A stretch of 64,000 bases of DNA, taken from assembly GCF_011765625.1 (NCBI RefSeq), contig NZ_CP050315.1, positions 62,001-126,000 on the forward strand. The letters run 5' to 3'. This document shows positions 1 to 64,000 of the stretch, in pieces. The notes beneath the pieces are model-generated. The model was given only the letters and a program-made list of their open reading frames with translations, was not told the DNA's origin and searched no databases. The DNA is from Shewanella aestuarii. Lineage in GTDB: Bacteria; Pseudomonadota; Gammaproteobacteria; Enterobacterales; Shewanellaceae. Numbering within the stretch: the stretch's first letter is position 1; every line of letters begins with the position of its first letter. Position numbers and translations under genes: made by a program.

Positions 1-1465
1 TACAGCCAAATTCCAATCAGCTGCAGCACAAACACTGAACGTGAGTGGCTTAACGAAATTAGCGGGATTGGTAGCAAATAATGCTACGTTTAGCGGTTTA
101 GTCAAATCGGGAAGCCTTCAGTTATCAGGTGCTGCCGTGGTTGATACATTAGAGGCGCAGGGCATAACAGTATCAAATGCAACAATCACTCGGGCAGAGG
201 TAACCGATCTAATATCCGCACTGGCCAACATTACCACGGTCTATTCAAATTTGGTCGATACAAAGAAAGTGATTTCTAATTACGGACAAATTAATGAATT
301 GTACGGAACCACCGCAGATATCAATACGCTGGTGTCAAATATGGTAACAGCGCAAACATTTGATGTAACAACCCTCAATGCACTGAACTCAGAACTCGAA
401 ACCGCCACAGCCAATACGCTGTCGGTGTTGGGTACTGCGAATGTAAAAAATCTGACTGCAGAAACGGGTGTGATAAAAGTGCTGACATCAGATATTGCAA
501 ACATCAATAATCTACAAACTACAACGATTAACAATAGTGGAAAATTAACCACGGGTACATTACAAGTGAATGCAGATGCGACGGTCGGTGGCAATTTAAA
601 TGTCGCAAAAACGCTCACTGCAAATGACATCAATGTAGCCAACTCCGCTAAAATCAATGGCATGACGACGACAACAGCGCTAACAGTCAACGGAACAACG
701 ACGATAAACGGTAACTTACGCGCTGTTTTCATTAATGCATTGAGTGTAAAAGCGAAAGAAATTGAAACCTATCATGTCCTAGCGAATGCTATGGAAACTA
801 CGACGCTAGATTCAAATCATGGGGTTATTAGTGATACTTTAACTTCGACAACGGTTAATGCCAATTCAGTCGAAGCAGGTAATGCCATCATCAATGGAAA
901 GTTGACTTCCCAGCAATTAGAAGCACAGGTCGGTCAAATAGGTGCATTGACAACGGTTGATGCTAACGTGAGTAACAAAATGACCACAAGAGATCTTGTT
1001 GTATCGTCACTAGCAACACTGAATGCAGCAAATATAAGTAATCTGGTTGCGACAATTTCAAACATTGGTACCGCAACAGGCTCAAGCCTTGCCTTAACGG
1101 GTAATCTTTCAGCCAAAGACGCGACGTTTCAATCATTAAATGTGGCAAATAAAGGCACATTTGGTTCTTTGAAAGTGCTTGGTGATAGCACGATTAATGG
1201 CAATCTAACAGTGGGCAACACGCTCACAACCGCAACCGCTAATGTCACTGGGACATTAACTGCATCAACCGCGAATCTTGGTGCAACCACAGCAAGCACT
1301 GTGACCGCAACGGGGGTAATTCAGGCGAGTGATGTGATGAATACCGCTGGGGTGTCATTAAATGCATTAAAATCAGGCTTTGATGCACATGGAACTCGTA
1401 TCGGTACCATGGAAAAATGGATTGCAGATTGTAAAGCCAAAACAGTAGCGGAGTGCAACCGTTAA
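1..1465 (+). CDS. Repetitive beta-helix stalk/adhesin-like protein, 5' partial
   Basis: The frame is open to the left edge of the window, so the start is missing and the GTG at 41 is probably internal. The visible part, about 488 residues, is almost all Thr, Asn, Ala, Ser, Val and Leu in short degenerate repeats of the type 'L-x-V-N-G-x-x-T-I-N-G-N-L', rich in NGN/NGT turns. This is the pattern of parallel beta-helix stalks in phage tail fibres, pilus-tip adhesins and similar fibrous surface proteins. The last 35 residues switch to a non-repetitive, Cys-containing end (WIADCKAKTVAECNR), which suggests a folded tip or trimerisation cap. A strong terminator follows. Its exact role (conjugative pilus tip, tail fibre or adhesin) cannot be decided without the upstream genes. 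Confidence 0.6.
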   Translation, partial: TAKFQSAAAQTLNVSGLTKLAGLVANNATFSGLVKSGSLQLSGAAVVDTLEAQGITVSNATITRAEVTDLISALANITTVYSNLVDTKKVISNYGQINELYGTTADINTLVSNMVTAQTFDVTTLNALNSELETATANTLSVLGTANVKNLTAETGVIKVLTSDIANINNLQTTTINNSGKLTTGTLQVNADATVGGNLNVAKTLTANDINVANSAKINGMTTTTALTVNGTTTINGNLRAVFINALSVKAKEIETYHVLANAMETTTLDSNHGVISDTLTSTTVNANSVEAGNAIINGKLTSQQLEAQVGQIGALTTVDANVSNKMTTRDLVVSSLATLNAANISNLVATISNIGTATGSSLALTGNLSAKDATFQSLNVANKGTFGSLKVLGDSTINGNLTVGNTLTTATANVTGTLTASTANLGATTASTVTATGVIQASDVMNTAGVSLNALKSGFDAHGTRIGTMEKWIADCKAKTVAECNR

Positions 1466-1475
1466 ACTAAATCGT

Positions 1476-1490
1476 TTAAAGTAACTTTAA
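1476..1490. repeat. Dispersed palindrome TTAAAGTAACTTTAA, copy 1
   Basis: Perfect 15-base near-palindrome between the stalk gene stop and the terminator hairpin. It is one of seven copies in the window, and all have the same central base on the plus strand. Confidence 0.8.
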
Positions 1491-1516
1491 GTCCACATGA
1501 ATGTGGACTTTTTTTT
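1490..1516 (+). terminator. Rho-independent terminator
   Basis: Perfect nine-base stem (AGTCCACAT / ATGTGGACT) with a GA loop, followed by eight T residues. It ends transcription of the stalk gene and insulates parM. Confidence 0.9.
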
Positions 1517-1529
1517 CGCCATAACATTA

Positions 1530-1585
1530 TTGAAGGTTTTGAATTTTTACGTTAGAATGTACTAAACAGGTACTAAATAAGTGAG
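1530..1585 (+). promoter_or_regulatory. parM promoter with element-wide operator
   Basis: TTGAAG (1530-1535), a 17-base spacer, then TAGAAT (1553-1558) make a plausible sigma70 promoter. The operator-like GTACTAAACAG-GTACTAAATAAGTG (1559-1583) follows directly and contains the direct repeat GTACTAAA. It is a variant of the inverted-repeat operator seen at about fourteen other starts. It could also be part of the partition centromere, because ParR-type proteins bind repeats upstream of parM. Confidence 0.55.
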
Positions 1586-1590
1586 TTGAC

Positions 1591-2619
1591 ATGAACAATC
1601 CAAAAATTATTGGCTGTGATAACGGACATTTCGGTATCAAGATTTATGGTGGACTAGATAAGAAGCATTCTATTAGTTCACGTTGTCGCATTGGGGGCTC
1701 ATCACAAACTGAATTTGGTTCGAGTGGACCAGATAGTGCAGAGTTGGTTTTTAGTACAGAAGGTGAGTTATATACCACAGGTTCATTGCAATCTGAGGTG
1801 ACCACTTTCGCAGACTATCCATTAAGCCAAATTAATCGTGTATTAGTTCATTCTTGTCTCCATCAAGCGCCATTTGCAAACAGACCAGAATTCCAACGCT
1901 TAGATGTGGTGCTAGGCTTACCCTACGCTCAGTATTACAGCAAAAAACATGAGTCAGGACGCAATGAAGATTTGATCACCGGTATGGAAAAGAATCTGAT
2001 GGTGCCTGTGAAAAACATGGCAACATACGATGAGCAATTTACGATTGAAAGTTGTATTACTGTACCTGAAGGGATGGCAGCATGGTTTTCTTACATTGTT
2101 AAAGAAGAGATATCCAATGGTCGGATAATTCCTGTATTCAATGAGCAAAGAGGTCAAGAAACGACTGTCTTTATTGATATTGGTGGCGGTACGACTGAAG
2201 TGGTTACTGTAGCTGATAAGAAGATCCAAAAAGATTATAGCGGCACAATCTCGCAAGGTAGCCATCGGATCACAGAAGATCTACGCCGACATATCTATGA
2301 CTTAACAGATGTGTCGAGCATTTCAGAAAGAAAAATGCACCAGGCGTTAATTAGCAAACAAATTACCATTAATGGTGAGTCTATTGATTTAACGCAGGCG
2401 ATTAAAAGCGCTCAAAGTAAGTTAATTCACAAAATAAATGGGTTCACAGACAGTTTGTTGCGTGACATTAAAGGTGACATTGACAACAAAGTGCTGGTGG
2501 GTGGTACATCACTTGATCTTAAAGATGAATTGATGAACTGGAAAGGCGTGACGTTGAGTGAAGACCCTTTATTTGAAAATGCCAAAGGCATGTATTTATA
2601 CAAGAAATACTTAGCGTAG
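1591..2619 (+). CDS. parM: ParM-like plasmid segregation actin
   Basis: 342 residues, the usual size for ParM/StbA. It would polymerise with ATP into filaments that push plasmid copies apart when capped by ParR bound to its centromere. Visible actin-fold motifs are phosphate-1 CDNGHFGIK (residues 9-17), phosphate-2 FIDIGGGTTEVV (about 193-204) and an adenosine-type loop VLVGGTS near residue 300. The start lies directly after a promoter, and the next gene follows by only 10 bases as in parMR operons. No large array of parC iterons is visible upstream, only two GTACTAAA repeats, so the centromere may be unusual or elsewhere. Confidence 0.88.
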   Translation: MNNPKIIGCDNGHFGIKIYGGLDKKHSISSRCRIGGSSQTEFGSSGPDSAELVFSTEGELYTTGSLQSEVTTFADYPLSQINRVLVHSCLHQAPFANRPEFQRLDVVLGLPYAQYYSKKHESGRNEDLITGMEKNLMVPVKNMATYDEQFTIESCITVPEGMAAWFSYIVKEEISNGRIIPVFNEQRGQETTVFIDIGGGTTEVVTVADKKIQKDYSGTISQGSHRITEDLRRHIYDLTDVSSISERKMHQALISKQITINGESIDLTQAIKSAQSKLIHKINGFTDSLLRDIKGDIDNKVLVGGTSLDLKDELMNWKGVTLSEDPLFENAKGMYLYKKYLA

Positions 2620-2629
2620 AGCGCAGCAT

Positions 2630-3130
2630 ATGGCGATTAAAGAAAAAACAACAATGCGACTTCAATTTGTCGGTTCGACAAGTGAAGAGGTTGCATTTAT
2701 CAATTTCCTTCAGTCTTTGCGGGGTGCGAAATACCATGTCGTGCCAAGTTATGTTTTGCAACTCGCAATGATAGGTTTTCGAGCTAGCGACAGTAATTTG
2801 CTGGAAGTAGCAGGTATCGAAAAAGACAAGGTAGATCTTAACGGCCTAAATGGAATGAGCGATATTAGCAACAATCACAATAATAGCGGCATGGAAACCA
2901 GTCGTCAGAGTGCAAACCTTGAACTTACGGACAGTCAGATACAAGATTTAGCCAAAAACATCGCCATTGAAATGAAGCGACTAAATATTGCACAGGGCGT
3001 CAATTCGATACTCGCTGGCAATGATAGTCCAAATGAAGACGCTGAAAACCAAATTGAAGAAGAAATAGTAGAAATAGAAGAAATAGAGAGCGAACAATTA
3101 AAGAGTTTAAAAGGCACCTCATTTTTCTAA
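2630..3130 (+). CDS. ParR-like partition adaptor (probable)
   Basis: 166 residues, second gene of the parM operon. The first 60 residues (TMRLQFVGSTSEEVAFINFLQSLRG onwards, in shorter pieces) fit a beta-strand plus two helices, as in ribbon-helix-helix ParR proteins. The middle is Asn/Ser-rich and probably flexible. The C-terminal third is very acidic (residues 133-155 nearly all Glu, Ile and Val), followed by SLKGTSFF. In other plasmids ParR binds parC and its C-terminal tail inserts into the ParM filament end. The call rests mainly on position and size, because ParR sequences diverge quickly. Confidence 0.65.
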   Translation: MAIKEKTTMRLQFVGSTSEEVAFINFLQSLRGAKYHVVPSYVLQLAMIGFRASDSNLLEVAGIEKDKVDLNGLNGMSDISNNHNNSGMETSRQSANLELTDSQIQDLAKNIAIEMKRLNIAQGVNSILAGNDSPNEDAENQIEEEIVEIEEIESEQLKSLKGTSFF

Positions 3131-3151
3131 GAGCGTTGATTTGGCTTCAGC

Positions 3152-4051
3152 TTAATCTTCGACTTGCCCCAACTTGTGCTGCAACTCGTTAATTTTCAAG
3201 TTTAAGGCAGCGACCATCTCAGCAGATCTCGACTGTTGGACGAAAGCTGCATCACGTTCACTCTGCGCTTTTTCTGCTTGCGCTTCGGCTGCTGATAGCT
3301 TGCCTTCCAATGCTCCAATCGACTTAACCAAACTTTTTTGCTCAGACGTCAAGTTGCCAACATTGACACGCTCGGCTTTCAACTCAGCTAGAACGTTACC
3401 GAGCTGATCACGCACCTCTGCAAGTTTTCCCTCGGCTTCACTTGTGCGTTTCTCTGCACTCTCAAGATTAGCTTGGATGTCGTTCACCTGTTTTTTGATA
3501 AGCTTCTCTGTGTTCTGCAGTCCAGTGATAACATTTTCTGAGCCTTTAAGTTGTTGCTCCAATTCAATAATGCGTTTTGCTTGGGTATCGTTAAGCGCCT
3601 GAGCTTCAACTAACTGCTTCTGGATATCATCAACTGCGTCCCATGCCTTAGATTCGTTGTCGTTTGCTTCTGCCATTGCGTTTTCAGCAGTGACACGAGC
3701 CTTTCTAGCTTCATCTACGGCTTTGTTAAGTCGTTGCCCTACAACATGGTGTGCGAGATCGTTGCAACGTGAAATCATGCCTGAAATCGCCTGTAGGCCC
3801 AATTCTAACTCTTCTTTTATCTCCACTGGCAGATCATAGCTTTCGATTGCCTCAACTTCTTGCTGAGCTTTTTCGGGAAGCAGAACTTTACCCTTTTTTA
3901 CTTCATCGTTGTAAGCATCCATTAGCGAACTAGGGCGACCGCTGCCGACAATGCGGCGCAATGCGTTGCCATTGATCGGTTTGCCCTGTTTCTCTAGTGT
4001 TGCTGCAGCATCAAGTAAGTCTTTAACAGTAAAAGTTCTATGGTTAGCCAT
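3152..4051 (-). CDS. kfrA: KfrA-type DNA-binding coiled-coil protein
   Basis: 299 residues. The N-terminal 60 residues (FTVKDLLDAAATLEKQGKP ... LRRIVGSGRPSSLMDAYNDE) match the helix-turn-helix KfrA N-domain pattern of plasmid proteins. Residues from about 95 to the end form one long coiled coil rich in Ala, Glu, Lys and Gln. KfrA proteins of IncP and related plasmids bind operators upstream of their own gene and help plasmid maintenance and nucleoid-like organisation. Six tandem nine-base repeats lie 21 bases upstream of the start, a likely autoregulatory operator. The gene converges on parR, and the two stops are 21 bases apart. Confidence 0.8.
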   Translation of the reverse strand: MANHRTFTVKDLLDAAATLEKQGKPINGNALRRIVGSGRPSSLMDAYNDEVKKGKVLLPEKAQQEVEAIESYDLPVEIKEELELGLQAISGMISRCNDLAHHVVGQRLNKAVDEARKARVTAENAMAEANDNESKAWDAVDDIQKQLVEAQALNDTQAKRIIELEQQLKGSENVITGLQNTEKLIKKQVNDIQANLESAEKRTSEAEGKLAEVRDQLGNVLAELKAERVNVGNLTSEQKSLVKSIGALEGKLSAAEAQAEKAQSERDAAFVQQSRSAEMVAALNLKINELQHKLGQVED

Positions 4052-4071
4052 TATTGTTCACCTTAAAGTTA

Positions 4072-4125
4072 TTCTAACGTTCCTAACGTTCCTAACGTTC
4101 CTAACGTTCCTAACGTTCCTAACGT
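4072..4125. repeat. Six tandem 9-bp iterons (TCCTAACGT) upstream of kfrA
   Basis: Units start at 4072, 4081, 4090, 4099, 4108 and 4117. Five are exactly TCCTAACGT and the first is TTCTAACGT. The nine-base period is slightly under one helical turn. They sit between the kfrA start and whatever promoter drives it, so the simplest reading is a cooperative KfrA operator. A role as a partition or replication iteron is possible. Confidence 0.85.
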
Positions 4126-4250
4126 TTGTTGTAGGTTACTGATTAAGTCGTCGTGAATCAACTAAATTTCTTCACTATCACAGAAAGTAGAAGCGCAAAA
4201 TTTAAAGATAAGGCAAAATTGCTAAGACTCGATATTTGGAGCGATACCTT

Positions 4251-4886
4251 GTGAAAAAATTAGTCACTAACCTTAGAAAGATTGAGGCAGAAATGGAGAG
4301 ATTCGCATCGCCTGATAACAAGGATGGGTTTTATAGGCAATTCTGTTTTTGGGTATACAAAACATGGACTAAATGTGAATACATTGACACTGAAGTTGTT
4401 GATGTTGGTTATGACTGTTCGACTCACCCTGTAAGGACTGGACAGCTTGCATCGGAGATGTGCAGAACTTACAAAGAGTTTATTAATGCAAACACAGGTA
4501 ACAGCGTTTGCACCTTTAACTCAGGTAGTGGAATGGCTTGTGAGTCATACTCCGAGAAGCTATACGAGTTGTTTGGAGAAGCTTGTTCAGAAAAGCTAAG
4601 TGAAATCATAGAGCTATGTGGTCTAACTGTCCCGGACAAGTACAAAGAGGACTGTGAGGATTTCAATGAATTAATCTTTGGTGGAGTTGTAGATCACCAA
4701 AAAGATTCAGAACTATATGAGGTGTGTGAGGAAATTGCCTGCCGATTCGGAAGTTATGGCAGCGACCTAAGTAGCTACATGTGTGAAATTCATGGTGTCA
4801 CAGATGATGGCGAGTATATCTTTGACAATGATTCAATTTTTGCAGATATGACTCTTGATGACTTTAAGCGACTAATGGTTGTTTAA
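4251..4886 (+). CDS. Cys-rich protein of unknown function
   Basis: About 211 residues from the GTG at 4251, preferred because GGAG lies nine bases upstream; an in-frame TTG at 4236 has no ribosome site. The protein is acidic and has about a dozen Cys scattered along it (for example YDCSTHP, SEMCRTY, MACESY, EEIACRFG). No signal peptide or membrane segment is seen, so a cytoplasmic protein with reduced or metal-bound Cys is likely. No family is recognised. It is followed by 55 bases and then the convergent tail-family gene. Confidence 0.6.
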   Translation: MKKLVTNLRKIEAEMERFASPDNKDGFYRQFCFWVYKTWTKCEYIDTEVVDVGYDCSTHPVRTGQLASEMCRTYKEFINANTGNSVCTFNSGSGMACESYSEKLYELFGEACSEKLSEIIELCGLTVPDKYKEDCEDFNELIFGGVVDHQKDSELYEVCEEIACRFGSYGSDLSSYMCEIHGVTDDGEYIFDNDSIFADMTLDDFKRLMVV

Positions 4887-4941
4887 ATGTACTCACCAGC
4901 ACACTTCGGAAGGAAGGGGCTAGCCGCTCAGAAGAAAGAAA

Positions 4942-6096
4942 CTACAGGCTTTTGTCTAATCCGAAGATATCCGCATCATCATTTGATGGGTCAACTTGAA
5001 TGCTGATATTGCTTATCTCGTTATCAATCATTTCCGACATAGACAGTGCGTGAAGCCCCTCGGAAATCTTGGACAAATTAAAAAGTGGCGTATCAGCAAT
5101 GAGGGTCATAAGTTCTTGGTTGTTAAATCGAGATAGCGCACATTGCGTGATAGTAGAGATATCATTGTAACTGGCGTGAGTAGCTAAAAAGTCAGTAATG
5201 AAATGCTTTTCGCCAGCTGAGGCTTTGTTAATTTCGCTGATGTCAAAACCATCCACCAATCCCTTAAAGCATGCCTCTAAAATTTGAGGTTTTAATTTCT
5301 GCAACTTTTTGAAATTCACTTTGTTCCATTGGCTGATTTCTGTGCATAACTGTTGTAGCAACGCTAAATCTGCTAGAGGAAGTTCATTGGGCAGTTTGCT
5401 CAATGAGCGCATAAATCTTTCGGATAAAGTAGAACTTCTAGGTATGGAGTTGATTAGCCCCTCAGATAAGTTATAAAAAAGGGGGCTCCGTGAATTTTGA
5501 GGTTCAAAACCAAGATCCATTTTGCAAGGTATATTGGCGTATGAATTATTGGGTAATGATAATCCCGACGGGTAACAGTTAATTTTTGTTTTATCGGGAT
5601 AAATACTTATACTACCGATAGATAATGAATTTTCATTGAAGTAGCAACCCAATTGGCAGATCTGATTATTTAGTTTGGTTGCTACATAAAATATACAATC
5701 ATTGGCATCATTCGGCTCATACATTTCGGCAAAAGCCTCGGGCGAGAGCAAGAGTGACAAGGCAGTTTGGCCAACGATAAATTTGTATGCTTGCGTGATG
5801 CGAACCCTATCCTCGCTATCCTGAGCATATTCGCCACAGTACAATTCTTGATAGCGTGATTTGGCAATTGATTGGAGTGGACTGTCAGCCAAAAACGCTT
5901 CCAGCTGATGTACCGTGTCCATGGAATAGCAGTCAGCATCAAACACATCGGCTACATCAAAATGGCGATAGTCCCAACATTTCAAAAACTCATCGGTTAT
6001 ATATTGACGAGCTTCCAAAATATCGAACTGCTTCGCGACTTTTTGATAATTAACGAGCAAATCGTGAAACTCATTTTCCAGATAATCCATAAGCAT
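4942..6096 (-). CDS. NSL-tail family protein (DKSL tail)
   Basis: 384 residues, unknown function. It belongs to the element's paralogous family because its end carries both hallmarks: the amphipathic motif LSMSEMIDNEISNI about 30 residues from the end, and an acidic linker (NDDADIFG) leading to the terminal DKSL. It is the only member with Lys instead of Asn at the third position from the end. It lies apart from the two main arrays. Its ribosome site is inside a perfect inverted repeat (see 6099-6131), so translation may be controlled by RNA folding. Confidence 0.7.
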   Translation of the reverse strand: MLMDYLENEFHDLLVNYQKVAKQFDILEARQYITDEFLKCWDYRHFDVADVFDADCYSMDTVHQLEAFLADSPLQSIAKSRYQELYCGEYAQDSEDRVRITQAYKFIVGQTALSLLLSPEAFAEMYEPNDANDCIFYVATKLNNQICQLGCYFNENSLSIGSISIYPDKTKINCYPSGLSLPNNSYANIPCKMDLGFEPQNSRSPLFYNLSEGLINSIPRSSTLSERFMRSLSKLPNELPLADLALLQQLCTEISQWNKVNFKKLQKLKPQILEACFKGLVDGFDISEINKASAGEKHFITDFLATHASYNDISTITQCALSRFNNQELMTLIADTPLFNLSKISEGLHALSMSEMIDNEISNISIQVDPSNDDADIFGLDKSL

Positions 6097-6098
6097 TT

Positions 6099-6131
6099 GG
6101 CATACCTCAACTAAAGAAAGTGAGGTATGCC
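6099..6131 (-). promoter_or_regulatory. 11-bp inverted repeat sequestering a ribosome binding site
   Basis: GGCATACCTCA (6099-6109) and TGAGGTATGCC (6121-6131) are exact reverse complements around an 11-base loop. On the minus-strand mRNA the 3' arm contains the GAGG ribosome site, and the ATG at 6096 follows two bases later. Neither strand has a T-run, so this is not a simple terminator. It is either a translational switch or a protein-binding site. Confidence 0.6.
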
Positions 6132-6164
6132 CTCACAAGCATCCGAAAAAGGGAAAATAGAAGA

Positions 6165-7081
6165 TTATTTTTTCTTTTTCGTTAATTCGTTCACGCGATA
6201 TTCAATCCGAGCCATACGGCTATTCATATCGACTAGCTCTTTGTTATGACTATTGAGCTTTTCAATCACACCTTCATACACTTCGATGGGGCTATTGCGC
6301 TTTAACAGCAATTTACTTTGCGCCGTTAAGCGGTCAATCAACTTGTTGTGCGAAATCTTTTGGTCAGCAAGTTGTAACCACTCGTTAGAAATGTCATGAA
6401 GCTCTTGAGCAATAGTTCGCATGTTGTCAGGAAGATTGCCTGCGAGATCTTTAGCCGATTTATTAAATAGCCTTTTTATACGCAATTTAATTCTGTCGTC
6501 TTTGGTTTTCCAAGAACCAGATTCGAGAATGTTGCCAAGGCCACGCAATTGACTCACCTCATTAGTTAGGTTGAGGTATTTATTCGACAGATTGGCATGA
6601 CACATTAAGTAAATGCAAAGAGACAAACGACGAGTTAAGGGTGTTTGATTTTGGCCGTTGCTTCGGTCACCCGACTCATATTTAATCCATCGATGACCAG
6701 AAATTTCTTCTTTACCCAACAACAAGCCGAGCTCACGCATCTGAACATCAAGCGATTCACGTAGCTCAGTGGCGGTCACAACAGGGGGCAAGGGCATCAA
6801 GCTTGGGTAGCGGTCCCATAAGCGAATGAGAATTTCAACATCAGGCGGCACGACAGACGTTTTATTCTTGTTAGTCATGTCACCCCACTTAGATGATGGC
6901 GTGATCAATAACCAACAAATATCTGCCGAACTAATCTTTTTAAAGTTGCGCCAATTCGCTAAATCCTCACCTGTCAGGGGCGGTCATTGGGCAAAACTGA
7001 TTGTCGAGTCTCAGCAATTTCAGCATCGGCTGCAATCTGGCTAGTCAGTGCAGTAAGCAAATATTTTGGTATTTCTTCCAT
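6165..7081 (-). CDS. HTH regulator-like protein, frameshifted near its N-terminus
   Basis: The downstream frame (6165-6908 and its open extension to about 6990) reads LTGEDLANWRNFKKISSAD..., the pattern of a Cro/C1-type helix-turn-helix. It continues into PPDVEILIRLWDRYPSLMPLPP, a second HTH-like stretch (LREL to HRWIKYESG) and a C-terminal coiled coil ending NELTKKKK. A separate 35-residue frame (6977-7081) starts at an ATG with a GAGGGTG ribosome site and reads MEEIPKYLLTALTSQIAAD. It joins the downstream frame at a run of four C. The intact protein was probably about 300 residues starting at 7081. Either the gene is broken here or the base call is wrong. If translation starts downstream, TTG at 6908 or ATG at 6878 are candidates, but that cuts off the first HTH. 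Confidence 0.5.
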
Positions 7082-7426
7082 AGCGTGTCACCCTCAATTA
7101 ATTGGCGTTCGTCAAAATATTGACATCTTTTAAATTTGCGTCTATTTTATAGGTGTTAGATAAATACATTTTAATGGAAAACTGAACCCAAAGATGTTAA
7201 TATTCGTATAAATAGACATCGATCTGTAAATCGGTAGCGAACAAAGTGGTACCAGTTGAGTAAAACCGCTCTTTCAACAAAAGAGAGTTCGGTCACTCGA
7301 AATAAAAAAATTGGTACAATTGTCTCTATGCATCAATTACCTTATCATATACATGATAAGTAGTAAATAGGTAATTTGTTAGAGGCGTTTTAAAGGCAAA
7401 TGCCAGCAAAAGAGAAGTGGTGAAAT
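7082..7426. other. 345-bp intergenic region with divergent promoters
   Basis: No coding sequence is seen. The left side holds the ribosome site and likely promoter of the minus-strand HTH gene (TTGACG-like sequence near 7105). The right side holds a sigma70-like promoter overlapping a near-perfect operator at 7341-7360. The middle is AT-rich with no obvious repeat. Confidence 0.6.
7320..7362 (+). promoter_or_regulatory. Promoter with element-wide operator, before 7427
   Basis: TTGTCT (7320-7325), 17 bases, then TATCAT (7343-7348). The operator CTTATCA-TATACA-TGATAAG (7341-7360) has exact seven-base arms and overlaps the -10 box, a clear repression geometry. Confidence 0.7.
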
Positions 7427-8077
7427 ATGGAATTAATTTTAACGGGTACGCTAGTAACACCAAAGTTGGACCTTGAAAAATCCTACATCCTAGAAGATGT
7501 TTTGGCACCAAAAGGCATCCAATATCCGAAACTGGGTGTGACACTTTACCATGGATTCACTACATCAACGACATCAATGGCTCATGCATTTAAGAAGGCA
7601 GTATTAAAAGGCATGGAAATCCATGCAGTGAGCATAGAGCTAGATGTCGAGCGAAGTGAGTCTTTATGTTCTCTTGAAGAGTTGCCAGAGCGTTCTGTGT
7701 TGAACGTGACAAAAATGAAAAAGGAATTAGGCCATTTTTTGAAAGAAAAATGGACAGGTTATCTAAAGGAAGTGCCTGGCGCTTGGACAGATGCTGTGGA
7801 GCGTGGTCATGTCAATTCTGCAGGTGAATTGAAAATCAATGGGTTTGTTGCCTCAATAGGGGAGCATCCTCATCTTTTAGATAGATTGTGGCAATTGCCA
7901 GAGATGAATCATCTAAGCGTCATTCTCTACACAGTGATTGAAGACGGACAAATTGCGAATAGAGCAACGATGTTTAGACGCGATAAAGTGACGATGGATG
8001 AAACAGGTGTATTGCCGAACATATCTGTAGCACGTTATCCAGAAGTGGATATACAGCTCCCAGATTTCATAAAATAA
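7427..8077 (+). CDS. Hypothetical cytoplasmic protein
   Basis: 216 residues, intact, with its own operator-bearing promoter and its own terminator, so it is a single-gene unit. No signal peptide or membrane segment. The stretch GVTLYHGFTTSTTSMAHAF (about residues 36-54) faintly recalls the 'YHG...S' nucleotide-binding loop of ADP-ribosyltransferase-like proteins, but no further catalytic residues can be placed with confidence, so no function is assigned. It lies directly upstream of the HipA-like kinase but is separated from it by a terminator. Confidence 0.65.
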   Translation: MELILTGTLVTPKLDLEKSYILEDVLAPKGIQYPKLGVTLYHGFTTSTTSMAHAFKKAVLKGMEIHAVSIELDVERSESLCSLEELPERSVLNVTKMKKELGHFLKEKWTGYLKEVPGAWTDAVERGHVNSAGELKINGFVASIGEHPHLLDRLWQLPEMNHLSVILYTVIEDGQIANRATMFRRDKVTMDETGVLPNISVARYPEVDIQLPDFIK

Positions 8078-8081
8078 AAAA

Positions 8082-8111
8082 AAGGTAACAAGGAGACTTG
8101 TTACTTTTTTA
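8082..8111 (+). terminator. Rho-independent terminator
   Basis: Perfect stem GTAACAAG / CTTGTTAC (8085-8092, 8097-8104) with a GAGA loop and six T, directly after the 7427 gene. An A-run on the other side could make it work in both directions. Confidence 0.88.
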
Positions 8112-8150
8112 TTGTTCAGTCATAATGTACTTATCGTGTACTAGATAAGT
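8098..8150 (+). promoter_or_regulatory. Promoter with element-wide operator, before the HipA-like gene
   Basis: TTGTTA (8098-8103), a 17-base spacer and CATAAT (8121-8126), followed by ACTTATC-GTGTACTA-GATAAGT (8129-8150) with exact seven-base arms. The -35 box overlaps the 3' stem of the preceding terminator. Confidence 0.7.
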
Positions 8151-8166
8151 AAAATGGTGGTGTCAC

Positions 8167-10380
8167 ATGTTGGGGATATATTTTGTTGGCATAAACATCG
8201 ATAAATTCAGTGCCAAACGTAAGTGCGACAAGGGCGATATCATCCGATACCAGTCAGGTATCTATTTTGATAATGAGCTGTCAGGCTCAGCCACAAGTGT
8301 TGAATTAGCTAAAAACATAAAACGTTTAGAGCAAAGCGTGCGTCACTATGCGCCTTGGATCGTCACTTATCTCAATCCCAACAGTACATTAGTGGCCGCT
8401 AGCGCCTATTTTAAAACTGCCTCTGACGATACCACAATTTTCATAGATGGTGTAACAAATGGTCGCAAGTCGGCTATTGGTTCAAAAATTCTAGACGATT
8501 ACCCGCAGTTTGATGCCGATGTCAGTATTAAGATAGAGCGTATCAGGCTACAAAACCAATTAAAAGAGAGTGAAATCGTATCCGCAAAGATGTGTGACGA
8601 TAATATTAACATGCTGGTGGGGGTGCAACACAATCCGCAAGAAGAGCAGTTAATGCGTGACCGTTTTGATGAGTTTAAAATTAAATATACGACATTCGAA
8701 CGGACCCTGACTGATATTGTGAGGTGGGATAAGAACGATCCTCGCTCTCTTAATGACATTGACTTAATCGCTTTTTTAAGTGATCACGACGTTGACCTAA
8801 CGACATTAAGCGGTGCATCGCTGTTCAGAGATAAATTGGCTGAGACAGTTTATCCAATGTGTTCAAACAGTCAGACAGAACAATTAAAAGATCGTCTTAA
8901 TAACATTTTAATGAATCAGAGTGACACCGGTATTTATCATGCTCTCAAGCGCATGAACTTTAAGCATGAGGCCAAAAGCGCCAAACAAATCTTCGATGTC
9001 TATCACTTTAATGACAAAAAATTAAAGCTGTATAACATCGATGGTACCAAGTGGGCTGCAAGCGGTGATCATTGGGTTGTACCACTGGAAAACGGCAGCA
9101 TCGGCCATGTCTTGCCCAATACGATTGCAGGACTGTTGCCTGAAATCCACAAGTTAGATAATAACAATTACGGTGCTTTCTTTAGTAAATCCTCACGATT
9201 CCTATCCAACATCCAGATCATTGAACAATCCAAACCATTAGGCTTTTTTGATTACCACACGCACTTTTTGACCGATGGAGAGGTGTTTCATGGCGAGGTG
9301 GTAGGTATACCTGATTTCGAAGACCGCTTTACATATAACATGTGCGGATTAGCAATGAGTGAAGGGATGCCCAAAATCTCAGGGGTCCAAATGAAAGTGC
9401 CAATGAACCTTGATTCATCGGGTGAGAGAATGCAGTTAACGGTGGCGCTGAATAAACCGTTTACGCACATTTTAAAAGTACCAGGTATCGATCAGCAAAA
9501 CTTTGTGATGGGTGAATGGTTTGGCTTAAAGGCGGTAGAGCATACCGGCGCCAGCAGTGTCTCTAAGTTTCAAATTGCAGAGATACGGCAGGGAAGCATA
9601 ACGTCATATGGGCTCGTATCAGAGCGATTTGATATCTCGCATGATAAGAGCAAGAAATTGCGTGCAATCGACATGCTATCTTTGCACGATTTTACTAATG
9701 ATGAGAAGTATGGCAAACCCTCCGAAATGATATTTAAATGCATCGATATGTTCCCAGCCAATAAAGCGCAGGCGAAGAGTGATGCATATAAGTTGGTGGT
9801 CAGCAGTGTGATATTAGCTAACACAGACTTACACCTTAAAAATATCTCATTTTTAAAAGATGAACGTTTTGGTCAAGTAAGAGAAAATGAAACGGCATGT
9901 GTCGCACCATTTTATGATGTGGTGGTATCAACAGTCATGCCCGGTTATGAACACCAAAAACAAGCACTGAGTATTAACAATACATTTTATCCTGAAACGA
10001 CAGATCTTATTCGTTATGGAATGGATATGCTTGAGATCACCGAAGCCGAATCAAAAAAGCGCCTCGAAACGCTTTGCTGGGATTTATTCACGTTTGCCAA
10101 AAATTGCAGAAGACTCTATCCAGAGGTTGCAGAGATAAGACCGTTACGTCATGCAATGAATATTTGTATCGAAACCGTGTTATCGAATGTTGTTAAATAT
10201 GCGCCAAGCTTAAAAACGGGTCAATGGGTGGATGTTGGTGCAGAATACAAGCAGATAGCACATACAGATCTAGAAGATTACAAGCTGTTACCCGACATGA
10301 ATCATGAGGCGCTTGTGAGACAACAACAGAAAGAAGCGCTAACAGAAAAAGTAGTGCCATTTAAGTATCAGGCATTTTGA
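8167..10380 (+). CDS. HipA-like serine/threonine kinase with long N-terminal extension
   Basis: 737 residues, against about 440 for E. coli HipA. The C-terminal 310 residues show the HipA kinase pattern: FTHILKVPG (nucleotide-binding Lys, about 433-441), MGEWFGLKAVEHTG, VSERFDIS, the catalytic loop ANTDLHLKN (about 550-558) and the metal-binding APFYDVV (about 580-586). HipA kinases phosphorylate translation components such as glutamyl-tRNA synthetase and cause growth arrest. They are usually neutralised by a HipB HTH partner encoded upstream. No HipB-like gene is adjacent. The first 430 residues are of unknown type and might carry the inhibitory or targeting role. Transcription is probably controlled by the shared operator. 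Confidence 0.8.
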   Translation: MLGIYFVGINIDKFSAKRKCDKGDIIRYQSGIYFDNELSGSATSVELAKNIKRLEQSVRHYAPWIVTYLNPNSTLVAASAYFKTASDDTTIFIDGVTNGRKSAIGSKILDDYPQFDADVSIKIERIRLQNQLKESEIVSAKMCDDNINMLVGVQHNPQEEQLMRDRFDEFKIKYTTFERTLTDIVRWDKNDPRSLNDIDLIAFLSDHDVDLTTLSGASLFRDKLAETVYPMCSNSQTEQLKDRLNNILMNQSDTGIYHALKRMNFKHEAKSAKQIFDVYHFNDKKLKLYNIDGTKWAASGDHWVVPLENGSIGHVLPNTIAGLLPEIHKLDNNNYGAFFSKSSRFLSNIQIIEQSKPLGFFDYHTHFLTDGEVFHGEVVGIPDFEDRFTYNMCGLAMSEGMPKISGVQMKVPMNLDSSGERMQLTVALNKPFTHILKVPGIDQQNFVMGEWFGLKAVEHTGASSVSKFQIAEIRQGSITSYGLVSERFDISHDKSKKLRAIDMLSLHDFTNDEKYGKPSEMIFKCIDMFPANKAQAKSDAYKLVVSSVILANTDLHLKNISFLKDERFGQVRENETACVAPFYDVVVSTVMPGYEHQKQALSINNTFYPETTDLIRYGMDMLEITEAESKKRLETLCWDLFTFAKNCRRLYPEVAEIRPLRHAMNICIETVLSNVVKYAPSLKTGQWVDVGAEYKQIAHTDLEDYKLLPDMNHEALVRQQQKEALTEKVVPFKYQAF

Positions 10381-10557
10381 TAAAATCCAAATATCAAATA
10401 TCAAATATCAACGGCCCGTTATCGTTTGATACGTATAGGGTGAGTATTGATTAAGTAACACTCAGAATCAGCACTCACTTTAAAGAAAAGTTAGCTGCTA
10501 AGGCTGTTACCTTGGAAGTTCGCTGCTTTAGTTGCGAGTAGTTCACCTGCGTACACA
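10381..10557. other. Short convergent intergenic region with 7-bp tandem repeat
   Basis: CAAATAT is repeated three times in tandem at 10388-10408 after the HipA-like stop. No convincing T-run terminator is seen for either convergent gene. Confidence 0.5.
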
Positions 10558-12465
10558 CTATTTTACCACCCTAATAATGTTGATAATTTCTTTACCGAAA
10601 ACCGCAGCACGCTGAGATCCGTAAAAGCCCTCAATCGCATTCAGCTGGTGGATGTTTTGAGGCTTCAAATCCGAGATTAACTTTAACGTGGTGTCATTGA
10701 ACACGGATAACTCAGGGATATTGAGTCGTTTAGCAACCGTTTTGCGCAAAATACATAATTGCGTTTCAATCGGGTCGTTCAGATTAAGATCGACCGAAGA
10801 TTGCTTATGTCGCGTGAATGTACCTGCTATTTCTCTGTCGTAATCTTCCGTGATATCAGAAGAGAGCGCGGAATATGGGTTACGGTACAGCTGGTGGCTA
10901 AGTTGATTTGAGATGTTGTTCTTTTGCCTATCTTCTTGTGCGTCGTTGGCTGTGGAGCGATTGACGCGATTATTCCAGCGTTCATTTCCCGTTGATTGAT
11001 GACACACACTGCATTTCCCACATGACACCTGATCCGATGCCCCTAATAACGTATTGAGCGCTTGTGTTTTACACCCATGCGTCTGCAGAATAGATTGAAG
11101 ATCGGCCAATTGCTTGTTGACGGATTCATTTATCCAGTTGATTGATTTGGGTAATGTGCGCTGCAAGTTTACGACGTCAAATTTCGACTGAAAACCTTTA
11201 TCAAAGAACACCGTCTTTTTCAAAAACGACAATGTGGATAGCTTATCCATGATCCGAAATATGCTTTGTGCAGGGATGTGTGTTTGCTTTGATGCACTAA
11301 AAATAAAGCCTTTATCGAACTGGGTAAGCTTCGCCTCAATGATGCAATCAATGACCGTCTGATAATCCTTGCTGGTCGGGAACTTACAGTTAAGTTCATA
11401 GATGGCATGGTTAAATGACACATTCTCGCGGTACAGTATGTACGCAGATTTAATTGAGCCGGTTTGATTGCTACCTGCGCCAAGGATTGAGCAAAGATGG
11501 GATGCTGACAAAGGGAATTGTGCCAACACCACTGTTTCCGCTTGAGAGTCAGAAATATGCGAATAACGATTAGTGACTAAAATGCCTGATTTCATTTTTG
11601 CAAATTTTGCAATCAGCATTGCGCCCTCTTTATTCGATGTGTTACCCAGTACAGATAGGGTATTGGCATGCTTACTCAGTTCGTTAAAAAATGTTTCGCC
11701 AGTCCTTTTGTCATTAACAACCACGATTGCCTTTGTGCCTCGTGTGCAAATATGAGCGCATTCACGCAGCATCGCATTCACGTTCTTAACGCAAATCGAT
11801 TCTAATACCAAATGGCCAAAGGCATAATCGAGGACCGAATATTGTGCATTGTGCAGTCTATGTTGCTGAATGATGTCGATGATTTGGTGTTTGGAGAGCG
11901 TATAGCCGACATAGACTTTTGGGCATTCAAACGACTGCTTGCGCTGGGTTGATAATTCAAGCTCGATGGCGGCAATATGGCAATGTAGCTCATCATAAAT
12001 GGGTGAATGATGTAGATGATCGGCAGCAAACTTTTCTGCATTCAAAATCACTACAGTAACGCTATGATCCAAATCGATGGCAGAAGATAAAGTATGCCCT
12101 TTAATGGCCTGATCGGGTGTAATAAACAGAATGCTAATGTCACACGCTTTAAAGCCTTCAATACGCTGCTCAACTTCCACATCACTGAGCTGTCCATGAA
12201 TATAATTGGCAAACACATTAACGGTGCTCAATTGCTGACAAATGCGCATCATGTCATCGATGGAATTAGAAATGACAATAGACTGTTTACCAAGAGCGAT
12301 AAGCTGTGCGAAAACAACTTCATCTATCGAATCGTATCTCGCACCCGAAATGAGATATTTTCCATGCTCAGCAACACCAGATAGCACTCGCTGCTGGGTA
12401 TTGTTAATCGTACAGATATTAAAGGCCTTTTTTAACAGGTATTTTAAGCTCGGATGACTGGCCAT
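10558..12465 (-). CDS. RecQ-like protein with degenerate helicase motifs
   Basis: 635 residues, close to RecQ length. The RecQ domain order can be followed. There are two helicase lobes, a zinc-binding element (SCGKCSVC, about 483-490) and a C-terminal HRDC domain (LRKTVAKRLNIPELSVFND ... LNAIEGF, last 75 residues). The catalytic motifs are gone. Where RecQ has the Walker A GGGKS this protein has ISGARYDSID (about 38-47). The DEAH box is replaced by LNAEKF. The motif VI QxxGRAGRDG is replaced by GAGSNQTG. I infer a non-hydrolysing DNA-binding pseudo-helicase that could compete with or recruit host RecQ. An operator-bearing promoter lies immediately upstream. Confidence 0.75.
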   Translation of the reverse strand: MASHPSLKYLLKKAFNICTINNTQQRVLSGVAEHGKYLISGARYDSIDEVVFAQLIALGKQSIVISNSIDDMMRICQQLSTVNVFANYIHGQLSDVEVEQRIEGFKACDISILFITPDQAIKGHTLSSAIDLDHSVTVVILNAEKFAADHLHHSPIYDELHCHIAAIELELSTQRKQSFECPKVYVGYTLSKHQIIDIIQQHRLHNAQYSVLDYAFGHLVLESICVKNVNAMLRECAHICTRGTKAIVVVNDKRTGETFFNELSKHANTLSVLGNTSNKEGAMLIAKFAKMKSGILVTNRYSHISDSQAETVVLAQFPLSASHLCSILGAGSNQTGSIKSAYILYRENVSFNHAIYELNCKFPTSKDYQTVIDCIIEAKLTQFDKGFIFSASKQTHIPAQSIFRIMDKLSTLSFLKKTVFFDKGFQSKFDVVNLQRTLPKSINWINESVNKQLADLQSILQTHGCKTQALNTLLGASDQVSCGKCSVCHQSTGNERWNNRVNRSTANDAQEDRQKNNISNQLSHQLYRNPYSALSSDITEDYDREIAGTFTRHKQSSVDLNLNDPIETQLCILRKTVAKRLNIPELSVFNDTTLKLISDLKPQNIHQLNAIEGFYGSQRAAVFGKEIINIIRVVK

Positions 12466-12481
12466 AATCTTATCTCAACTT

Positions 12482-12509
12482 TACTTATCATGTTGTAATA
12501 GAGTATATT
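12482..12509 (-). promoter_or_regulatory. Promoter/operator of the RecQ-like gene
   Basis: Read on the minus strand: TATACT as the -10 box, then CTATTACAAC and ATGATAAGTA. It matches the common operator in its right arm (GATAAGT); the left arm is ACTC. Confidence 0.6.
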
Positions 12510-12542
12510 ACATCGTGTGTAAAAAATCATCAGGTAATCACC

Positions 12543-13010
12543 ATGAAGCTTGACCATGCAGAGTTATTAAAGCTGTGGTTAGCACAGCATAAGCGTGTCA
12601 CGAAACTAAACGACATTCAGCGCAATCTTGATGCACTTATGGCGCATTACAAGTTGGAATGCATTCAAAAGAGCAGCAAATCGATTGCTACGCTATCATT
12701 AATTAATGATGCTGTGACAGAAATGGAATTGTTATTAGCGCAAGACTTGTCATTCGATGAGTCCGTGTTTACGACGGGTGATTCACCTGCTGTGAACCCA
12801 GTAGAAGCCCAAAATTCAATGCCAGTGACACAAGCTACGAACAATCTAGATAGCAGTAGAACATATTCGTTAGAAGAGAAATTGGCCCTGCTCAATGCAT
12901 GTGGGCAGGTAGAATCAACAGTGGCCACAAAACCCGCCTGCCAACCCTCTCAAACCCAACGGATCAATCCTGCAGATGATTTAAGTTTACATACCAGTCA
13001 AGAATTCTAG
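12543..13010 (+). CDS. Hypothetical protein
   Basis: 155 residues, no recognised family. The first 65 residues look helical (HAELLKLWLAQHKRVTKLND), followed by an Asn/Thr/Pro-rich, probably disordered C-terminal half. It is divergent from the RecQ-like gene, 77 bases away. It may form a pair with the next small coiled-coil gene. Confidence 0.55.
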   Translation: MKLDHAELLKLWLAQHKRVTKLNDIQRNLDALMAHYKLECIQKSSKSIATLSLINDAVTEMELLLAQDLSFDESVFTTGDSPAVNPVEAQNSMPVTQATNNLDSSRTYSLEEKLALLNACGQVESTVATKPACQPSQTQRINPADDLSLHTSQEF

Positions 13011-13036
13011 CGAAGCTAGGCGAAATGCAATGAGGG

Positions 13037-13051
13037 TTAAAGTAACTTTAA
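13037..13051. repeat. Dispersed palindrome TTAAAGTAACTTTAA, copy 2
   Basis: Perfect copy in the 51-base gap before the 13062 gene, eleven bases upstream of its ATG and overlapping the promoter/ribosome-site zone. Confidence 0.8.
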
Positions 13052-13061
13052 GGGGGGCGAG

Positions 13062-13265
13062 ATGATAAAACTCAATGATTCATTTGGTATCGATGAAAGA
13101 CTCAGTGCTATCAATCAATCCATTGACGATGAGCATCGAAAATTGATGATTATAGAAAAGGCATTGGGTTTAGCGAATGTGGCGCTAAGCAAAAGGATAG
13201 ATAGCCTGAACAAAAGAGCCAGTGAAACTCAAACTGCTGTCTACGAACTGCGCAGTAAACTTTAA
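13062..13265 (+). CDS. Small coiled-coil protein
   Basis: 67 residues, almost entirely predicted helix with heptad-like Leu/Ile/Ala spacing (INQSIDDEHRKLMIIEKALG ... LNKRASETQTAVYELRSKL). It has a G-rich ribosome site and a dispersed palindrome directly upstream. It ends 10 bases before a convergent gene. Function unknown. Confidence 0.5.
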   Translation: MIKLNDSFGIDERLSAINQSIDDEHRKLMIIEKALGLANVALSKRIDSLNKRASETQTAVYELRSKL

Positions 13266-13275
13266 CTATTGATCC

Positions 13276-14241
13276 CTATTTAACCAGGCGATAGATATTG
13301 AGTGCAGCATCGACGCACTCATATCGACCTTTAGTTCTGCTGGGTCGTTGCTGAGGTTGATAATTTTGTAAACCAGAGACATCAGTATGGTCGCTGATCA
13401 AAATGAACGGGATAGGACAGGTAAAGTTAAACTTTTTGTTACCAATACGAAGAACATTGACCGCTGGCTGAGGGGGAATAGGTCTTCTCAGCCTTAATTC
13501 AGTATCTGAAGGCAAACTCTCTAGATATTGAGATGTGATCTTCAATGCCTGCGCTTTAAGCTCTGCCGAAGAAGATAATTCAGACGCACGCCCAATTTGA
13601 TGAAGCATCCGCTTTATTTTGTCGATCATATCCTGCGGTGTTACTTTGTCAGAGAGCATTTTAGATGACCAGTGAAAATCTATATAACGGATTGTGCTAT
13701 CAGACATAAGACGCAATTTGCGTGTGACCTGCAATTTAATGAGATGCGGGAAGTTAGCGATAAAAAAATCTTCTCTGTCAAATCGGTAATTCTCGTCATC
13801 TACCCGCACTACATTGGCTTTAAAGAGTGTTGCTAACGATTTTTTCTGTGCATTAATGTCATCAACGAGTTGAATGAGGGTTTCAATACTGTCAGCACTA
13901 TTATCCGCAGGAGCGATCTGGATGTAACCCGCAGCACGAAAGGTATTTTTTGAGGTTGTCCCAGAATGATTATAAAAATCCTTGAAAGCTTTTTTAGATT
14001 CAGTAAAGGCCACAAAGTCGTCACTGATCACGCAGCATTCAATTTCACACGAACCGTCAAACGGCTTGTCATTAAGCGTCTTGTCCAACCGCTGCTCTTC
14101 GACTTTATAAAGACGACACGACTTAATGCAGAGCGTATCAAGATGCGCATTGAGTGTTTTAATCGTTACATTTAGCGCGTTGATAGCATTTTCAATGGCT
14201 TGGACATAATCACATTCAGATTTAAAAGTAGATAATTTCAT
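13276..14241 (-). CDS. Hypothetical protein
   Basis: 321 residues, intact, no recognised domain. The N-terminal 60 residues are helical with paired Cys (LDTLCIKSCRLYK). The centre is mixed alpha/beta, and the C-terminus has several Arg and Pro (LRLRRPIPPQPAVNVLRIG). No signal peptide. It is divergent from the secreted protein gene at 14383. Confidence 0.55.
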   Translation of the reverse strand: MKLSTFKSECDYVQAIENAINALNVTIKTLNAHLDTLCIKSCRLYKVEEQRLDKTLNDKPFDGSCEIECCVISDDFVAFTESKKAFKDFYNHSGTTSKNTFRAAGYIQIAPADNSADSIETLIQLVDDINAQKKSLATLFKANVVRVDDENYRFDREDFFIANFPHLIKLQVTRKLRLMSDSTIRYIDFHWSSKMLSDKVTPQDMIDKIKRMLHQIGRASELSSSAELKAQALKITSQYLESLPSDTELRLRRPIPPQPAVNVLRIGNKKFNFTCPIPFILISDHTDVSGLQNYQPQQRPSRTKGRYECVDAALNIYRLVK

Positions 14242-14291
14242 AATAAAGACCCTAATTGACCCGCTTACAGCTTAAATCATCTAGAAATTAA

Positions 14292-14340
14292 TTGAAAACA
14301 TGCTATCATTAAATATACTTGTTGTATACATGATAAGTAA
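14292..14340 (+). promoter_or_regulatory. Promoter with element-wide operator, before 14383
   Basis: TTGAAA (14292-14297), 16 bases, TATACT (14314-14319). The operator ACTTGTT-GTATAC-ATGATAAGT runs on from the -10 box. This is one of the clearest copies, with a central GTATAC. Confidence 0.75.
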
Positions 14341-14382
14341 GTTGTAAGCTATAATGTAACGATATCGACATGGGTGAACACG

Positions 14383-14958
14383 ATGAAAATATTCAAGGCC
14401 TTAAGTTATTCCATTTTGCTATTGGGTACCGCTGCGACAGTTGACGCTATGCCCAATCGCACAGAGTTAGAGGTATTTGATAATTGGAATGTCACCTATT
14501 TGCCAGCCGAAAACGAATATTGGGCGTACACCGAATTAATTAATGGTTACAACGTGGCGCTGGTGGCCAGTAACGATGTCGTAGGCCCAGGTTGTAGGGT
14601 AACCAATATTGCCCTTTTCTCAGACATTCAGCGTTTAACTGATGAGAAGTTAACGGCGCGATTGATGTTTGGAGAGTCGGGGCAGAACAGTATAGAAGGG
14701 CGAATTGTCCAAAGTCGGCGTCCTTGGTCTGCAATGTACGGTGTGATCAATACTACGACAAAGTATATCGATGAATTTGTCTCAAATGTGTATTTAACAA
14801 ATGACAAAGCATTAGCGCTGACGATTCATGATGATAATGAATTTGTTGCTAAAGATGTGGTGAATATGGCCGGAGTACAAAGTGCCTATAACCGAATGAT
14901 TGAGCGCTGCCAGCTGGGTCAGCAACGTAAATTTAGATCAACATACGGGTTCAAATGA
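14383..14958 (+). CDS. Exported protein of unknown function
   Basis: About 191 residues from the ATG at 14383; a GTG three codons upstream is also in frame. The N-terminus MKIFKALSYSILLLGTAATV followed by DAMP is a good Sec signal peptide with cleavage near Ala22. The mature part has two Cys (GPGCRV and ERCQLG) that may pair in the periplasm. It heads a small operon. The next gene overlaps its stop (ATGATGG), and the TIGR02922-like gene overlaps that one. Confidence 0.6.
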   Translation: MKIFKALSYSILLLGTAATVDAMPNRTELEVFDNWNVTYLPAENEYWAYTELINGYNVALVASNDVVGPGCRVTNIALFSDIQRLTDEKLTARLMFGESGQNSIEGRIVQSRRPWSAMYGVINTTTKYIDEFVSNVYLTNDKALALTIHDDNEFVAKDVVNMAGVQSAYNRMIERCQLGQQRKFRSTYGFK

Positions 14959-15419
14959 TGGAAGATACAATCGAAGCTATGCTATTCGCGTTAAGCGAAA
15001 AGTTACCGAATGATGAGCGTGGATCTGACTGTGAAGAGTTTGATGGTGCGCTTGAACTGTGCGAGTTCGGTTCACTCCAAGAGTGCGATGAAACTGAAAT
15101 CGTTAATCTACTGGACTGGTTTCAACATGATGATGGCACCATAAAAGAAATCTTAGCATGGTGCGAATCGCATTATAGCGCAGATGCGTTGGTGCAATTA
15201 TTAGCGCGATTATGTTATACCAAATTAGTGCTCAATGAGCAGGTCGTTAATCTGGTTATCAAGCATCATCCAAGTTGGCGAAAAGTGGTGACTGATAATC
15301 AAAACGGGATCTGCCCAGTGACGCTTCTCTATTTAAAAAAGAAGCAACATTTAGTCGATTTATTGCTTGAAAATGGATTGAGTAAAGACGATCTAATGGG
15401 GATTAAATCAGTATGTTAA
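14955..15419 (+). CDS. Hypothetical acidic protein
   Basis: 154 residues, translationally coupled to the exported protein before it (the start overlaps the stop) and overlapping the next start. Acidic first half, helical second half (ALVQLLARLCYTKL, VTLLYLKKKQHLVDLLLENG) that faintly resembles ankyrin-type helix pairs. No clear family. Confidence 0.55.
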   Translation: MMEDTIEAMLFALSEKLPNDERGSDCEEFDGALELCEFGSLQECDETEIVNLLDWFQHDDGTIKEILAWCESHYSADALVQLLARLCYTKLVLNEQVVNLVIKHHPSWRKVVTDNQNGICPVTLLYLKKKQHLVDLLLENGLSKDDLMGIKSVC

Positions 15420-15631
15420 ATCAAACGATGACGGTAACGGTTTTGTTCTATGCAGAAGATGACCCTTTCACATTAAAAAGCGCTGTCCTGATCGAACAAG
15501 CGGTATCAGACGTCGGTAGACCAATATTTTCGCCAACATTTCGTGACGGTAAAACCATCATCGCAGTATTAAAAGGCGAAGTAGAAGTGATTAATGCGCT
15601 TGGCCAGCGTCGTGAAGATGCTACTAAATAG
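15413..15631 (+). CDS. TIGR02922-like small protein
   Basis: 72 residues. The stretch MTVTVLFYAEDD ... FSPTFRDGKTIIAVLKGEVEVINALGQR follows the pattern I recall for the TIGR02922 family of small proteins in Colwellia, Shewanella and other alteromonads (hydrophobic strand, 'F-x-[DE]-G-K-[ST]-I-I-A-V', 'I-N-x-L-G'). Its biochemical role is unknown. The start at 15413 overlaps the previous stop; ATG at 15428 is an alternative. Confidence 0.6.
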   Translation: MLNQTMTVTVLFYAEDDPFTLKSAVLIEQAVSDVGRPIFSPTFRDGKTIIAVLKGEVEVINALGQRREDATK

Positions 15632-15664
15632 GTTGATTAATTTTAGAAACTAAGGAGCGACGCT

Positions 15665-15877
15665 ATGATAGAAATTAGTGAAGATATCACCTTAAGAGAT
15701 GTAGAGCCTGATGGTAATCCCGTGAGTTTAGATGTTGAGTTTGCCCTAAATTGCAGTGATGAAGTCGTGCAAACCGAAATCGAATCAATTGAGGCGCAAA
15801 AGTTTGTCAGTTTTGAGCGTGCTGAATACATCAACAGCACTACCTTTGAGCCATCGAGTGAGAACGAGCATTTTTAA
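15665..15877 (+). CDS. Small acidic protein
   Basis: 70 residues after an AAGGAG ribosome site. It is acidic with no recognised motif, probably the last gene of the 14383 operon. Confidence 0.45.
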   Translation: MIEISEDITLRDVEPDGNPVSLDVEFALNCSDEVVQTEIESIEAQKFVSFERAEYINSTTFEPSSENEHF

Positions 15878-15968
15878 TCTGTTATTTTGCTAATGAATCT
15901 AGCAACAAGTTGTTCGCCTAGAATGTAACCCATAGTGACCGTAAATATACGTTTAAGAGGTTCTATTT

Positions 15969-16391
15969 ATGAGCAAAATTTCAGATTTGACAGCACAACT
16001 AGAGAAACAATCGAAAGAGCTGCAAGAGAGTACGAGGAAGGAACTGAGCAGCGTATTCAACGAGCACACAGAGAACTTGAAGAGGGAATTAAAAGACTCG
16101 GAGAGCATAATCAGCGCAGATATCCACGGAACAACGCAGATATTACGCTCTCAAGCGCTGCTCATGCGGAAAGCAGTGTTCAAAACATGGTTGCACTTGT
16201 TCTTAACAATATTAATCATTCTAGCATCGATGCTGGGCGTCTTATGGTATCAGGGCCAACTGATAGCAAATAACTTAGTTGAAATTGATCAACAAAATAA
16301 GATATTGGAAAGCTTACGGTCACAATCGTTAGATATAGAAATGCCCACTGACGAAGTTGATGAGCGAATCATTCAGATCCCGGTGAAATAG
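15969..16391 (+). CDS. MbeB-like mobilisation protein
   Basis: 140 residues. The N-terminus MSKISDLTAQLEKQSKELQES followed by acidic/basic coiled coil matches the MbeB/MobB N-domain pattern of ColE1-type mobilisable plasmids. A single membrane segment (TWLHLFLTILIILASMLGVL, about 80-99) follows, and then a short C-terminal domain. In ColE1, MbeB helps the relaxase complex reach the membrane-borne transfer channel. No relaxase, MbeC or oriT is recognised nearby, so this copy is an orphan within the window. A terminator follows 12 bases after the stop. Confidence 0.65.
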   Translation: MSKISDLTAQLEKQSKELQESTRKELSSVFNEHTENLKRELKDSESIISADIHGTTQILRSQALLMRKAVFKTWLHLFLTILIILASMLGVLWYQGQLIANNLVEIDQQNKILESLRSQSLDIEMPTDEVDERIIQIPVK

Positions 16392-16403
16392 AAATTAACA
16401 AAT

Positions 16404-16437
16404 AGCCACTTAACGTCAATGTTGGTGGCTTTTTTTT
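16404..16437 (+). terminator. Rho-independent terminator
   Basis: Stem AGCCAC / GTGGCT (16404-16409, 16425-16430) with seven T. It sits between the MbeB-like gene and the convergent DUF3820-like gene. Confidence 0.8.
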
Positions 16438-16441
16438 GCAT

Positions 16442-16915
16442 TCAAACAACGGATAGCTGAGCGTGTTTAAATTCGACAATGGGATCTGAATGTGTAACGG
16501 TTGCCCACAAAGCACACTGCATTTGAATAAGGCGATTAATATAAGAAGTGGGTTTTACCGTATTTGCCAGCCAAGCGATGTAATTGGGGTCTTTGGTGTA
16601 AATTTCATCCAGCAATAGCCCTTTATATTTCCCAAATGGCATGGTTATGGTTTCAGCGTTGAACACATGATTGTCATAAATATGAATGGCATCGGTTCTG
16701 GTAGATAACCCCATTTTGGTAAGGCTACCAACTGCCATTTGGTGCGAGGCGGCTTTGTCGTAAGACAAAAATTGAAGCGATCTGGCATCGGGCATGACAC
16801 GTTTACCGTTTATTTGTGGTTTTGTCGTGTAGCACATCAATTTGTAACTGCCGATATCACGAATGGCTTTACTGCACACGTATGAAGCAACGGGGATGTG
16901 ATTGAAATGTGTCAT
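16442..16915 (-). CDS. DUF3820-like protein
   Basis: 157 residues. The segment TMPFGKYKGLLLDEIYTKD followed by PNYIAWLANTV has the 'PFGKYKG-x-L-x-E-[IL] ... Y-[IL]-x-W-L' signature shared by DUF3820 and the C-terminal domain of some exonuclease X-like proteins, thought to bind nucleic acid or nucleotides. The first 90 residues are unrecognised. It is divergent from endonuclease I, with an ACTTGATAAT half-site of the common operator in between. Confidence 0.65.
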   Translation of the reverse strand: MTHFNHIPVASYVCSKAIRDIGSYKLMCYTTKPQINGKRVMPDARSLQFLSYDKAASHQMAVGSLTKMGLSTRTDAIHIYDNHVFNAETITMPFGKYKGLLLDEIYTKDPNYIAWLANTVKPTSYINRLIQMQCALWATVTHSDPIVEFKHAQLSVV

Positions 16916-16981
16916 AACTACCTCGAAACGTTTAATTGATACTTGATAATAGGCTTAAAGCCTGTTATTGTCAATATAAAA

Positions 16982-17007
16982 TATACTTATCAGATACCAA
17001 ATAGGTG
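16982..17007 (+). promoter_or_regulatory. -10 box and operator before endonuclease I
   Basis: TATACT followed by TATCAGATACCAAATAGGTG, a variant of the common operator and close to the parM one in its CAG-ATAC-AATAGGTG half. No good -35 box is seen at the usual distance, which would suit activator or weak basal use. Confidence 0.5.
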
Positions 17008-17014
17008 CAATAAA

Positions 17015-17893
17015 ATGAACAAGCAGATAATACTAAGAGGGGTGGCATGTGCAGGCTTAATGCTGACAAATGCTGCTTTTGCAGGTGCGACTAATATTGA
17101 TACGATGTTTGATAAGGCGAAGGATGTATTCACCAAAATGAGTGTGGATGCAAAATTGGCTGTGGCTAACGGTAATGCCAGCGCCGCTCAGTTCAATAAG
17201 GGCGAAGTCAAAGGTGACGGTAACACGACCAATGACTCATTTAACAAAGCCAAAAAGATGCTGATGAAAATCAATGCACAGCATCCTTATACTGTTTATT
17301 GTGGTGCCAAATTCGATCAGAAAAAAAATATCGATTTACCGGAGGGTATGGTACCCAGCGTGTATGGGCATCGCAAAAAAGTGGAATTTGAACACATTTT
17401 GCCAGCCTTCAACTTAGGGCAAGCGTTCCCTGAATGGCGAAATGGACATCCCAATTGCATTGATAATAAGGGTAAAGCCTTTAAAGGTCGCAATTGTGCA
17501 GAAAAAATGAACGTGGAATACCGTTTGATGGCGGCAGATATGTATAATTTGCAGCCGAGTTGGGGTGCAGTAAATGCGGCCAGAAGCAATTATAACTTTG
17601 CGATGCTGCCAGCGGCAAAATCCAGTTTTGGTCGTTGTGATTTTCGAATTGAGAACCGAAAAGCCCAGCCACCTGAGCGAGCGCGAGGCTTGATTGCGAG
17701 AACCTACTTTTATATGGATGCGGTTTACCCGAAATTCCAGATGAGTCAACAGCAGCGCCAACTGATGACCGCGTGGGATAAACAATATCCAGTGCAAGCG
17801 AATGAGTGTCGTGTAGCGAAAGAGATCTCAAAAATACAGGGAAACATGAATGAAATCGTCAGACAACGATGCCTAGCAGCAAAGTTGTGGTAA
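17015..17893 (+). CDS. endA: Endonuclease I, secreted (EndA/Dns family)
   Basis: 292 residues from the ATG at 17015. Signal peptide MNKQIILRGVACAGLMLTNA ending at AFAG. The family core is clear: VEFEHILPAFNLG with the catalytic His, a Cys-rich stretch (HPNCIDNKG ... RNCAEKMN), DMYNLQPSWGAVNAARSNYNF with the structural Asn/Arg, and further Cys (FGRCDF). EndA/Dns enzymes are periplasmic or extracellular non-specific nucleases. Mobile elements of Vibrio are known to carry such nucleases (for example IdeA of SXT-type elements), where they block natural transformation of the host. About 60 residues longer than E. coli EndA. Operator-bearing promoter upstream. Confidence 0.88.
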   Translation: MNKQIILRGVACAGLMLTNAAFAGATNIDTMFDKAKDVFTKMSVDAKLAVANGNASAAQFNKGEVKGDGNTTNDSFNKAKKMLMKINAQHPYTVYCGAKFDQKKNIDLPEGMVPSVYGHRKKVEFEHILPAFNLGQAFPEWRNGHPNCIDNKGKAFKGRNCAEKMNVEYRLMAADMYNLQPSWGAVNAARSNYNFAMLPAAKSSFGRCDFRIENRKAQPPERARGLIARTYFYMDAVYPKFQMSQQQRQLMTAWDKQYPVQANECRVAKEISKIQGNMNEIVRQRCLAAKLW

Positions 17894-17922
17894 ACGTACT
17901 CAATACGTTGGAGGCTTTCAAT

Positions 17923-18105
17923 ATGTCTTTCCTAATCAAAGAACTGAAGCACAGATGGGATGCGGTGCAGCAAGCATTGGCCAATGATGAGCAGGCCAAT
18001 GCGCACTATCATCTACGCGCAAGTCGCTGGTACAGAATCCGTTTGGCACTCAATGCCTTTTGTCAATTCACCAGCAACAGGGAATCCGGGCAACAACAAA
18101 GGTAA
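17923..18105 (+). CDS. Small basic protein
   Basis: 60 residues from the ATG at 17923, preceded by GGAG. A frame extending into the endonuclease gene exists but is unlikely to be used. Sequence MSFLIKELKHRWDAVQQAL ... RLALNAFCQFTSNRES is basic and helical. No family. Confidence 0.45.
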   Translation: MSFLIKELKHRWDAVQQALANDEQANAHYHLRASRWYRIRLALNAFCQFTSNRESGQQQR

Positions 18106-18151
18106 AATGTTTGCACATTTAATCAAAAAAGAACCAATAAGGAGTAGTACG

Positions 18152-18727
18152 GTGAAGAATGTGAACATAGCAACAGTGTCTTTGGTGATCTTGTTGAGTG
18201 GCGTGCTGGATCAGAATGTTAATGCTGCCGAGCTTGCAATTTGCAATGAGAAGTCGGGGGTGAGTCAGCTACGTGAGTTTGAGCAAGTAGAAGGGATAGA
18301 TGCGGTGGGTCGCAAGGTAATGACCAAGGCAAAATTGCTGGATGTCAGCGCGATAGCGTTAATGGCGCGATATTTTAAAAACGGTGAACATGGATTGCCG
18401 CACGATGAGCAATTGTCAGCGTGTTTGTATCAGGATAGTTATTTGCTAGGCAATAATGCCGCTGCGCCGCACTTGTCGCAGATTTTAGTAGAGAATGGGC
18501 AATTTAAAGAAGCCGCCACGATGTTGGGAATAGGGTTTGGGTATTGGCATAACGTTGAGCGGCAAATGATAGTCAACGGGACTTATGAGGTGGATGATCT
18601 CGCGCCGATGTATTCACACATGCTCTATGGTCAATATCAGCAGATGTTGGATAGCGCCAAAGGTGATCCGCAACCAATCGAGCAGGCTTTTAATGCGGGT
18701 GTGGTAAAAATGCAGGTCAAAAAATGA
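18152..18727 (+). CDS. Exported protein of unknown function
   Basis: 191 residues. The GTG at 18152 is chosen because AAGGAG lies seven bases upstream and the first residues form a signal peptide (VKNVNIATVSLVILLSGVL then NVNAAE). The mature protein is helical with alternating small and aromatic residues (ALMARYFKNGEHGLP, AATMLGIGFGYWHN), which recalls Sel1/TPR-type repeat helices without a clean match. Probably cotranscribed with endA. Confidence 0.55.
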   Translation: MKNVNIATVSLVILLSGVLDQNVNAAELAICNEKSGVSQLREFEQVEGIDAVGRKVMTKAKLLDVSAIALMARYFKNGEHGLPHDEQLSACLYQDSYLLGNNAAAPHLSQILVENGQFKEAATMLGIGFGYWHNVERQMIVNGTYEVDDLAPMYSHMLYGQYQQMLDSAKGDPQPIEQAFNAGVVKMQVKK

Positions 18728-18738
18728 GGATTGGCGGG

Positions 18739-19167
18739 TCAATCCTCTAAATCAATTTCCCTGTCTTTCAGCATATCTAGTAGAACAAAAGGATCTTCAC
18801 TGACAACCTTCTCTTTTTTGCTGAGCATGCTGTCGGGCGTTGGTAGGTATTGCAACTGAACGTCAGCATTGGGATCGATATAAATCAAACCAATGGCCGC
18901 ACGATAGTAGTCAACATTGATTTCGTTGAGTAATCGTCGTGTATCTGACGTTGGGGGTGCAGGCTGGTGGCTGAGTGTCATGACGCAAGGCGAGTGAAGG
19001 TTATCAAGCGCAATAGATAAAAGTTCGCAATCGTCAGAGTTGTACGCCACGCCAGTTTCCTTTTTCACATCATACAGTCCAATCACGAAATCATAGTAGG
19101 GCAAGCCCAGAACCGGCCCGATGAAGCGGATGTCGTCAATCATGCGATATGTGTTGTCAGAATTCAT
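18739..19167 (-). CDS. Hypothetical protein
   Basis: 142 residues from the ATG at 19165-19167. An upstream extension in the same frame overlaps the next gene and reads as low-complexity shadow, so it is excluded. Sequence MNSDNTYRMIDDIRFIGPVL ... EDPFVLLDMLKDREIDLED is acidic with no signal peptide. Seven bases separate it from the upstream partner gene, so they form an operon. Confidence 0.6.
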   Translation of the reverse strand: MNSDNTYRMIDDIRFIGPVLGLPYYDFVIGLYDVKKETGVAYNSDDCELLSIALDNLHSPCVMTLSHQPAPPTSDTRRLLNEINVDYYRAAIGLIYIDPNADVQLQYLPTPDSMLSKKEKVVSEDPFVLLDMLKDREIDLED

Positions 19168-19174
19168 ATATATT

Positions 19175-19570
19175 CTACGCGGCAAAGGCTTTGCCGTTAT
19201 CCAGTAAAAGTGCGTCAGTGTGATGCAATGGTAACAGATTATCTTTGTAGTAAAAGCTGTCCGAGGTAAAAGGGTTATAGCTGATGGGGGAGAGATTGCG
19301 ATATTGGGTTTTGGCGGGGTCAATCGTTTCGAGGGTACCCACAGCCCATGCGTGAACATTGCGAGTTTTTTCAAGCACAGCGCGGCGTTTACCGGATTGC
19401 GAGATTTTAAATACCACTTGTGAAAGCAGGACGGACTGTGCATGAGCCACGACTTTATTTTTGAAGGTACCCGAGGTCGCAACGATGCTGAACATCTGGT
19501 TATTGAGGTTACGATAGACTTTGACGGTTTGCCCCATTTCAAGGCTGCGATTGCGATATAACTGGAACAT
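19175..19570 (-). CDS. Hypothetical protein
   Basis: 131 residues, first gene of a two-gene minus operon. The pattern of short beta strands (GQTVKVYRNLNNQMFSIVAT, KNKVVAHAQSVLLSQVVF) suggests a small beta-barrel-like fold. Function unknown. Confidence 0.55.
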   Translation of the reverse strand: MFQLYRNRSLEMGQTVKVYRNLNNQMFSIVATSGTFKNKVVAHAQSVLLSQVVFKISQSGKRRAVLEKTRNVHAWAVGTLETIDPAKTQYRNLSPISYNPFTSDSFYYKDNLLPLHHTDALLLDNGKAFAA

Positions 19571-20034
19571 GGTTAACCCCTTATTCGATAAATAGCAGTC
19601 CTTGTCGATGAAGTGATTAACCTAATTAAAACACATAAAACGTGTGTTGTATATCAAAATGTAAGACAACATTCCCAAATAATATATCCACCCAAAGCCA
19701 ACCCCAACACTCGACCTTACCCCAACCCGTAAGACAACATTCCCAACGAGATGACCGAACCCGTTCAGAGGTAACCGACACGCTGATCTCTTCGTTGCTG
19801 ACGCTTTTAACTGCTTTTTCTTCCCGACTTCAATTGCATCATGACGGCTGTGCTCTTGGGCGCGAATATGGACCTATTGGGAAGGGAAACGAGAAAAAGG
19901 GGAGGTTTCGCTTTTAAAATAACGCTGTTGCTCTTAAAAATAACGCTGTTGCTTTTAAAAAGCGTGTCTAGCTGTAAATTTAATTGAGTAATAGGTATCT
20001 CGTTAATAGAAACAGGGTGAAAAATATAACCTGG

Positions 20035-20138
20035 TTAAATTGAAACTCGCGTAAATTGACCTGAGCTTAAATTCATTGGTTTAAATGGAAACGAGGTTAA
20101 GTTGAATCCGTTTTCATATCACCTTGGGCTTAAATTCA
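20035..20138. repeat. Iteron-like TTAAATTSA elements
   Basis: TTAAATTGA-type elements start at 20035, 20051, 20067, 20081, 20097 and 20130, that is at steps of 16, 16, 14, 16 and 33. Some read TTAAATTCA or GTAAATTGA. This resembles degenerate initiator or transposase binding sites. Confidence 0.55.
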
Positions 20139-20177
20139 ACGCTAGGGTTACTGTAAACAATCCCATTCACACCCTGT

Positions 20178-20210
20178 CTGCTTTTAATGAAAACCGACGA
20201 TTAAAAGCAG
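20178..20210. repeat. 11-bp hairpin CTGCTTTTAAT
   Basis: CTGCTTTTAAT (20178-20188) and ATTAAAAGCAG (20200-20210) are exact reverse complements around an 11-base loop. No T-run follows. Confidence 0.8.
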
Positions 20211-20495
20211 AAGCGTTATTTTAAAAGAAGATCGCGCAGGCGGGTGAGCACTACAACAAGGTGAATTCGAAACAATGAAGCCAAAAGCAAAAAGAAAAAA
20301 GCGTCAGCCACAACAACGGCATGAGTCGAAGAAGTGCGCCTGCAGCCACCATGCTGTTGGTGATACCCTTGCTGGGAATGTTGTCTTACGGTTGGGGGAT
20401 AAGTGTGTGGTGATGGCTTGATATTGGGGTGATGAGTGTGTGCAAAGTCAGGGAAGGACATGGGTTACCTTCCCGTTGGTGATTGGGATGTCAGA

Positions 20496-21017
20496 TTAGG
20501 TGTACGCTTCTTTTAAATCGAGTCGATTGCGGGGTTTAAAGGATTCGATACGCTTCATCTTGGCATCATGCTCAGCTTTCATTTTGGCATACCTGGCACT
20601 GAAGGTGCGGTAAGATACCTGCTCTATCCTGTCTTCCTGTGTACAGGCCAGCTCGTTAAATGCCTCTACCTCAACCAGATAATCGCGATAAAATGCCGCC
20701 ACATTGGGGTTTGATTGCCTGAGCATGATTTTAATCGTCGGCTCCAATAACGCGGAATCGTTAGTGGTGCGTGTCGTGTGACGCCCTTTGCCGGGCGCGG
20801 GTACCAACGCAGAAATGTGACTGTTTCCGTCCAGAAAAGCTTGCCGCCAACGACAAACGGTACGCCAATTCACATGGCTTTCCAGCTCAAATTCAGCAGG
20901 CAGCTGCTTGAGCAATGGTGTAATATTTTTGTCCGTCCAACCTTTTTCTATACGGGCATCTAAATAGGTTAGAATTCGAAAGCGCCTTAACGCAATGGCT
21001 GTTCCGTCAACACTCAT
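20496..21017 (-). CDS. TnsB/TniA-like transposase N-terminal fragment
   Basis: 173 residues. The pattern VNWRTVCRWRQAFLDGNSHI then SALVPAPGKGRHTTR, a helical stretch (FYRDYLVEVEAFNELA) and VSYRTFSARYAKM matches the N-terminal DNA-binding part of Tn7-type TnsB and Tn5053-type TniA transposases ('W-R-T/S-V-x-R-W ... S-A/V-L-V-P ... S-Y-R-T-F/V-x-R'). The DDE catalytic core that should follow is absent; the frame stops after KEAYT and the next kilobase is non-coding. It is either a decayed transposase or a freestanding binding protein derived from one. Confidence 0.6.
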   Translation of the reverse strand: MSVDGTAIALRRFRILTYLDARIEKGWTDKNITPLLKQLPAEFELESHVNWRTVCRWRQAFLDGNSHISALVPAPGKGRHTTRTTNDSALLEPTIKIMLRQSNPNVAAFYRDYLVEVEAFNELACTQEDRIEQVSYRTFSARYAKMKAEHDAKMKRIESFKPRNRLDLKEAYT

Positions 21018-21121
21018 AACACTCCGTCAAAACGTATAAACTTATTATATGATTAATAAATAACGCAGTTCTATTAAATCTAGCACTATTGTATGAAATT
21101 TCAACAGTCATTTTTTTCAAT

Positions 21122-21319
21122 ATGCCTTTAAGCACTTCTACAACAAAAGAAAATCGCAACAGGACCGCTATCATCGATGCCCTCACTTGTTTTAATGTGA
21201 AAGGAATTCCAGTTCGCATTGACCCGCGACGCGCCCTGAATTATGGTAACTTTGTGTATCGCGCTCAACATAAAGCGGCCAGCGTTATGCAATCCGCTTC
21301 AACTCAACCGTTCGTGTAG
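21122..21319 (+). CDS. Small basic protein
   Basis: 65 residues from the ATG at 21122 (MPLSTSTTKENRNRTAII). Basic, with a strand-rich middle (VKGIPVRIDPRRALNYGNFV). It ends eight bases before the next gene, so the two are probably cotranscribed. Confidence 0.45.
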   Translation: MPLSTSTTKENRNRTAIIDALTCFNVKGIPVRIDPRRALNYGNFVYRAQHKAASVMQSASTQPFV

Positions 21320-21327
21320 GGAACGTC

Positions 21328-22119
21328 ATGGAAATAGAAAAAAAACAGGTTGCACTCTCCGTCGTAAGCGTCAAATTAGCTGGCAAAAAATTAACTGGTG
21401 CCATATTGGATCAAATTCCTCGACTCGATTTTTGTGACTTGCTGGTCGATGAACATTATTGCTTTGACGACTCCCCAGATATCATCCCTGTCGCACGTTT
21501 TTCGTTAGTGTCATTTCTCAATAGCGAAATGCGGATCAACAAAATATTGGGTCACAGTGCAGACAGCGCAAGAAGCCTCAATATGCATTACGGTCGAGAT
21601 CAAGAAGATGCCTTTTTCTTTATCTATCAAGGGCAGCTATATTGTGACAGTTATCATTCGAGAACCGGCACGCAGGCATATGGACATCAACTGAAAAATG
21701 TGAGTCATAAGCTGGATGAATGCTATACACGACTAAGAGCCGCAAACAGAGTGCTTGAGCTTGAAGCGCAAGGCGTAGACGCTCACGACATCGTAGGCAG
21801 GTGTTCCAAAGGTCGCACCATGTTGCCTAGAGGTCGAAATAGAAAAAGATCCAATCACGTTTTGGATGATTTGGATGATTGGGAAGATGACGTTATGGAT
21901 TTTGATGACAGCGATGAAACCATTGCGTCCCAAGAATATAACAGCATCATCAAAAGTCATGGCACTTGGGCAAAATACATCGCTGCATTAAAAGAAGAAG
22001 TGAGATTAGAGGAAATCCTAAAAATCCAACTCAAGCACGAAGTCGAAGGTTTTGAAAATAAAGTGGCATCCATTATCAAACAGATAATCGCTTCGCCATA
22101 TACAATACTCGGCTGTTGA
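21328..22119 (+). CDS. Hypothetical protein with acidic hinge
   Basis: 263 residues. The N-terminal half is mixed alpha/beta. Residues 185-210 form a strongly acidic, Asp-rich linker (DDLDDWEDDVMDFDDSDE), followed by a C-terminal coiled coil (LKEEVRLEEILKIQLKHEVEG). A basic RGRNRKR patch precedes the acidic segment. No family is recognised. A terminator follows. Confidence 0.55.
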   Translation: MEIEKKQVALSVVSVKLAGKKLTGAILDQIPRLDFCDLLVDEHYCFDDSPDIIPVARFSLVSFLNSEMRINKILGHSADSARSLNMHYGRDQEDAFFFIYQGQLYCDSYHSRTGTQAYGHQLKNVSHKLDECYTRLRAANRVLELEAQGVDAHDIVGRCSKGRTMLPRGRNRKRSNHVLDDLDDWEDDVMDFDDSDETIASQEYNSIIKSHGTWAKYIAALKEEVRLEEILKIQLKHEVEGFENKVASIIKQIIASPYTILGC

Positions 22120-22145
22120 CAAACACGTTAACATCATCGCTTTAC

Positions 22146-22199
22146 TGGCGAGGCATTAGACCTCGCCAAATGACGTCCTACTGACAGTGCCTTTTTTTT
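22146..22199 (+). terminator. Rho-independent terminator (two alternative stems)
   Basis: TGGCGAGG / CCTCGCCA (22146-22168) is a perfect stem. Alternatively AGGCA (22151-22155) pairs with TGCCT (22187-22191), directly followed by eight T. The two folds exclude each other, so this could be an attenuator as well as a terminator. Confidence 0.7.
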
Positions 22200-22228
22200 C
22201 TATTCTGGTTATTTTCTCCGCTTTGCAA

Positions 22229-22253
22229 TATACTTAACGTATACTTGAAAAGT
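22229..22253 (+). promoter_or_regulatory. -10 box and operator heading the plus-strand NSL-tail array
   Basis: TATACT (22229-22234) continued by TAAC-GTATAC-TTGAAAAGTGG. Central GTATAC with ACTT/AAGT arms. The GGAG ribosome site overlaps the right edge, so the bound repressor would cover -10 to the ribosome site. Confidence 0.7.
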
Positions 22254-22263
22254 GGAGATAGCA

Positions 22264-23504
22264 ATGAGCGAGCAAACTTTCAATCAGATCTGCAACAATG
22301 CCGCCTTAATAGTCGATGAAAAAATCGGTCAAACTGCCGGATTTTTGTACCAACTGTCATTTCACATTCAAACATTGGCTCGCCACATTTTAGCAAAGAA
22401 TGCGTTTTGCACAACTGAACAAGCGCAAGCGCTAATCCACTCGCTCAACGAGCAAAATCAACTTGCTAAGTACCTAGAACCCAATAAATTTTACAATTCT
22501 GAGTTGCCAAAACACCTCTCATTTCAAGATTACAAACAAGCGGCATTGGCACACGCTCTAGAGCACATTGACATGTCACAAGTGTCACTCGACTTGCAGC
22601 AATTTACATTGCATGGTGAGCAAGGCTATCATTTCACGCTGAAATTCGATTGGCAGGGCGGGATAGCCGCCTTTGCCAGTGAACTATGTTGCACTGATGG
22701 GAAGGTCGCACTCGATGATGGCTGTACTGTCGTGTCTTTTGGTAATGATTGTGTACATATCAACTGGCTGATAGAACCCATTAAAAACGAGCCAAGCCTT
22801 ACCTTTGATGCGATGTGCCTTGAGATCTTTAACGATGCAACCAGCAAACTGTCCATCCAATCAAACGCTTTGCAGGCCGAATTTAACCACGCTAGCCCTC
22901 TGGACCAACTAGAAGCTTGTCCCGCAGACTCGGCCATGATGCTGTTGATAAATGCGTATCTCGATGCCAGTTATCAGGATAATGCGCAAGATTTCTTTCC
23001 CTGTTCTGCACTGATAGCAGATTATCTCGCAGGTGAGTCTACCCAGCACAAAGTTAACAATATCGATGAGTCTTATTTTAAAAAAGGCCAAGGCGATGAC
23101 GTTGACAAATGGATTGAGTATTTCAGCAAACTTGACCGCACGATAGACGCAATGTTTTTGGCTAACGTCGATGCGCCGATACAAGATCACCCCGATGGGC
23201 AGCAATATCGAAAAAATGCCAAGGTCAAAGAAGCCTTCTGCAAGCAAGCCTTAACCGCTAACCGAGCAATGGATAATCCCATTGCTTTGCACGCACTGAT
23301 ACAGGCCATCAATGTCGATGTGTTCAATCATCAAGGGGGGCAATCAAGAACGCGCTACACCAGCATTTTGAGCAAATACAATTTGTGGCGCAAAGTTGCG
23401 CTATCAGCCACAACATTAATGCGATGTTGGCATCAAACAACGCGGTACAACTGACTCAAGCTGAAAAGGACACGCCACAACTGGCTGTCATCAATGCGCT
23501 TTAG
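22264..23504 (+). CDS. NSL-tail family protein (INAL tail), frameshifted at a G6 run
   Basis: The frame from ATG 22264 (GGAG six bases upstream) runs to a stop at 23454. After the GGGGGG run at 23335-23340 another frame continues coherent family sequence (AIKNALHQHFEQIQFVAQS, then CAISHNINAML) to the family tail VINAL and TAG at 23504. The intact protein is about 413 residues. It contains a central beta-rich section like its neighbours. Slippage in the G run could make expression phase-variable, or a base may be miscalled. It is the first gene of the array and 11 bases upstream of the next. Confidence 0.7.
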
Positions 23505-23515
23505 GACTGAATGAT

Positions 23516-24781
23516 ATGCACTTATACAATGACCTTGAATCGCTCGTTACCGCCGCAGGAAAAGCAGTGCGTTATGCCGATATTGAACACGCTGCACAGG
23601 CCGTGACTGACAGAATGCAAGCCAGAATAGACGAATTGACACAAATTCAAATGCCGGTGATGCTAAAAGAATTTACGCATCACTTTCAACAAGACGGCAA
23701 TGACTACTTAAAACCCTACATGGAAAACGCGCAGTTTCTTCAGGAAATTCAGGCTCGTTACAATAAGGGGCTTTTTGAACTCACCGCTGAAGACATTACA
23801 CGATTAACTGAACAGTGTGACATCAAAGCGGCAAGCAAATGCGTTATGCATGACTATCGCAGACATGATCTCAATAAATGCCTGTTTCTTCATCATATAG
23901 CGGATCACAGTGAAGCGATCTCAATCGCTAACATCAACACCCACTCATGGAGCAAAATCAATTTTGTATTAGACATCAAGACGCCAAACCTTAACACGCA
24001 GGCTCACATAAGTCTCTCAGATGATGACTATGAACTCGACGCTTCAAAAATGCATATTTCATATAATGCGGAGAAAGTACAATCTATTTTCGGGTTTCAA
24101 TTCACTGAACAACAATGCCAAAGCATTAGTCAATTTAATGAAGGCGAGTTTGGCATACTGCCGGAGGTTTTGGATTCAGAATGTCCTGCGTATAGCGCCG
24201 ATGCTGCGCTAATGAGGCTCAAGGGGTCAATTGAAATATGCATGAGTGCGCGAGCGCTAATGCTAAACCCAACACAACCGGATAGACAATGTTTAGATCA
24301 AGTATTCGATAAATATACCAAAGCGCCTCAACCGTTTGTTTATCATTTCTTAGACGACCTGACTTCGCTCACACCCCAGCAATACTATCAAAACGTTGCG
24401 CTTTTCATGACGGGCAATCCCATGGATACGCTCAGCCCAACACTTGATGAAGATGCAATGAGCAAAACAAAGCTGCCTATCTTGCGTTCCATCTGCTGCA
24501 TACCGTTATTGGATGAACAGAACAAAAACTATATGGAATATTTGCTTCATTTAAATCGTTTAGTGAACGCCATCGACGAGGAAAGCCTACCAGGGAAATA
24601 TATCAACAGCAGCATAGTAAAGAGGCAATTAAGAGAGGGCCGAATAGCACTAATTGACTATGAACAGTGCCTTAATTTAAGCCAATCGATAACCGAATGC
24701 ATAGAGTCGGAATTTAAAGAGTTAGGTGCCAGTGAAAAGGTAAACGATGAGATATCAAATGCTTTAATAAATTCTCTATAA
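23516..24781 (+). CDS. NSL-tail family protein (INSL tail)
   Basis: 421 residues, intact, second in the array. Helical N-terminus (LESLVTAAGKAVRYADIEHA), central strands with the ALMLNPTQPD element shared with the 25394 protein, and the C-terminal module LNLSQSITECIESEF followed by the tail NALINSL. Function unknown. No signal peptide or membrane segment, so cytoplasmic. Confidence 0.75.
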   Translation: MHLYNDLESLVTAAGKAVRYADIEHAAQAVTDRMQARIDELTQIQMPVMLKEFTHHFQQDGNDYLKPYMENAQFLQEIQARYNKGLFELTAEDITRLTEQCDIKAASKCVMHDYRRHDLNKCLFLHHIADHSEAISIANINTHSWSKINFVLDIKTPNLNTQAHISLSDDDYELDASKMHISYNAEKVQSIFGFQFTEQQCQSISQFNEGEFGILPEVLDSECPAYSADAALMRLKGSIEICMSARALMLNPTQPDRQCLDQVFDKYTKAPQPFVYHFLDDLTSLTPQQYYQNVALFMTGNPMDTLSPTLDEDAMSKTKLPILRSICCIPLLDEQNKNYMEYLLHLNRLVNAIDEESLPGKYINSSIVKRQLREGRIALIDYEQCLNLSQSITECIESEFKELGASEKVNDEISNALINSL

Positions 24782-24818
24782 ATTGAGTATGTTAAATTAA
24801 ATAGCTAGAGGTGCGCTT

Positions 24819-25372
24819 ATGATAGAAACAATCAACATTGATCCTTTTTGCGATCCAAAAGATATACGGTTGTATTTGCGTTCACCCTTCAGTATCGGTG
24901 AATATACCTATGCAGCGAGTTGTCAATGTATGATACGTGTGCCAAGGCGTGATTGGATTCCCGAATTTGAGTCAGAAGAAAATGCAAAAATAATAGAAAG
25001 TTATTTTTCTGTAGATGCCGATTCCACCTTTCTACCACTTCCAAAATTTAATGTTAAAACCATCAAAGGCAAAAGGAAGCTCATATCTTGTGATATTGAC
25101 GGGGTGCGCATTCACTTAGATCGCACTGACAAACCCATCATTACTATCAATGGCAATAAAGCCAATCTTTACCACATGAGTTTGTTTGCGGAATTTGCCA
25201 ATGTTCAATATGCCTTTATCAAAAGTACAAACGTGTTTGCTATCCGCTTTGATGGTGGTGATGGCGTTATTGCTGGTTTCGAAAATAAATATAACAAAAG
25301 TCAGGAATGTACAAGGAAGATTTATTAGCAGTAGCAGCTGGTTTTTCAAAACAAATCAGAAATGCGCTTTAA
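24819..25372 (+). CDS. Short NSL-tail family protein (RNAL tail), frameshifted
   Basis: The frame from ATG 24819 ends at 25328. A second frame opened at about 25295 reads QKSGMYKEDLLAVAAGFSK and finishes QIRNAL at TAA 25372. Joined, this gives about 184 residues, less than half the usual length. It lacks the long helical central part, yet it keeps the terminal tail. The break falls in an A-rich stretch near 25280-25300. Confidence 0.6.
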
Positions 25373-25393
25373 GACTGAATTGAGGGTTTAGCC

Positions 25394-26755
25394 ATGTTGA
25401 TAGATAACGACATCGCAATTATGTATCAGTTCGAAAGCTCAAACAGTCTCGAAGATGTGTTTGAAGCTAATGGACGTCTGGAAAGGATCTTCGATTTGCG
25501 TCACTACCAATTTAGAAAACATATATTGATGCAGATTTTAGAACAAAAGCGCAAAAGCCTTGACTTAAAATACGGTCATTACTTATTGAAGCATCACTAT
25601 ATCAAACTCTTTGATATAGATTCTCAACGCTCGAAATTTGGACTGCAAATGATACATAGGGCAATGGAGTCGATGCATGCAGAACAAGGTATGACATTCT
25701 GTGATACGGAAATAACTACCTTACCTAATGGCAAAAAGGCAAGAAAAGGAATGTCGGAAAAGGAAAAGAACGCTACCTGCCATTGCAAAACCTGTCTGGA
25801 TACATGGCTGTTACTTCATAACATTAATAGCAAAAGCAGCATCGAACTTAAGGAAATAAACAATCTTAAACAAAACGTGATTAACCTCCGTTTCTCTATA
25901 AATTGCAAAGACAACTTAACAATCAAAGGCGCTATTGATTACCATTCAGATACTGCCTCTTTTTCGGTTGATTCGCTCAATCTCAGATACGATCTATATA
26001 AACGAAGTACCGTATTTTTTAAAAAAATGAATCGCGACCTCGACGCTCCACACGACACGCTATGCAGTGAAAAAAATGAGTTATTTTATTATCCAGACTT
26101 CGATCTATTTAAAGTGATACAAGGTGAATTGCCTTTCAATGCGCATCGTTATCACCAAACGGTGATAAAAGAGATCATCGCGCAATATGAGATACATGCC
26201 TGCCTTAGAATGTTAATCCTAAATCCTTTTCATCCCGATACGGCGCGAATAACGGATTACATCAATAACATTAAAATTGGCACCACTTACATTCAAAAAA
26301 CGAATCCTTTTGCACTGCATTTTTTTGATGATAAACAGATGCATGCGCTTTCAAATCAAGAGTTCGTTGGCAATGTTATGCATATCTTCAAAGAAAATTT
26401 TAAAATTATTAGTTGTTACGAAGGACCGCCGCGTTGGTTGGCGCTGATGTTGTCGATTGCACTTAGAATTCGAGCCTATTATCAGCAAACTCATAATGCT
26501 ATCGCGACAACGAAATATTCAAACATTGACTATTACGCACAAGTACAGATCTTTAGAAATCACCTCAAGAGTAATGGGATTGAGGAAACTCAGTTTGTGG
26601 GAGAGTTGACTGATTTTATTCAATTAAATGAGGACAGTATTAATGACTACCTGCAATTGCTGAGCGAGTATGACCCGTTCATACCCAATCAACCCGATCC
26701 TTACGGGCAATACACCAACGAAGAAATCCACCAGCTGTTTGGCCAATACGATTAA
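25394..26755 (+). CDS. Paralog of the NSL-tail family lacking the tail
   Basis: 453 residues, the longest paralog. It shares with the 23516 protein a central section and the element RMLILNPFHPD. It has a Cys cluster CHCKTC (about 128-133) plus an upstream Cys that could bind a metal. The C-terminus is different (YTNEEIHQLFGQYD), with no N-S-L end. It therefore offers a natural contrast for testing what the tail does. It overlaps neither neighbour. Confidence 0.65.
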   Translation: MLIDNDIAIMYQFESSNSLEDVFEANGRLERIFDLRHYQFRKHILMQILEQKRKSLDLKYGHYLLKHHYIKLFDIDSQRSKFGLQMIHRAMESMHAEQGMTFCDTEITTLPNGKKARKGMSEKEKNATCHCKTCLDTWLLLHNINSKSSIELKEINNLKQNVINLRFSINCKDNLTIKGAIDYHSDTASFSVDSLNLRYDLYKRSTVFFKKMNRDLDAPHDTLCSEKNELFYYPDFDLFKVIQGELPFNAHRYHQTVIKEIIAQYEIHACLRMLILNPFHPDTARITDYINNIKIGTTYIQKTNPFALHFFDDKQMHALSNQEFVGNVMHIFKENFKIISCYEGPPRWLALMLSIALRIRAYYQQTHNAIATTKYSNIDYYAQVQIFRNHLKSNGIEETQFVGELTDFIQLNEDSINDYLQLLSEYDPFIPNQPDPYGQYTNEEIHQLFGQYD

Positions 26756-26771
26756 GAGGGATGGATAAGCC

Positions 26772-28031
26772 ATGGTTAAAGTAACTTTAAATGAGCTATT
26801 GGACAAAACCTTAGCCGATTTCAATACACTAAAAGCGCAATACCGAGCCTTGTGCGAAGAAATATCCCCCGCCATTAAGCATGGAGCACAACAGGCATTC
26901 AACCGTTACCCAGATGCTATCAGTGAATATTTTGAGCAAAAAGCGTTATCGGTCGATCACCCCATACGCGATGTTGTGACTATAGATAACGATCACTTAT
27001 CAGACATGCCCAAGGCGCTAAAAAAGACTCTCAAAGAGTTTACTGATTTTTCTGAATACCAATTATTTCATGAATGGTGTGTCTTAAGGCAAGCAGCAAC
27101 TTGCGACATAGCCTATGAAGCCTGTCTCAGCAATACCTCTTTTCATTTCCAAGACACTTATGTCATTGGCTTTAAAAACCCGGAAGAAGTGGGACTGATT
27201 TTCGAAGTGAATTTTCACGAAAACGAGGGTAACACCAACCAAGTCATCATCAAAAATGAACGCGGTGCGTTTGTACCTATTGAAGTAGAAATACCGCTCG
27301 CAACGAAAGGCATCATGCAGCCAATATTTTACAAGCTGATTGATGAGCTATATCGAAAACCGCAATTTTTCGAAAACCATTTTAAAAGAGAAAGTGATAC
27401 CGCTTCTGCAGTGTATGACAGAACAGTCGATTTGGACCACAGGCAAAAGTTATCGTTAGCAAAAATATTATTACTTAAGCATATTAACGATACTTTTTTA
27501 ACCGGTGACACAATTGACGAAAACTCACACGAGGCCATTTCTGAGTTTTATAACGATATACACTCAATGCGCGTTGAACGTTTGGCCAGTGAGCTGACTC
27601 GGTTTGGCAGTAACCAGCATGTCGATAAGGATGACATTCTCTCTCGTATACACGCACTGAATACGTTTATGGATAAAGTCTGCGATGACAATATGTATCA
27701 TCATAACTCGTTTAATTTCATTGATATTCATTTAGATAAATTAACTGGATCTGAGTATTTTCAATTTCTAGATGAGTTAGAAGCCACTTTCAACCACTGC
27801 GTCAAAAATCACGGGACATATGGCACACTACTGAATCAGACCGCAGATGAACGGCTTGAAAGAAGGATGGCATTGGAAATATCCAATAATATCGAGCAAG
27901 CCATAAACTTATCAACTGACATAGAGAAAGCACTAGCCGAAATGAACAGTGCGTCCAGCATGACGCACTCAAATGATAAAGCTCACGAGCGCGATGATGA
28001 GCAATCTCTATCGTTGCACAATTCGTTGTAA
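26772..28031 (+). CDS. NSL-tail family protein (HNSL tail), tandem copy A
   Basis: 419 residues, intact. The start MVKVTLNELLDKTLADFNTL overlaps a dispersed palindrome that encodes VKVTL. The C-terminal module RMALEISNNIEQAINLSTDI precedes an acidic Ser/Asp linker and LSLHNSL. Copy B follows 66 bases later and is nearly identical for the first 60 residues, so this is a recent tandem duplication. Confidence 0.75.
   Translation: MVKVTLNELLDKTLADFNTLKAQYRALCEEISPAIKHGAQQAFNRYPDAISEYFEQKALSVDHPIRDVVTIDNDHLSDMPKALKKTLKEFTDFSEYQLFHEWCVLRQAATCDIAYEACLSNTSFHFQDTYVIGFKNPEEVGLIFEVNFHENEGNTNQVIIKNERGAFVPIEVEIPLATKGIMQPIFYKLIDELYRKPQFFENHFKRESDTASAVYDRTVDLDHRQKLSLAKILLLKHINDTFLTGDTIDENSHEAISEFYNDIHSMRVERLASELTRFGSNQHVDKDDILSRIHALNTFMDKVCDDNMYHHNSFNFIDIHLDKLTGSEYFQFLDELEATFNHCVKNHGTYGTLLNQTADERLERRMALEISNNIEQAINLSTDIEKALAEMNSASSMTHSNDKAHERDDEQSLSLHNSL
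26776..26790. repeat. Dispersed palindrome TTAAAGTAACTTTAA, copy 3
   Basis: Perfect copy covering codons 2-6 of the 26772 gene. Confidence 0.8.
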
Positions 28032-28097
28032 GTTCAGCATAAGAGGTACCAGGCATGACGTTTATTAATGACTCATTGGTAAGATTTAGGAGATGAC

Positions 28098-29323
28098 ATG
28101 GTTAAAGTAACTTTAAGTGAGCTATTGGACAAAACCTTAGCCGATTTCAATACACTAAAAGCGCAATACCGAGCCTTGTGCGAAGAAATATCCCCCGCCA
28201 TTAAGCAGGGAGCACAACAGGCATTTAACCGTTACCCAGATGCTATCAGTGAATATTTTGAGCAAAAAGCGTTATCGGTCAATCCCATGAACTACGCTTC
28301 AGTTTACGCTTCAGTTTTTGATGAAAATAACGATCAATTTTCAGACATGCCCAAGGCGGTAAAAGATACTCTCAAAGAGTTTACTGATTTTTCTGAATTA
28401 GAATCCTTTCGTGGATGGTGGATCTTAAGGCAAGCAGCAACTGGCGACATAAACTATGAAGCCAGTCTCTGCAGACAGTCATTTCATTTCCAAGACACTT
28501 ATTACGTTAACTTTAAAAACCCAGAAGAAGGGGCGCTGATCTTCGAAGTGAATTTTCACGAAAATGAGGGTAACACCAACCAAGTCATGATCAAAAATAA
28601 TCCCGGTGCGTTTGTACCAATTGAAGTGGAAATTCCGCTCGCAGCGAAAGGCATCATGCAGCCAATATTTTACCTGCTGATTGAAGAGCTATATCAAAAA
28701 CCGCAATTTTTCGAAAACCATTTTAAAAGACAAAGTGATACCGCAGCTGCTGTGTATGACAAAACTGTCGATTTGGACCACAGGCAAAACTTAACGTTAG
28801 CAACAATATTATTGCTTAAGAATATTAACGATACTTTTTTAAACGGTGACACAATTGACGAAAACTCACACGAGGCCATTTCTAAGTTTTATAACGATAT
28901 AGATATACACTCAATTAACGTTGAAAGTGTGGCCAGTGATCTGACACGGATTGGCAGTAACCAGCATGTCGATAAGAATAACATTCTTCCTCGAATTCTC
29001 GCACTGAATACGTTTATGGATAAAGTCTGCTATGACGATGTGTATCATCTTAACTCGTTAAGTTTCATTGATTTTCATTTGGATAAATTAACTGGATCTG
29101 AGTATTTTCAATTTCTAGATGAGTTAGAAACCACTTTCAAGCACTGCATGAAAGAAGGATGGCATTGGAAATATCCAATAATATCGAGCAAGCCATAAAT
29201 TTATCAACTGACATTGAGAAAGCACTAGCCGAAATGAACAGTGCGCCCAGCATGACACACTCAAATGATAAACCACACGAGCGCGAAGATGAGCAATATC
29301 TATCGTTGCACAATTCATTGTAA
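28098..29323 (+). pseudogene. NSL-tail family tandem copy B, broken by a 55-bp net deletion
   Basis: It aligns with copy A along its whole length. After the codons for FKHC (near 29145) copy A has 57 bases where copy B has two, a net loss of 55 bases that shifts the frame and ends it at 29198. The downstream remnant, still encoding ISNNIEQAINLSTDIEKAL in the other frame and ending LSLHNSL at 29323, is conserved. So the loss is recent, or the 366-residue truncated product without the tail is still useful. Confidence 0.75.
28102..28116. repeat. Dispersed palindrome TTAAAGTAACTTTAA, copy 4
   Basis: Perfect copy covering codons 2-6 of tandem copy B. Its presence follows from the duplication, so it is not an independent event. 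Confidence 0.8.
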
Positions 29324-29346
29324 GTTCAGCATAAGAGGTACCAAGC

Positions 29347-30573
29347 ATGCCAGCTATCAATCTAGATGAGTTAACGAAAAAAGCGGTGGCAGCATCTAAC
29401 GAGATGCGCGATGGCGCAAAGCGATTTGGTGATCAATTGCAGGGCGTTATGGCAAAGATTGCGATGCGTGCTAGACAAGAATACCCGCAATGCATCAATG
29501 ATTATTTCGATTGGGTGATCGGGGAGGTTGGTACGGTTGATAGGGCCATTTTCTGTGCTGCCCATTATTTTAATAAAATGCCTGATGAGGTAATCGATGC
29601 GATACAGCAGATGGGAATTGAGCCTAATCAATTGAATAAAGAAGTATTCCTAGCGAAGTGGGCATACCGTACCACTGTCCTTGAAAAAGCAACGTCTATT
29701 AATATGAATAGCCATCGTACTTTGATATATGCCAATAACGATAACGATAACAGTGGCCGGATCAGAATACATCTTCAACTCGGTAAAAAAGAACGGTTTG
29801 AAGTGGAAGTGCTATTAGATGGACAGGGCAACGGCAGCTATATCAGTATAAAAAGTGATGCTCAATCATCACCGCTTTTGCTTTTAAATAAGAAGAAATT
29901 GCAAACTCAAGTCATGTTGGAAAAGAGTGATTTGCACTGTGCAGTACCGCTTGAGTCTTTATTATATCTGTCAAATGATGAATCAATCAGCACTTTCACA
30001 GAGCTGGGTGAACTGAGTTTTTATAAGAATAATTCTCTGCAATTGACGTTTTTTGTGAATTTATTAGAAGCATACAAAAACGATGGTACGTTAGATGACG
30101 AAGCGCAAACAAAGGTATGTCGGTTAGCAAGACAATTATCACAAGTGCAAGTGGAAGCAATAACACAACTCATTAATGTATCCACCGAATTACGAGATAA
30201 TGCTGCACTTTTTAAGGCCGTAAATACATTTTTCAGCTATAAACACCCGAAGGATTCACACAATCCCTTGGTAAAGAGTATCGATTGCGTGCTCTTAGAT
30301 AGAGCTGCGAGCAAACAAGCTGAAAGCGAAGTTGAGTTTTTAACGTTTCTTAGCGCGGTGAATAGTCAATTGAATGTGCCAATAGAGGAAGGCTTATTCA
30401 CTGTCACGCAAAGGGTAATCAAGCACAATAAATCCGAAATGGACGAGTTACAACAATCATTACAGCTAAGCGATAACATAGCGCAAGCGTTAGAAAAGCT
30501 ATCTATTCCGGTTGATGACATTGAGTTGAACAAAAATAATGACCAGGCAACGACAATAATCAACGCTATCTAG
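29347..30573 (+). CDS. NSL-tail family protein (INAI tail)
   Basis: 408 residues, last gene of the first plus-strand array. Helical N-terminus (INLDELTKKAVAASNEMRDG), central beta-rich region, C-terminal module LQLSDNIAQALEKL, a linker with NKNN and the tail TIINAI. It has Ile in place of the usual terminal Leu. Confidence 0.7.
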   Translation: MPAINLDELTKKAVAASNEMRDGAKRFGDQLQGVMAKIAMRARQEYPQCINDYFDWVIGEVGTVDRAIFCAAHYFNKMPDEVIDAIQQMGIEPNQLNKEVFLAKWAYRTTVLEKATSINMNSHRTLIYANNDNDNSGRIRIHLQLGKKERFEVEVLLDGQGNGSYISIKSDAQSSPLLLLNKKKLQTQVMLEKSDLHCAVPLESLLYLSNDESISTFTELGELSFYKNNSLQLTFFVNLLEAYKNDGTLDDEAQTKVCRLARQLSQVQVEAITQLINVSTELRDNAALFKAVNTFFSYKHPKDSHNPLVKSIDCVLLDRAASKQAESEVEFLTFLSAVNSQLNVPIEEGLFTVTQRVIKHNKSEMDELQQSLQLSDNIAQALEKLSIPVDDIELNKNNDQATTIINAI

Positions 30574-30594
30574 TCATTAAACACGAAATATCAA

Positions 30595-30622
30595 TATACT
30601 TTTCATGTACCTGTTTTGTTGT
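30595..30622 (+). promoter_or_regulatory. -10 box and operator variant upstream of 30737
   Basis: TATACT then TTTCATGTACCTGTTTTG. The left half fits the common operator well; the right arm is degenerate. It lies about 115 bases before the start codon. Confidence 0.5.
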
Positions 30623-30736
30623 AAGTGGTGTGTGAATTTGCTAATCTACAATAACGAGACTGCGAGTTAACGGTCTAAGTATATCAACAACCCACAGATG
30701 ACGGGCTTATCAATTCTGGTGAAAGGTAAATGACTG

Positions 30737-31954
30737 ATGCGTAAAAAACATGATTATTACCCACAGATAGCAACTGCGACCATTGATGTCATACGTAAAG
30801 AGCGCATCATCTATCAAGATTGGATAGTCGCCCTCACTCAAATAGTCGATACATACAGAAAAAACAAACTCAAAGAGTACCCAGAATTCATAAAAAACGC
30901 CTTTCATCAATACACGCAGGAGTCGATTGCAAATAACCCTTCTACGGTCATAGATAGATTCTCTTCAACCGATCAGATTGAAAAAGACGCGCTAGTGAAA
31001 CTATTTCAAGACCAAGCTGTGATAGATAGTTATGAAAAATGGGGTGGATTGGATCTGATAAAAAAACATTATTGCGATTGGTATGCGTGTGAACACAGCT
31101 TGCATAACGTGGCTTTAACGCATCTAAGGACAACTGAAAACAATTTTAATGGTAATGTACATATCACAGCTAGAAACGATAGCTTAGATAAATATAATAT
31201 TAGTATCATGCTCGAAATCGACGAGGAAGGCGAAGTCGATGGCCCCATCACGATAGAGACAAATCCCAATTGTCGGTTTCATACCAGCCAATCAGCCATG
31301 ATACCTTGCGCGATAGCTGTCATGGAACACGAACAAGTCCCAAGTGAACTGACACAGGACCAAATCAAATCAGTGCTGCTCAATAAAGATGATCCCGAAG
31401 GTCACAGCGCGACGAAAGTCTTGTTTGTAAAGACGCTATTTAACCAAGTGCTGCAAGGCGCTAACGTTGATTTAAACCAGTTTTCAGAACTTCTCTCGTC
31501 ATTACGTGCAAGGTTCATATGGGACGCAGCGGAGGTATATTGTAAAACACTCCAAGAAGGTCCAGATGACGCAAAACAATGGACGGATTGGCTGCGGCAT
31601 TTACACAGATTGATTGTCCTAGCTGACAAAGACAAAAACTATACGGGAATTGTCGATGAGATCCTTGGTTATACGATTGCTAGTTGTACTGATAAGACTC
31701 AGAAAGTGGAGCTATTGATTGCACTGAATGACATCAAAGATGATGGCAGTCGATTTGGCGATTATCTGAATAATTATTCGAGTAAATTGTGTATGCTGAC
31801 GCAAAACTATCAACCCGCGATAGATGAGTACAACGAAAAGCTAGCTTGCGTCGCATTAAGTGACTCCATTGAAAGTATGATCCTTGATGTACACAAAATG
31901 GATACTGATAACATCGATAAAGAACTGACAGTGAGTTACGATAACAGCTTGTAG
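30737..31954 (+). CDS. NSL-tail family protein (DNSL tail)
   Basis: 405 residues, intact. C-terminal module VALSDSIESMILDVHKMD, then an acidic linker and SYDNSL. It shares an operon with the tandem UmuD-like gene, which begins 20 bases after its stop. Confidence 0.72.
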   Translation: MRKKHDYYPQIATATIDVIRKERIIYQDWIVALTQIVDTYRKNKLKEYPEFIKNAFHQYTQESIANNPSTVIDRFSSTDQIEKDALVKLFQDQAVIDSYEKWGGLDLIKKHYCDWYACEHSLHNVALTHLRTTENNFNGNVHITARNDSLDKYNISIMLEIDEEGEVDGPITIETNPNCRFHTSQSAMIPCAIAVMEHEQVPSELTQDQIKSVLLNKDDPEGHSATKVLFVKTLFNQVLQGANVDLNQFSELLSSLRARFIWDAAEVYCKTLQEGPDDAKQWTDWLRHLHRLIVLADKDKNYTGIVDEILGYTIASCTDKTQKVELLIALNDIKDDGSRFGDYLNNYSSKLCMLTQNYQPAIDEYNEKLACVALSDSIESMILDVHKMDTDNIDKELTVSYDNSL

Positions 31955-31973
31955 TCACACCATTAGAGCACTG

Positions 31974-32771
31974 ATGAAACCCAAAATTGAAAATGAACAC
32001 AGCGCCAACCTCATGCGGGTGTCTCTCGGCATTACTGGGTTTGAAAGTCCCGCGAGCGCTTATTCTCAAGCGCCATTAAGTTTGCATAGTTTACTCATCG
32101 CTTCGCCAAGCGCCATGTCTGTCACAGTAGCACAAGAGGACGATTTGGCGGGTAAAGGGATTTTTAAGGGTGATTTGATGGTCGTCAATCAGTCATTAAC
32201 ACCCGCGATGAATGATGCGGTGTTATGTCTTTATAACGGCCAAGTGATTTGCAGGCTTATTGATACGCATAACAACCTATTATTTCAAGTCCTGCCAGAT
32301 GGCCAATATGTTAATGAGCCGATAGTCAGTGAAATGGACGATTTCAAGGTGTTAGGTGTAGTGCCATTCTGTATCAGAGTGCATGCTGATCCCGATAATC
32401 GATTTAAAGATTTCGATGCCGAAAATCGATTCTTTAGCGAATTGCCGTATGATCTTGATGACTTGGTTAACATCAACCCTGTGGCCACGTTCATAGCCAA
32501 GGGAAGCGGTCATTCCATGCAAAATGTTGGCATTTTTGATGGGGATTTAATCTTTGTGGACAGAGCACTTGAGGCGGTAAATGGATCGGTTGTGGTGTGC
32601 AACTGCGACGGTGAGTTTGCTTGCAAAATGATAGATTTACCAAATAATTTGTTACTCTCTGCTGGTGGAAACCACGCCCCGCAATCTATCAATCATTTCA
32701 CAAACTTTAGCATTGAGGGGGTCGTGGCGGTGTCAATTCGACTGTTAACCCCAGTGCCAGAGTTGATGTGA
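31974..32771 (+). CDS. Tandem UmuD-like (peptidase S24) protein, N-terminal copy inactive
   Basis: 265 residues made of two UmuD-like units. In the second (about 140-265) the S24 features are intact: the motif SGHSMQNVGIFDGDLIFVD with the Ser nucleophile near residue 180, and DGEFACKMI with the catalytic Lys near 217. In the first (about 20-130) the same fold is readable (GFESPASAYSQAPLSLHSLL, GIFKGDLMVVN, YNGQVICRLI). However, the Ser position is lost (AQEDDLAGKGI) and the Lys is Arg. UmuD works as a dimer that self-cleaves with RecA-ssDNA and partners UmuC. This protein looks like a covalent dimer with one dead half. There is no UmuC gene nearby. It converges on the integrase, one base apart. 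Confidence 0.8.
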   Translation: MKPKIENEHSANLMRVSLGITGFESPASAYSQAPLSLHSLLIASPSAMSVTVAQEDDLAGKGIFKGDLMVVNQSLTPAMNDAVLCLYNGQVICRLIDTHNNLLFQVLPDGQYVNEPIVSEMDDFKVLGVVPFCIRVHADPDNRFKDFDAENRFFSELPYDLDDLVNINPVATFIAKGSGHSMQNVGIFDGDLIFVDRALEAVNGSVVVCNCDGEFACKMIDLPNNLLLSAGGNHAPQSINHFTNFSIEGVVAVSIRLLTPVPELM

Positions 32772-32772
32772 T

Positions 32773-33870
32773 TTAATCTTTGCGCTTAATATAATTTTGC
32801 AACGTGCGAGGGTCTTGGTGACCAGTTCTACCCATGATGTAGAGGTCTGTTTTATCATTCTCAGCCAATTGAGTAACACAGCCTGAACGCAATGAATGAG
32901 CGCCAATGCGAGAAGCCTGCAATCCTGCGGCAACTGAATACTGCTTGATCATGCGATAGATATCATTACCACTTAAAATCCCATTAACTTTGCCTGCTGC
33001 GATATCCTCTTCGTAAGTGCGAATGGTTTGCTTATCACGAGATATACTTCGAAATAAATGCCCGCCAGTGATCCCAGAATATGCTAGCCAGCGCTGCACA
33101 AAAGGATACGCTGCAAAAGGCTCATCAATAGGTAATTCTTTCCATTCCAGCTTATTTTTCTGGTTCGCTTTGGAGAATTTAATATCAATGCGAAGTGCAT
33201 TACGTCGAAATGATAAATCATTTACTTTAAGCGCACATAATTCAGAACGTCGAAAGCCACCTTGCAATCCAAGGGTGAGGATTGCCTTATCACGGACGGC
33301 TTTTAGCGTGTCATCTGGGCCAATGGCCTCTAACAAGCTCTCGATGTCAGGGTACAAAATAGGATCTTGGCGAGTATCCTGAGTTTGACGATCACGAACA
33401 CGCTTTAAGCCATCAAACGTATCGATGCAGATTTGATGATCGGTGGGCGAGGGAAGGCCGCTCTTGATATGAAAGTAGCGAATTGCTGCGATACGGGTTG
33501 CAATCGTATTAACCGAGAGCGCTTTACCATATTGGCTAACGCAATGGTTGGCCTGATAAGAAATAAATATCGCCACGGTTCGTGGATCTGCGGGGATAGC
33601 TTGAACACCATTAGCAGCACAAAACTCATAAAACGGCTTGATATTGTCTTCATAAGTCTCAATCGTTTTACTGGCACGAGTGTTATTTAATAATGCTTCA
33701 ACTGAATCTGCGAACTGGTTAAATGAAGGCGGCATCTCATCCTCGAAAAAATAATCCGCTTCATTCTTTAAAGTAACTTTACCTTTATATTTGGCAATCG
33801 TGTTCATCAGTGTACCAAACTCATTAAATATCAACGGCTTAATGTTAGCAGTCACTCGGTTTAATTGCAA
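32773..33870 (-). CDS. Tyrosine recombinase (phage-type integrase)
   Basis: 365 residues. It has a SAM-like N-terminal core-binding domain (TRASKTIETYEDNIKPFYEF) and a C-terminal catalytic domain with the usual residues: Arg in GGFRRSELCALKV (about 204), HSLRSG (about 325), the second His in GRTGHQDP and the Tyr nucleophile in LQNYIKRKD near the end. It probably integrates the element, resolves multimers or moves a cassette. No attachment site is obvious at either end of the gene. The first codons contain dispersed palindrome copy 5. Confidence 0.87.
   Translation of the reverse strand: MQLNRVTANIKPLIFNEFGTLMNTIAKYKGKVTLKNEADYFFEDEMPPSFNQFADSVEALLNNTRASKTIETYEDNIKPFYEFCAANGVQAIPADPRTVAIFISYQANHCVSQYGKALSVNTIATRIAAIRYFHIKSGLPSPTDHQICIDTFDGLKRVRDRQTQDTRQDPILYPDIESLLEAIGPDDTLKAVRDKAILTLGLQGGFRRSELCALKVNDLSFRRNALRIDIKFSKANQKNKLEWKELPIDEPFAAYPFVQRWLAYSGITGGHLFRSISRDKQTIRTYEEDIAAGKVNGILSGNDIYRMIKQYSVAAGLQASRIGAHSLRSGCVTQLAENDKTDLYIMGRTGHQDPRTLQNYIKRKD
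33768..33782. repeat. Dispersed palindrome, copy 5 (TTAAAGTAACTTTAC)
   Basis: 14 of 15 bases match. It lies inside the integrase coding region, where the minus strand reads KGKVTLKN. Confidence 0.75.
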
Positions 33871-33924
33871 GAATAATCCGATATTTCTATTAACATTTGC
33901 AAAATTCGATTAACCTTTGTAGTA

Positions 33925-33950
33925 TTTGATAAGTACATTAGTAAAGTAGC
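33925..33950. promoter_or_regulatory. Weak operator-like site between integrase and 34007
   Basis: TTTGATAAGTACATTAGTAAAGTA contains GATAAGT, GTAC and AAAGT elements of the common operator but with two extra bases between them. It could serve either divergent gene. Confidence 0.35.
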
Positions 33951-34006
33951 AGCAGGGATTAAGCTGATGACATAACAATCGATAAAATGTCATGTGGTGG
34001 GTGATT

Positions 34007-34282
34007 ATGACTAAGTTGAGTACCAATGCTGTGGCCGAGTTGATGATGAAAAGTGATGCTTTTTATACCGCATCGTCGCTGGGGTGTCTTTTAAATGTGT
34101 CAGCAAGGACCGCATCGGGTTATCTGTATAACATCCGAAAATCCAAAAAGTATCAGACCATCGATACTGGATTACCAAACCGACAACTGAAGGTCATTGG
34201 TATTGATGGTCATACTGTAGTGATAGCAGAACTTTGGAAAAAAATGCTGTCACAACCATTTAGTAAGGTGAGCAAATTATGA
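34007..34282 (+). CDS. Small putative HTH DNA-binding protein
   Basis: 91 residues from ATG 34007. The run DAFYTASSLGCLLNVSARTA followed by SGYLYNIRKSKKYQTIDTG looks like a helix-turn-helix plus wing. It leads an operon (34007 to 37577) with two NSL-tail paralogs and the tail-bearing ankyrin gene, so it is one candidate for their regulator. The stop overlaps the next start. Confidence 0.5.
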   Translation: MTKLSTNAVAELMMKSDAFYTASSLGCLLNVSARTASGYLYNIRKSKKYQTIDTGLPNRQLKVIGIDGHTVVIAELWKKMLSQPFSKVSKL

Positions 34283-34509
34283 TTATCGACAGTGAATATA
34301 TTAACCCAGCTGTAGCCGCTATCGAATATGCGCTAACTGCGGAAGAGGGGATGACTTTTTTAAGACTCTGGAACGAAGGTGAGTTTGATATCATTCGCGA
34401 AGAGTGGCATGACGTTCCTGATGAAGTGTTCATCGGTGCTGATCCATTATTTACACACCAAAAACTCGCTTTGATGGGTGAAAGTAATGGTGCAGGCCAT
34501 GACTATTGA
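34279..34509 (+). CDS. Small acidic protein
   Basis: 76 residues, coupled by ATGA overlap to the HTH gene. Acidic, with the aromatic stretch FLRLWNEGEFDIIREEWHDV. It overlaps the start of the ankyrin gene. Unknown function. Confidence 0.5.
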   Translation: MIIDSEYINPAVAAIEYALTAEEGMTFLRLWNEGEFDIIREEWHDVPDEVFIGADPLFTHQKLALMGESNGAGHDY

Positions 34510-35155
34510 AAACAATCACCTCCCTTTATTAGACCATGACTTCTTAAATCGTTGTTTGGACGACGATAAAGTGGATACAGAACAATTCAAAACACTGATC
34601 ACCAACTACGACATTACACCATACCAGCTTAATTTGATCACCGCGAAAATGTGCAGTGATGGTCACCTTGATGTGATAAAGCAAGCGGCAATAAAAGGGA
34701 TTGATATTAACTTCGATAACGGCGATTTTCTTGTTAACGCCGTTATTGGCGGTCACCAACATATCGTCCAATACCTGATAGAAGAACTCGGTGCTGGTGT
34801 GCAATCCAACAAAAATGCAGCATTGCGTTTTGCATCTTGTTGTGATCAACCAGACATAATTAAATATCTACTTGAGCAGGGTGCGGATATACACGCCGAC
34901 TTTGATAGTGCGCTTTATTGGGCTATTACTGGTAATCGCTTTCAAAGTACCCAAATCCTCGCCATGGCAGGTAAATTTAAGGCTGCTTGTGGTCTAGATT
35001 TACCCGTTGAAGATTGGGCAAAAACCGACAAAATGCGCTGTCACATAATGGCGTTAAGGATCGATATTAGTGTGGCCGAAGAGCTAGATAAAAGATGTGT
35101 TCAAACACAGGAAGCAGAAAGTGTCGATGATGTAAGTTTCAATAATTCGTTGTAA
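34499..35155 (+). CDS. Ankyrin-repeat protein with NSL tail (NNSL)
   Basis: 218 residues from ATG 34499 (MTIENNHLPLLDHD). Three to four ankyrin units are visible: GHLDVIKQAAIKGIDINFDN, GGHQHIVQYLIEELGAGVQS, QPDIIKYLLEQGADIHADFD, GNRFQSTQILAMAG. The fold is unrelated to the large paralogs, yet the end repeats their layout: VAEELDKRCVQT, an acidic linker, then VSFNNSL. Ankyrin domains bind proteins; no enzyme domain is present. It shows that the tail can be attached to a different scaffold. Confidence 0.75.
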   Translation: MTIENNHLPLLDHDFLNRCLDDDKVDTEQFKTLITNYDITPYQLNLITAKMCSDGHLDVIKQAAIKGIDINFDNGDFLVNAVIGGHQHIVQYLIEELGAGVQSNKNAALRFASCCDQPDIIKYLLEQGADIHADFDSALYWAITGNRFQSTQILAMAGKFKAACGLDLPVEDWAKTDKMRCHIMALRIDISVAEELDKRCVQTQEAESVDDVSFNNSL

Positions 35156-35177
35156 TAATGGACAAAAGGGCGGTCAT

Positions 35178-36290
35178 ATGCACAGGAATGATTATCTTAA
35201 CAAGCAACTCGACCAAGTGTTAATTAAGTATCAGCGCTGGTACGAAGTTAACAGCACTATCAAAAACGAATGCTTTCAGGTTTTGCCAAAAATCCTCAAA
35301 CAAATGAAAGAAGATAGTTTCGACGATGATATGTTACAAGCCTGTGATGCCATCTTAAATGAAAATGACGACGGTTTTACAACTAAATTTAAACTACAAA
35401 GGTTCATTAGTTGTAATGAGCTATGGCCTATAGTAACTCTAGAACATGAACTGGTAAATCAATCACGTTTTAATATAAGACTCTACTTATCTGAGCCTAT
35501 TGAAGTCATCACTGACTATAGGCTCCCTACGGGATGGGGTGCGCAGTTAGAATGGCCAGATATCGGCACAATTGAGGAACTTGTACAGCTAAGTCAAAAA
35601 ATCAATAAGTTGAATGGTGATCTCGTAGATAGCATTGCTTATTTTAATTGTGAAATTAAAGTAACCGACAAAGTGAATGTTGATGATGCACCTGACGATA
35701 TAAAAAAGATGCTATATGTCCAAGTAGTGACTGATTTTTTGGCTAATGGTTTTGCAGTTGAAAGAATACAAGATGCAGAACATCTAGCTGAAATTATTAA
35801 TAAATGTGAAACAGAGTTTCAAGAGTCATTGCGGTTGTTGATAAAGGAATTCACCTCAAACCAATGGGTAGATACACGTATAGATCAATTATTTAGCAAA
35901 GATAATGCTGATTGGCCAATGCCTCGGACAATACTCAGCAATATGCAGGTATTGATAGAGGTAATTGATAATTCAGACAATCATACAGATCAGCAATTTA
36001 CAGCTCAATCCGCTATGTTGCAGATACTAGCGACGCAATTTGAAAGGTTGGAACATACCGAAAAGCTAAGCGCTTATTACACGATGACGTCAAATCCAGC
36101 ATTTAACAAGAATGTACTCGACGAGCACTATGAATTCAATCGGTTTGCGGTACACCATGAGCGTGAGATAGCTGAGTTCAATTCATGTCATCAATTGGCA
36201 AACCTAATCGACAATGAATTACAAAATATCACGGCAGTAGAAAATGAAGTCAGACAAAGTGATGACTTAAGTGTTCAAAATGCACTCTAA
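35178..36290 (+). CDS. NSL-tail family protein (QNAL tail)
   Basis: 370 residues, intact. C-terminal module HQLANLIDNELQNI, linker VENEVRQSDD and tail LSVQNAL. It is followed after 15 bases by the next member. The N-terminal part is helical (LNKQLDQVLIKYQRWYEVN). Confidence 0.72.
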   Translation: MHRNDYLNKQLDQVLIKYQRWYEVNSTIKNECFQVLPKILKQMKEDSFDDDMLQACDAILNENDDGFTTKFKLQRFISCNELWPIVTLEHELVNQSRFNIRLYLSEPIEVITDYRLPTGWGAQLEWPDIGTIEELVQLSQKINKLNGDLVDSIAYFNCEIKVTDKVNVDDAPDDIKKMLYVQVVTDFLANGFAVERIQDAEHLAEIINKCETEFQESLRLLIKEFTSNQWVDTRIDQLFSKDNADWPMPRTILSNMQVLIEVIDNSDNHTDQQFTAQSAMLQILATQFERLEHTEKLSAYYTMTSNPAFNKNVLDEHYEFNRFAVHHEREIAEFNSCHQLANLIDNELQNITAVENEVRQSDDLSVQNAL

Positions 36291-36305
36291 ATTTGTAGGT
36301 AACAT

Positions 36306-37577
36306 ATGCTAAAGCACCCTAATTTTGATATAAAGGCCATTAATAAGGCCGAATATAATATAGCAATACAAACGTATAGTTTAGTAAATAATGCTATTCA
36401 AGTCTTGAAAGAAAGAATTAAATCTTTAAATCAGGATGTTATCTGTTTATTTAATGACAAGGCAAATCAAATTGATGATGGCGACATAGGCCGTGTAGAT
36501 TACCTCATCAATACAGCAGAAATTGATGGAAACGTTCAAGATTTAATGTCAGTCGAAGATGTTAGTTATTGCGGCGGGGAATTTACGCAAAATGAATTAT
36601 CGATGTTATTCGGCATATGGACCGCAGTCAAGATGTTCGATGGTGATATTAAATTAGCATCTATTGATGCTCATTTTGAGAATAATGACCTAAAAAGTTA
36701 CAAGCTTTATTACTACTCTGATGACTCAAATTGGACATCTTTCGAAGTAGTATCAACAGAAAACAGCATAGAACTAGCACTGACAATAGCGAGGAAAGCA
36801 CTCAGCGGAGGTCAAATTAACACATTGCTGGACGGTTTTAGTGACGAATTACATAAAGCCATATCGTTCGATGAATTACCTAGCTTTGAGCATTTATCCA
36901 AGTTACTAATGGATAATAGGGGTAGAAAGTTAATAGAATATGATGTGCGACATGAGATGCAATACAAAAACATGACAGATCCTGATTTTGAAAACCATCT
37001 TTACGAATCAATAAGACAAATCGATGGATCATATGCAAGCCAAACTGCATCTCTGATGGCAAATATTAAAAAGTTCAATGAGTATGAGCCAAATACGGGG
37101 CAATATATAGATAAGAGGCCACAGCATAAGCTATTTTTTGCAAGGCGCATATTTTTTGATGCACGATACCCAGATATAGAATGCTTTTGTCGGAATTTGT
37201 GCTTAGAAAAGCCAGTCAAAATTACCGAGATATTTGACATTATTAAAAGCGTGATCACAAAACTAAACCTAAACCAAAATTCCCCAACAGATTACAGCGC
37301 GTTAAGTCAACAGGCCAGTTCATTGGCCCGCCAATATTTTTCAGATAAAGACGTAATAGAACACTACGATGATTATTCAGCTTTTTTTGAACATCCGGTT
37401 TTTTTGTCAAATAAAGAATTGCAAGATAAGTTCGAACTCCAAAAGGAACAAGTGTGTTCAATAAGATTGGCCAATACAATTGACAAAGTAATCGAAAAAA
37501 ACTCATCTGCCATTGAATCGCAACAAAACGACGCAAGACAAAATGATCATAATGATCTTTGTCGCAATTCGCTCTAA
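36306..37577 (+). CDS. NSL-tail family protein (RNSL tail), MLxxPN subfamily
   Basis: 423 residues. It begins MLKHPNFDIKAINKAEYN, the same 'ML-x-x-P-N-[FLV]-[DN]' start found in four minus-strand genes 8-11 kb away. C-terminal module IRLANTIDKVIEKN, then a long Asn/Asp linker and LCRNSL. It is the only plus-strand copy of this subfamily, so it links the two arrays by descent. Confidence 0.75.
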   Translation: MLKHPNFDIKAINKAEYNIAIQTYSLVNNAIQVLKERIKSLNQDVICLFNDKANQIDDGDIGRVDYLINTAEIDGNVQDLMSVEDVSYCGGEFTQNELSMLFGIWTAVKMFDGDIKLASIDAHFENNDLKSYKLYYYSDDSNWTSFEVVSTENSIELALTIARKALSGGQINTLLDGFSDELHKAISFDELPSFEHLSKLLMDNRGRKLIEYDVRHEMQYKNMTDPDFENHLYESIRQIDGSYASQTASLMANIKKFNEYEPNTGQYIDKRPQHKLFFARRIFFDARYPDIECFCRNLCLEKPVKITEIFDIIKSVITKLNLNQNSPTDYSALSQQASSLARQYFSDKDVIEHYDDYSAFFEHPVFLSNKELQDKFELQKEQVCSIRLANTIDKVIEKNSSAIESQQNDARQNDHNDLCRNSL

Positions 37578-37653
37578 AAACACTATAACTAAATTTCGTT
37601 TGTATTGACTAAACAAAGTGACGAATCGCACTGACTAAATATTTTTTGTTTTG

Positions 37654-37685
37654 CTACGTATCATAAGCGTCCTTATGATACGTAG
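37654..37685. repeat. Perfect 14-bp inverted repeat CTACGTATCATAAG
   Basis: Arms 37654-37667 and 37672-37685 around a CGTC loop, with no mismatch. There is no T-run on either strand, so it is not a classical terminator. It stands at the boundary between the paralog array and the AT-rich block. Confidence 0.8.
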
Positions 37686-37833
37686 TAAAATGTGCAAACA
37701 TTTTATTAGACAAGTAAATTTGGTGCTGATAGAATGTTTGCACATACTATTACACTTTAAAAGTTTACCGCCATTTGCCAAGAAATTTTGTCATAGCGCA
37801 CAAACGGCAATAACGACTAAAAAGGAACAAATT

Positions 37834-38382
37834 TTGAGCAGGATAACGAAGCCTTTATGGAAATACCAGTATACGGCCCCTACTTCTGGGAGAAAACTGT
37901 ATTTATTGATGCCTAATGAATTAATAACTGCCGCACCTATCATTAGTAAAGTATTAGCACTAAGATATGATTATGAATATCAGCAATATAATTATTTTAA
38001 ATCGTTTACGGCTGAAGAACAGACAAATAAAGATTTAGAATTGAAGCGAGCTTTAAGAGAATTTGATAAATTAATAAAAAGTGGCAAATACACTGAGCAG
38101 GTAAAAAATGATATAGAAATGGAACTTCATATCGTGACGGTTATTAATATGTATTGCAATCAAATATTCTCTGATGATGGCTGGAAATATATCAGAAAGT
38201 TAATAAGCCAAGCCAATAAAAGAAAAAAGATTTGCACAATTACGGTGGATACCCTTACCTACGACCGTCTGATGGAATATGCAAAAGTACACGATATAAA
38301 TACACCCAATGAAGCTATATCTCAGCTATTAATAGATATCAAAGAAATAGATAAGCAGTTTTTACCAGAGAAGATTGACTAA
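37834..38382 (+). CDS. Hypothetical protein (first gene of AT-rich pair)
   Basis: About 182 residues from TTG 37834, chosen for AAGGA eight bases upstream. The frame is open further upstream, but that part overlaps the palindrome and looks non-coding. Helical, Lys/Tyr/Ile-rich (KLYLLMPNELITAAPIISKV, RALREFDKLIKSGKYTEQV), ending with a ribbon-helix-helix-like segment (ICTITVDTLTYDRLMEYAKV). It may be the DNA-binding partner of the large protein after it. AT-rich codon use unlike the flanking genes. Confidence 0.5.
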   Translation: MSRITKPLWKYQYTAPTSGRKLYLLMPNELITAAPIISKVLALRYDYEYQQYNYFKSFTAEEQTNKDLELKRALREFDKLIKSGKYTEQVKNDIEMELHIVTVINMYCNQIFSDDGWKYIRKLISQANKRKKICTITVDTLTYDRLMEYAKVHDINTPNEAISQLLIDIKEIDKQFLPEKID

Positions 38383-38401
38383 CTTAAATAACAGGCTAAA
38401 T

Positions 38402-40603
38402 ATGAGAAATTTACAGAATTCTATATTAGAAGATATAGCAAATATTCCAGAGAATGAATTAAGAGAGATAATCCATTCCTTCAAAAATTCGCTAGAGGAT
38501 CTTAAACATAACGAGCGATTCAATGACGATGATGGCGAAGATATTGAAGCCCTAGAAGATGCTCTCCGCTTCCCTATGGGTTTTCCAAAAGGCATTGATT
38601 TTATCGCCTATGTGCCTAAACCAGCTGCATCCGATATTGCAGGAATGAAGAAACAAACAGGGTTAAAAACCTTGAAGAAGTTTGGCATTATCAAGGAGTT
38701 AGTAAAAAGGACTAAGTTAGATGTCAGTTTGACAGAAAAACAGCAAGGGTGGTTTTTTCTTCATGCTGACCACCGTTCAAGACAAATAATGTCTGAGAGG
38801 AATGAAAAGTGTTTTGAATGGAACTTGCTGCAAGATTATTTTAAGTCGCGATTTAACTTCAAAAGTATAAAAACATACTGCTTTGGTTTAATCGATGGAA
38901 TGAAAGGATCACCCTATAATTTTAATGAGCTCCCTAAAAACCATCAAAGGCTGCTATCCGCAGCATTGAGGGTTGAAAATGACTTAATGCCTTCAATAAG
39001 ATTTGCGCTCAGTTATTTAGCAACGGACATATGGGAGCGATTACTGGATGAGCGACCTGTAGAGCAAAAATCATTGGATCTCTATGCATATTTTGCAGTT
39101 GCATCAAAATTAGAATCAACAGAGATGATTTTGTTGTGCATGGAAGAAAACCCAGTTGTATATCAGCACTTTCTAGCTAACTCATTGTGTGTACTAATTG
39201 ATAATTTTGGAGAGCCGGAGTTAATATCTTTTGAAGACGCATTAAAGCCGCCCCATATACCAGTTAAGATCAAATTATCTGAATATGAACCAGAAGATTA
39301 CCCCAGGGCTTTAATGTACCAATTTTCAAAGCTATTTATAGAAGCAACTGAGTTGATTCAATCTCAAGTATCAAGCCCCAATTTTGACAATCATAACCAT
39401 GTTTATATTACAAGCCTAATAAATCTGATAAAAATTAATTCTCTTGTTATAGAAAATATTTTAAGTTTCAAGAATAAGGACGAGTCATTGTCCAAATTGG
39501 CCCTTGAATTGAATAATTTCATAAACAAAAATAACGAATATTGCAGCAAGATAGAAGATGCCAATATACCTAAACTGTCTATCGACAAAATTGAATACCT
39601 GTTAAATCTTGTCGATGAGCAAATGAAGTCCACCTGCCCCATCTCTAAAACACTTCAAGAAAATGTAAAGACGCACACGGATGATGATGTTCGCACACAG
39701 ATATTACAAGGTTACAACGAAGCTTGCGAATTGGCTGATGAATATAATGAAAATATGCTGGCATATTCAAGCAACCCAATGGCAAATAGAGAAAAAATCA
39801 AAGACCTTAACCAAGAATTTGATTTAATGTACCAGGAATGTCTAAATACACTTAAAAACCATATAGATGCATATAACGAAGTGATTGATGTTACCACATC
39901 TATGTTTGAAACTTTTATAGCTGAGAACGCTAAGGATACGACAGAATCAACATCGCATGAAACCAATGAGACTTCTGAAATGCAAATTCAGCATTCAAAA
40001 GAGGTTGATGAATATATCAATCAAATCAACTCGTTGACTTCAGATGTAGAAGCTCTACAACAGCAATTAAAGCAAATTAAAATGGCTCAAAAGGCTGAAC
40101 GAGAACATTTGGTTGGCAAAAAAATCGAAAATATACGCGAAAACGATAGTGAAGTGGTACCCATCTTACGCACTATCATCACTTCACCGCAAAAAACTAC
40201 ATTAGAAGACCAGCTTCTAGCGTTAACGGCCCTGTTCCCAGATGTTGTTGTATTACCAAATGCGATGGCGTCTGCTAAATCATCACCCTATAACAATACA
40301 GAAAAGTCATGGGAAGCATTGTTGAAGTTAAGCAATGAATACCTACCCGCGATTGCTAGCGGCAAGAGTGATTGCGAAGCCCGTAAAGTCTTTCCTTTAA
40401 ATCAATTTGCCGCCAATGATTGCATTGCAAGCAAAGCAGGTGCGGAAAAAGATAAGCGAACCGGTGAATACAACGGGAAAGTTTACCAATTCGATAAGCA
40501 TCTTCGCCTTGGGTATAAAATTAATGCTGAAAAAACATTACGAATTCATTTCGATGTGATTGATAAAAAATTAGTGATATTCCATGTAGGTGAACACCTG
40601 TAA
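38402..40603 (+). CDS. Large multidomain protein with C-terminal RelE-like-looking module
   Basis: About 733 residues from ATG 38402. The N-terminal 70 residues are acidic and helical, the middle is long and helical, and a coiled coil spans about 555-600 (INSLTSDVEALQQQLKQIKM). The final 45 residues, GKVYQFDKHLRLGYKINAEK then LRIHFDVIDKKLVIFHVGEHL in pieces, form a compact beta-rich end that recalls RelE/ParE-type or similar small domains seen at the ends of several defence-associated proteins. I cannot name the family. AT-rich and possibly acquired separately. The pair with 37834 is a candidate toxin or defence unit. Confidence 0.5.
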   Translation: MRNLQNSILEDIANIPENELREIIHSFKNSLEDLKHNERFNDDDGEDIEALEDALRFPMGFPKGIDFIAYVPKPAASDIAGMKKQTGLKTLKKFGIIKELVKRTKLDVSLTEKQQGWFFLHADHRSRQIMSERNEKCFEWNLLQDYFKSRFNFKSIKTYCFGLIDGMKGSPYNFNELPKNHQRLLSAALRVENDLMPSIRFALSYLATDIWERLLDERPVEQKSLDLYAYFAVASKLESTEMILLCMEENPVVYQHFLANSLCVLIDNFGEPELISFEDALKPPHIPVKIKLSEYEPEDYPRALMYQFSKLFIEATELIQSQVSSPNFDNHNHVYITSLINLIKINSLVIENILSFKNKDESLSKLALELNNFINKNNEYCSKIEDANIPKLSIDKIEYLLNLVDEQMKSTCPISKTLQENVKTHTDDDVRTQILQGYNEACELADEYNENMLAYSSNPMANREKIKDLNQEFDLMYQECLNTLKNHIDAYNEVIDVTTSMFETFIAENAKDTTESTSHETNETSEMQIQHSKEVDEYINQINSLTSDVEALQQQLKQIKMAQKAEREHLVGKKIENIRENDSEVVPILRTIITSPQKTTLEDQLLALTALFPDVVVLPNAMASAKSSPYNNTEKSWEALLKLSNEYLPAIASGKSDCEARKVFPLNQFAANDCIASKAGAEKDKRTGEYNGKVYQFDKHLRLGYKINAEKTLRIHFDVIDKKLVIFHVGEHL

Positions 40604-40786
40604 AAAAGGATGAGGTGTTAGTTGATATTTTCGCTTTAAAATACAGCTAACACTTCTTAACTATCCATCATTTATTATTAGTCTTAAAAAATAATTCAAC
40701 GTAGTGTAGTTACAAAAAAATTAAACATGTATTATTTTCTACTGAACGGTCTAATTGACTAAACGAATTTCTGGAAAAATCAATAT

Positions 40787-41281
40787 ATGTCAAAAAACAT
40801 AATCATAGCGATTCTTGTCGTAATATCACTTATTCAAACGAGTATAATTTTTGACTATCACACTGACTGGGTTGAGAGCTCAGAAAATTTGGACGATGTT
40901 AATAAACAAGTAGAAGAGTTATCTCAGGAATTATTAGATCTAGAGTTAGAGCTGCTGGATGATTGGGAAAGTATTAATGAATACGTGCAAATTACTATAC
41001 CAAACGTAGATGAGCAACATTTTAAGCATCTGAATTACGCCAAAGCTTATAGACAAGACCTATATTCAAGACGCCTATCTGTCTGCAATGAAGGAAAAGC
41101 GAGCTTAATGCAGCAATTAACTGAGTTAAGCGAGTTGAAATCATATAACTTTCCATCTAACAAAGGGAAGGCTTCACTAATACGATTGGCTGTAACGCTA
41201 AAAATGTCATATAACGATTTACTGACGGGTTGTATTGGATATGTAGAATTGGCGGATCTGGACCTGAGTAGTTTGGAGTGA
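40787..41281 (+). CDS. Membrane-anchored coiled-coil protein
   Basis: 164 residues. One N-terminal hydrophobic segment (IIIAILVVISLIQTSIIF, residues 5-22) without a clear cleavage site, so probably an inner-membrane anchor with the rest in the periplasm. Residues 35-60 are an acidic coiled coil (VEELSQELLDLELELLDD). Unknown function. It converges on the minus-strand array. Confidence 0.55.
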   Translation: MSKNIIIAILVVISLIQTSIIFDYHTDWVESSENLDDVNKQVEELSQELLDLELELLDDWESINEYVQITIPNVDEQHFKHLNYAKAYRQDLYSRRLSVCNEGKASLMQQLTELSELKSYNFPSNKGKASLIRLAVTLKMSYNDLLTGCIGYVELADLDLSSLE

Positions 41282-41323
41282 AGCCCATCAAATAAAATAC
41301 AACTTCTGATCGTCAACTTTGTA

Positions 41324-42489
41324 TTAAATACTATTTAACGGTTTAAGGTTTAATTCAACATCTGGTTTAGCGCAGATTGAGCTTGAAGTAATAATATCAC
41401 TTGCTATTTGGGTATTAAGCGATTCAGATAAGGCTAAGCATGAAGCTAATTCCTGATATTTGCTTGGGTCGTTACTGTAGTGATAGGAAAGATCTAAATC
41501 ACATTTGCGTATCTTATTAAAATCGACAGTTTCAATATTTAATAGCTCTGCAATATAACGATCTGACATCCTATGTGTGTTATAACAATCAGCCAATATT
41601 TGCTCGATAAAATACGGGTCACCGTCGTCTAATGTGTTAAGTTGAGTTAATCGACTATGCAATGCTTTGGCGCCGATTTGTTCAGCTATCTGTGACTGAT
41701 TGAGAATCAATGAAACATGTTTTGCAAGGTTCAAATCAGGACAATTCTCAGTTCTAAAAGCTTTAAAATCCTCAAATGCAGCATCAGAGCCATCACAGAT
41801 AAAGGTTTCTATTGCATGAAAAAAAGGGATAGCTTTATAAATAGCATCGCAATGTTCAATTGAATCATCAAGATTCATAAATTCTATCCGAAAACCTTTT
41901 AAATAAGCCTTAGCTGCATTATCGAGTTGTTTTGCCAGTGCGACAGCCTTTAATTCAGTTTCATCAGACGCTAGCTGGGTGCGAAGAGGGATGACTTCAG
42001 GTGATTTTATGCTAGTCATTGCTAGCGATAAGTCACCTGACGCTAAATCAAATGTTAATTTAATCCGAGGTAGTTCAATAGTGGAGATATAGATGTCCAA
42101 ATTTTGAGCATTAATAAACTTAAGATCTTGTGGTGAAGAAATCGCAACCACAGATACTTTGTGTTCTTCTATGACGGTCTTCTCCAACGCCCAATGCTTA
42201 AATTCATGATATAACTCATCTCTCTTAAGCGGATAGGTTCTGCCATGCAGCATAGATGCTAGTTGATGGGTTCTATATCTTCCACTGTCTTTCCAGTGCC
42301 ATAGCAATAAACATTTGTCAGAAGCGAGAAGTCGTTGTCGATTGCGGGATCACGCAATCGTAATAGGCCGCTATTTACGGACTGAGCCTGTTCTTTTGAA
42401 AGCTGTTTAAGCGTTCTAATGAACTCAATTAGGTTTAGTGCTTGCTGCTGAGACTGTGTAATGTTGCCTTGGCGATGTTGTGTGCTCAT
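41324..42489 (-). CDS. NSL-tail family protein (LNSI tail), frameshifted
   Basis: Two frames join here. The 5' frame (ATG 42489, MSTQHRQGNITQSQQQALN) ends at 42259. The 3' frame, open from about 42307, continues with family-like sequence to the module LALSESLNTQIASD and the tail LNLKPLNSI at 41324. The two overlap between 42259 and 42307, so a single-base change in that stretch would restore one protein of about 387 residues. It has its own operator-bearing promoter, separate from the long operon upstream. Confidence 0.65.
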
Positions 42490-42521
42490 AAACCTATCCA
42501 TTTAGAAATTCGCCCAAAATG

Positions 42522-42545
42522 CACTTATCATGCATACATTAAGTG
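42522..42545 (-). promoter_or_regulatory. Promoter with element-wide operator, before 42489
   Basis: On the minus strand TTGGAA, 17 bases, TATATT, then CACTTA-ATGTATGCATGA-TAAGTG (42522-42545) with exact six-base arms. Confidence 0.7.
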
Positions 42546-42612
42546 AAATATAGCATAAACTAAAGCGCTTTCCAACTAGATGACCGAAGCCAAAAAGGAT
42601 GCTCCAAATGTG

Positions 42613-42626
42613 TAAAGTAACTTTAA
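42613..42626. repeat. Dispersed palindrome, copy 6
   Basis: TAAAGTAACTTTAA; it overlaps the stop codon of the 42623 gene. Confidence 0.75.
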
Positions 42627-43930
42627 AGGCTATTTAGCGGGATAGGATCAATTATTTCACTCTCTTTAATTTCCTTAGCAGCGGCTATAGGTAACTGTTC
42701 AGGAGCAAAATCAGATACTGCGGCATCGAGGCTTTTGGCTAAAGATTCACAAGCAACCTGCTCTTTTATCTGTATATATTTTTCTCCATAAGTCTCTTCT
42801 AGTCCGAAATATGGATGAAGGTCAGATTCGACCACCAGCTTAAAATTGGCAAGTTTTTCTTCAATTGTAAGGTCAGATTCGACCACCAGCTCAAAATTGA
42901 CAAGTTTTTCTTCATTTGTAAGGAGATTTGGGCTTGAAACTGTCTCTTCAAATTCAGTGTCTATGAGGTCGTTCAAGATGCTGTAACCAACTTCCCATAT
43001 TAGCCGCTCGTTAGCCGGGCTTTTAGCTAAACAATCACCTAATTCTTTAATGACGGGCAAAACCTCAGTTAGCTTGAAATTGGGATGAGTTTGGTGGAAT
43101 TTAAGGCTAGTTTTAAACGACCAAGAATCTGCCAAATCACAGAAAGTGTTGGTGAACTGTGTAATACGGTCGGCAATTACATTAATGTTTTGCGGGTATT
43201 CAAATGCAAGGTCGATTAACTGGCAGACATGATTAAAAGCACCTAAAGGGTGAGTATGCAAAAAATCATCAGTATTTTCAATTGTCAGGTTGACCGATGA
43301 AAGTAAGCAATAAGCATTTAATATCATCCTGTGATATCGCAATGTTTTATTTAAATCGGCTAATGAAGATAGCTGTTCTACCTCACTTATCGTGCAAAGT
43401 TTTTCTCGTATTGGTAAGATCTCTATCGACTGACGCCGGTTTCCTAATTTTAACGTTAATTTATCTTCTTCAAAAAATGGTTGCTCATGGTGAATGATGT
43501 GAAAACTTTGATTGCCATTCCAAAAACATAAATCCAGCTCATCAGCATTAAGCAGCCCTGTCGATTGTGAGTTAAAAGCCCAAATGTCAGCAATTCGCAG
43601 CTCTAGTTTATGAGCATCCCTAAACGCCCCCCACTTTAAGACTTCCATATCCAGATCGTTGCGGTTATCTATATGCAAAAAATCAGCTGCATAGAACTCG
43701 TTTTCATACTTATCAGTTGTCTGCCGACTATTTTCACTGATATAGATCTCTTCCAAACGCTCAGCCAGTTCACGGCCAAGTTTACTATCAAACTTTTTTA
43801 AATAGTTTGATGCCAATAATTGAAAAAATGCGACATCTTGCTTAACGATGTTAGCGATAAATCGGCAGTGGTCTTGGCTAATAACACATGAGTCTAATGC
43901 TGAGTTTTCAATTGCTTTGTGAATATTCAT
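42623..43930 (-). CDS. NSL-tail family protein (LNSL tail) with internal 17-residue repeat
   Basis: 435 residues, last gene of the long minus operon. C-terminal module ESLAKSLDAAVSDF, linker with acidic residues and IDPIPLNSL. Near residue 340-370 a 17-residue unit occurs twice (EEKLVNFELVVESDL and EEKLANFKLVVESDL), encoded by a 51-base tandem repeat at 42819-42920. The in-frame unit can expand or contract without breaking the gene. Confidence 0.74.
   Translation of the reverse strand: MNIHKAIENSALDSCVISQDHCRFIANIVKQDVAFFQLLASNYLKKFDSKLGRELAERLEEIYISENSRQTTDKYENEFYAADFLHIDNRNDLDMEVLKWGAFRDAHKLELRIADIWAFNSQSTGLLNADELDLCFWNGNQSFHIIHHEQPFFEEDKLTLKLGNRRQSIEILPIREKLCTISEVEQLSSLADLNKTLRYHRMILNAYCLLSSVNLTIENTDDFLHTHPLGAFNHVCQLIDLAFEYPQNINVIADRITQFTNTFCDLADSWSFKTSLKFHQTHPNFKLTEVLPVIKELGDCLAKSPANERLIWEVGYSILNDLIDTEFEETVSSPNLLTNEEKLVNFELVVESDLTIEEKLANFKLVVESDLHPYFGLEETYGEKYIQIKEQVACESLAKSLDAAVSDFAPEQLPIAAAKEIKESEIIDPIPLNSL
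42819..42920. repeat. 51-bp tandem repeat, two copies, in frame
   Basis: Units 42819-42869 and 42870-42920, differing at only a few positions. Confidence 0.85.
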
Positions 43931-43954
43931 GTTGCGCCCCCCTGCTTTGATAAA

Positions 43955-45264
43955 TCAAAGACTATTTGATACTGATAATGAGATATCGACGACTTCAGTC
44001 TCAAGATCAGTGCTGCGAATAGAGCTATTCGATAAGGCTAAATCAATACTCTGACTTAGTTTGATGGCGTTGAATTCCTCAAGCTGAATGTCTAAAGCCT
44101 CTGACAGTATTGGTAAGAATAAAAACGCTTGATGAGAAAATACACCCTCAAAATCCTCTAGATGGTCAATCACATTTTTGCCGCGAAAATGATTTTTAAC
44201 TAAACCAACACAGTACGGTGATATATTTTGGTAAGTCACGAATAAACTATTATCTGAATATTCTGAAGACTGTAATTCTAAAGTCTGCGCGATCTCTTGC
44301 GCTATATCCAATATCGCTGACGCTTGATGAGGTTCTGGTAAGCAAAAGTTGTTAAAAAACGATTTATTATCGCCACAATGACAGAATAACTTATGAGCTA
44401 ACATAATCCTCTCTCCATCATCTAACTGACCACCAGATAGGGGCTTATTTAACTGGAAATCATTAAACTCAGTCACACATTTTTCAAAAGCTAGCTTATT
44501 GGCTGTGAATGAACCACACAAATCCGATAATTGCTCACCAATCAAAAGGGGAAAGCCATTAGAGAAAATATCAACATCTTTTATAGTACGAAAGAATTCA
44601 AATTCAGAAACAAATGCAGTTGTGACACGAAATAACGGGTCTAATTTATTGAATGCGAGGCAATTAAAACTTCCCGAACCGAGAACACTTTTTAGCTCAT
44701 CTTTAAAGCCTGGTAACGCTCGAAATAATACATCACTAAGGACATCGTTATTGAAAGTATTCACTGTGAGAGAAAATTCACCATAAGGGTCACATTGAAG
44801 ATCAAAATGAAAGTCACGTTCATAAGGTAAGCTGCTAACAAACCTTAAACAGCAACTTGTTGCGGCCTCATGAGATACGATATCCATGTGATCTAATACG
44901 CCATCAATATTTAACTCAGACTGAAAGAATGCCCATATGTCAAACAGCAAAGCAAGATCTTCAGGTGAATAATCGCCACATTTTTCAACTTCAACATCTT
45001 CAATAAATTGATAATTTTCTTCCCAATCATCCTTATCGAAGTTAAACCGTGTAACAGAGTTAGTAGAACAATCAATATCGATTAAATCCCTTGCTCAATC
45101 AACCGTTCTTTATCAGCAAATATGGATAATATAACAGGAGGTAATTTCTCAATCCGTTCCTTTAACAAAGCTACCGCCTCTAGCACAGCGCTCGCACCAA
45201 TTAGCGCCAGTCGTTGTTCCTTCGATTTTATATCGGTTAAGTTAACATTAGGATGGCGTAACAT
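43955..45264 (-). CDS. NSL-tail family protein (SNSL tail), MLxxPN subfamily, frameshifted
   Basis: ATG 45264 (AGAGAGG upstream) gives MLRHPNVNLTDIKSKEQRLA up to IEQGI and a stop at 45082. In the next frame the sequence goes on without a break (DLIDIDCSTNSVTRFNFDKD ... SPEDLALLFDIWAFF) through to the module IKLSQSIDLALSNS and the tail LSVSNSL at 43955. One base change near 45085-45095, at a GGG run, separates them. The intact protein is about 436 residues. Confidence 0.7.
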
Positions 45265-45274
45265 AACAACCTCT

Positions 45275-46495
45275 CTATAAAGCGTTTTTCAAACCGAAAT
45301 GCACTTCTTCAGTGCGGCTATTAAGTTCATCGTGCAATAGATTGTCTTGAATCTGGTTGTCTATGCTATTGGCCAACGATAATGACTGATAACAATCGTT
45401 AATTTCTGCTTGTGAGTAGTCGATGTAGTCAAATAGAGCTGGAATGCTTTTGGTCAGTGGATGTTGTGAAAATTTATATAGCTCGTCTACATTATCAAAT
45501 AGCAATGTATCTTTAAAATGATGATAAGTAATCGATTCAGCAACAACCTTTGCATTGCAAACATCATCGCCAAAAGCGGTATAAATATGCTGCAAACGGT
45601 CAAATATATGAGTAATACTGTCGGATTTTTCAGCACCTAATCGGGCAGCAACAAGCTCGAATGGTCTTTGGCATAAACTATGGGTGAGATTTCTTAAAAA
45701 ATCATAGTCATCAGGTATGGTTTTGCCGTAGAGGTCGTATTCGTTAAATTGGCTGATTAATTGGTTAATGGTTGCCTGATTATTCAGCATATCTCCCTGA
45801 TTTGAAGTCAAAAAATGATTGAAATCATCATCGTTGATAGTGATAGTGCGCTCACTAAAATCGATACGGTCTTCATAAAATGGGAAATTGCTTTTTGGAA
45901 AAGCCAACGACGTTAAAGGCTCTTGAGACATGAGTTCACTGTAGCGGGTTTCAAAATCGGGTAGAATACGAGACAAGCTTTTAAGGTCTAATGTCCATTC
46001 TCCCGCCCCGAAATTGAAATCAAATTGATCGCCTTTTTTATTTAAAGTGATAAAAAAACCTATATCAAAATCAGAAAAGCCAATGGTATGCTGAAAATCA
46101 TGATCCAATGCCGCACACTTATAGCGGATAGCAGATATAATTTCCAAATCAGCATCTGAAATTATCCACAAACCCAATGCTGTACAGTAATCATCGGCTG
46201 AAAAATTCAAGTTATAGGTGTTATTTAAATGTTTAACATCTGAATCAGAAAATATCGCCATGCAAGTATTTTCGTTCCAATTTTCATCAGGATAAAAGCC
46301 GCAATAGTCGTCAGTATCATCATCTGGATTTTCATGAACTACATTATCAAAATATTCGACCAAACCATCTGGCAGATTGGATACTTGCTCATCGATTAAT
46401 CTAAGCACTTTTTGACCAGTATTAACAATTTCAGAAAGCACTTCTTTCTCGAAGTCTTTGAATGTTGGAATATCAAAATTTGGCTTGGTTAACAT
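45275..46495 (-). CDS. NSL-tail family protein (KNAL tail), MLxxPN subfamily
   Basis: 406 residues from ATG 46495, which has GAGG ten bases upstream and gives the family start MLTKPNFDIPTFKDFEKEVL. C-terminal module LSLANSIDNQIQDN, then an acidic linker (LNSRTEEVHFG) and LKNAL. Tightly packed in the operon (10 bases to the next start). Confidence 0.75.
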   Translation of the reverse strand: MLTKPNFDIPTFKDFEKEVLSEIVNTGQKVLRLIDEQVSNLPDGLVEYFDNVVHENPDDDTDDYCGFYPDENWNENTCMAIFSDSDVKHLNNTYNLNFSADDYCTALGLWIISDADLEIISAIRYKCAALDHDFQHTIGFSDFDIGFFITLNKKGDQFDFNFGAGEWTLDLKSLSRILPDFETRYSELMSQEPLTSLAFPKSNFPFYEDRIDFSERTITINDDDFNHFLTSNQGDMLNNQATINQLISQFNEYDLYGKTIPDDYDFLRNLTHSLCQRPFELVAARLGAEKSDSITHIFDRLQHIYTAFGDDVCNAKVVAESITYHHFKDTLLFDNVDELYKFSQHPLTKSIPALFDYIDYSQAEINDCYQSLSLANSIDNQIQDNLLHDELNSRTEEVHFGLKNAL

Positions 46496-46509
46496 AGCGA
46501 ATTCCTCTA

Positions 46510-47814
46510 TCACAATGAGTTTGAAGGCAGTTTGTTGCAGTCGTTTTCATGATCGACCAATGGGTGAGAAATCATCTCGGCGTCATTGATTAATTTATCA
46601 ATATTATTAGATAGTTGTAGTGAATTATAATGTTCTATCGCTATGGAGACTGGTGTTTGTAAGTCTATTGGTAAATGCGTTAAATTATCCGCATAATGTG
46701 CTTTAAACAGTGGATGCTCAATTAATTCAAAAAATTCGCTTTGATCGCGCTGGATGTTACCTTTTTTATCAAAAAACACTTCAGAGAGTAGCGCGTTGTT
46801 AAAAATGATAAATTGAGCATCCAATAAAAAGCGATTTCTATCCTCTACAGCGACCGATTTACGCAAGGCCCACGCTTTATCTAAAATACAAGTGACACTA
46901 TCACCGTTTTCAGCACCAAATTTATGTAAAAATGAGGGAAATCCTTTATTTAGAACACAACCCATAAATTCAATAAAATCAATATCATCTATAGTGCTTG
47001 GGATTTCGTTAGGATGTGTTTTGCCATGTGCAGTAAATAATCTTTCAAGACTGCGACTTAATGAGGGTTTGTGAGAATCGAGCGCAGCAAGGAATGAGTT
47101 GTCAAACTCAGTATCCCAAATTGAAGGTAACACACTACATACAAGCCCACTGCCTATTTCTTCTAATGAGGAATTATGAAGCTGATATAAGGGGTTGTCG
47201 CAAAAGTTGGGTAACCTGCTTTGTACGAGTTCAGTTAGCCCATCAAAAAAAGAGTACGATTCAAGACAAGTAATAACATAATCTTCGGTTTCAATGCTTA
47301 GTCTAACATTATCACCAGCAACGCACATACAAAAATTAAAGTGAGCGGCATTCTTATTGTCGCAAAAAACAACATCCATCCCATGAAATAAAACGTCGTT
47401 ATTTAAAAAACCAAATTTAACACCCCTTGGCAGGGTTGGAAAATCGCAATGACGTTGCAACCAAAACAGAAACATAACGCTTAACTCGCGCTCGTCAGTT
47501 ATTTGAACTCCGCGTTCAGCAAGTTGCACTATTTCATCCTTGGTAAATAGTTCTTCTTTAGATTCATAAATATCGTCCGACGCGATAACATTGTCAGAAA
47601 AATCTATTCTGAATAAGCTATTTTGCCAGTCACGAGTGTTCATGCCATTTTCACAAAATTTTGATGCAAACAATGCTAAGATGGCGGGGTCGAATCTCTC
47701 TACAGCATCAAGCATAAAACCGATGGCATCACGATGCAGGCGCAACATTGTCAAATGAATGTTTTTTTCATCTTGAATTAATGCGTCTTTATCTAAATTA
47801 GGTGTGTTAAGCAT
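46510..47814 (-). CDS. NSL-tail family protein (SNSL tail), MLxxPN subfamily
   Basis: 434 residues from ATG 47814, the third start codon in GTG-ATG-ATG, which matches the family start MLNTPNLDKDALIQDEKN. C-terminal module LQLSNNIDKLINDA, linker with HENDCNK and LPSNSL. It shares with its neighbours the central element 'F-T-K-D-E-I-V-Q-L'. Confidence 0.75.
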   Translation of the reverse strand: MLNTPNLDKDALIQDEKNIHLTMLRLHRDAIGFMLDAVERFDPAILALFASKFCENGMNTRDWQNSLFRIDFSDNVIASDDIYESKEELFTKDEIVQLAERGVQITDERELSVMFLFWLQRHCDFPTLPRGVKFGFLNNDVLFHGMDVVFCDNKNAAHFNFCMCVAGDNVRLSIETEDYVITCLESYSFFDGLTELVQSRLPNFCDNPLYQLHNSSLEEIGSGLVCSVLPSIWDTEFDNSFLAALDSHKPSLSRSLERLFTAHGKTHPNEIPSTIDDIDFIEFMGCVLNKGFPSFLHKFGAENGDSVTCILDKAWALRKSVAVEDRNRFLLDAQFIIFNNALLSEVFFDKKGNIQRDQSEFFELIEHPLFKAHYADNLTHLPIDLQTPVSIAIEHYNSLQLSNNIDKLINDAEMISHPLVDHENDCNKLPSNSL

Positions 47815-47829
47815 CATCACCGCCTCAAT

Positions 47830-49140
47830 TTACAATGAATTTAAAGGTAACTGGTCATTAGCGTTTTCTTTATCGAATTCGGTGTTTATGCTTTTGTTAG
47901 TCACCGCCAAATTATCAATGCTTTGCTCAATGAGCTCCGACATAAGCAATGACGAGCGATAATCATCAATTAAAACCACTTCGTTCTTAAAATGATTGCG
48001 TAATCTTTCCAAGCCAATAAAAACCGGATGATCCATAAATCGCATGTATTCTTCTGGGCAAGAGGTTACTGATTTCTCGTTAAAATAAGCATCCGATAGT
48101 TCACAAGCCAAATATTCCACACTCTCTAAAGTGCAACCAGGCAACGATGCTAAGACAGATAGCTTGTCCAGAATATCAACGATATTGTCAACCTCCGGCT
48201 CAAAGCCAAACCTTAATAGCAGCGGAGCATATTCATCACACAAAATTGAATGGCAATAAGCTGACAACTCACCGGAATAATTCTCAGTCGAATCGTTAGA
48301 TTGAACAAATTGAGAAATATACCCTGACCGCTTGACGAGATTGGCAATAGATTCGCTGATCGAGCCACCATTCTGCACACAAAAACCAAGTCGTTCCTCA
48401 AATTTCGGGCTGTCGAGAACGGGATATTCAAGTAAAGGGGTGGCAAGATGACAATCACCGGTAAAGGATATCCGGCCCAAGTGCGGCGTTGCATCATGAT
48501 ACGCTGCAGTTTGCTGGCATGTTATACCCGAGTGCTCTAATAGTAGATTGGAAAGTTTTTTATCGAAGTGCTCTAATATTGATGTGATATTTTGATATGA
48601 AATCTCGCCGTTATCATAGCCTATGGATACTTCTGGGACACCTTTATCAAGGCATAAATTAATAACTGCGAAAATCGACTCGGACTCTGTTTCAAAAGAA
48701 GTATGAAAACCCTGTTCTGATCTTAACTCATCAATGTGGTAAATTACCTTAGTGACCTGATCCAATTCTTCTGTGCAAAATATAAACATGCCAAACGCAA
48801 GACTCAGCTCTTCATTCGTGTACGATGTTCCCAACTCATGATTGATCCGAGTAGTCTCATCATCAGAAAAAAATTCTTCGTCAATCCCGTCTATATAAAT
48901 GTAATTGTTAGCAAAATCACAAAAACCCAATTGGATATGCTCAAGAATATCAACATCGAGAATATCATTGATGCCAACATGCAATTTAGAGCTAAATTCT
49001 TTGATTAGCGAGGGATGTAAAGAACTCAATTCCTCTTTTAAGAGGCCAAATATTGCTACGCCTACGTTGGCAGTCGCGAGGATCAAATTGCGCTCAAACG
49101 ATGTGATAGCATCAGTATCTAAGTTAGGTTTATTTAACAT
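47830..49140 (-). CDS. NSL-tail family protein (LNSL tail), MLxxPN subfamily
   Basis: 436 residues from ATG 49140 (MLNKPNLDTDAITSFERNLI). A longer frame upstream adds 12 unrelated residues and is not preferred. Module LLMSELIEQSIDNL, linker NTEFDKENAND and tail QLPLNSL. The central element YTNEELSLAFGMFIF is shared with paralogs. Confidence 0.75.
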   Translation of the reverse strand: MLNKPNLDTDAITSFERNLILATANVGVAIFGLLKEELSSLHPSLIKEFSSKLHVGINDILDVDILEHIQLGFCDFANNYIYIDGIDEEFFSDDETTRINHELGTSYTNEELSLAFGMFIFCTEELDQVTKVIYHIDELRSEQGFHTSFETESESIFAVINLCLDKGVPEVSIGYDNGEISYQNITSILEHFDKKLSNLLLEHSGITCQQTAAYHDATPHLGRISFTGDCHLATPLLEYPVLDSPKFEERLGFCVQNGGSISESIANLVKRSGYISQFVQSNDSTENYSGELSAYCHSILCDEYAPLLLRFGFEPEVDNIVDILDKLSVLASLPGCTLESVEYLACELSDAYFNEKSVTSCPEEYMRFMDHPVFIGLERLRNHFKNEVVLIDDYRSSLLMSELIEQSIDNLAVTNKSINTEFDKENANDQLPLNSL

Positions 49141-49182
49141 AAAAGCCCCGCTTAAAGAAACATTGTGATATGACAAGCAAAA

Positions 49183-49785
49183 TCACGCGCAGTAGTCCAA
49201 ATGACGGATAAGCCCTTGCTCATCTTCCTCTGGCCCGTAATAGTCGAACCAATATTGATGCGTATCCCAAAAATCATCGTCAAAGTCTGTTGCCAGATAA
49301 CGCTGAGATTTATAGAAGCCATCTAAGGCATCAAATTTGTAAAGGTAGCGATAATGTACGTCACCAGAAGGTGTAAAATGACTCGAAATAAATTTGTCTT
49401 GAGCTAGCCCACGTATAAATTCCCGCTCCCACTTAGCTTTAGATTGGCCTGTATGAATGGCCTTACTTAATTTATGCGATGCTCTATCGAGAATAATTGG
49501 GTCATCGAAAACTTCAGTTATCCAGTCATGAAAATATTGAAGGGCAATTAAAGAGCCACCCTGTTTCACAATTGCATCAAAATTAATATCCACCAGCATC
49601 ATTAAATTAAAGCTATGCAACGACGCAGAATCGTCACCTTTCTCCATATTTAATCGTGCTCCCTTGCGCCCAGGGATTAAGTAAATCGGCATATCATTCA
49701 TATAACAAAAATATTGATACATCAGATCTGTAACACCTTCTGTCGCAAGCGCAGTTTGATAAACTGAATGAGTTACAGTGCTCAT
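49183..49785 (-). CDS. Hypothetical protein within the NSL-tail operon
   Basis: 200 residues, coupled by ATGA overlap to the paralog upstream. It has no family tail (it ends HLDYCA). Rich in Tyr, Phe and Asp (YKSQRYLATDFDDDFWDTHQ). It may be an accessory factor of the operon. No known family. Confidence 0.55.
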   Translation of the reverse strand: MSTVTHSVYQTALATEGVTDLMYQYFCYMNDMPIYLIPGRKGARLNMEKGDDSASLHSFNLMMLVDINFDAIVKQGGSLIALQYFHDWITEVFDDPIILDRASHKLSKAIHTGQSKAKWEREFIRGLAQDKFISSHFTPSGDVHYRYLYKFDALDGFYKSQRYLATDFDDDFWDTHQYWFDYYGPEEDEQGLIRHLDYCA

Positions 49786-51059
49786 AGAGAATTCCCCAGT
49801 TGTAGAACAGACTCAGGTTCATCATCAACCTGTGAAGGCGTAAGGGTGTTAAGCAACGACTGTTCGATTGAGTGACATAAATCAGAGCAGAGTTGAGTAT
49901 TATGAAATTGTTCAAGCTCTACGCTAAATGTAGAAAAGAGGGATTTATAAGACGGAGAGAGATAATTAAGCGTATCTTTAATGCGGTCAATTTCGTGAAC
50001 AAATTCACCGATTTTAATTGCGTCATCGAGATAAGCAATGCGGCAATGACAAAGCGAGTCTAGTAATTCATCAAAGATTGGTTCTACAAACTCTAGGTCA
50101 ACGCGGTGATTGTGTTGTTCGAAAAGGCAAGCTGCAAAATTATCAATGAGCCGGATATATGCTTCATTAGATACGGGGTGCGTAGCGAGAATTTTAGGAA
50201 TAATAGCAGGAAAATCATGAAGTACGTGGACAGGTGAATAAGAATAATCCAAACCCATATCCTGAATATATTGATTAATTTCTTCAAAATCATGATGTAA
50301 TTCCGGCTGAAAAATGGCCTTAACCAGTTGATTTGTTGTGTCAACTAAGCCGGAAATGCAATCCAAATCCTGTCTATGGTTATAGGATTGAGTAAATTGA
50401 GATATATGACTCCAAGCAATAAAGTCATCTTTGCTTAAGTTGTCAAAACGATGCGCTAATATTGGTCCCTCGCGACCAACAACCACGCGCTCACAAAATG
50501 ATTCGGTATAAAAGGTATGCTTGAGGTCAATTTCAGTCAGATCCTTATTGACGAAAAATCGAAGCCTGAACCGTATCGCCTCGTCATCGTCAACTGACAA
50601 CGGTAATATATTTATTGCAAACCTACCGTCTGATTCAAATATTTCCACACGCGCATTATCTGAGGGGGTCACCGTCGTTACCTCAGATGTGTGAAGACCT
50701 TTTATTGCAAGGTAGGTACGCAAATCTTCGCATGGTGAACCTGAACAATTATTAAATTCATAGTAATCTGAGACTGAAGGGTGGATAACGACATCATCTT
50801 CAGCATCCATATCCGCGACATCAATTCCAAGCATTTCATTGTGTTCGATCATTTGTTCAAAGGCTTGCTGCAACTCATTGGGTATTTCAAGCAATGCTGC
50901 ATTCTGCATAGCTCTGAGTGCGAGTGGAATGACTTGCAGTATGGAATTATTAATGCGGCATTGTAATGAATCTATGTAATCACACTCTGATGAAAAAGAG
51001 GGCTCTAAATAGCTAAGGTTTTGCGGGAAATGTTCAAGATTTATCATCGTGGTCTGCAT
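49782..51059 (-). CDS. NSL-tail family protein (GNSL tail)
   Basis: 425 residues from ATG 51059; 51047 is an alternative. Module SDLCHSIEQSLLNT, linker PSQVDDEPE and tail VLQLGNSL. The start overlaps the end of the 51034 gene, so they are coupled. Confidence 0.73.
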   Translation of the reverse strand: MQTTMINLEHFPQNLSYLEPSFSSECDYIDSLQCRINNSILQVIPLALRAMQNAALLEIPNELQQAFEQMIEHNEMLGIDVADMDAEDDVVIHPSVSDYYEFNNCSGSPCEDLRTYLAIKGLHTSEVTTVTPSDNARVEIFESDGRFAINILPLSVDDDEAIRFRLRFFVNKDLTEIDLKHTFYTESFCERVVVGREGPILAHRFDNLSKDDFIAWSHISQFTQSYNHRQDLDCISGLVDTTNQLVKAIFQPELHHDFEEINQYIQDMGLDYSYSPVHVLHDFPAIIPKILATHPVSNEAYIRLIDNFAACLFEQHNHRVDLEFVEPIFDELLDSLCHCRIAYLDDAIKIGEFVHEIDRIKDTLNYLSPSYKSLFSTFSVELEQFHNTQLCSDLCHSIEQSLLNTLTPSQVDDEPESVLQLGNSL

Positions 51060-51420
51060 GAATTTCACCATTTAATAGTTGAACTTCCACAATCGATAGT
51101 GGTGATAGAGATTGCTGGCCGTTGATAGGGAAGTTACCCGTCATAACAGGGATCAGGAATTTGCGAATAAAATGCTTTAGTCGGTATGGGTTTTCAGCCA
51201 TGGCAGAACACTCTTCACCGGAGAGATAAGAAAAAGTAATAATTTGGTCCAGTGAGTTATTGTGGATGGTCATAAGCACATCTTCAGATTTTAAAAATCG
51301 AATGGTGAAATCCACATAGGCCGAATCGCTGCAAACACCCAGTTCATGCACGAGAATTTCTTGCACAAAGGCAGAGGAAAAGTAATTGAGTTTAAGTAAA
51401 TTTTTTTTAGTAAGATACAT
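51034..51420 (-). CDS. Hypothetical protein, first gene of the long minus operon
   Basis: 128 residues (MYLTKKNLLKLNYFSSAFVQ ... LLNGEIHADHDDKS). No known domain. It heads an operon that runs through 49782, 49183, 47830, 46510, 45275, 43955 and 42623 with gaps or overlaps of at most about 45 bases. The operator site at 51445-51466 lies just upstream. Confidence 0.6.
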   Translation of the reverse strand: MYLTKKNLLKLNYFSSAFVQEILVHELGVCSDSAYVDFTIRFLKSEDVLMTIHNNSLDQIITFSYLSGEECSAMAENPYRLKHFIRKFLIPVMTGNFPINGQQSLSPLSIVEVQLLNGEIHADHDDKS

Positions 51421-51444
51421 AGCGCTACCAACCCTTGTTGCATC

Positions 51445-51466
51445 ACTTTTTCAGTATACGAAAAGT
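51445..51466. promoter_or_regulatory. Divergent operator between the long NSL-tail operon and the 34-residue gene
   Basis: ACTTTTTCA-GTATAC-GAAAAGT: exact ACTTTT/AAAAGT arms around GTATAC. TATACT (minus) and TATAAT (plus, 51466-51471) flank it, so one repressor could shut both directions. Confidence 0.7.
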
Positions 51467-51519
51467 ATAATATTTTGTATAGTATATTAACGAAGAAGAT
51501 CTGTTAAAGGCATATCGTC

Positions 51520-51624
51520 ATGTATCAAGAAATAATGCAGTATTTGATCGAGCAAGGTTATAGCAAGAGAAAGGCGAAGCAATACATCACCACGTACTTG
51601 CCACATCTCAAGCAACCAAAGTGA
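51520..51624 (+). CDS. 34-residue basic protein
   Basis: MYQEIMQYLIEQGYSKRKAK followed by QYITTYLPHLKQPK. ATG 51520 with AAAGG ten bases upstream and the divergent operator promoter before it. The pattern of two short helices with a basic patch fits a tiny DNA- or RNA-binding protein. It is the only gene transcribed from the plus side of the divergent operator, which makes it a candidate for the regulator itself. Confidence 0.45.
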   Translation: MYQEIMQYLIEQGYSKRKAKQYITTYLPHLKQPK

Positions 51625-51646
51625 CTATGGTCTTGGGTTGCAGGGA

Positions 51647-52246
51647 TTAGTAAGTGAGATGGATACGTGCAAATTTCAATGCGGCAGATGCTTTTTTTAC
51701 AACTGAGTGATTACCTGCAATGTGATGGGTGTACCAATACTTTGGGCATTTTAATTGATTGATATCCTGAAGGATTGCTGAAGGCGTGCATCGAAACCTC
51801 TCTGTTAAATCAATAATAGAGTGCGCCGTAAATGGTTTGAATTTCAACACCAGTCCTGTGACTTCATTTTTTCGGTTTTCTAAAAGCAACTCAGCTTGAC
51901 GCTGGGAAAAAATTAACTGTTCTTTCAGTCTATTTTTATGACCTCGCCACACATCTGGATGAGTGAGTGCTTTGAGATCTTTCATTAACACTGCGATTGA
52001 AACATTGAGTTTCATGGCGAGATTTGCGCGGTTTTCACTCCGTCTTAATTGAGCGTCTGACAAGATGTAAAACACAATTTTGTCGCGCCTAGCAAGAATA
52101 GCATCGATGTCCTGCTCGCTAACCTGCTCGATGTCAGACGTTTGATTAGTCACCTGACCCACTGACGAAGGTGTCATTAAGTCATCAATCATTTTTGCTG
52201 CATCATCAAAATCCGAAAACGCCACTTCATTGTGCATACTTAACAT
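51647..52246 (-). CDS. Putative DNA-binding protein with two winged-helix-like repeats
   Basis: 199 residues from ATG 52246 (AGGA upstream). After a 45-residue acidic lead, two similar units of about 60 residues follow: LARRDKIVFYILSDAQLRRS ... LKALTHPDVW and RQAELLLENRKNEVTGLVLK ... INQLKCPKYW. Each unit ends in the same 'L-x-x-x-x-x-P-x-x-W' and contains an HTH-like 'A-x-x-L-x-[V/C]-[S/T]-x-[A]-[V/I]-L'. An internal duplication of a winged helix is the simplest reading. Operator-bearing promoter upstream. Confidence 0.55.
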   Translation of the reverse strand: MLSMHNEVAFSDFDDAAKMIDDLMTPSSVGQVTNQTSDIEQVSEQDIDAILARRDKIVFYILSDAQLRRSENRANLAMKLNVSIAVLMKDLKALTHPDVWRGHKNRLKEQLIFSQRQAELLLENRKNEVTGLVLKFKPFTAHSIIDLTERFRCTPSAILQDINQLKCPKYWYTHHIAGNHSVVKKASAALKFARIHLTY

Positions 52247-52293
52247 AAACAATCCTAAACAAAATGAAACACGATTACTAATAGCTAATTCTT

Positions 52294-52320
52294 TACTATT
52301 CTACTACTTGATAAGTATAT
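52294..52320 (-). promoter_or_regulatory. -10 box and operator variant before 52246
   Basis: On the minus strand TATACT followed by TATCAAGTAGTAGAATAGTA, a recognisable but degenerate copy of the common operator. Confidence 0.55.
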
Positions 52321-52363
52321 TTATATTAGAGATAGTTTAGCTGTTTGTAAAGTGAGCTAAACG

Positions 52364-53449
52364 CTAAAGACTATTATTAATATGAAAAACATCTGACTGC
52401 GGATTTGCGGTATCACTCTGTTCTAGATCGCTATCATCATGTAAAACAGATTCTATGCGTTGATTCAATTCGAGGCAGTTTTTTAACTCATTAATGGCAT
52501 CTTCATGCTCAATAAGTACATGACGAGCTAAAGCAGCTTCGTAAAGTTTTAAAAATTGGCATGTCGCATGAAGCTCAATTCTCTCATCTGTAGTGGCATG
52601 CGTTTCTAATAAACGGACCAATTCATGACTCATCGCCGCCGTTGTACTTTCGCCCAAATAAAAGCCGGTGTAACTGTCTAAATTAGCGATGCGAGGTAAC
52701 AGTGATAATTTGGGTATACTATCTAAGCTATGAGATTGAGCCAGTTCACGAAGCGCTTCATGAGTAAAGCGATCATTCTGGGCAAGCAACCTGCCACCAA
52801 ACAACCCGTTAAAACGCTCAAGGTTATCTGGATGCATTAGCGCATCATGCACAAACGCCTGAAAAACGATTGGGCTAATCACATCTTTATCATAGTCCAA
52901 TATATCAGATGCCGATTTATCAAGCGTCAAGTAGCTTGGTAAAGATGTAAGGTCGATATCTGACTTCAAATAAGCGCATTGCAAAGACTGTGAAAAACTC
53001 CGATTTGCCTGTTTATCGTTATCAATACGCTCATCACAAACAGTAAGGTAAATCTTTGAGTGTGTACTGTGACTATTGAAAGTACAGAGACAGCCCAACC
53101 TCATTTGATCATTGCCAAATTTTAAATATATCTGAGTTTCAGCACCGTCATTGCGTAAGTCAACCGAATGAGGCGTTCCAAGGCGCTCCATTTCTAGCAG
53201 CATTCGCATCAGATAAAACCGAGATGATTTTTCATCATCGGTAGAATGCCTGCGTAGAAATTCAAACAACCCATAATTGGCAGACTGATGCTTAAAAGCG
53301 GTGTCTTCTAGCACATTATGTAAGCCAAATTTTTCATAAGCTATTTTGCTCGTCAAGGTATCGATGAACGACATAATGGCGCGAGTATTAGCAGCAAGCT
53401 TTTGCTCCAAGTTCAATTTTAACTGAGTGAGCGAATTAACATCATGCAT
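52364..53449 (-). CDS. NSL-tail family protein (NNSL tail)
   Basis: 361 residues from ATG 53449 (GAGG seven bases upstream). Module LELNQRIESVLHDD, linker QSDTANPQSD and tail VFHINNSL. It stands alone rather than in the long operon. Confidence 0.72.
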   Translation of the reverse strand: MHDVNSLTQLKLNLEQKLAANTRAIMSFIDTLTSKIAYEKFGLHNVLEDTAFKHQSANYGLFEFLRRHSTDDEKSSRFYLMRMLLEMERLGTPHSVDLRNDGAETQIYLKFGNDQMRLGCLCTFNSHSTHSKIYLTVCDERIDNDKQANRSFSQSLQCAYLKSDIDLTSLPSYLTLDKSASDILDYDKDVISPIVFQAFVHDALMHPDNLERFNGLFGGRLLAQNDRFTHEALRELAQSHSLDSIPKLSLLPRIANLDSYTGFYLGESTTAAMSHELVRLLETHATTDERIELHATCQFLKLYEAALARHVLIEHEDAINELKNCLELNQRIESVLHDDSDLEQSDTANPQSDVFHINNSL

Positions 53450-53509
53450 GGACTAACCTCACTTGCGAAAAATATTTTTAATAATGCTAGAAAAATCATA
53501 ATGTCAGAC

Positions 53510-53575
53510 TATAATTTATAAAAAATACCCTTAGCTCAGGTACTTTTTAATGACTCCCTCGTGGGGTCATTTTTT
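53510..53575 (+). ncRNA. Possible short plus-strand RNA ending in an orphan terminator
   Basis: A gap between two minus-strand genes holds a plus-strand TATAAT (53510-53515) and a terminator hairpin ATGACTCC / GGGGTCAT (53550-53557, 53563-53570) followed by five T. No plus-strand gene is there to be terminated. A transcript of roughly 55 bases is possible. The -35 box is poor, so this is tentative. Confidence 0.3.
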
Positions 53576-53592
53576 ATTCCGTCAGTCCTAAA

Positions 53593-56067
53593 TTAATAAA
53601 AACCAGGTGACGGGTTAAAGTCTGCTTCTGTCTCATCCTCGATATCTGGTGTCGGCTGCTTATCGACATGTCTCTGCTTGAATTTATCGCCAATACGCTG
53701 CATTTCCTTTGCAATCCCTTCGTTAGTGGGCGTCGGGTCTACTTGAAACTCATCTTCAAATCGTGCGTCCGGTCCATTCAATATGCTCAATGTGTTTTCT
53801 GAGATGTTTAATTTGTCGAGCAAGGGGTAAAGTAACTTTAAGAGAGAGCGATTTGTGAAGTTCCCGTTCACTACCCGTGTTTCTGATGCTGAGATATGGA
53901 GTGTCTTTTCAGCTCGCGTCAGTGCGACGAAAAAATTTCTACCCTCTTCTTCTATGTCTTCCACATCTGATTCAAGTGAGTTATACGACTCTTCTTCAGT
54001 CCCAATGAGAAAAACATGCTGAAACTCAAGACCTTTGGAAGCATGATTTGTGAGCAATTGAATGGAGTCGAGCTGTTCATCACCGTCTTGATCGATACGC
54101 TGAACTAAATCGTCCACCAGCTCCGACAGCACTGCATCAGGTTTAAGCAGGTCAGCACTGATCCGTTCCAAAATAACGTTAAAGTTAGTCGCTCTTTTTT
54201 CAACGAGCTCATTGGCAATATCATCAACTGAACCGTCGGTATTAGCGGATTTCTTTTCTGCCACCTTTTTACTGTCTTTGACGAAGGAAGGCAGTAGATA
54301 CGACTCCCAGAACTGCTTAAATTCGGTCACCAGTTTGTTAACTGAATGGGCATTGTACTCTTGATAATGCACTGAAGCCTTTTCGCGAATGGCTGGGTTT
54401 GTATCATAATGAAGCTTCAGTTCTGGCGTATTGAGTACCATCGATAAGAATTTATCCTTACTAATGATCTGACTGGATGTTTTGATGAGATTTTGAAGAT
54501 CAGTAACAAAGCCTTCAGCCTTGTTTTTGGCTCTTTTGTCTTTTTCCATGATCATGGCAATCGCAGCAAGCGGTGTGCAGCCGTTTTCATGTGTTGTGGT
54601 TTTCAGCCGAACCGGTGAAATCCCAACGGTTGCGTAATCCAATACCTTGGCGTAGGCAAACACATCGTTGTTACGAGTCAAGATCCGCAATGTTGCAACA
54701 GCGGATTTAATCTCAGCAGTTTGATAGAAACCAACATCACCGATTATCTCATAATCCATACGAGCTTTATTCAACGCTTCGATAATTTCTTTGTTAACAG
54801 AACGATTACGATAAAGCACTGCAATATCAGATGGATTCTCCCCTTTTGCAATGAGCGCTTGAATATCTGCAACGACACCGTTGGCCTCATCTAATGCGGT
54901 TTTATAAATTTCTAATGATGGCTTTTCACCTTGAACTTTCGATGCGGCAATAAGCTGACCGTCACCAATTTGGTTGGGCATATCACGACTTAATGCATTT
55001 GACAGATCAATAATAGCGCCGGTAGAGCGGTAGTTGTAAATCAATGAGTTTGTTATACAACCGGGAAATTCATGCTCAAGGTTTTTCATGATATCAACAT
55101 CGGCGTGACGAAAACGATAAATAGATTGGCGATCATCACCCACAATAAATACGGCTGGGTTAGCTTGCTGCTCAATGATGCTTTTCACTAACTCCCATTG
55201 GCAAAGGTTCGCATCCTGAAACTCGTCCAAAAAAATATATTGAAAGCGTTTAGCTAATCGAGCTGCAACATTGGGGTCTTCTTTGAGCAACTTCATCGTA
55301 AACAGCAATTGATCATCAAAATCCAAGCCATCTGCCTCTGCACAGGCCTTAGCATACTGTTTCCATGCGATTGCCACTACGCAATCGGTGAAATCGCCTT
55401 TAATCGACTGAAGTTTCAGGCCGACTTCTTTCACCATTTGCTCACGGTTATCTTTTGAGACATCCTTGAGGGACTTGGGGTAAGCGTCGATGATTGATTT
55501 AACCTCTTTAGCCGCTGCCATTTTTATCACATCATGTTTAATCGACTGTGAAAACTCGTTGTAATCGATGCCATTAGCTCTGTAATTAGAAATATGTTGC
55601 AGCATTTGTTTTTCATTAATGGCCAATGCATCTAACACAAGGCTAAAACCGCCCACACTGTTGGCATACACATCCTTCATTACAGACTCGCTATCCGTAT
55701 CATCGAGAATGATAAACCCGTTTAGGTAGCCCATTTCATAAAATATTTCATGATTTTGGAAAGGTTTTAATACGAATTTACGGCAAAACGAATGGTACGT
55801 TGATGCCGCAACTTGCCAGCCAACGTTGCCCAAGTCCTGTGTGTTTTTTACAATACGATGTCTTGTTTCACTCGCTGCTTTGTTAGTAAAGGTAATAGCA
55901 AGGATAGCTTCGGGAGGAACACCTTGATTAATGAGATTGGCTATGTGAGCTGTCTGGGTACCAGTTTTTCCAGTACCAGGACCAGCAATAGTGCGAATAA
56001 TACCGCTAGTGGTGGTAGCAACTTCGAGTTGCTGCTTATTCAAACGACCAAGAACCTCGTTAATCAT
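53593..56067 (-). CDS. UvrD/PcrA-like superfamily 1 DNA helicase
   Basis: 824 residues. Full SF1A motif set: Q-motif LNKQQLEVA (9-17), Walker A AGPGTGKT (28-35), motif Ia ITFTNKAASE, motif II FLDEFQD (about 278-284), motif III GDDRQSIYRFRHAD (about 305-318), motif V LTNHASKGLEFQHVFL and motif VI VALTRAEKTLHI. An active 3'-5' helicase is expected, used in repair, replication restart or plasmid replication. The C-terminal 80 residues are acidic and Pro-rich. Operator-bearing promoter upstream. It contains dispersed palindrome copy 7 near its 3' end. Confidence 0.9.
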   Translation of the reverse strand: MINEVLGRLNKQQLEVATTTSGIIRTIAGPGTGKTGTQTAHIANLINQGVPPEAILAITFTNKAASETRHRIVKNTQDLGNVGWQVAASTYHSFCRKFVLKPFQNHEIFYEMGYLNGFIILDDTDSESVMKDVYANSVGGFSLVLDALAINEKQMLQHISNYRANGIDYNEFSQSIKHDVIKMAAAKEVKSIIDAYPKSLKDVSKDNREQMVKEVGLKLQSIKGDFTDCVVAIAWKQYAKACAEADGLDFDDQLLFTMKLLKEDPNVAARLAKRFQYIFLDEFQDANLCQWELVKSIIEQQANPAVFIVGDDRQSIYRFRHADVDIMKNLEHEFPGCITNSLIYNYRSTGAIIDLSNALSRDMPNQIGDGQLIAASKVQGEKPSLEIYKTALDEANGVVADIQALIAKGENPSDIAVLYRNRSVNKEIIEALNKARMDYEIIGDVGFYQTAEIKSAVATLRILTRNNDVFAYAKVLDYATVGISPVRLKTTTHENGCTPLAAIAMIMEKDKRAKNKAEGFVTDLQNLIKTSSQIISKDKFLSMVLNTPELKLHYDTNPAIREKASVHYQEYNAHSVNKLVTEFKQFWESYLLPSFVKDSKKVAEKKSANTDGSVDDIANELVEKRATNFNVILERISADLLKPDAVLSELVDDLVQRIDQDGDEQLDSIQLLTNHASKGLEFQHVFLIGTEEESYNSLESDVEDIEEEGRNFFVALTRAEKTLHISASETRVVNGNFTNRSLLKLLYPLLDKLNISENTLSILNGPDARFEDEFQVDPTPTNEGIAKEMQRIGDKFKQRHVDKQPTPDIEDETEADFNPSPGFY
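53828..53841. repeat. Dispersed palindrome, copy 7
   Basis: TAAAGTAACTTTAA inside the helicase gene. Confidence 0.75.
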
Positions 56068-56078
56068 AATTAATCAAC

Positions 56079-56106
56079 CTTTCATATACACATTAAGTAT
56101 ATTATA
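56079..56106 (-). promoter_or_regulatory. -10 box and operator variant of the UvrD-like gene
   Basis: On the minus strand TATAAT-ATACTTAATGTGTATATGAAAG. ACTT and the central GTATAT fit; the right arm is GAAAGG. Confidence 0.55.
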
Positions 56107-56174
56107 CTACAGAAACTAAAGACTACACAGTCTAAATAGTATAAACAAACTACCTGCGCAGGAGGGATTTGCAA

Positions 56175-56657
56175 ATGGTTAATTCAGCAGAGTATTTTAG
56201 AACGTTATTCGATAAGGCAATCTATGCTGGTGGCCGTGATCTCATGTTTAACATCAGACTCGACCGACCCGAATTCGGGTTGCATGTTAAGAATGCCCGA
56301 AATCAAGTTAACTTTTTAGACATGGAAAACCCATTTGAATTTAAAAAGCACCTCAAAAAGATCATTGAAACGCATAGTCGTCCGAATGAACGAGCCTTGT
56401 ATGTAAATGAAAAAGGTGAATATCATTTTGAAAAGCTGATTTTCAACATGCGCTTTTCCACACCAGAAGTGGTGAAACTGTTTGGGCATGGATTTAATTT
56501 AACGTTAACCATAAATGACCGAGGCCGTGTGTTGACAGGGGCAATGACCATCAAGCATACCGATGCAGAATGGGCCTACTACGAGAAACAATGCCAAACG
56601 CATTTGGCCAACATGCGAGAAAAGTTTAACAAAGAGGGGTTAGACGCGGCGAGCTAA
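56175..56657 (+). CDS. Hypothetical protein
   Basis: 160 residues from ATG 56175, with GGAGG nine bases upstream. Sequence MVNSAEYFRTLFDKAIYAGG ... FNMRFSTPEVVKLFGHGFNL is mixed alpha/beta with a C-terminal helix rich in charged residues. Divergent from the helicase and ending one base before the stop of the next minus gene. Unknown. Confidence 0.55.
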   Translation: MVNSAEYFRTLFDKAIYAGGRDLMFNIRLDRPEFGLHVKNARNQVNFLDMENPFEFKKHLKKIIETHSRPNERALYVNEKGEYHFEKLIFNMRFSTPEVVKLFGHGFNLTLTINDRGRVLTGAMTIKHTDAEWAYYEKQCQTHLANMREKFNKEGLDAAS

Positions 56658-56658
56658 A

Positions 56659-57834
56659 TCACAAGCTGTTATCGAAATGACTCTCCAACGTATTATCGTC
56701 CAATACCGCATCACCAACGCTACCTATGTTCTGAATCGCTTCTTCGAGTGATTCAGACAATTTCAGGCAATCTTTATAATCTTTCACTTTCTCATAATTC
56801 TCTACCATCAACGGTATACGATCTTCTGTAAAATAACCCCGATCAGGAAACGAATCGAGTGTGACTAGATGTTTTAGTAAGACCTGCTCGTTATCAAATA
56901 TGCCAGATCTATCCAGCCAATGTTGGATCATGTCTGCCTCAAAAAAATCGAGAATTGGCATAAACGTGTTACGTGTTGATAGAGAATAAAGCGCTGACAA
57001 AAAGGCTTCAAAATCATCTGGATGTGTCCAGCCGATAATATTATATTTGGCTTGTTTAACGGTGTCTCTTCTAAACTCAGCAAAGCGCTCTGATTGAAAT
57101 AACGCAGATAGATGACTGAAATCGAAATCGGGATTCATCATCGCTATCGCAATGCCATTAACCAGTAAATCACAATAATCATCAAATGAACCCAATTGAG
57201 CAACAACAAAACTTGGATCTGCCGAATCTTTATGTGCCATAAGCTCATCAAATCTTACGATATTTTCAAACAAATAGTCACCATGAGATAAAGAATCAAT
57301 AAGTTTTTTATCTAAGCATCCATCAGCAATAGGCAAATAGAGGTTCTTAGAATCCCTTTCATTATGGAACTTGAGGGCTCGGTCAGTTACATTGTAATCA
57401 ATGCCACCAATGCGCCCATCACCCTCTCCAATTTCCACATTAAATATAAGTTTGTTTCGGTAATTGCTGAAGATACTTACACTGTGAATTTGGTTTAGTT
57501 CAGTGCGATTTGAACAAAGAACGTCATACAGAATAAATGCTGACCTAAAATCAAACTCGCTTACATCTATACTAAAATCGCTGTCATTAATCCCAAGCCA
57601 CATCTCTTCAAAAAATAATGGGTCTTTAGCTAAGTTAGTTGAGCGTAAAGATGAAAATTCCTCTGCTAAACCGATATATTCTGCAAACAAGCCATCTAAA
57701 TACTCACTGACAGCCTTGTTGAACAAACTTGTTAAATCATGGGTGAATGACTTAAGTGGTGCAACTTGAGCCTGACATGCTAAAGAGAAGTCATTGGCCA
57801 GTGCTAAATACGATTGATTAGGATCATGCTGCAT
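56659..57834 (-). CDS. NSL-tail family protein (DNSL tail)
   Basis: 391 residues from ATG 57834 (GAGG eight bases upstream, MQHDPNQSYLALANDFSLAC). A longer open frame upstream overlaps the 57824 gene and is not used. Module LKLSESLEEAIQNI, linker with DDNTLE and tail SHFDNSL. Confidence 0.72.
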   Translation of the reverse strand: MQHDPNQSYLALANDFSLACQAQVAPLKSFTHDLTSLFNKAVSEYLDGLFAEYIGLAEEFSSLRSTNLAKDPLFFEEMWLGINDSDFSIDVSEFDFRSAFILYDVLCSNRTELNQIHSVSIFSNYRNKLIFNVEIGEGDGRIGGIDYNVTDRALKFHNERDSKNLYLPIADGCLDKKLIDSLSHGDYLFENIVRFDELMAHKDSADPSFVVAQLGSFDDYCDLLVNGIAIAMMNPDFDFSHLSALFQSERFAEFRRDTVKQAKYNIIGWTHPDDFEAFLSALYSLSTRNTFMPILDFFEADMIQHWLDRSGIFDNEQVLLKHLVTLDSFPDRGYFTEDRIPLMVENYEKVKDYKDCLKLSESLEEAIQNIGSVGDAVLDDNTLESHFDNSL

Positions 57835-58843
57835 GGTCGTGACCTCGTTTTTCATCATGAAATAGCAAAGATAATGATTCTGGGCCTTTGTAGTAGCAAA
57901 CTCTAATGAGTTGCTTGTATTGACCAGACGAAAGGGTTGCCAGTTTATCTTTGAGTGCCGTAAGTTGCTGCAAATGCGAATCAGGATAAACTGCACTGCA
58001 ATAACAAAGAATTTCAAATAAGAACTGTTTTGCTTTTACCTCAGACAATTGAGAGAAGAGTTCATCAACAAGGTAGATCAAAAAACTGTGGAGGTGAAGA
58101 TGATGCTGAAAGATGTCGCTATGGAGCATCAAGATAACATCCTGTGGTTCGGCAGATGCTAAGTTACACCACTCAACAGTAAATTTCGCGGTAACGTGCA
58201 TATCCGAAGACGAGCGAATGAGCTTTGGAAATAGGTTATGCTGCAATAAAAACGGAAGTAAGGTTTCTTTTAGGTTGTTCACGCAAAGCGTGTAGAGAAA
58301 TAGTGTCTCGCAGTTGATATCAACCACTTCATCTGGGGTAAGTCGATACAGTATGCTTGAAATACATTTTGAAAGATCTGGTGCTGCAATAAGTTGCGGT
58401 GCAGACAGAATCAATTTAGCAAGATATGGTTGGGAAACAAGAGAAAGGCTTAAAAGTGAGTTGGCACAACGATCATCTAATTGATGGTCGATGGTCGAAT
58501 AAAACAACAGGGTATTGGATAGCGTATCTTCATATCCCTCATGATGCAGATGATATAGCAGCCGTCCGAACATACCAAATTCACTGTTAAAGAACAGTTT
58601 TACAAAACCCGCATGAGCAATAAACTGATTGAATTCATTTGAAAAGCGCTTTAATAGCAATGATCTTTCCCGCGTTGAAAGCAGGTCCAAGCAACAATTG
58701 AATGTAAAATGCTCGGTGTTATTTGCGTAATTAAAAAGGCTTTTATTGGTTCCGACGAAATTCAATTGAATAGCCGCAAGCGATTCAAACAAACTGTCCA
58801 AATCAGATGAAGCTAAATCGAAATCTAATTTTAATTTCTCCAT
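57824..58843 (-). CDS. Hypothetical Leu-rich protein
   Basis: 339 residues from ATG 58843, all-helical and Leu/His/Phe-rich (LLPFLLQHNLFPKLIRSS, HLHLHSFLIYLVDELFSQL), suggesting an alpha-solenoid. It has no NSL tail (ends KRGHDHAA) but is translationally coupled to the NSL-tail gene downstream (11-base overlap), so it may be a partner. Strong promoter and operator upstream. Confidence 0.55.
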   Translation of the reverse strand: MEKLKLDFDLASSDLDSLFESLAAIQLNFVGTNKSLFNYANNTEHFTFNCCLDLLSTRERSLLLKRFSNEFNQFIAHAGFVKLFFNSEFGMFGRLLYHLHHEGYEDTLSNTLLFYSTIDHQLDDRCANSLLSLSLVSQPYLAKLILSAPQLIAAPDLSKCISSILYRLTPDEVVDINCETLFLYTLCVNNLKETLLPFLLQHNLFPKLIRSSSDMHVTAKFTVEWCNLASAEPQDVILMLHSDIFQHHLHLHSFLIYLVDELFSQLSEVKAKQFLFEILCYCSAVYPDSHLQQLTALKDKLATLSSGQYKQLIRVCYYKGPESLSLLFHDEKRGHDHAA

Positions 58844-58854
58844 CACTGCCGCCT

Positions 58855-58880
58855 ATACTTTTCGTGTGCATGAAAAGTAT
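58855..58880 (-). promoter_or_regulatory. Promoter with near-perfect element-wide operator, before 58843
   Basis: ATACTTTTC-GTGTGCAT-GAAAAGTAT has exact nine-base arms, the longest in the window. On the minus strand TTGTTT, 17 bases, TATAAT overlaps the first arm. It illustrates a -10-overlapping operator best. Confidence 0.8.
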
Positions 58881-58907
58881 TATAGCAGGCGAGGAAAAAT
58901 TAAACAA

Positions 58908-59570
58908 TTATGCCCTCCAAAGACGCTCGTTCTTGCACCAAGTCATCACCTGCGCATCCTGTAATGCCAAATACTCATCGACGACTTCTCTGGCCTCATC
59001 AAACGAGTAACACAACGCACAAAAGTAACCACGAGAACGTTTACGCTTTAATTGAGCGATTTGATCTGGTGAGGGTTTATTGTTGCCATGTTTTAACTCA
59101 ATGCGAAGGCCTATATAAACAGACTTAGGCAAATCACCGACAATATCTGGAAAGCCATTTCTCACACCCTCATCAAGCAGCTCTTTAGCGCCAGTAAGGG
59201 TTCGCAAGCCGCCATTAGGTACCGCTGCGAAGTCGAGATAATATTCATGATGATTTTCATAAAGGTAATCAAACAAACGCACCTGCGCCCAATGCTCATA
59301 GTTAGCCCGAGAGACTTTGTTACCATTGATATCGGTACCCGTTTCGAGCTCTGGATTGAGTTTGAGTTTTGAAAGTGCCATGGCATGACGATTCAGGTCC
59401 GGTGCTATCGTGACTACCGCATTTTTTTTCTTGCGCGATATCCTTTTACCCTGACTAGCAGATTTTTTGGAGGAATTTTTGCAAGACTTGGCAAGGCTTA
59501 TGGATGAATGCACAGCATAGCCAGATTTATTTAAAATCTGTTTTAGCTGACTCTCATTAAGCTGCAACAT
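58908..59570 (-). CDS. VRR-NUC domain nuclease
   Basis: 220 residues. A basic N-terminal 55 residues (KKSASQGKRISRKKK) probably binds DNA. The C-terminal 120 residues carry the VRR-NUC (PD-(D/E)XK-like) signature: Glu in YEHWAQVRLFDYL, GFPDIVGD (about 138-145), LRIELKHGN (about 154-162) with the catalytic Glu and Lys, a Gln in PSPDQIAQLKRKR, and GYFCALCYSFDEAREVVDEY. Phage and plasmid members are often structure-specific nucleases. Last gene of a set that starts at 61583. Confidence 0.8.
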   Translation of the reverse strand: MLQLNESQLKQILNKSGYAVHSSISLAKSCKNSSKKSASQGKRISRKKKNAVVTIAPDLNRHAMALSKLKLNPELETGTDINGNKVSRANYEHWAQVRLFDYLYENHHEYYLDFAAVPNGGLRTLTGAKELLDEGVRNGFPDIVGDLPKSVYIGLRIELKHGNNKPSPDQIAQLKRKRSRGYFCALCYSFDEAREVVDEYLALQDAQVMTWCKNERLWRA

Positions 59571-59571
59571 G

Positions 59572-60240
59572 TCAACGACCTAAGAAAGAAGGACTGCAAT
59601 CAACAACATGAGCATTCTGCTCAATGTCGATAATCGCATGCAATACAGAGCTAGAATGCGCTTCACTATTTAGACCTTTAGCTTCCATCAGACGGCTCTC
59701 AGCCCTTTCCCAAGCTTTTACAAACGATTCACCAGGTTCAAGAGCTGTTCTGTCAAAGGCTTCACGATAAAGCACAATCGCTTCGGCAACATCCTTAATA
59801 TTATTAGCTTTGAATCTATCAGAAAGAAAATTGCCAACGCGATTAAAACTCGCTGTGAGGGGGTCGGTTACTTGATTATGCAGGTAATCTTTGATGTGAT
59901 TGATGCAACCAGCAATCAATGGGCTGTTCAATGAAATACAAGCCCCTGCTGCAGTGACATATTCACCGACGAATTGCCTTTCATTCGACAAAACCTGATG
60001 AATATAATCATGAGTCAAAATATCACTAAACGGATTTGCCGCCACGACATCTTTTGACCATTCCAAATAAGTAGCTGCCACACCAGCCTCCATACAGACA
60101 ACTCCCGCAGCAAATACGACCCAAGGGGAAACTTTACTCCCAAGCTTTGAGATCTCGAAGGAAGTTTGGTAGAAGAGATTACTCGCCTGCCCATAAATAG
60201 CATCCAACTCATCAATGGATCTATTTTCATCTCGATATGA
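59572..60240 (-). CDS. Hypothetical protein with hydrophobic segment
   Basis: 222 residues from ATG 60240 (MSYRDENRSIDELDAIYGQA). One hydrophobic stretch (VSPWVVFAAGVVCMEAGVAA, about 37-56) may be a membrane or buried helix. The rest is helical. It stops one base before the VRR-NUC start. Function unknown. Confidence 0.5.
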   Translation of the reverse strand, partial: SYRDENRSIDELDAIYGQASNLFYQTSFEISKLGSKVSPWVVFAAGVVCMEAGVAATYLEWSKDVVAANPFSDILTHDYIHQVLSNERQFVGEYVTAAGACISLNSPLIAGCINHIKDYLHNQVTDPLTASFNRVGNFLSDRFKANNIKDVAEAIVLYREAFDRTALEPGESFVKAWERAESRLMEAKGLNSEAHSSSVLHAIIDIEQNAHVVDCSPSFLGR

Positions 60241-60267
60241 CATACTTACCTCTAGCAATTGCAAGAT

Positions 60268-60552
60268 TTACATATCTAGACGCTTCACCAATGCTGACCA
60301 TTTTTCAGCATTACCAACGATCTTAATAACAGCATTTTTCTGTTCGCTATTAAACTCTTTCAGAATACTGTTGTTAAGTTCTAGCAACGTCATTGACAGT
60401 GCAGTTCCCTGCTCTGCTAAAGATTGTAATTTTAACTTACGATCCGGTTGTGTTTCGTTATCGATTAACCCGCTCAATAAGTTAATACACGTAGTCATTT
60501 CATTAATGACAAACTCCATTCTAGATATGGATTCATTTCGTTGAACAGTCAT
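60268..60552 (-). CDS. Small helical protein
   Basis: 94 residues from ATG 60552, with AAGGAAG seven bases upstream. A longer frame upstream is hydrophobic and lacks a ribosome site. All-helical (MEFVINEMTTCINLLSGLID, LNNSILKEFNSEQKNAVIKI). Unknown. Confidence 0.5.
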   Translation of the reverse strand: MTVQRNESISRMEFVINEMTTCINLLSGLIDNETQPDRKLKLQSLAEQGTALSMTLLELNNSILKEFNSEQKNAVIKIVGNAEKWSALVKRLDM

Positions 60553-60623
60553 GTTGTCTTCCTTCAATATAATAGAAAAAATAAGGTTACTAAAATACTC
60601 TAAGAACTTGAATATGTGTAACA

Positions 60624-61583
60624 TTAGCTGAACTCATCCGCGTCAACGGTATAGTTGATAATATTGTCCTCAATAAAGTGATAAACAGTAGATAAATGTT
60701 GAAGAAATAGAAAAATGTTCGCATCGGCATTGTCTGATTCATCTTTAGAATCTTTGTCTTTCTTTAACGCTTTAAACTTAAACCCACTGACTTTTAACGT
60801 GTCTGCAATGTTGAAGCTGACTACACCAAACTCATTCGACTCATCGCCAACTGATAAAGATAGCGACACCACTTCTTTATTTTTTTCTATATTTTTCAGG
60901 ATCTCTTCATCAGTGGCCACAGATTGATGCTTGTATGTCGCAGAGCTGCCTAAAGTGTTGCTCATCAGTGTGCAACTGTCATTTAAACGAGAATCATCTG
61001 GCGTAACGCCTGATTTCACCCAATCAGTAAATATGGTCGAGGCCGCAGACGATTTCGCTAAAGTAACAGGAAACGAGTCTATCAATGTACGTATAGTGGA
61101 CATTATCTCGTCGCACTTTTTGTCTGATCCAGCACCCACAACAAGCCAATTTTCACTGCGGTTCAATACAATCAGGGTTTCAGATCGGTCTTCAACAGCA
61201 CGCTTTAACTCCATAATTCTCGCAAGCGCTTTGATTTCTTTCTTTTGTTCCTTTGATACGAATGGCTGACCAGACTCGGCAAGCGCTTTTTTCTCAAGTT
61301 TTGCAATGGTACGCTTTAGAATGGCAGGTTTAACCTTTTTAGTTTCAATACAGTAATTCAAAATTGTAAAATCACTCGAATGAAAGTTAATTGATTTATC
61401 ACCCAATTGAGGTGTTGCTGTACAAAAACCATGAACTCTATCAACCCCTTTGGCAACACTTTCTGGTAAATCAGAAAATGGCACGATAGTATGTTTCGTT
61501 GCTACACCATCCCAAAATGCTTCTTCTAGCAATTTTCCATCGCAGTCAGGGTCGAGCTTATATATACAAAATGAACTAAACAT
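60624..61583 (-). CDS. rdgC: RdgC-like recombination-associated protein
   Basis: 319 residues, against about 303 for E. coli RdgC. The central and C-terminal pattern fits RdgC: ILKRTIAKLEKKALAESGQP with a long basic helix, LIVLNRSENWLVVGAGSDKK, IMSTIRTLIDSFPVTLA, FTDWVKSGVTP, then DEEILKNIEKNKEVVSLSLS. RdgC forms a ring dimer on double-stranded DNA and limits RecA filament formation. Plasmid- and phage-borne copies may shield incoming DNA from host recombination. The N-terminal 100 residues are more diverged. A DnaA-box-like sequence lies 19 bases upstream of the start. Confidence 0.72.
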   Translation of the reverse strand: MFSSFCIYKLDPDCDGKLLEEAFWDGVATKHTIVPFSDLPESVAKGVDRVHGFCTATPQLGDKSINFHSSDFTILNYCIETKKVKPAILKRTIAKLEKKALAESGQPFVSKEQKKEIKALARIMELKRAVEDRSETLIVLNRSENWLVVGAGSDKKCDEIMSTIRTLIDSFPVTLAKSSAASTIFTDWVKSGVTPDDSRLNDSCTLMSNTLGSSATYKHQSVATDEEILKNIEKNKEVVSLSLSVGDESNEFGVVSFNIADTLKVSGFKFKALKKDKDSKDESDNADANIFLFLQHLSTVYHFIEDNIINYTVDADEFS

Positions 61584-61601
61584 AATCAGTACCTTAAAAG
61601 T

Positions 61602-61610
61602 TTATCCACA
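61602..61610. other. DnaA-box-like TTATCCACA
   Basis: A single perfect consensus DnaA box between the RdgC-like and repeat-HTH genes. Alone it proves nothing about an origin. Confidence 0.35.
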
Positions 61611-61637
61611 GAATTATTGAACAACCTGTGTGTAAGA

Positions 61638-62513
61638 CTAAATTTTATACAACGGGCTCGTAGCTAAATTGGCCTTGCCAAGAAATGAAAATACAAATTC
61701 ATCGCAGTTCAAGATAAAATTCATATGTAAATGAAACAGCATATCGAATTGATAACCAAAAACCTGTTGATGAAGTAGATCTATAAACTGATTAAAGCTG
61801 GCTATTGATTTAGGCATTGGGACCGAATGGGAAAGAGCCATTTCGCCTAATGAAGCATAACTAGAAAAATCCACCCGTTCTGTAAATTCCGCTAATGCGC
61901 TGATGAATGCCGCTAAAGAAGATGCTGTGATCATACCGCTATTAATCAAGCTGTTGATTAAGGCATTCATAGAGGGATAAATCTTTCGGTGGAAATAAAC
62001 AGGCTTAAAGGTTGAAAGCAGTAAAGGGCTGGCATAAAGGTCAAAGATAGGGCTGACCGCAGCTTGAATAGAGCCATACTGAACAAATCGATTTTTAACG
62101 ACATCAGGGTCAAGCCCAAACGATTTGCTCACCTCTTTTATTGAACGGTATTTTTTATTATTAACAATGAGAGAACGAGAATCTAATTTTGGCTTACGAG
62201 GTATCAACTCCAACGCCTCTTCGAGTGGCCAGTTATTCTTAATACGAGATCTTAAAGCATCTGGTGTCACACCGTATTCATGAGCTAGTTCAGCGATATT
62301 GTTGAATACTTTCCCGTTAAAAAAGCAACCTAAACCCTTTTGCGGTGGTCGATTTGATTTTAAAGACTCTACAATAGGTACCCCATGACGCAAACGCTGC
62401 AAGAAAGTGCGGGGGTTGACACCATACGAGCGAGCCAATAGGCTTTTATTGGCAAAATAACTGCCATTAAAGCGAATTGGCTGGATATGATTGTGAACAC
62501 TCGTCTGCTTCAT
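61638..62513 (-). CDS. DNA-binding protein with three NUMOD/IENR-like repeats
   Basis: 291 residues. Three units of about 50 residues occupy the first 150: FNGSYFANKSLLARSYGVNP, FNGKVFNNIAELAHEYGVTP and VNNKKYRSIKEVSKSFGLDP, each followed by an 'L-x-x-R-[L/I]-[R/K]-x-G/N-x-P-[L/I]-x-E-[S/A]' half. This is the arrangement of the small HTH repeats (IENR1/NUMOD1 type) that phage homing nucleases use to grip DNA. No nuclease domain follows; the C-terminal half is helical and unrecognised. It may be a transcription factor or partition-type binder. Promoter with operator upstream. Confidence 0.6.
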   Translation of the reverse strand: MKQTSVHNHIQPIRFNGSYFANKSLLARSYGVNPRTFLQRLRHGVPIVESLKSNRPPQKGLGCFFNGKVFNNIAELAHEYGVTPDALRSRIKNNWPLEEALELIPRKPKLDSRSLIVNNKKYRSIKEVSKSFGLDPDVVKNRFVQYGSIQAAVSPIFDLYASPLLLSTFKPVYFHRKIYPSMNALINSLINSGMITASSLAAFISALAEFTERVDFSSYASLGEMALSHSVPMPKSIASFNQFIDLLHQQVFGYQFDMLFHLHMNFILNCDEFVFSFLGKANLATSPLYKI

Positions 62514-62524
62514 AATTAACCTAA

Positions 62525-62546
62525 TTGGTACATCATAAGTATATTC
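62525..62546 (-). promoter_or_regulatory. Promoter and operator variant before 62513
   Basis: On the minus strand TTACAA, 16 bases, TATACT, then TATGATGTACCAATTAGG. ACTTATGATGTAC matches the left half of the common operator. Confidence 0.6.
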
Positions 62547-62576
62547 ATTTTTACATTGATTGTAAGAAATTGCAAG

Positions 62577-63638
62577 TTAATATGAAAGACACATCGCCGC
62601 TTTATCAGGATCAAACGAATATTCGGTATAGGTGCCATCAGCATTAGTTTGGTAGCACATGCGACTATTACATTCGACCTTACAAAGTTGATAATTATTC
62701 TTCAATGCCCATGAACGTGGCTTTTGCTGCACACTGACATCATTAACATGCATCACGCCCAACAAATTTTGGCGCGGAGAAAAGACTTCAACCCAATCCC
62801 CTTCAAAATAAAGTGCGTAGAGATCAGAACCAGCCTTTAACTGACCTATGACGGTATCTGAGTCGAATGAGCTATAAACGGCAGGCATGCTTTTGACCGT
62901 TTTAAGTTTCGATAGGTATGGCAAAATTGGGGCTATTCTTTGCTTATCGCCTTGCACTGCAAGCCAATGAGTTGCATGAGCAAGGTTTTGATTGGCGCTA
63001 CCTAAGTAATAGTGATCAATCAGGGCAACACTGGCGTCTGCTTGGCCATCTATAACAGCCGATTTTAACCAAAATTCCGCTGATTCGGCGTCTTTGTTCA
63101 CACCATTGCCAACCAAATAACGCCGATAAAGTTCAAACTTGCCATCAGGACTGCCTTGTCTTGCTGCTTTATAAAACCAATCAAATGCCGTTTTTTCATC
63201 CTGATTAAATACACGCCCCTCACTATAAAGCTGACCCAGCAAGAAGGAAGAATGATGATCACCCTGCTCCGATGCGTTGGATAGCCATTTCAGTGTTAGT
63301 TCGGGATCATGAACCGTCGATACGGGGGAGTTATCAAGTGAATAGTTGTAGCCTACTTCACGTTGCGAAGCTATATCGCCTTGTTTGGCTTTAATAAGGG
63401 TGTTTACCCATTGCTCATAAGTATCCCAAAACTGAATCGCTTCCTGATCACCTGCCTGCATGGACTTTAAAATATATGCTTTGCCTTGTGCAAAATTCTC
63501 TGCTGCGATTAATTGAAGGCCATATTTATATTGTGCATTGGGAATATTTGCTTCTGCCTCTGCTTGTAATGGACTTGCAGCACAACCCGCACCCAAGAGT
63601 AAAATTGCACATACAGTAGCTAAAGTTGTTTTTTTCAT
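62577..63638 (-). CDS. Sel1-repeat lipoprotein with SH3-like end
   Basis: 353 residues. Lipoprotein signal MKKTTLATVCAILLLGAG with lipobox LGAGC (Cys19). Four or more Sel1-like repeats (SSFLLGQLYSEGRVFNQDEK, GKFELYRRYLVGNGVNKDAE, and related units at about 30-230). The C-terminal 110 residues resemble a bacterial SH3-type fold (DLYALYFEGDWVEVFSPRQN) with three Cys pairs. It is likely an outer-membrane or periplasmic scaffold. The start overlaps the stop of the 63635 gene by four bases. Confidence 0.75.
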   Translation of the reverse strand: MKKTTLATVCAILLLGAGCAASPLQAEAEANIPNAQYKYGLQLIAAENFAQGKAYILKSMQAGDQEAIQFWDTYEQWVNTLIKAKQGDIASQREVGYNYSLDNSPVSTVHDPELTLKWLSNASEQGDHHSSFLLGQLYSEGRVFNQDEKTAFDWFYKAARQGSPDGKFELYRRYLVGNGVNKDAESAEFWLKSAVIDGQADASVALIDHYYLGSANQNLAHATHWLAVQGDKQRIAPILPYLSKLKTVKSMPAVYSSFDSDTVIGQLKAGSDLYALYFEGDWVEVFSPRQNLLGVMHVNDVSVQQKPRSWALKNNYQLCKVECNSRMCYQTNADGTYTEYSFDPDKAAMCLSY

Positions 63639-64000
63639 TTCTGGGACTCCGATTTAGATGAAACAAATGCTGACATTTGATCACCGAACTTAAACGCACT
63701 CAAAAACGTGTCAGTTGGATGATTAGCAATGATCGTGATGCCATTATTAGTAAAGGAAACGGGTGTTGTTTTATTTAAATGTCGAATGCCGAAATCAACA
63801 AAGAGATTAAACTTCTGCTGATAGAGCTCGTCATCACAAGAATGAGCAGGTAATGATGCACCTTTAAATGATTTAATGATGAGCTCTGTATTTGATTGGT
63901 TATTGATGTAATTAGCACACCAATACGACAGCATTTTTCTACCCACAGAGGAATCACTACCCGAGCGAGGGAATGGTGCTAGATAAACATCAATGCCGTT
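63635..64000 (-). CDS. Hypothetical protein, 5' partial
   Basis: The frame is open to the right edge of the window (NGIDVYLAPFPRSGSDSSVG), so the start is outside and the GTG at 63946 is probably internal. At least 121 residues, with no motif I can name. Coupled by overlap to the Sel1 lipoprotein, so likely part of the same envelope-related unit. Confidence 0.5.
   Translation of the reverse strand, partial: NGIDVYLAPFPRSGSDSSVGRKMLSYWCANYINNQSNTELIIKSFKGASLPAHSCDDELYQQKFNLFVDFGIRHLNKTTPVSFTNNGITIIANHPTDTFLSAFKFGDQMSAFVSSKSESQK

Follow-up and report, generated by a model that had tools for sequence, protein, structure and literature searches.

A plasmid-specific C-terminal tail on fast-diverging proteins of plasmids that encode type IVB secretion genes

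On C3, a plasmid-like contig of 212 kb, twenty intact genes encode proteins that share a nearly fixed C-terminal tripeptide on strongly diverging bodies, 19 of them ending in N[SA][LI]; 17 of these carriers lie in the window, that is, the whole 64,000-nucleotide stretch analysed, and three outside it (Table 1). The spelling of the tail differs from plasmid to plasmid, and C3 encodes genes of a type IVB secretion system (T4BSS). The tail may be a plasmid-specific two-part C-terminal signal, most likely for the plasmid's own Dot/Icm-like coupling complex, with the carriers as cargo, a reading in which we place about as much trust as doubt. An earlier note on the window had reported 20 genes with this tail and Asn at position -3 in 19 of them. 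The count stands for 17 intact open reading frames (ORFs), of which 16 end in N[SA][LI] and one, at 4942, in DKSL; it does not stand for the genes at 22264, 24819 and 28098, where the tail is out of the main frame. These three resemble genes that have been disrupted or that carry assembly indels, and the reciprocal best match of the first (22252..23504) on SI, the Shewanella inventionis plasmid that is the sister of C3, is an open frame ending in VNSL.

Table 1. Tail carriers and hub-candidate ORFs of C3 (window coordinates unless C3 is stated).
Feature	Position	Strand	Remark
Tail carrier, DKSL end, 384 aa	4942..6096	-	intact ORF; sole carrier without Asn at -3
Disrupted tail carrier	22252..23504	+	main ORF stops at 23454, ending TRYN; INAL in other frame
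Tail carrier, INSL end, 421 aa	23516..24781	+	intact ORF
Disrupted short tail carrier	24819..25372	+	main ORF stops at 25328; RNAL in other frame
Tail carrier, HNSL end, 419 aa	26772..28031	+	intact ORF
Disrupted tail carrier	28098..29323	+	main ORF stops at 29198; HNSL in other frame
Tail carrier, INAI end, 408 aa	29347..30573	+	intact ORF
Tail carrier, DNSL end, 405 aa	30737..31954	+	intact ORF
Ankyrin-repeat tail carrier, NNSL end	34478..35155	+	ATG at 34499, 218 aa; Pfam Ank_2 E 1.9e-12
Tail carrier, QNAL end, 370 aa	35178..36290	+	intact ORF
Tail carrier, RNSL end, 423 aa	36306..37577	+	intact ORF
Tail carrier, LNSI end, 327 aa	41324..42307	-	intact ORF
Tail carrier, LNSL end, 435 aa	42623..43930	-	intact ORF
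Tail carrier, SNSL end, 331 aa	43955..44950	-	intact ORF
Tail carrier, KNAL end, 412 aa	45275..46513	-	intact ORF
Tail carrier, SNSL end, 436 aa	46510..47820	-	intact ORF
Tail carrier, LNSL end, 448 aa	47830..49176	-	intact ORF
Tail carrier, GNSL end, 429 aa	49782..51071	-	intact ORF
Tail carrier, NNSL end, 361 aa	52364..53449	-	intact ORF
Tail carrier, DNSL end, 452 aa as longest ORF	56659..58017	-	intact ORF
Tail carrier outside the window	C3 27559-28296		intact
Tail carrier outside the window	C3 144296-145558		intact
Tail carrier outside the window	C3 206135-207202		intact
Hub-candidate C3 ORF	C3 17401-17889		matched on SX, AC, AH; not on AM, VN, VC, VA
Hub-candidate C3 ORF	C3 78943-79893		matched on SX, AC, AH; not on AM, VN, VC, VA
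Hub-candidate C3 ORF	C3 201677-202786		matched on SX, AC, AH; not on AM, VN, VC, VA

Chance is excluded as the source of the tail enrichment on C3. Of the 199 ORFs on C3 with 80 aa or more, 19 have N[SA][LI] ends, where internal tripeptides would predict 0.35 (binomial p = 5e-27); for chromosome ORFs from 19 stretches of 20 kb the figure is one of 290. A scan of 46,656 patterns gave a log10 p of -28.1 at the C3 C-terminus, and only -3.1 to -4.3 in windows placed 7, 12, 20 and 40 residues inward. The variation in tail codons noticed before was borne out, the 20 tails being written in 16 distinct nonamers, with six Ser codons, six Leu codons and three stop codons.

Several C3 carriers are paralogues detectable by BLAST, and a profile of 16 of them also picks up the disrupted 28098 gene (its remaining matches were its own rows), as would be expected if the tail reflected mere common ancestry, with paralogues still keeping one C-terminus. 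Against this explanation, the bodies have diverged far beyond what other genes show, and the ends have remained fixed. Among the reciprocal best pairs of C3 and SI, the 14 carrier pairs had a median identity of 29.1%, compared with 66.2% for the 118 non-carrier pairs (Mann-Whitney p = 2.6e-8), whereas 13 of the 14 SI partners end in N[SAT][LI], the exception being TSTL. The last three residues were identical in 10 of the 14 carrier pairs, and in only 4 of 40 other pairs of no more than 60% identity. The group's word was also kept in P0005 (59% identical; NNAL in place of KNAL) and in P0009 (48% identical; VMSL in place of IMSL). Moreover, the codons vary and differing bodies bear such tails: ankyrin repeats on C3 and LRV repeats on AC, a plasmid of the Aeromonas lineage, where LRV exceeded the Pfam cut-off in eight of the ten carriers examined (none of ten on C3 and none of ten on SX, the S. 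xiamenensis plasmid). Pure paralogy, rejected on the fixed ends of diverging bodies, is in our judgement hardly probable.

Searches for body homologues returned none among 39 relatives, the carriers' own genome aside, and none in eight related plasmids, the latter in a search with no positive control; wider searches, two of which scored 8,000 candidates each, found at least nine proteins in all, from C3, SI, SX and two further sources. Body profiles of C3 and SX, and of C3 with SI against SX, showed no homology. When only the last 85 residues were aligned (hhalign), p was 1e-12 for C3-SI, 0.02 for C3-SX, 0.18 for SI-SX, 0.05 for C3 with SI against SX, 0.04 for SX-AC, and 0.64 for both C3-AC and SI-AC, ten random controls giving 0.67-0.98. 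Profiles of the 14 C3-SI pairs, run against 2,785 ORFs drawn from ten further plasmids, matched an SX ankyrin protein (9e-9) and the SX neighbour of the VWA gene (0.001), with two weak matches besides (0.006 and 0.015); the SX ankyrin orthologue ends in PKPK and has no tail.

In the layout of the tail, a helix some 34 residues before the C-terminus is followed by an acidic linker and then N-S-L. The acidic linker described earlier was confirmed, with a mean net charge of -4.6 over residues -30 to -4, the baseline over every C3 ORF of 150 aa or more, the carriers among them, being -0.84. An AlphaFold2 model of the 45275 carrier (inner start, 406 aa; pLDDT 78.5, pTM 0.69) placed a helix at 362-393 and gave the tail at 396-406 low confidence, and the mostly acidic linker after the helix is probably disordered; a first structure, of the 46510 carrier, was a poor model (pLDDT 54.8). 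The helix pattern was present in 19 of 20 C3 tails and 17 of 18 SI tails, counts that are circular because the pattern was derived from C3. It was also found in 10 of 20 AC carriers, compared with 14 of 140 (p = 6e-5), and in 5 of 16 SX carriers, compared with 13 of 111 (p = 0.05).

On SX the word is [LMF][ST][LI] (18 of 175 ORFs) and on AC it is [LMF][KR]M (10 of 195), or 14 of 195 with the wider [LMF][KR][LM]; the plasmids AC and AH, whose matched carriers are 84-100% identical, are nearly the same and were counted once. DotL and IcmW are encoded on all the tail-bearing plasmids compared (C3, SI, SX and AC). On plasmids of Vibrio (VN, VC, VA), Pseudomonas (ND6) and Acidovorax (ACI), IcmW is present and the pattern scan showed no comparable tail, the best ACI pattern, P[KR]P (5 of 204, log10 p -7.4), being near noise. 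The noise level of the scan reached -6.9 on the chromosome, -7.4 on ACI and -9.1 on VA at an internal offset; because these sets give similar values, no word is claimed for the Alteromonas plasmids AM (-7.1) and AK (-6.1, from the first 280 of 336 kb). The first apparent words on VA were transposase copies. Next to the VWA gene is encoded a small protein whose last residues are NNSL on C3 and SI, TNSL on SX, NRHL on AC and ARGL on AM; its SI, SX and AM versions show weak similarity to one another (E 3e-7 to 6e-7 within a seven-member set), and the AC version does not. The TNSL of the SX protein departs from SX's own word.

That the tail is a recognition tag for one partner, as the earlier note proposed, is well supported by ends kept on diverging bodies, by the differing bodies and by the plasmid-specific spelling. 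The reader is unlikely to be a host factor common to these plasmids, since SX comes from S. xiamenensis and SI from S. inventionis and their words differ. Another explanation is a degradation tag for a host protease (ClpXP or Prc/Tsp), by which the carriers would be short-lived. The carrier ends, of low confidence in the model, are probably exposed and are hydrophobic at the last residue, in which they resemble protease tags; the proteases of the two Shewanella hosts, however, are presumably alike, and only one ORF of the chromosome sample has such an end. We rejected the protease tag on the differing words and hold it to be highly unlikely. The partner list given at the outset was unranked; the best candidate for the reader is the T4BSS coupling complex encoded on the same plasmid.

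The tail might instead bind a plasmid-encoded hub outside secretion (a scaffold, or a core for replication or segregation), the carriers acting in the donor, much as SSB tails recruit repair proteins. The plasmid-specific spelling suits this explanation too, because any plasmid-encoded reader would account for it; the ends of the VWA-neighbour protein also speak for it, as do VN, VC and VA, which have secretion genes, yet no such tail. No hub stands out on C3, however, where among the matches listed three ORFs were matched on SX, AC and AH but not on AM, VN, VC or VA, and the rapid divergence of the carriers would be more readily expected of proteins in conflict with other cells than of those serving a housekeeping hub. 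We consider a hub of this kind rather unlikely.

A T4BSS with coupling-complex genes is encoded on the carriers' own replicon. The C3 DotL homologue matches 6sz9 (phmmer E 1.5e-77), IcmW is over the Pfam cut-off, and DotM, DotN, DotI, DotG, DotF and DotB match NCBIfam models, in every case with scores under the equivalog cut-off. On C3 neither IcmS nor LvgA was recognised; the two small proteins that flank DotL had no family match, and the sole match of a protein beside DotL was a designed repeat protein (E 4e-4). Of the 20 intact carriers, no more than about two (C3 27559 and 206135) lie among or close to the secretion genes, and the charges of DotL, DotM, DotN, IcmW and the two DotL-flanking proteins showed no clear match to those of the tails.

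Icm/Dot effectors are reported to be enriched in acidic residues at -8 to -18 (PMC2701608). Acidic depletion at -1 to -6 and Ser/Thr enrichment at -3 to -11 are further marks of such effectors. The C3 carriers show the same enrichment (70 of 220, background 223 of 1573, p = 1e-9), as do those of SI (49 of 198, p = 2e-4) and SX (42 of 176, p = 3e-4); those of AC, whose tails end basic, do not (28 of 220, p = 0.7). Acidic residues at -1 to -6 are scarce on C3 (5 of 120, p = 0.02) and lower on SI and AC too, though not on SX (p = 0.1), a depletion that is partly circular because the carriers were chosen by their last three residues. Ser and Thr at -3 to -11 were not enriched on C3 (22 of 180, background 167 of 1287, p = 0.9), SI (p = 0.09), SX (0.1) or AC (0.7), nor were Ile, Leu, Val and Phe significantly so at -1 to -3 on C3. 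As for signals known from subsets of effectors, the E-block EExxE occurred in 0 of 20 C3, 0 of 18 SI, 1 of 16 SX and 0 of 20 AC tails, and the FxxxLxxxK helix for LvgA in 2 of 20, 1 of 18, 1 of 16 and 0 of 20, respectively. The RalF signal is described as IcmSW-independent (PMC7251119), which counts against the coupling-complex reading. So do the Vibrio, Pseudomonas and Acidovorax plasmids that have IcmW and no comparable tail, the rarity of the two effector motifs, the SX ankyrin orthologue that ends in PKPK, the TNSL end on SX and the small number of carriers near the secretion genes.

Under the coupling-complex reading, the helix would be followed by a linker exposing a free tripeptide N-[SA]-[LI]-COOH, and the tail would mark a group of rapidly evolving proteins of the plasmid for a single reader that is itself encoded there. 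For this reader the complex of DotL, DotM and IcmW of the plasmid's own T4BSS is the likeliest candidate, and the carriers would then be cargo injected into a partner cell, which may be the recipient in conjugation. More speculatively, the tail could be a private address code, in which about 20 hypervariable proteins per plasmid carry a word (of NSL, LSL or LRM type) matched to the coupling complex encoded there. Each plasmid would thereby inject an arsenal of its own, which may consist of anti-defence proteins, before its DNA or together with it, and reader and word would co-evolve like lock and key; this we advance tentatively. A true secretion signal of this kind would be an unusually sharp T4BSS C-terminal signal with natural word variants across plasmids, would make substrate recognition by Dot/Icm-type coupling complexes, an old question, directly testable, and would allow candidate cargo to be listed simply on megaplasmids that lack annotation. 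As a set of plasmid proteins the carriers have been little explored, and they may act in recipient cells.

The earlier statement that no described system has this layout was too strong, given that the C-terminal signal of Icm/Dot effectors is, in the part of the source available, partly similar in composition to the C3 tails (PMC2701608); a strict, plasmid-specific tripeptide signal was not met in the literature searched. As in Legionella Dot/Icm effectors, the putative signal lies within the last tens of residues, with acidic residues at -8 to -18 on C3, SI and SX, and homologues of DotL, DotM and IcmW are present on C3; a hydrophobic C-terminal end and an upstream helix are shared with some of these effectors (PMC7251119). 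Unlike them, the C3 set has its last three residues nearly fixed, set-wide and varying between plasmids, C3 and SI have no E-block, FxxxLxxxK occurs in 3 of 38 tails, and AC tails are basic. The conjutome of the F plasmid pED208 resembles the proposed C3 system in having C-terminal or internal signals on proteins delivered to recipient bacteria; its signals are grouped by charge or hydrophobicity, and the available part of that account describes no common tripeptide, unlike C3 (PMC11288057). The kib system of Pseudomonas putida IsoF differs from C3 in being described, in the part of the source available, as one effector-immunity pair on a genomic island and not as a protein set with a common tail, and, like the system proposed here, it is of type IVB and has bacteria as its targets (PMC9519443).

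Twenty genes of the window had been listed in the earlier note as sharing a C-terminal tail; 17 of them are intact ORFs with a [NK][SA][LI] end, whereas the other three have the tail out of frame with the main ORF, so that part of the set seems to have decayed or else the assembly carries indels at those places. Three more intact carriers (ORFs ending in the shared tripeptide) were found beyond the window (C3:62001-126000) on C3, a plasmid-like contig of 212,170 bases in a genome of three contigs. The 20 intact carriers have N (n = 19) or K (n = 1) at position -3, S (n = 17) or A (n = 3) at -2, and L (n = 18) or I (n = 2) at -1; their tail codons do vary, as had been proposed, with 16 distinct nonamers among the 20 tails.

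Coordinates in the window of disrupted tail genes and of other plasmid genes
Feature	Position	Remark
Disrupted tail gene	22252-23504	tail out of frame with main ORF
Disrupted tail gene	24819-25372	tail out of frame with main ORF
Disrupted tail gene	28098-29323	tail out of frame with main ORF
ParM-like gene	1591-2619	
HipA-like gene	8167-10380	
Ter-site binding gene	13276-14241	
Endonuclease I gene	16943-17893	
UvrD-like helicase gene	53593-56067	

Of the 199 ORFs on C3 with 80 aa or more, 19 had the N[SA][LI] end (0.35 expected), as did one of 290 chromosomal ORFs sampled from 19 stretches. A scan of 46,656 three-position C-terminal patterns, performed on ORFs of at least 150 aa, ranked it first on C3 (19/163, log10 p = -28.1), while control scans shifted 7, 12, 20 and 40 residues inward reached only -3.1 to -4.3. 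The acidic linker was also confirmed (mean charge -4.6 over -30 to -4, compared with -0.84 across all ORFs on C3 with 150 aa or more). A helix pattern was located 31-40 residues before the end in 18/20 C3 carriers (one at 67, one missing) and 29-43 residues before it in 16/18 carriers of SI, the sister plasmid of S. inventionis (contigs C8 and C24). A carrier model built from 31 sequences (pLDDT 78.5, pTM 0.69) has a long C-terminal helix at residues 362-393, and pLDDT below 50 suggests that the tail, 396-406, is disordered; comparison of the body with solved and viral folds gave no clear match.

DotL is 88% identical between C3 and S. inventionis, an indication that C3 is a Shewanella plasmid. 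Among reciprocal best C3-SI pairs, median identity was 29.1% for 14 carrier pairs and 66.2% for 118 non-carrier pairs (p = 2.6e-8); one pair of the latter group joins the disrupted 22252 gene to an SI partner with a VNSL end. Such rapid carrier divergence suggests conflict. The SI partners were picked without regard to their ends, and 13/14 end in N[SAT][LI], the remaining one in TSTL; this end is borne by 18 of the 157 SI ORFs of at least 150 aa. The last three residues were identical in 10/14 carrier pairs, against 35/118 other pairs, or 4/40 when these were limited to pairs no more than 60% identical.

Some other plasmids carry their own version, or word, of the ending. The S. xiamenensis plasmid SX (NZ_CP106875.1), with many core genes in common with C3, has a cluster of hypothetical proteins with [LMF][ST][LI] ends (18/175, log10 p = -21.0); within this cluster, at L031:5793-10512, there are also TIR-domain and RelA/SpoT-domain proteins, both without the tail. 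The A. caviae plasmid AC (pAC1520), almost the same as AH (pMAH4), has [LMF][KR]M ends (10/195, log10 p = -19.4), and LRV repeat proteins make up 8/10 AC carriers among those submitted to Pfam; repeats of the LRV and ankyrin types act as scaffolds for binding. The scan found no pattern beyond noise in the Vibrio plasmids VN, VC and VA, in R64 or in Pseudomonas ND6, and the best patterns of Alteromonas AM and AK and Acidovorax ACI (log10 p = -6.1 to -7.4) were like that of the chromosome (-6.9). The neighbour of the VWA gene ends in NNSL (C3, SI), TNSL (SX), NRHL (AC), ARGL (AM), FDY (VN) and FDL (VC), and in a large protein set two more proteins had kept their group's word. Immediately upstream of a carrier, C3:204937-206166 (L009 into L010) ends in VLSL (ALSL in its sister match), resembling the SX word. 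Two short ORFs with similar ends at C3:194968-196017 (L009) suggest a repeat region.

Homologues of DotL and IcmW are present on C3, as are those of DotM, DotN, DotI, DotG, DotF and DotB, together with one of a type IVB pilus secretin (NCBIfam matches under equivalog cut-offs); the SX orthologue of C3:1-2346 is annotated DotA/TraY. IcmW exceeded the Pfam cut-off in 9/9 sets searched and in two of three further plasmids, R64 being the exception, and the family occurred in 2 of 394 genomes sampled from the order, one being the window's own. Neither IcmS nor LvgA was recognised on C3. Lying between IcmW and DotL, a position reminiscent of IcmX, the protein of C3:210869-211360 (L010:4869-5360) has a signal-peptide-like N-terminal stretch. 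The DotM ORF is short on both SX and AC, and DotL is in pieces on AC, whereas the two are long on AH (L029, L050, L060, L092); decay, split genes or sequencing errors are candidate causes. No relaxase was recognised among the C3 proteins submitted to Pfam, and mobility typing classed SX and seven related plasmids (W02-W08) as non-mobilizable; an MbeB_N mobilisation domain is nevertheless present in the product of window 15969-16391. Several of the five other plasmid genes in the table also occur on other plasmids of this family.

Because the ends are constrained, borne by differing bodies and altered between plasmids, their sequences point to a reader that would be plasmid-encoded. Delivery of the carriers into recipient cells would be plausible by analogy, since delivery into bacteria is described for a type IVB system (PMC9519443) and co-transfer of proteins for conjugation systems (PMC11288057).

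In Legionella Icm/Dot effectors, an excerpt of PMC2701608 reports acidic residues enriched at -8 to -18 and depleted at -1 to -6, S/T enriched at -3 to -11 and hydrophobic residues at -1 to -3. The C3 tails share the enrichment at -8 to -18 (p = 1e-9), the sole test independent of carrier selection; as the last three residues defined the carriers, acidic depletion at -1 to -6 (C3, p = 0.02) and ILVF counts at -1 to -3 (C3, p = 0.3; SX, p = 4e-5) are partly circular. Among the signals described in part of PMC7251119, that of RalF is IcmSW-independent and lies at the very C-terminus, where there is a leucine or some other hydrophobic residue, the E-block has DotM as its proposed reader, and another is a helix bound by LvgA. 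Because the acidic feature is shared, but S/T enrichment at -3 to -11 is absent (p = 0.9), the E-block and FxxxLxxxK are almost missing, and AC tails lack acidic enrichment and end in basic residues, the tail appears, from its composition, to behave only in part like an Icm/Dot effector signal.
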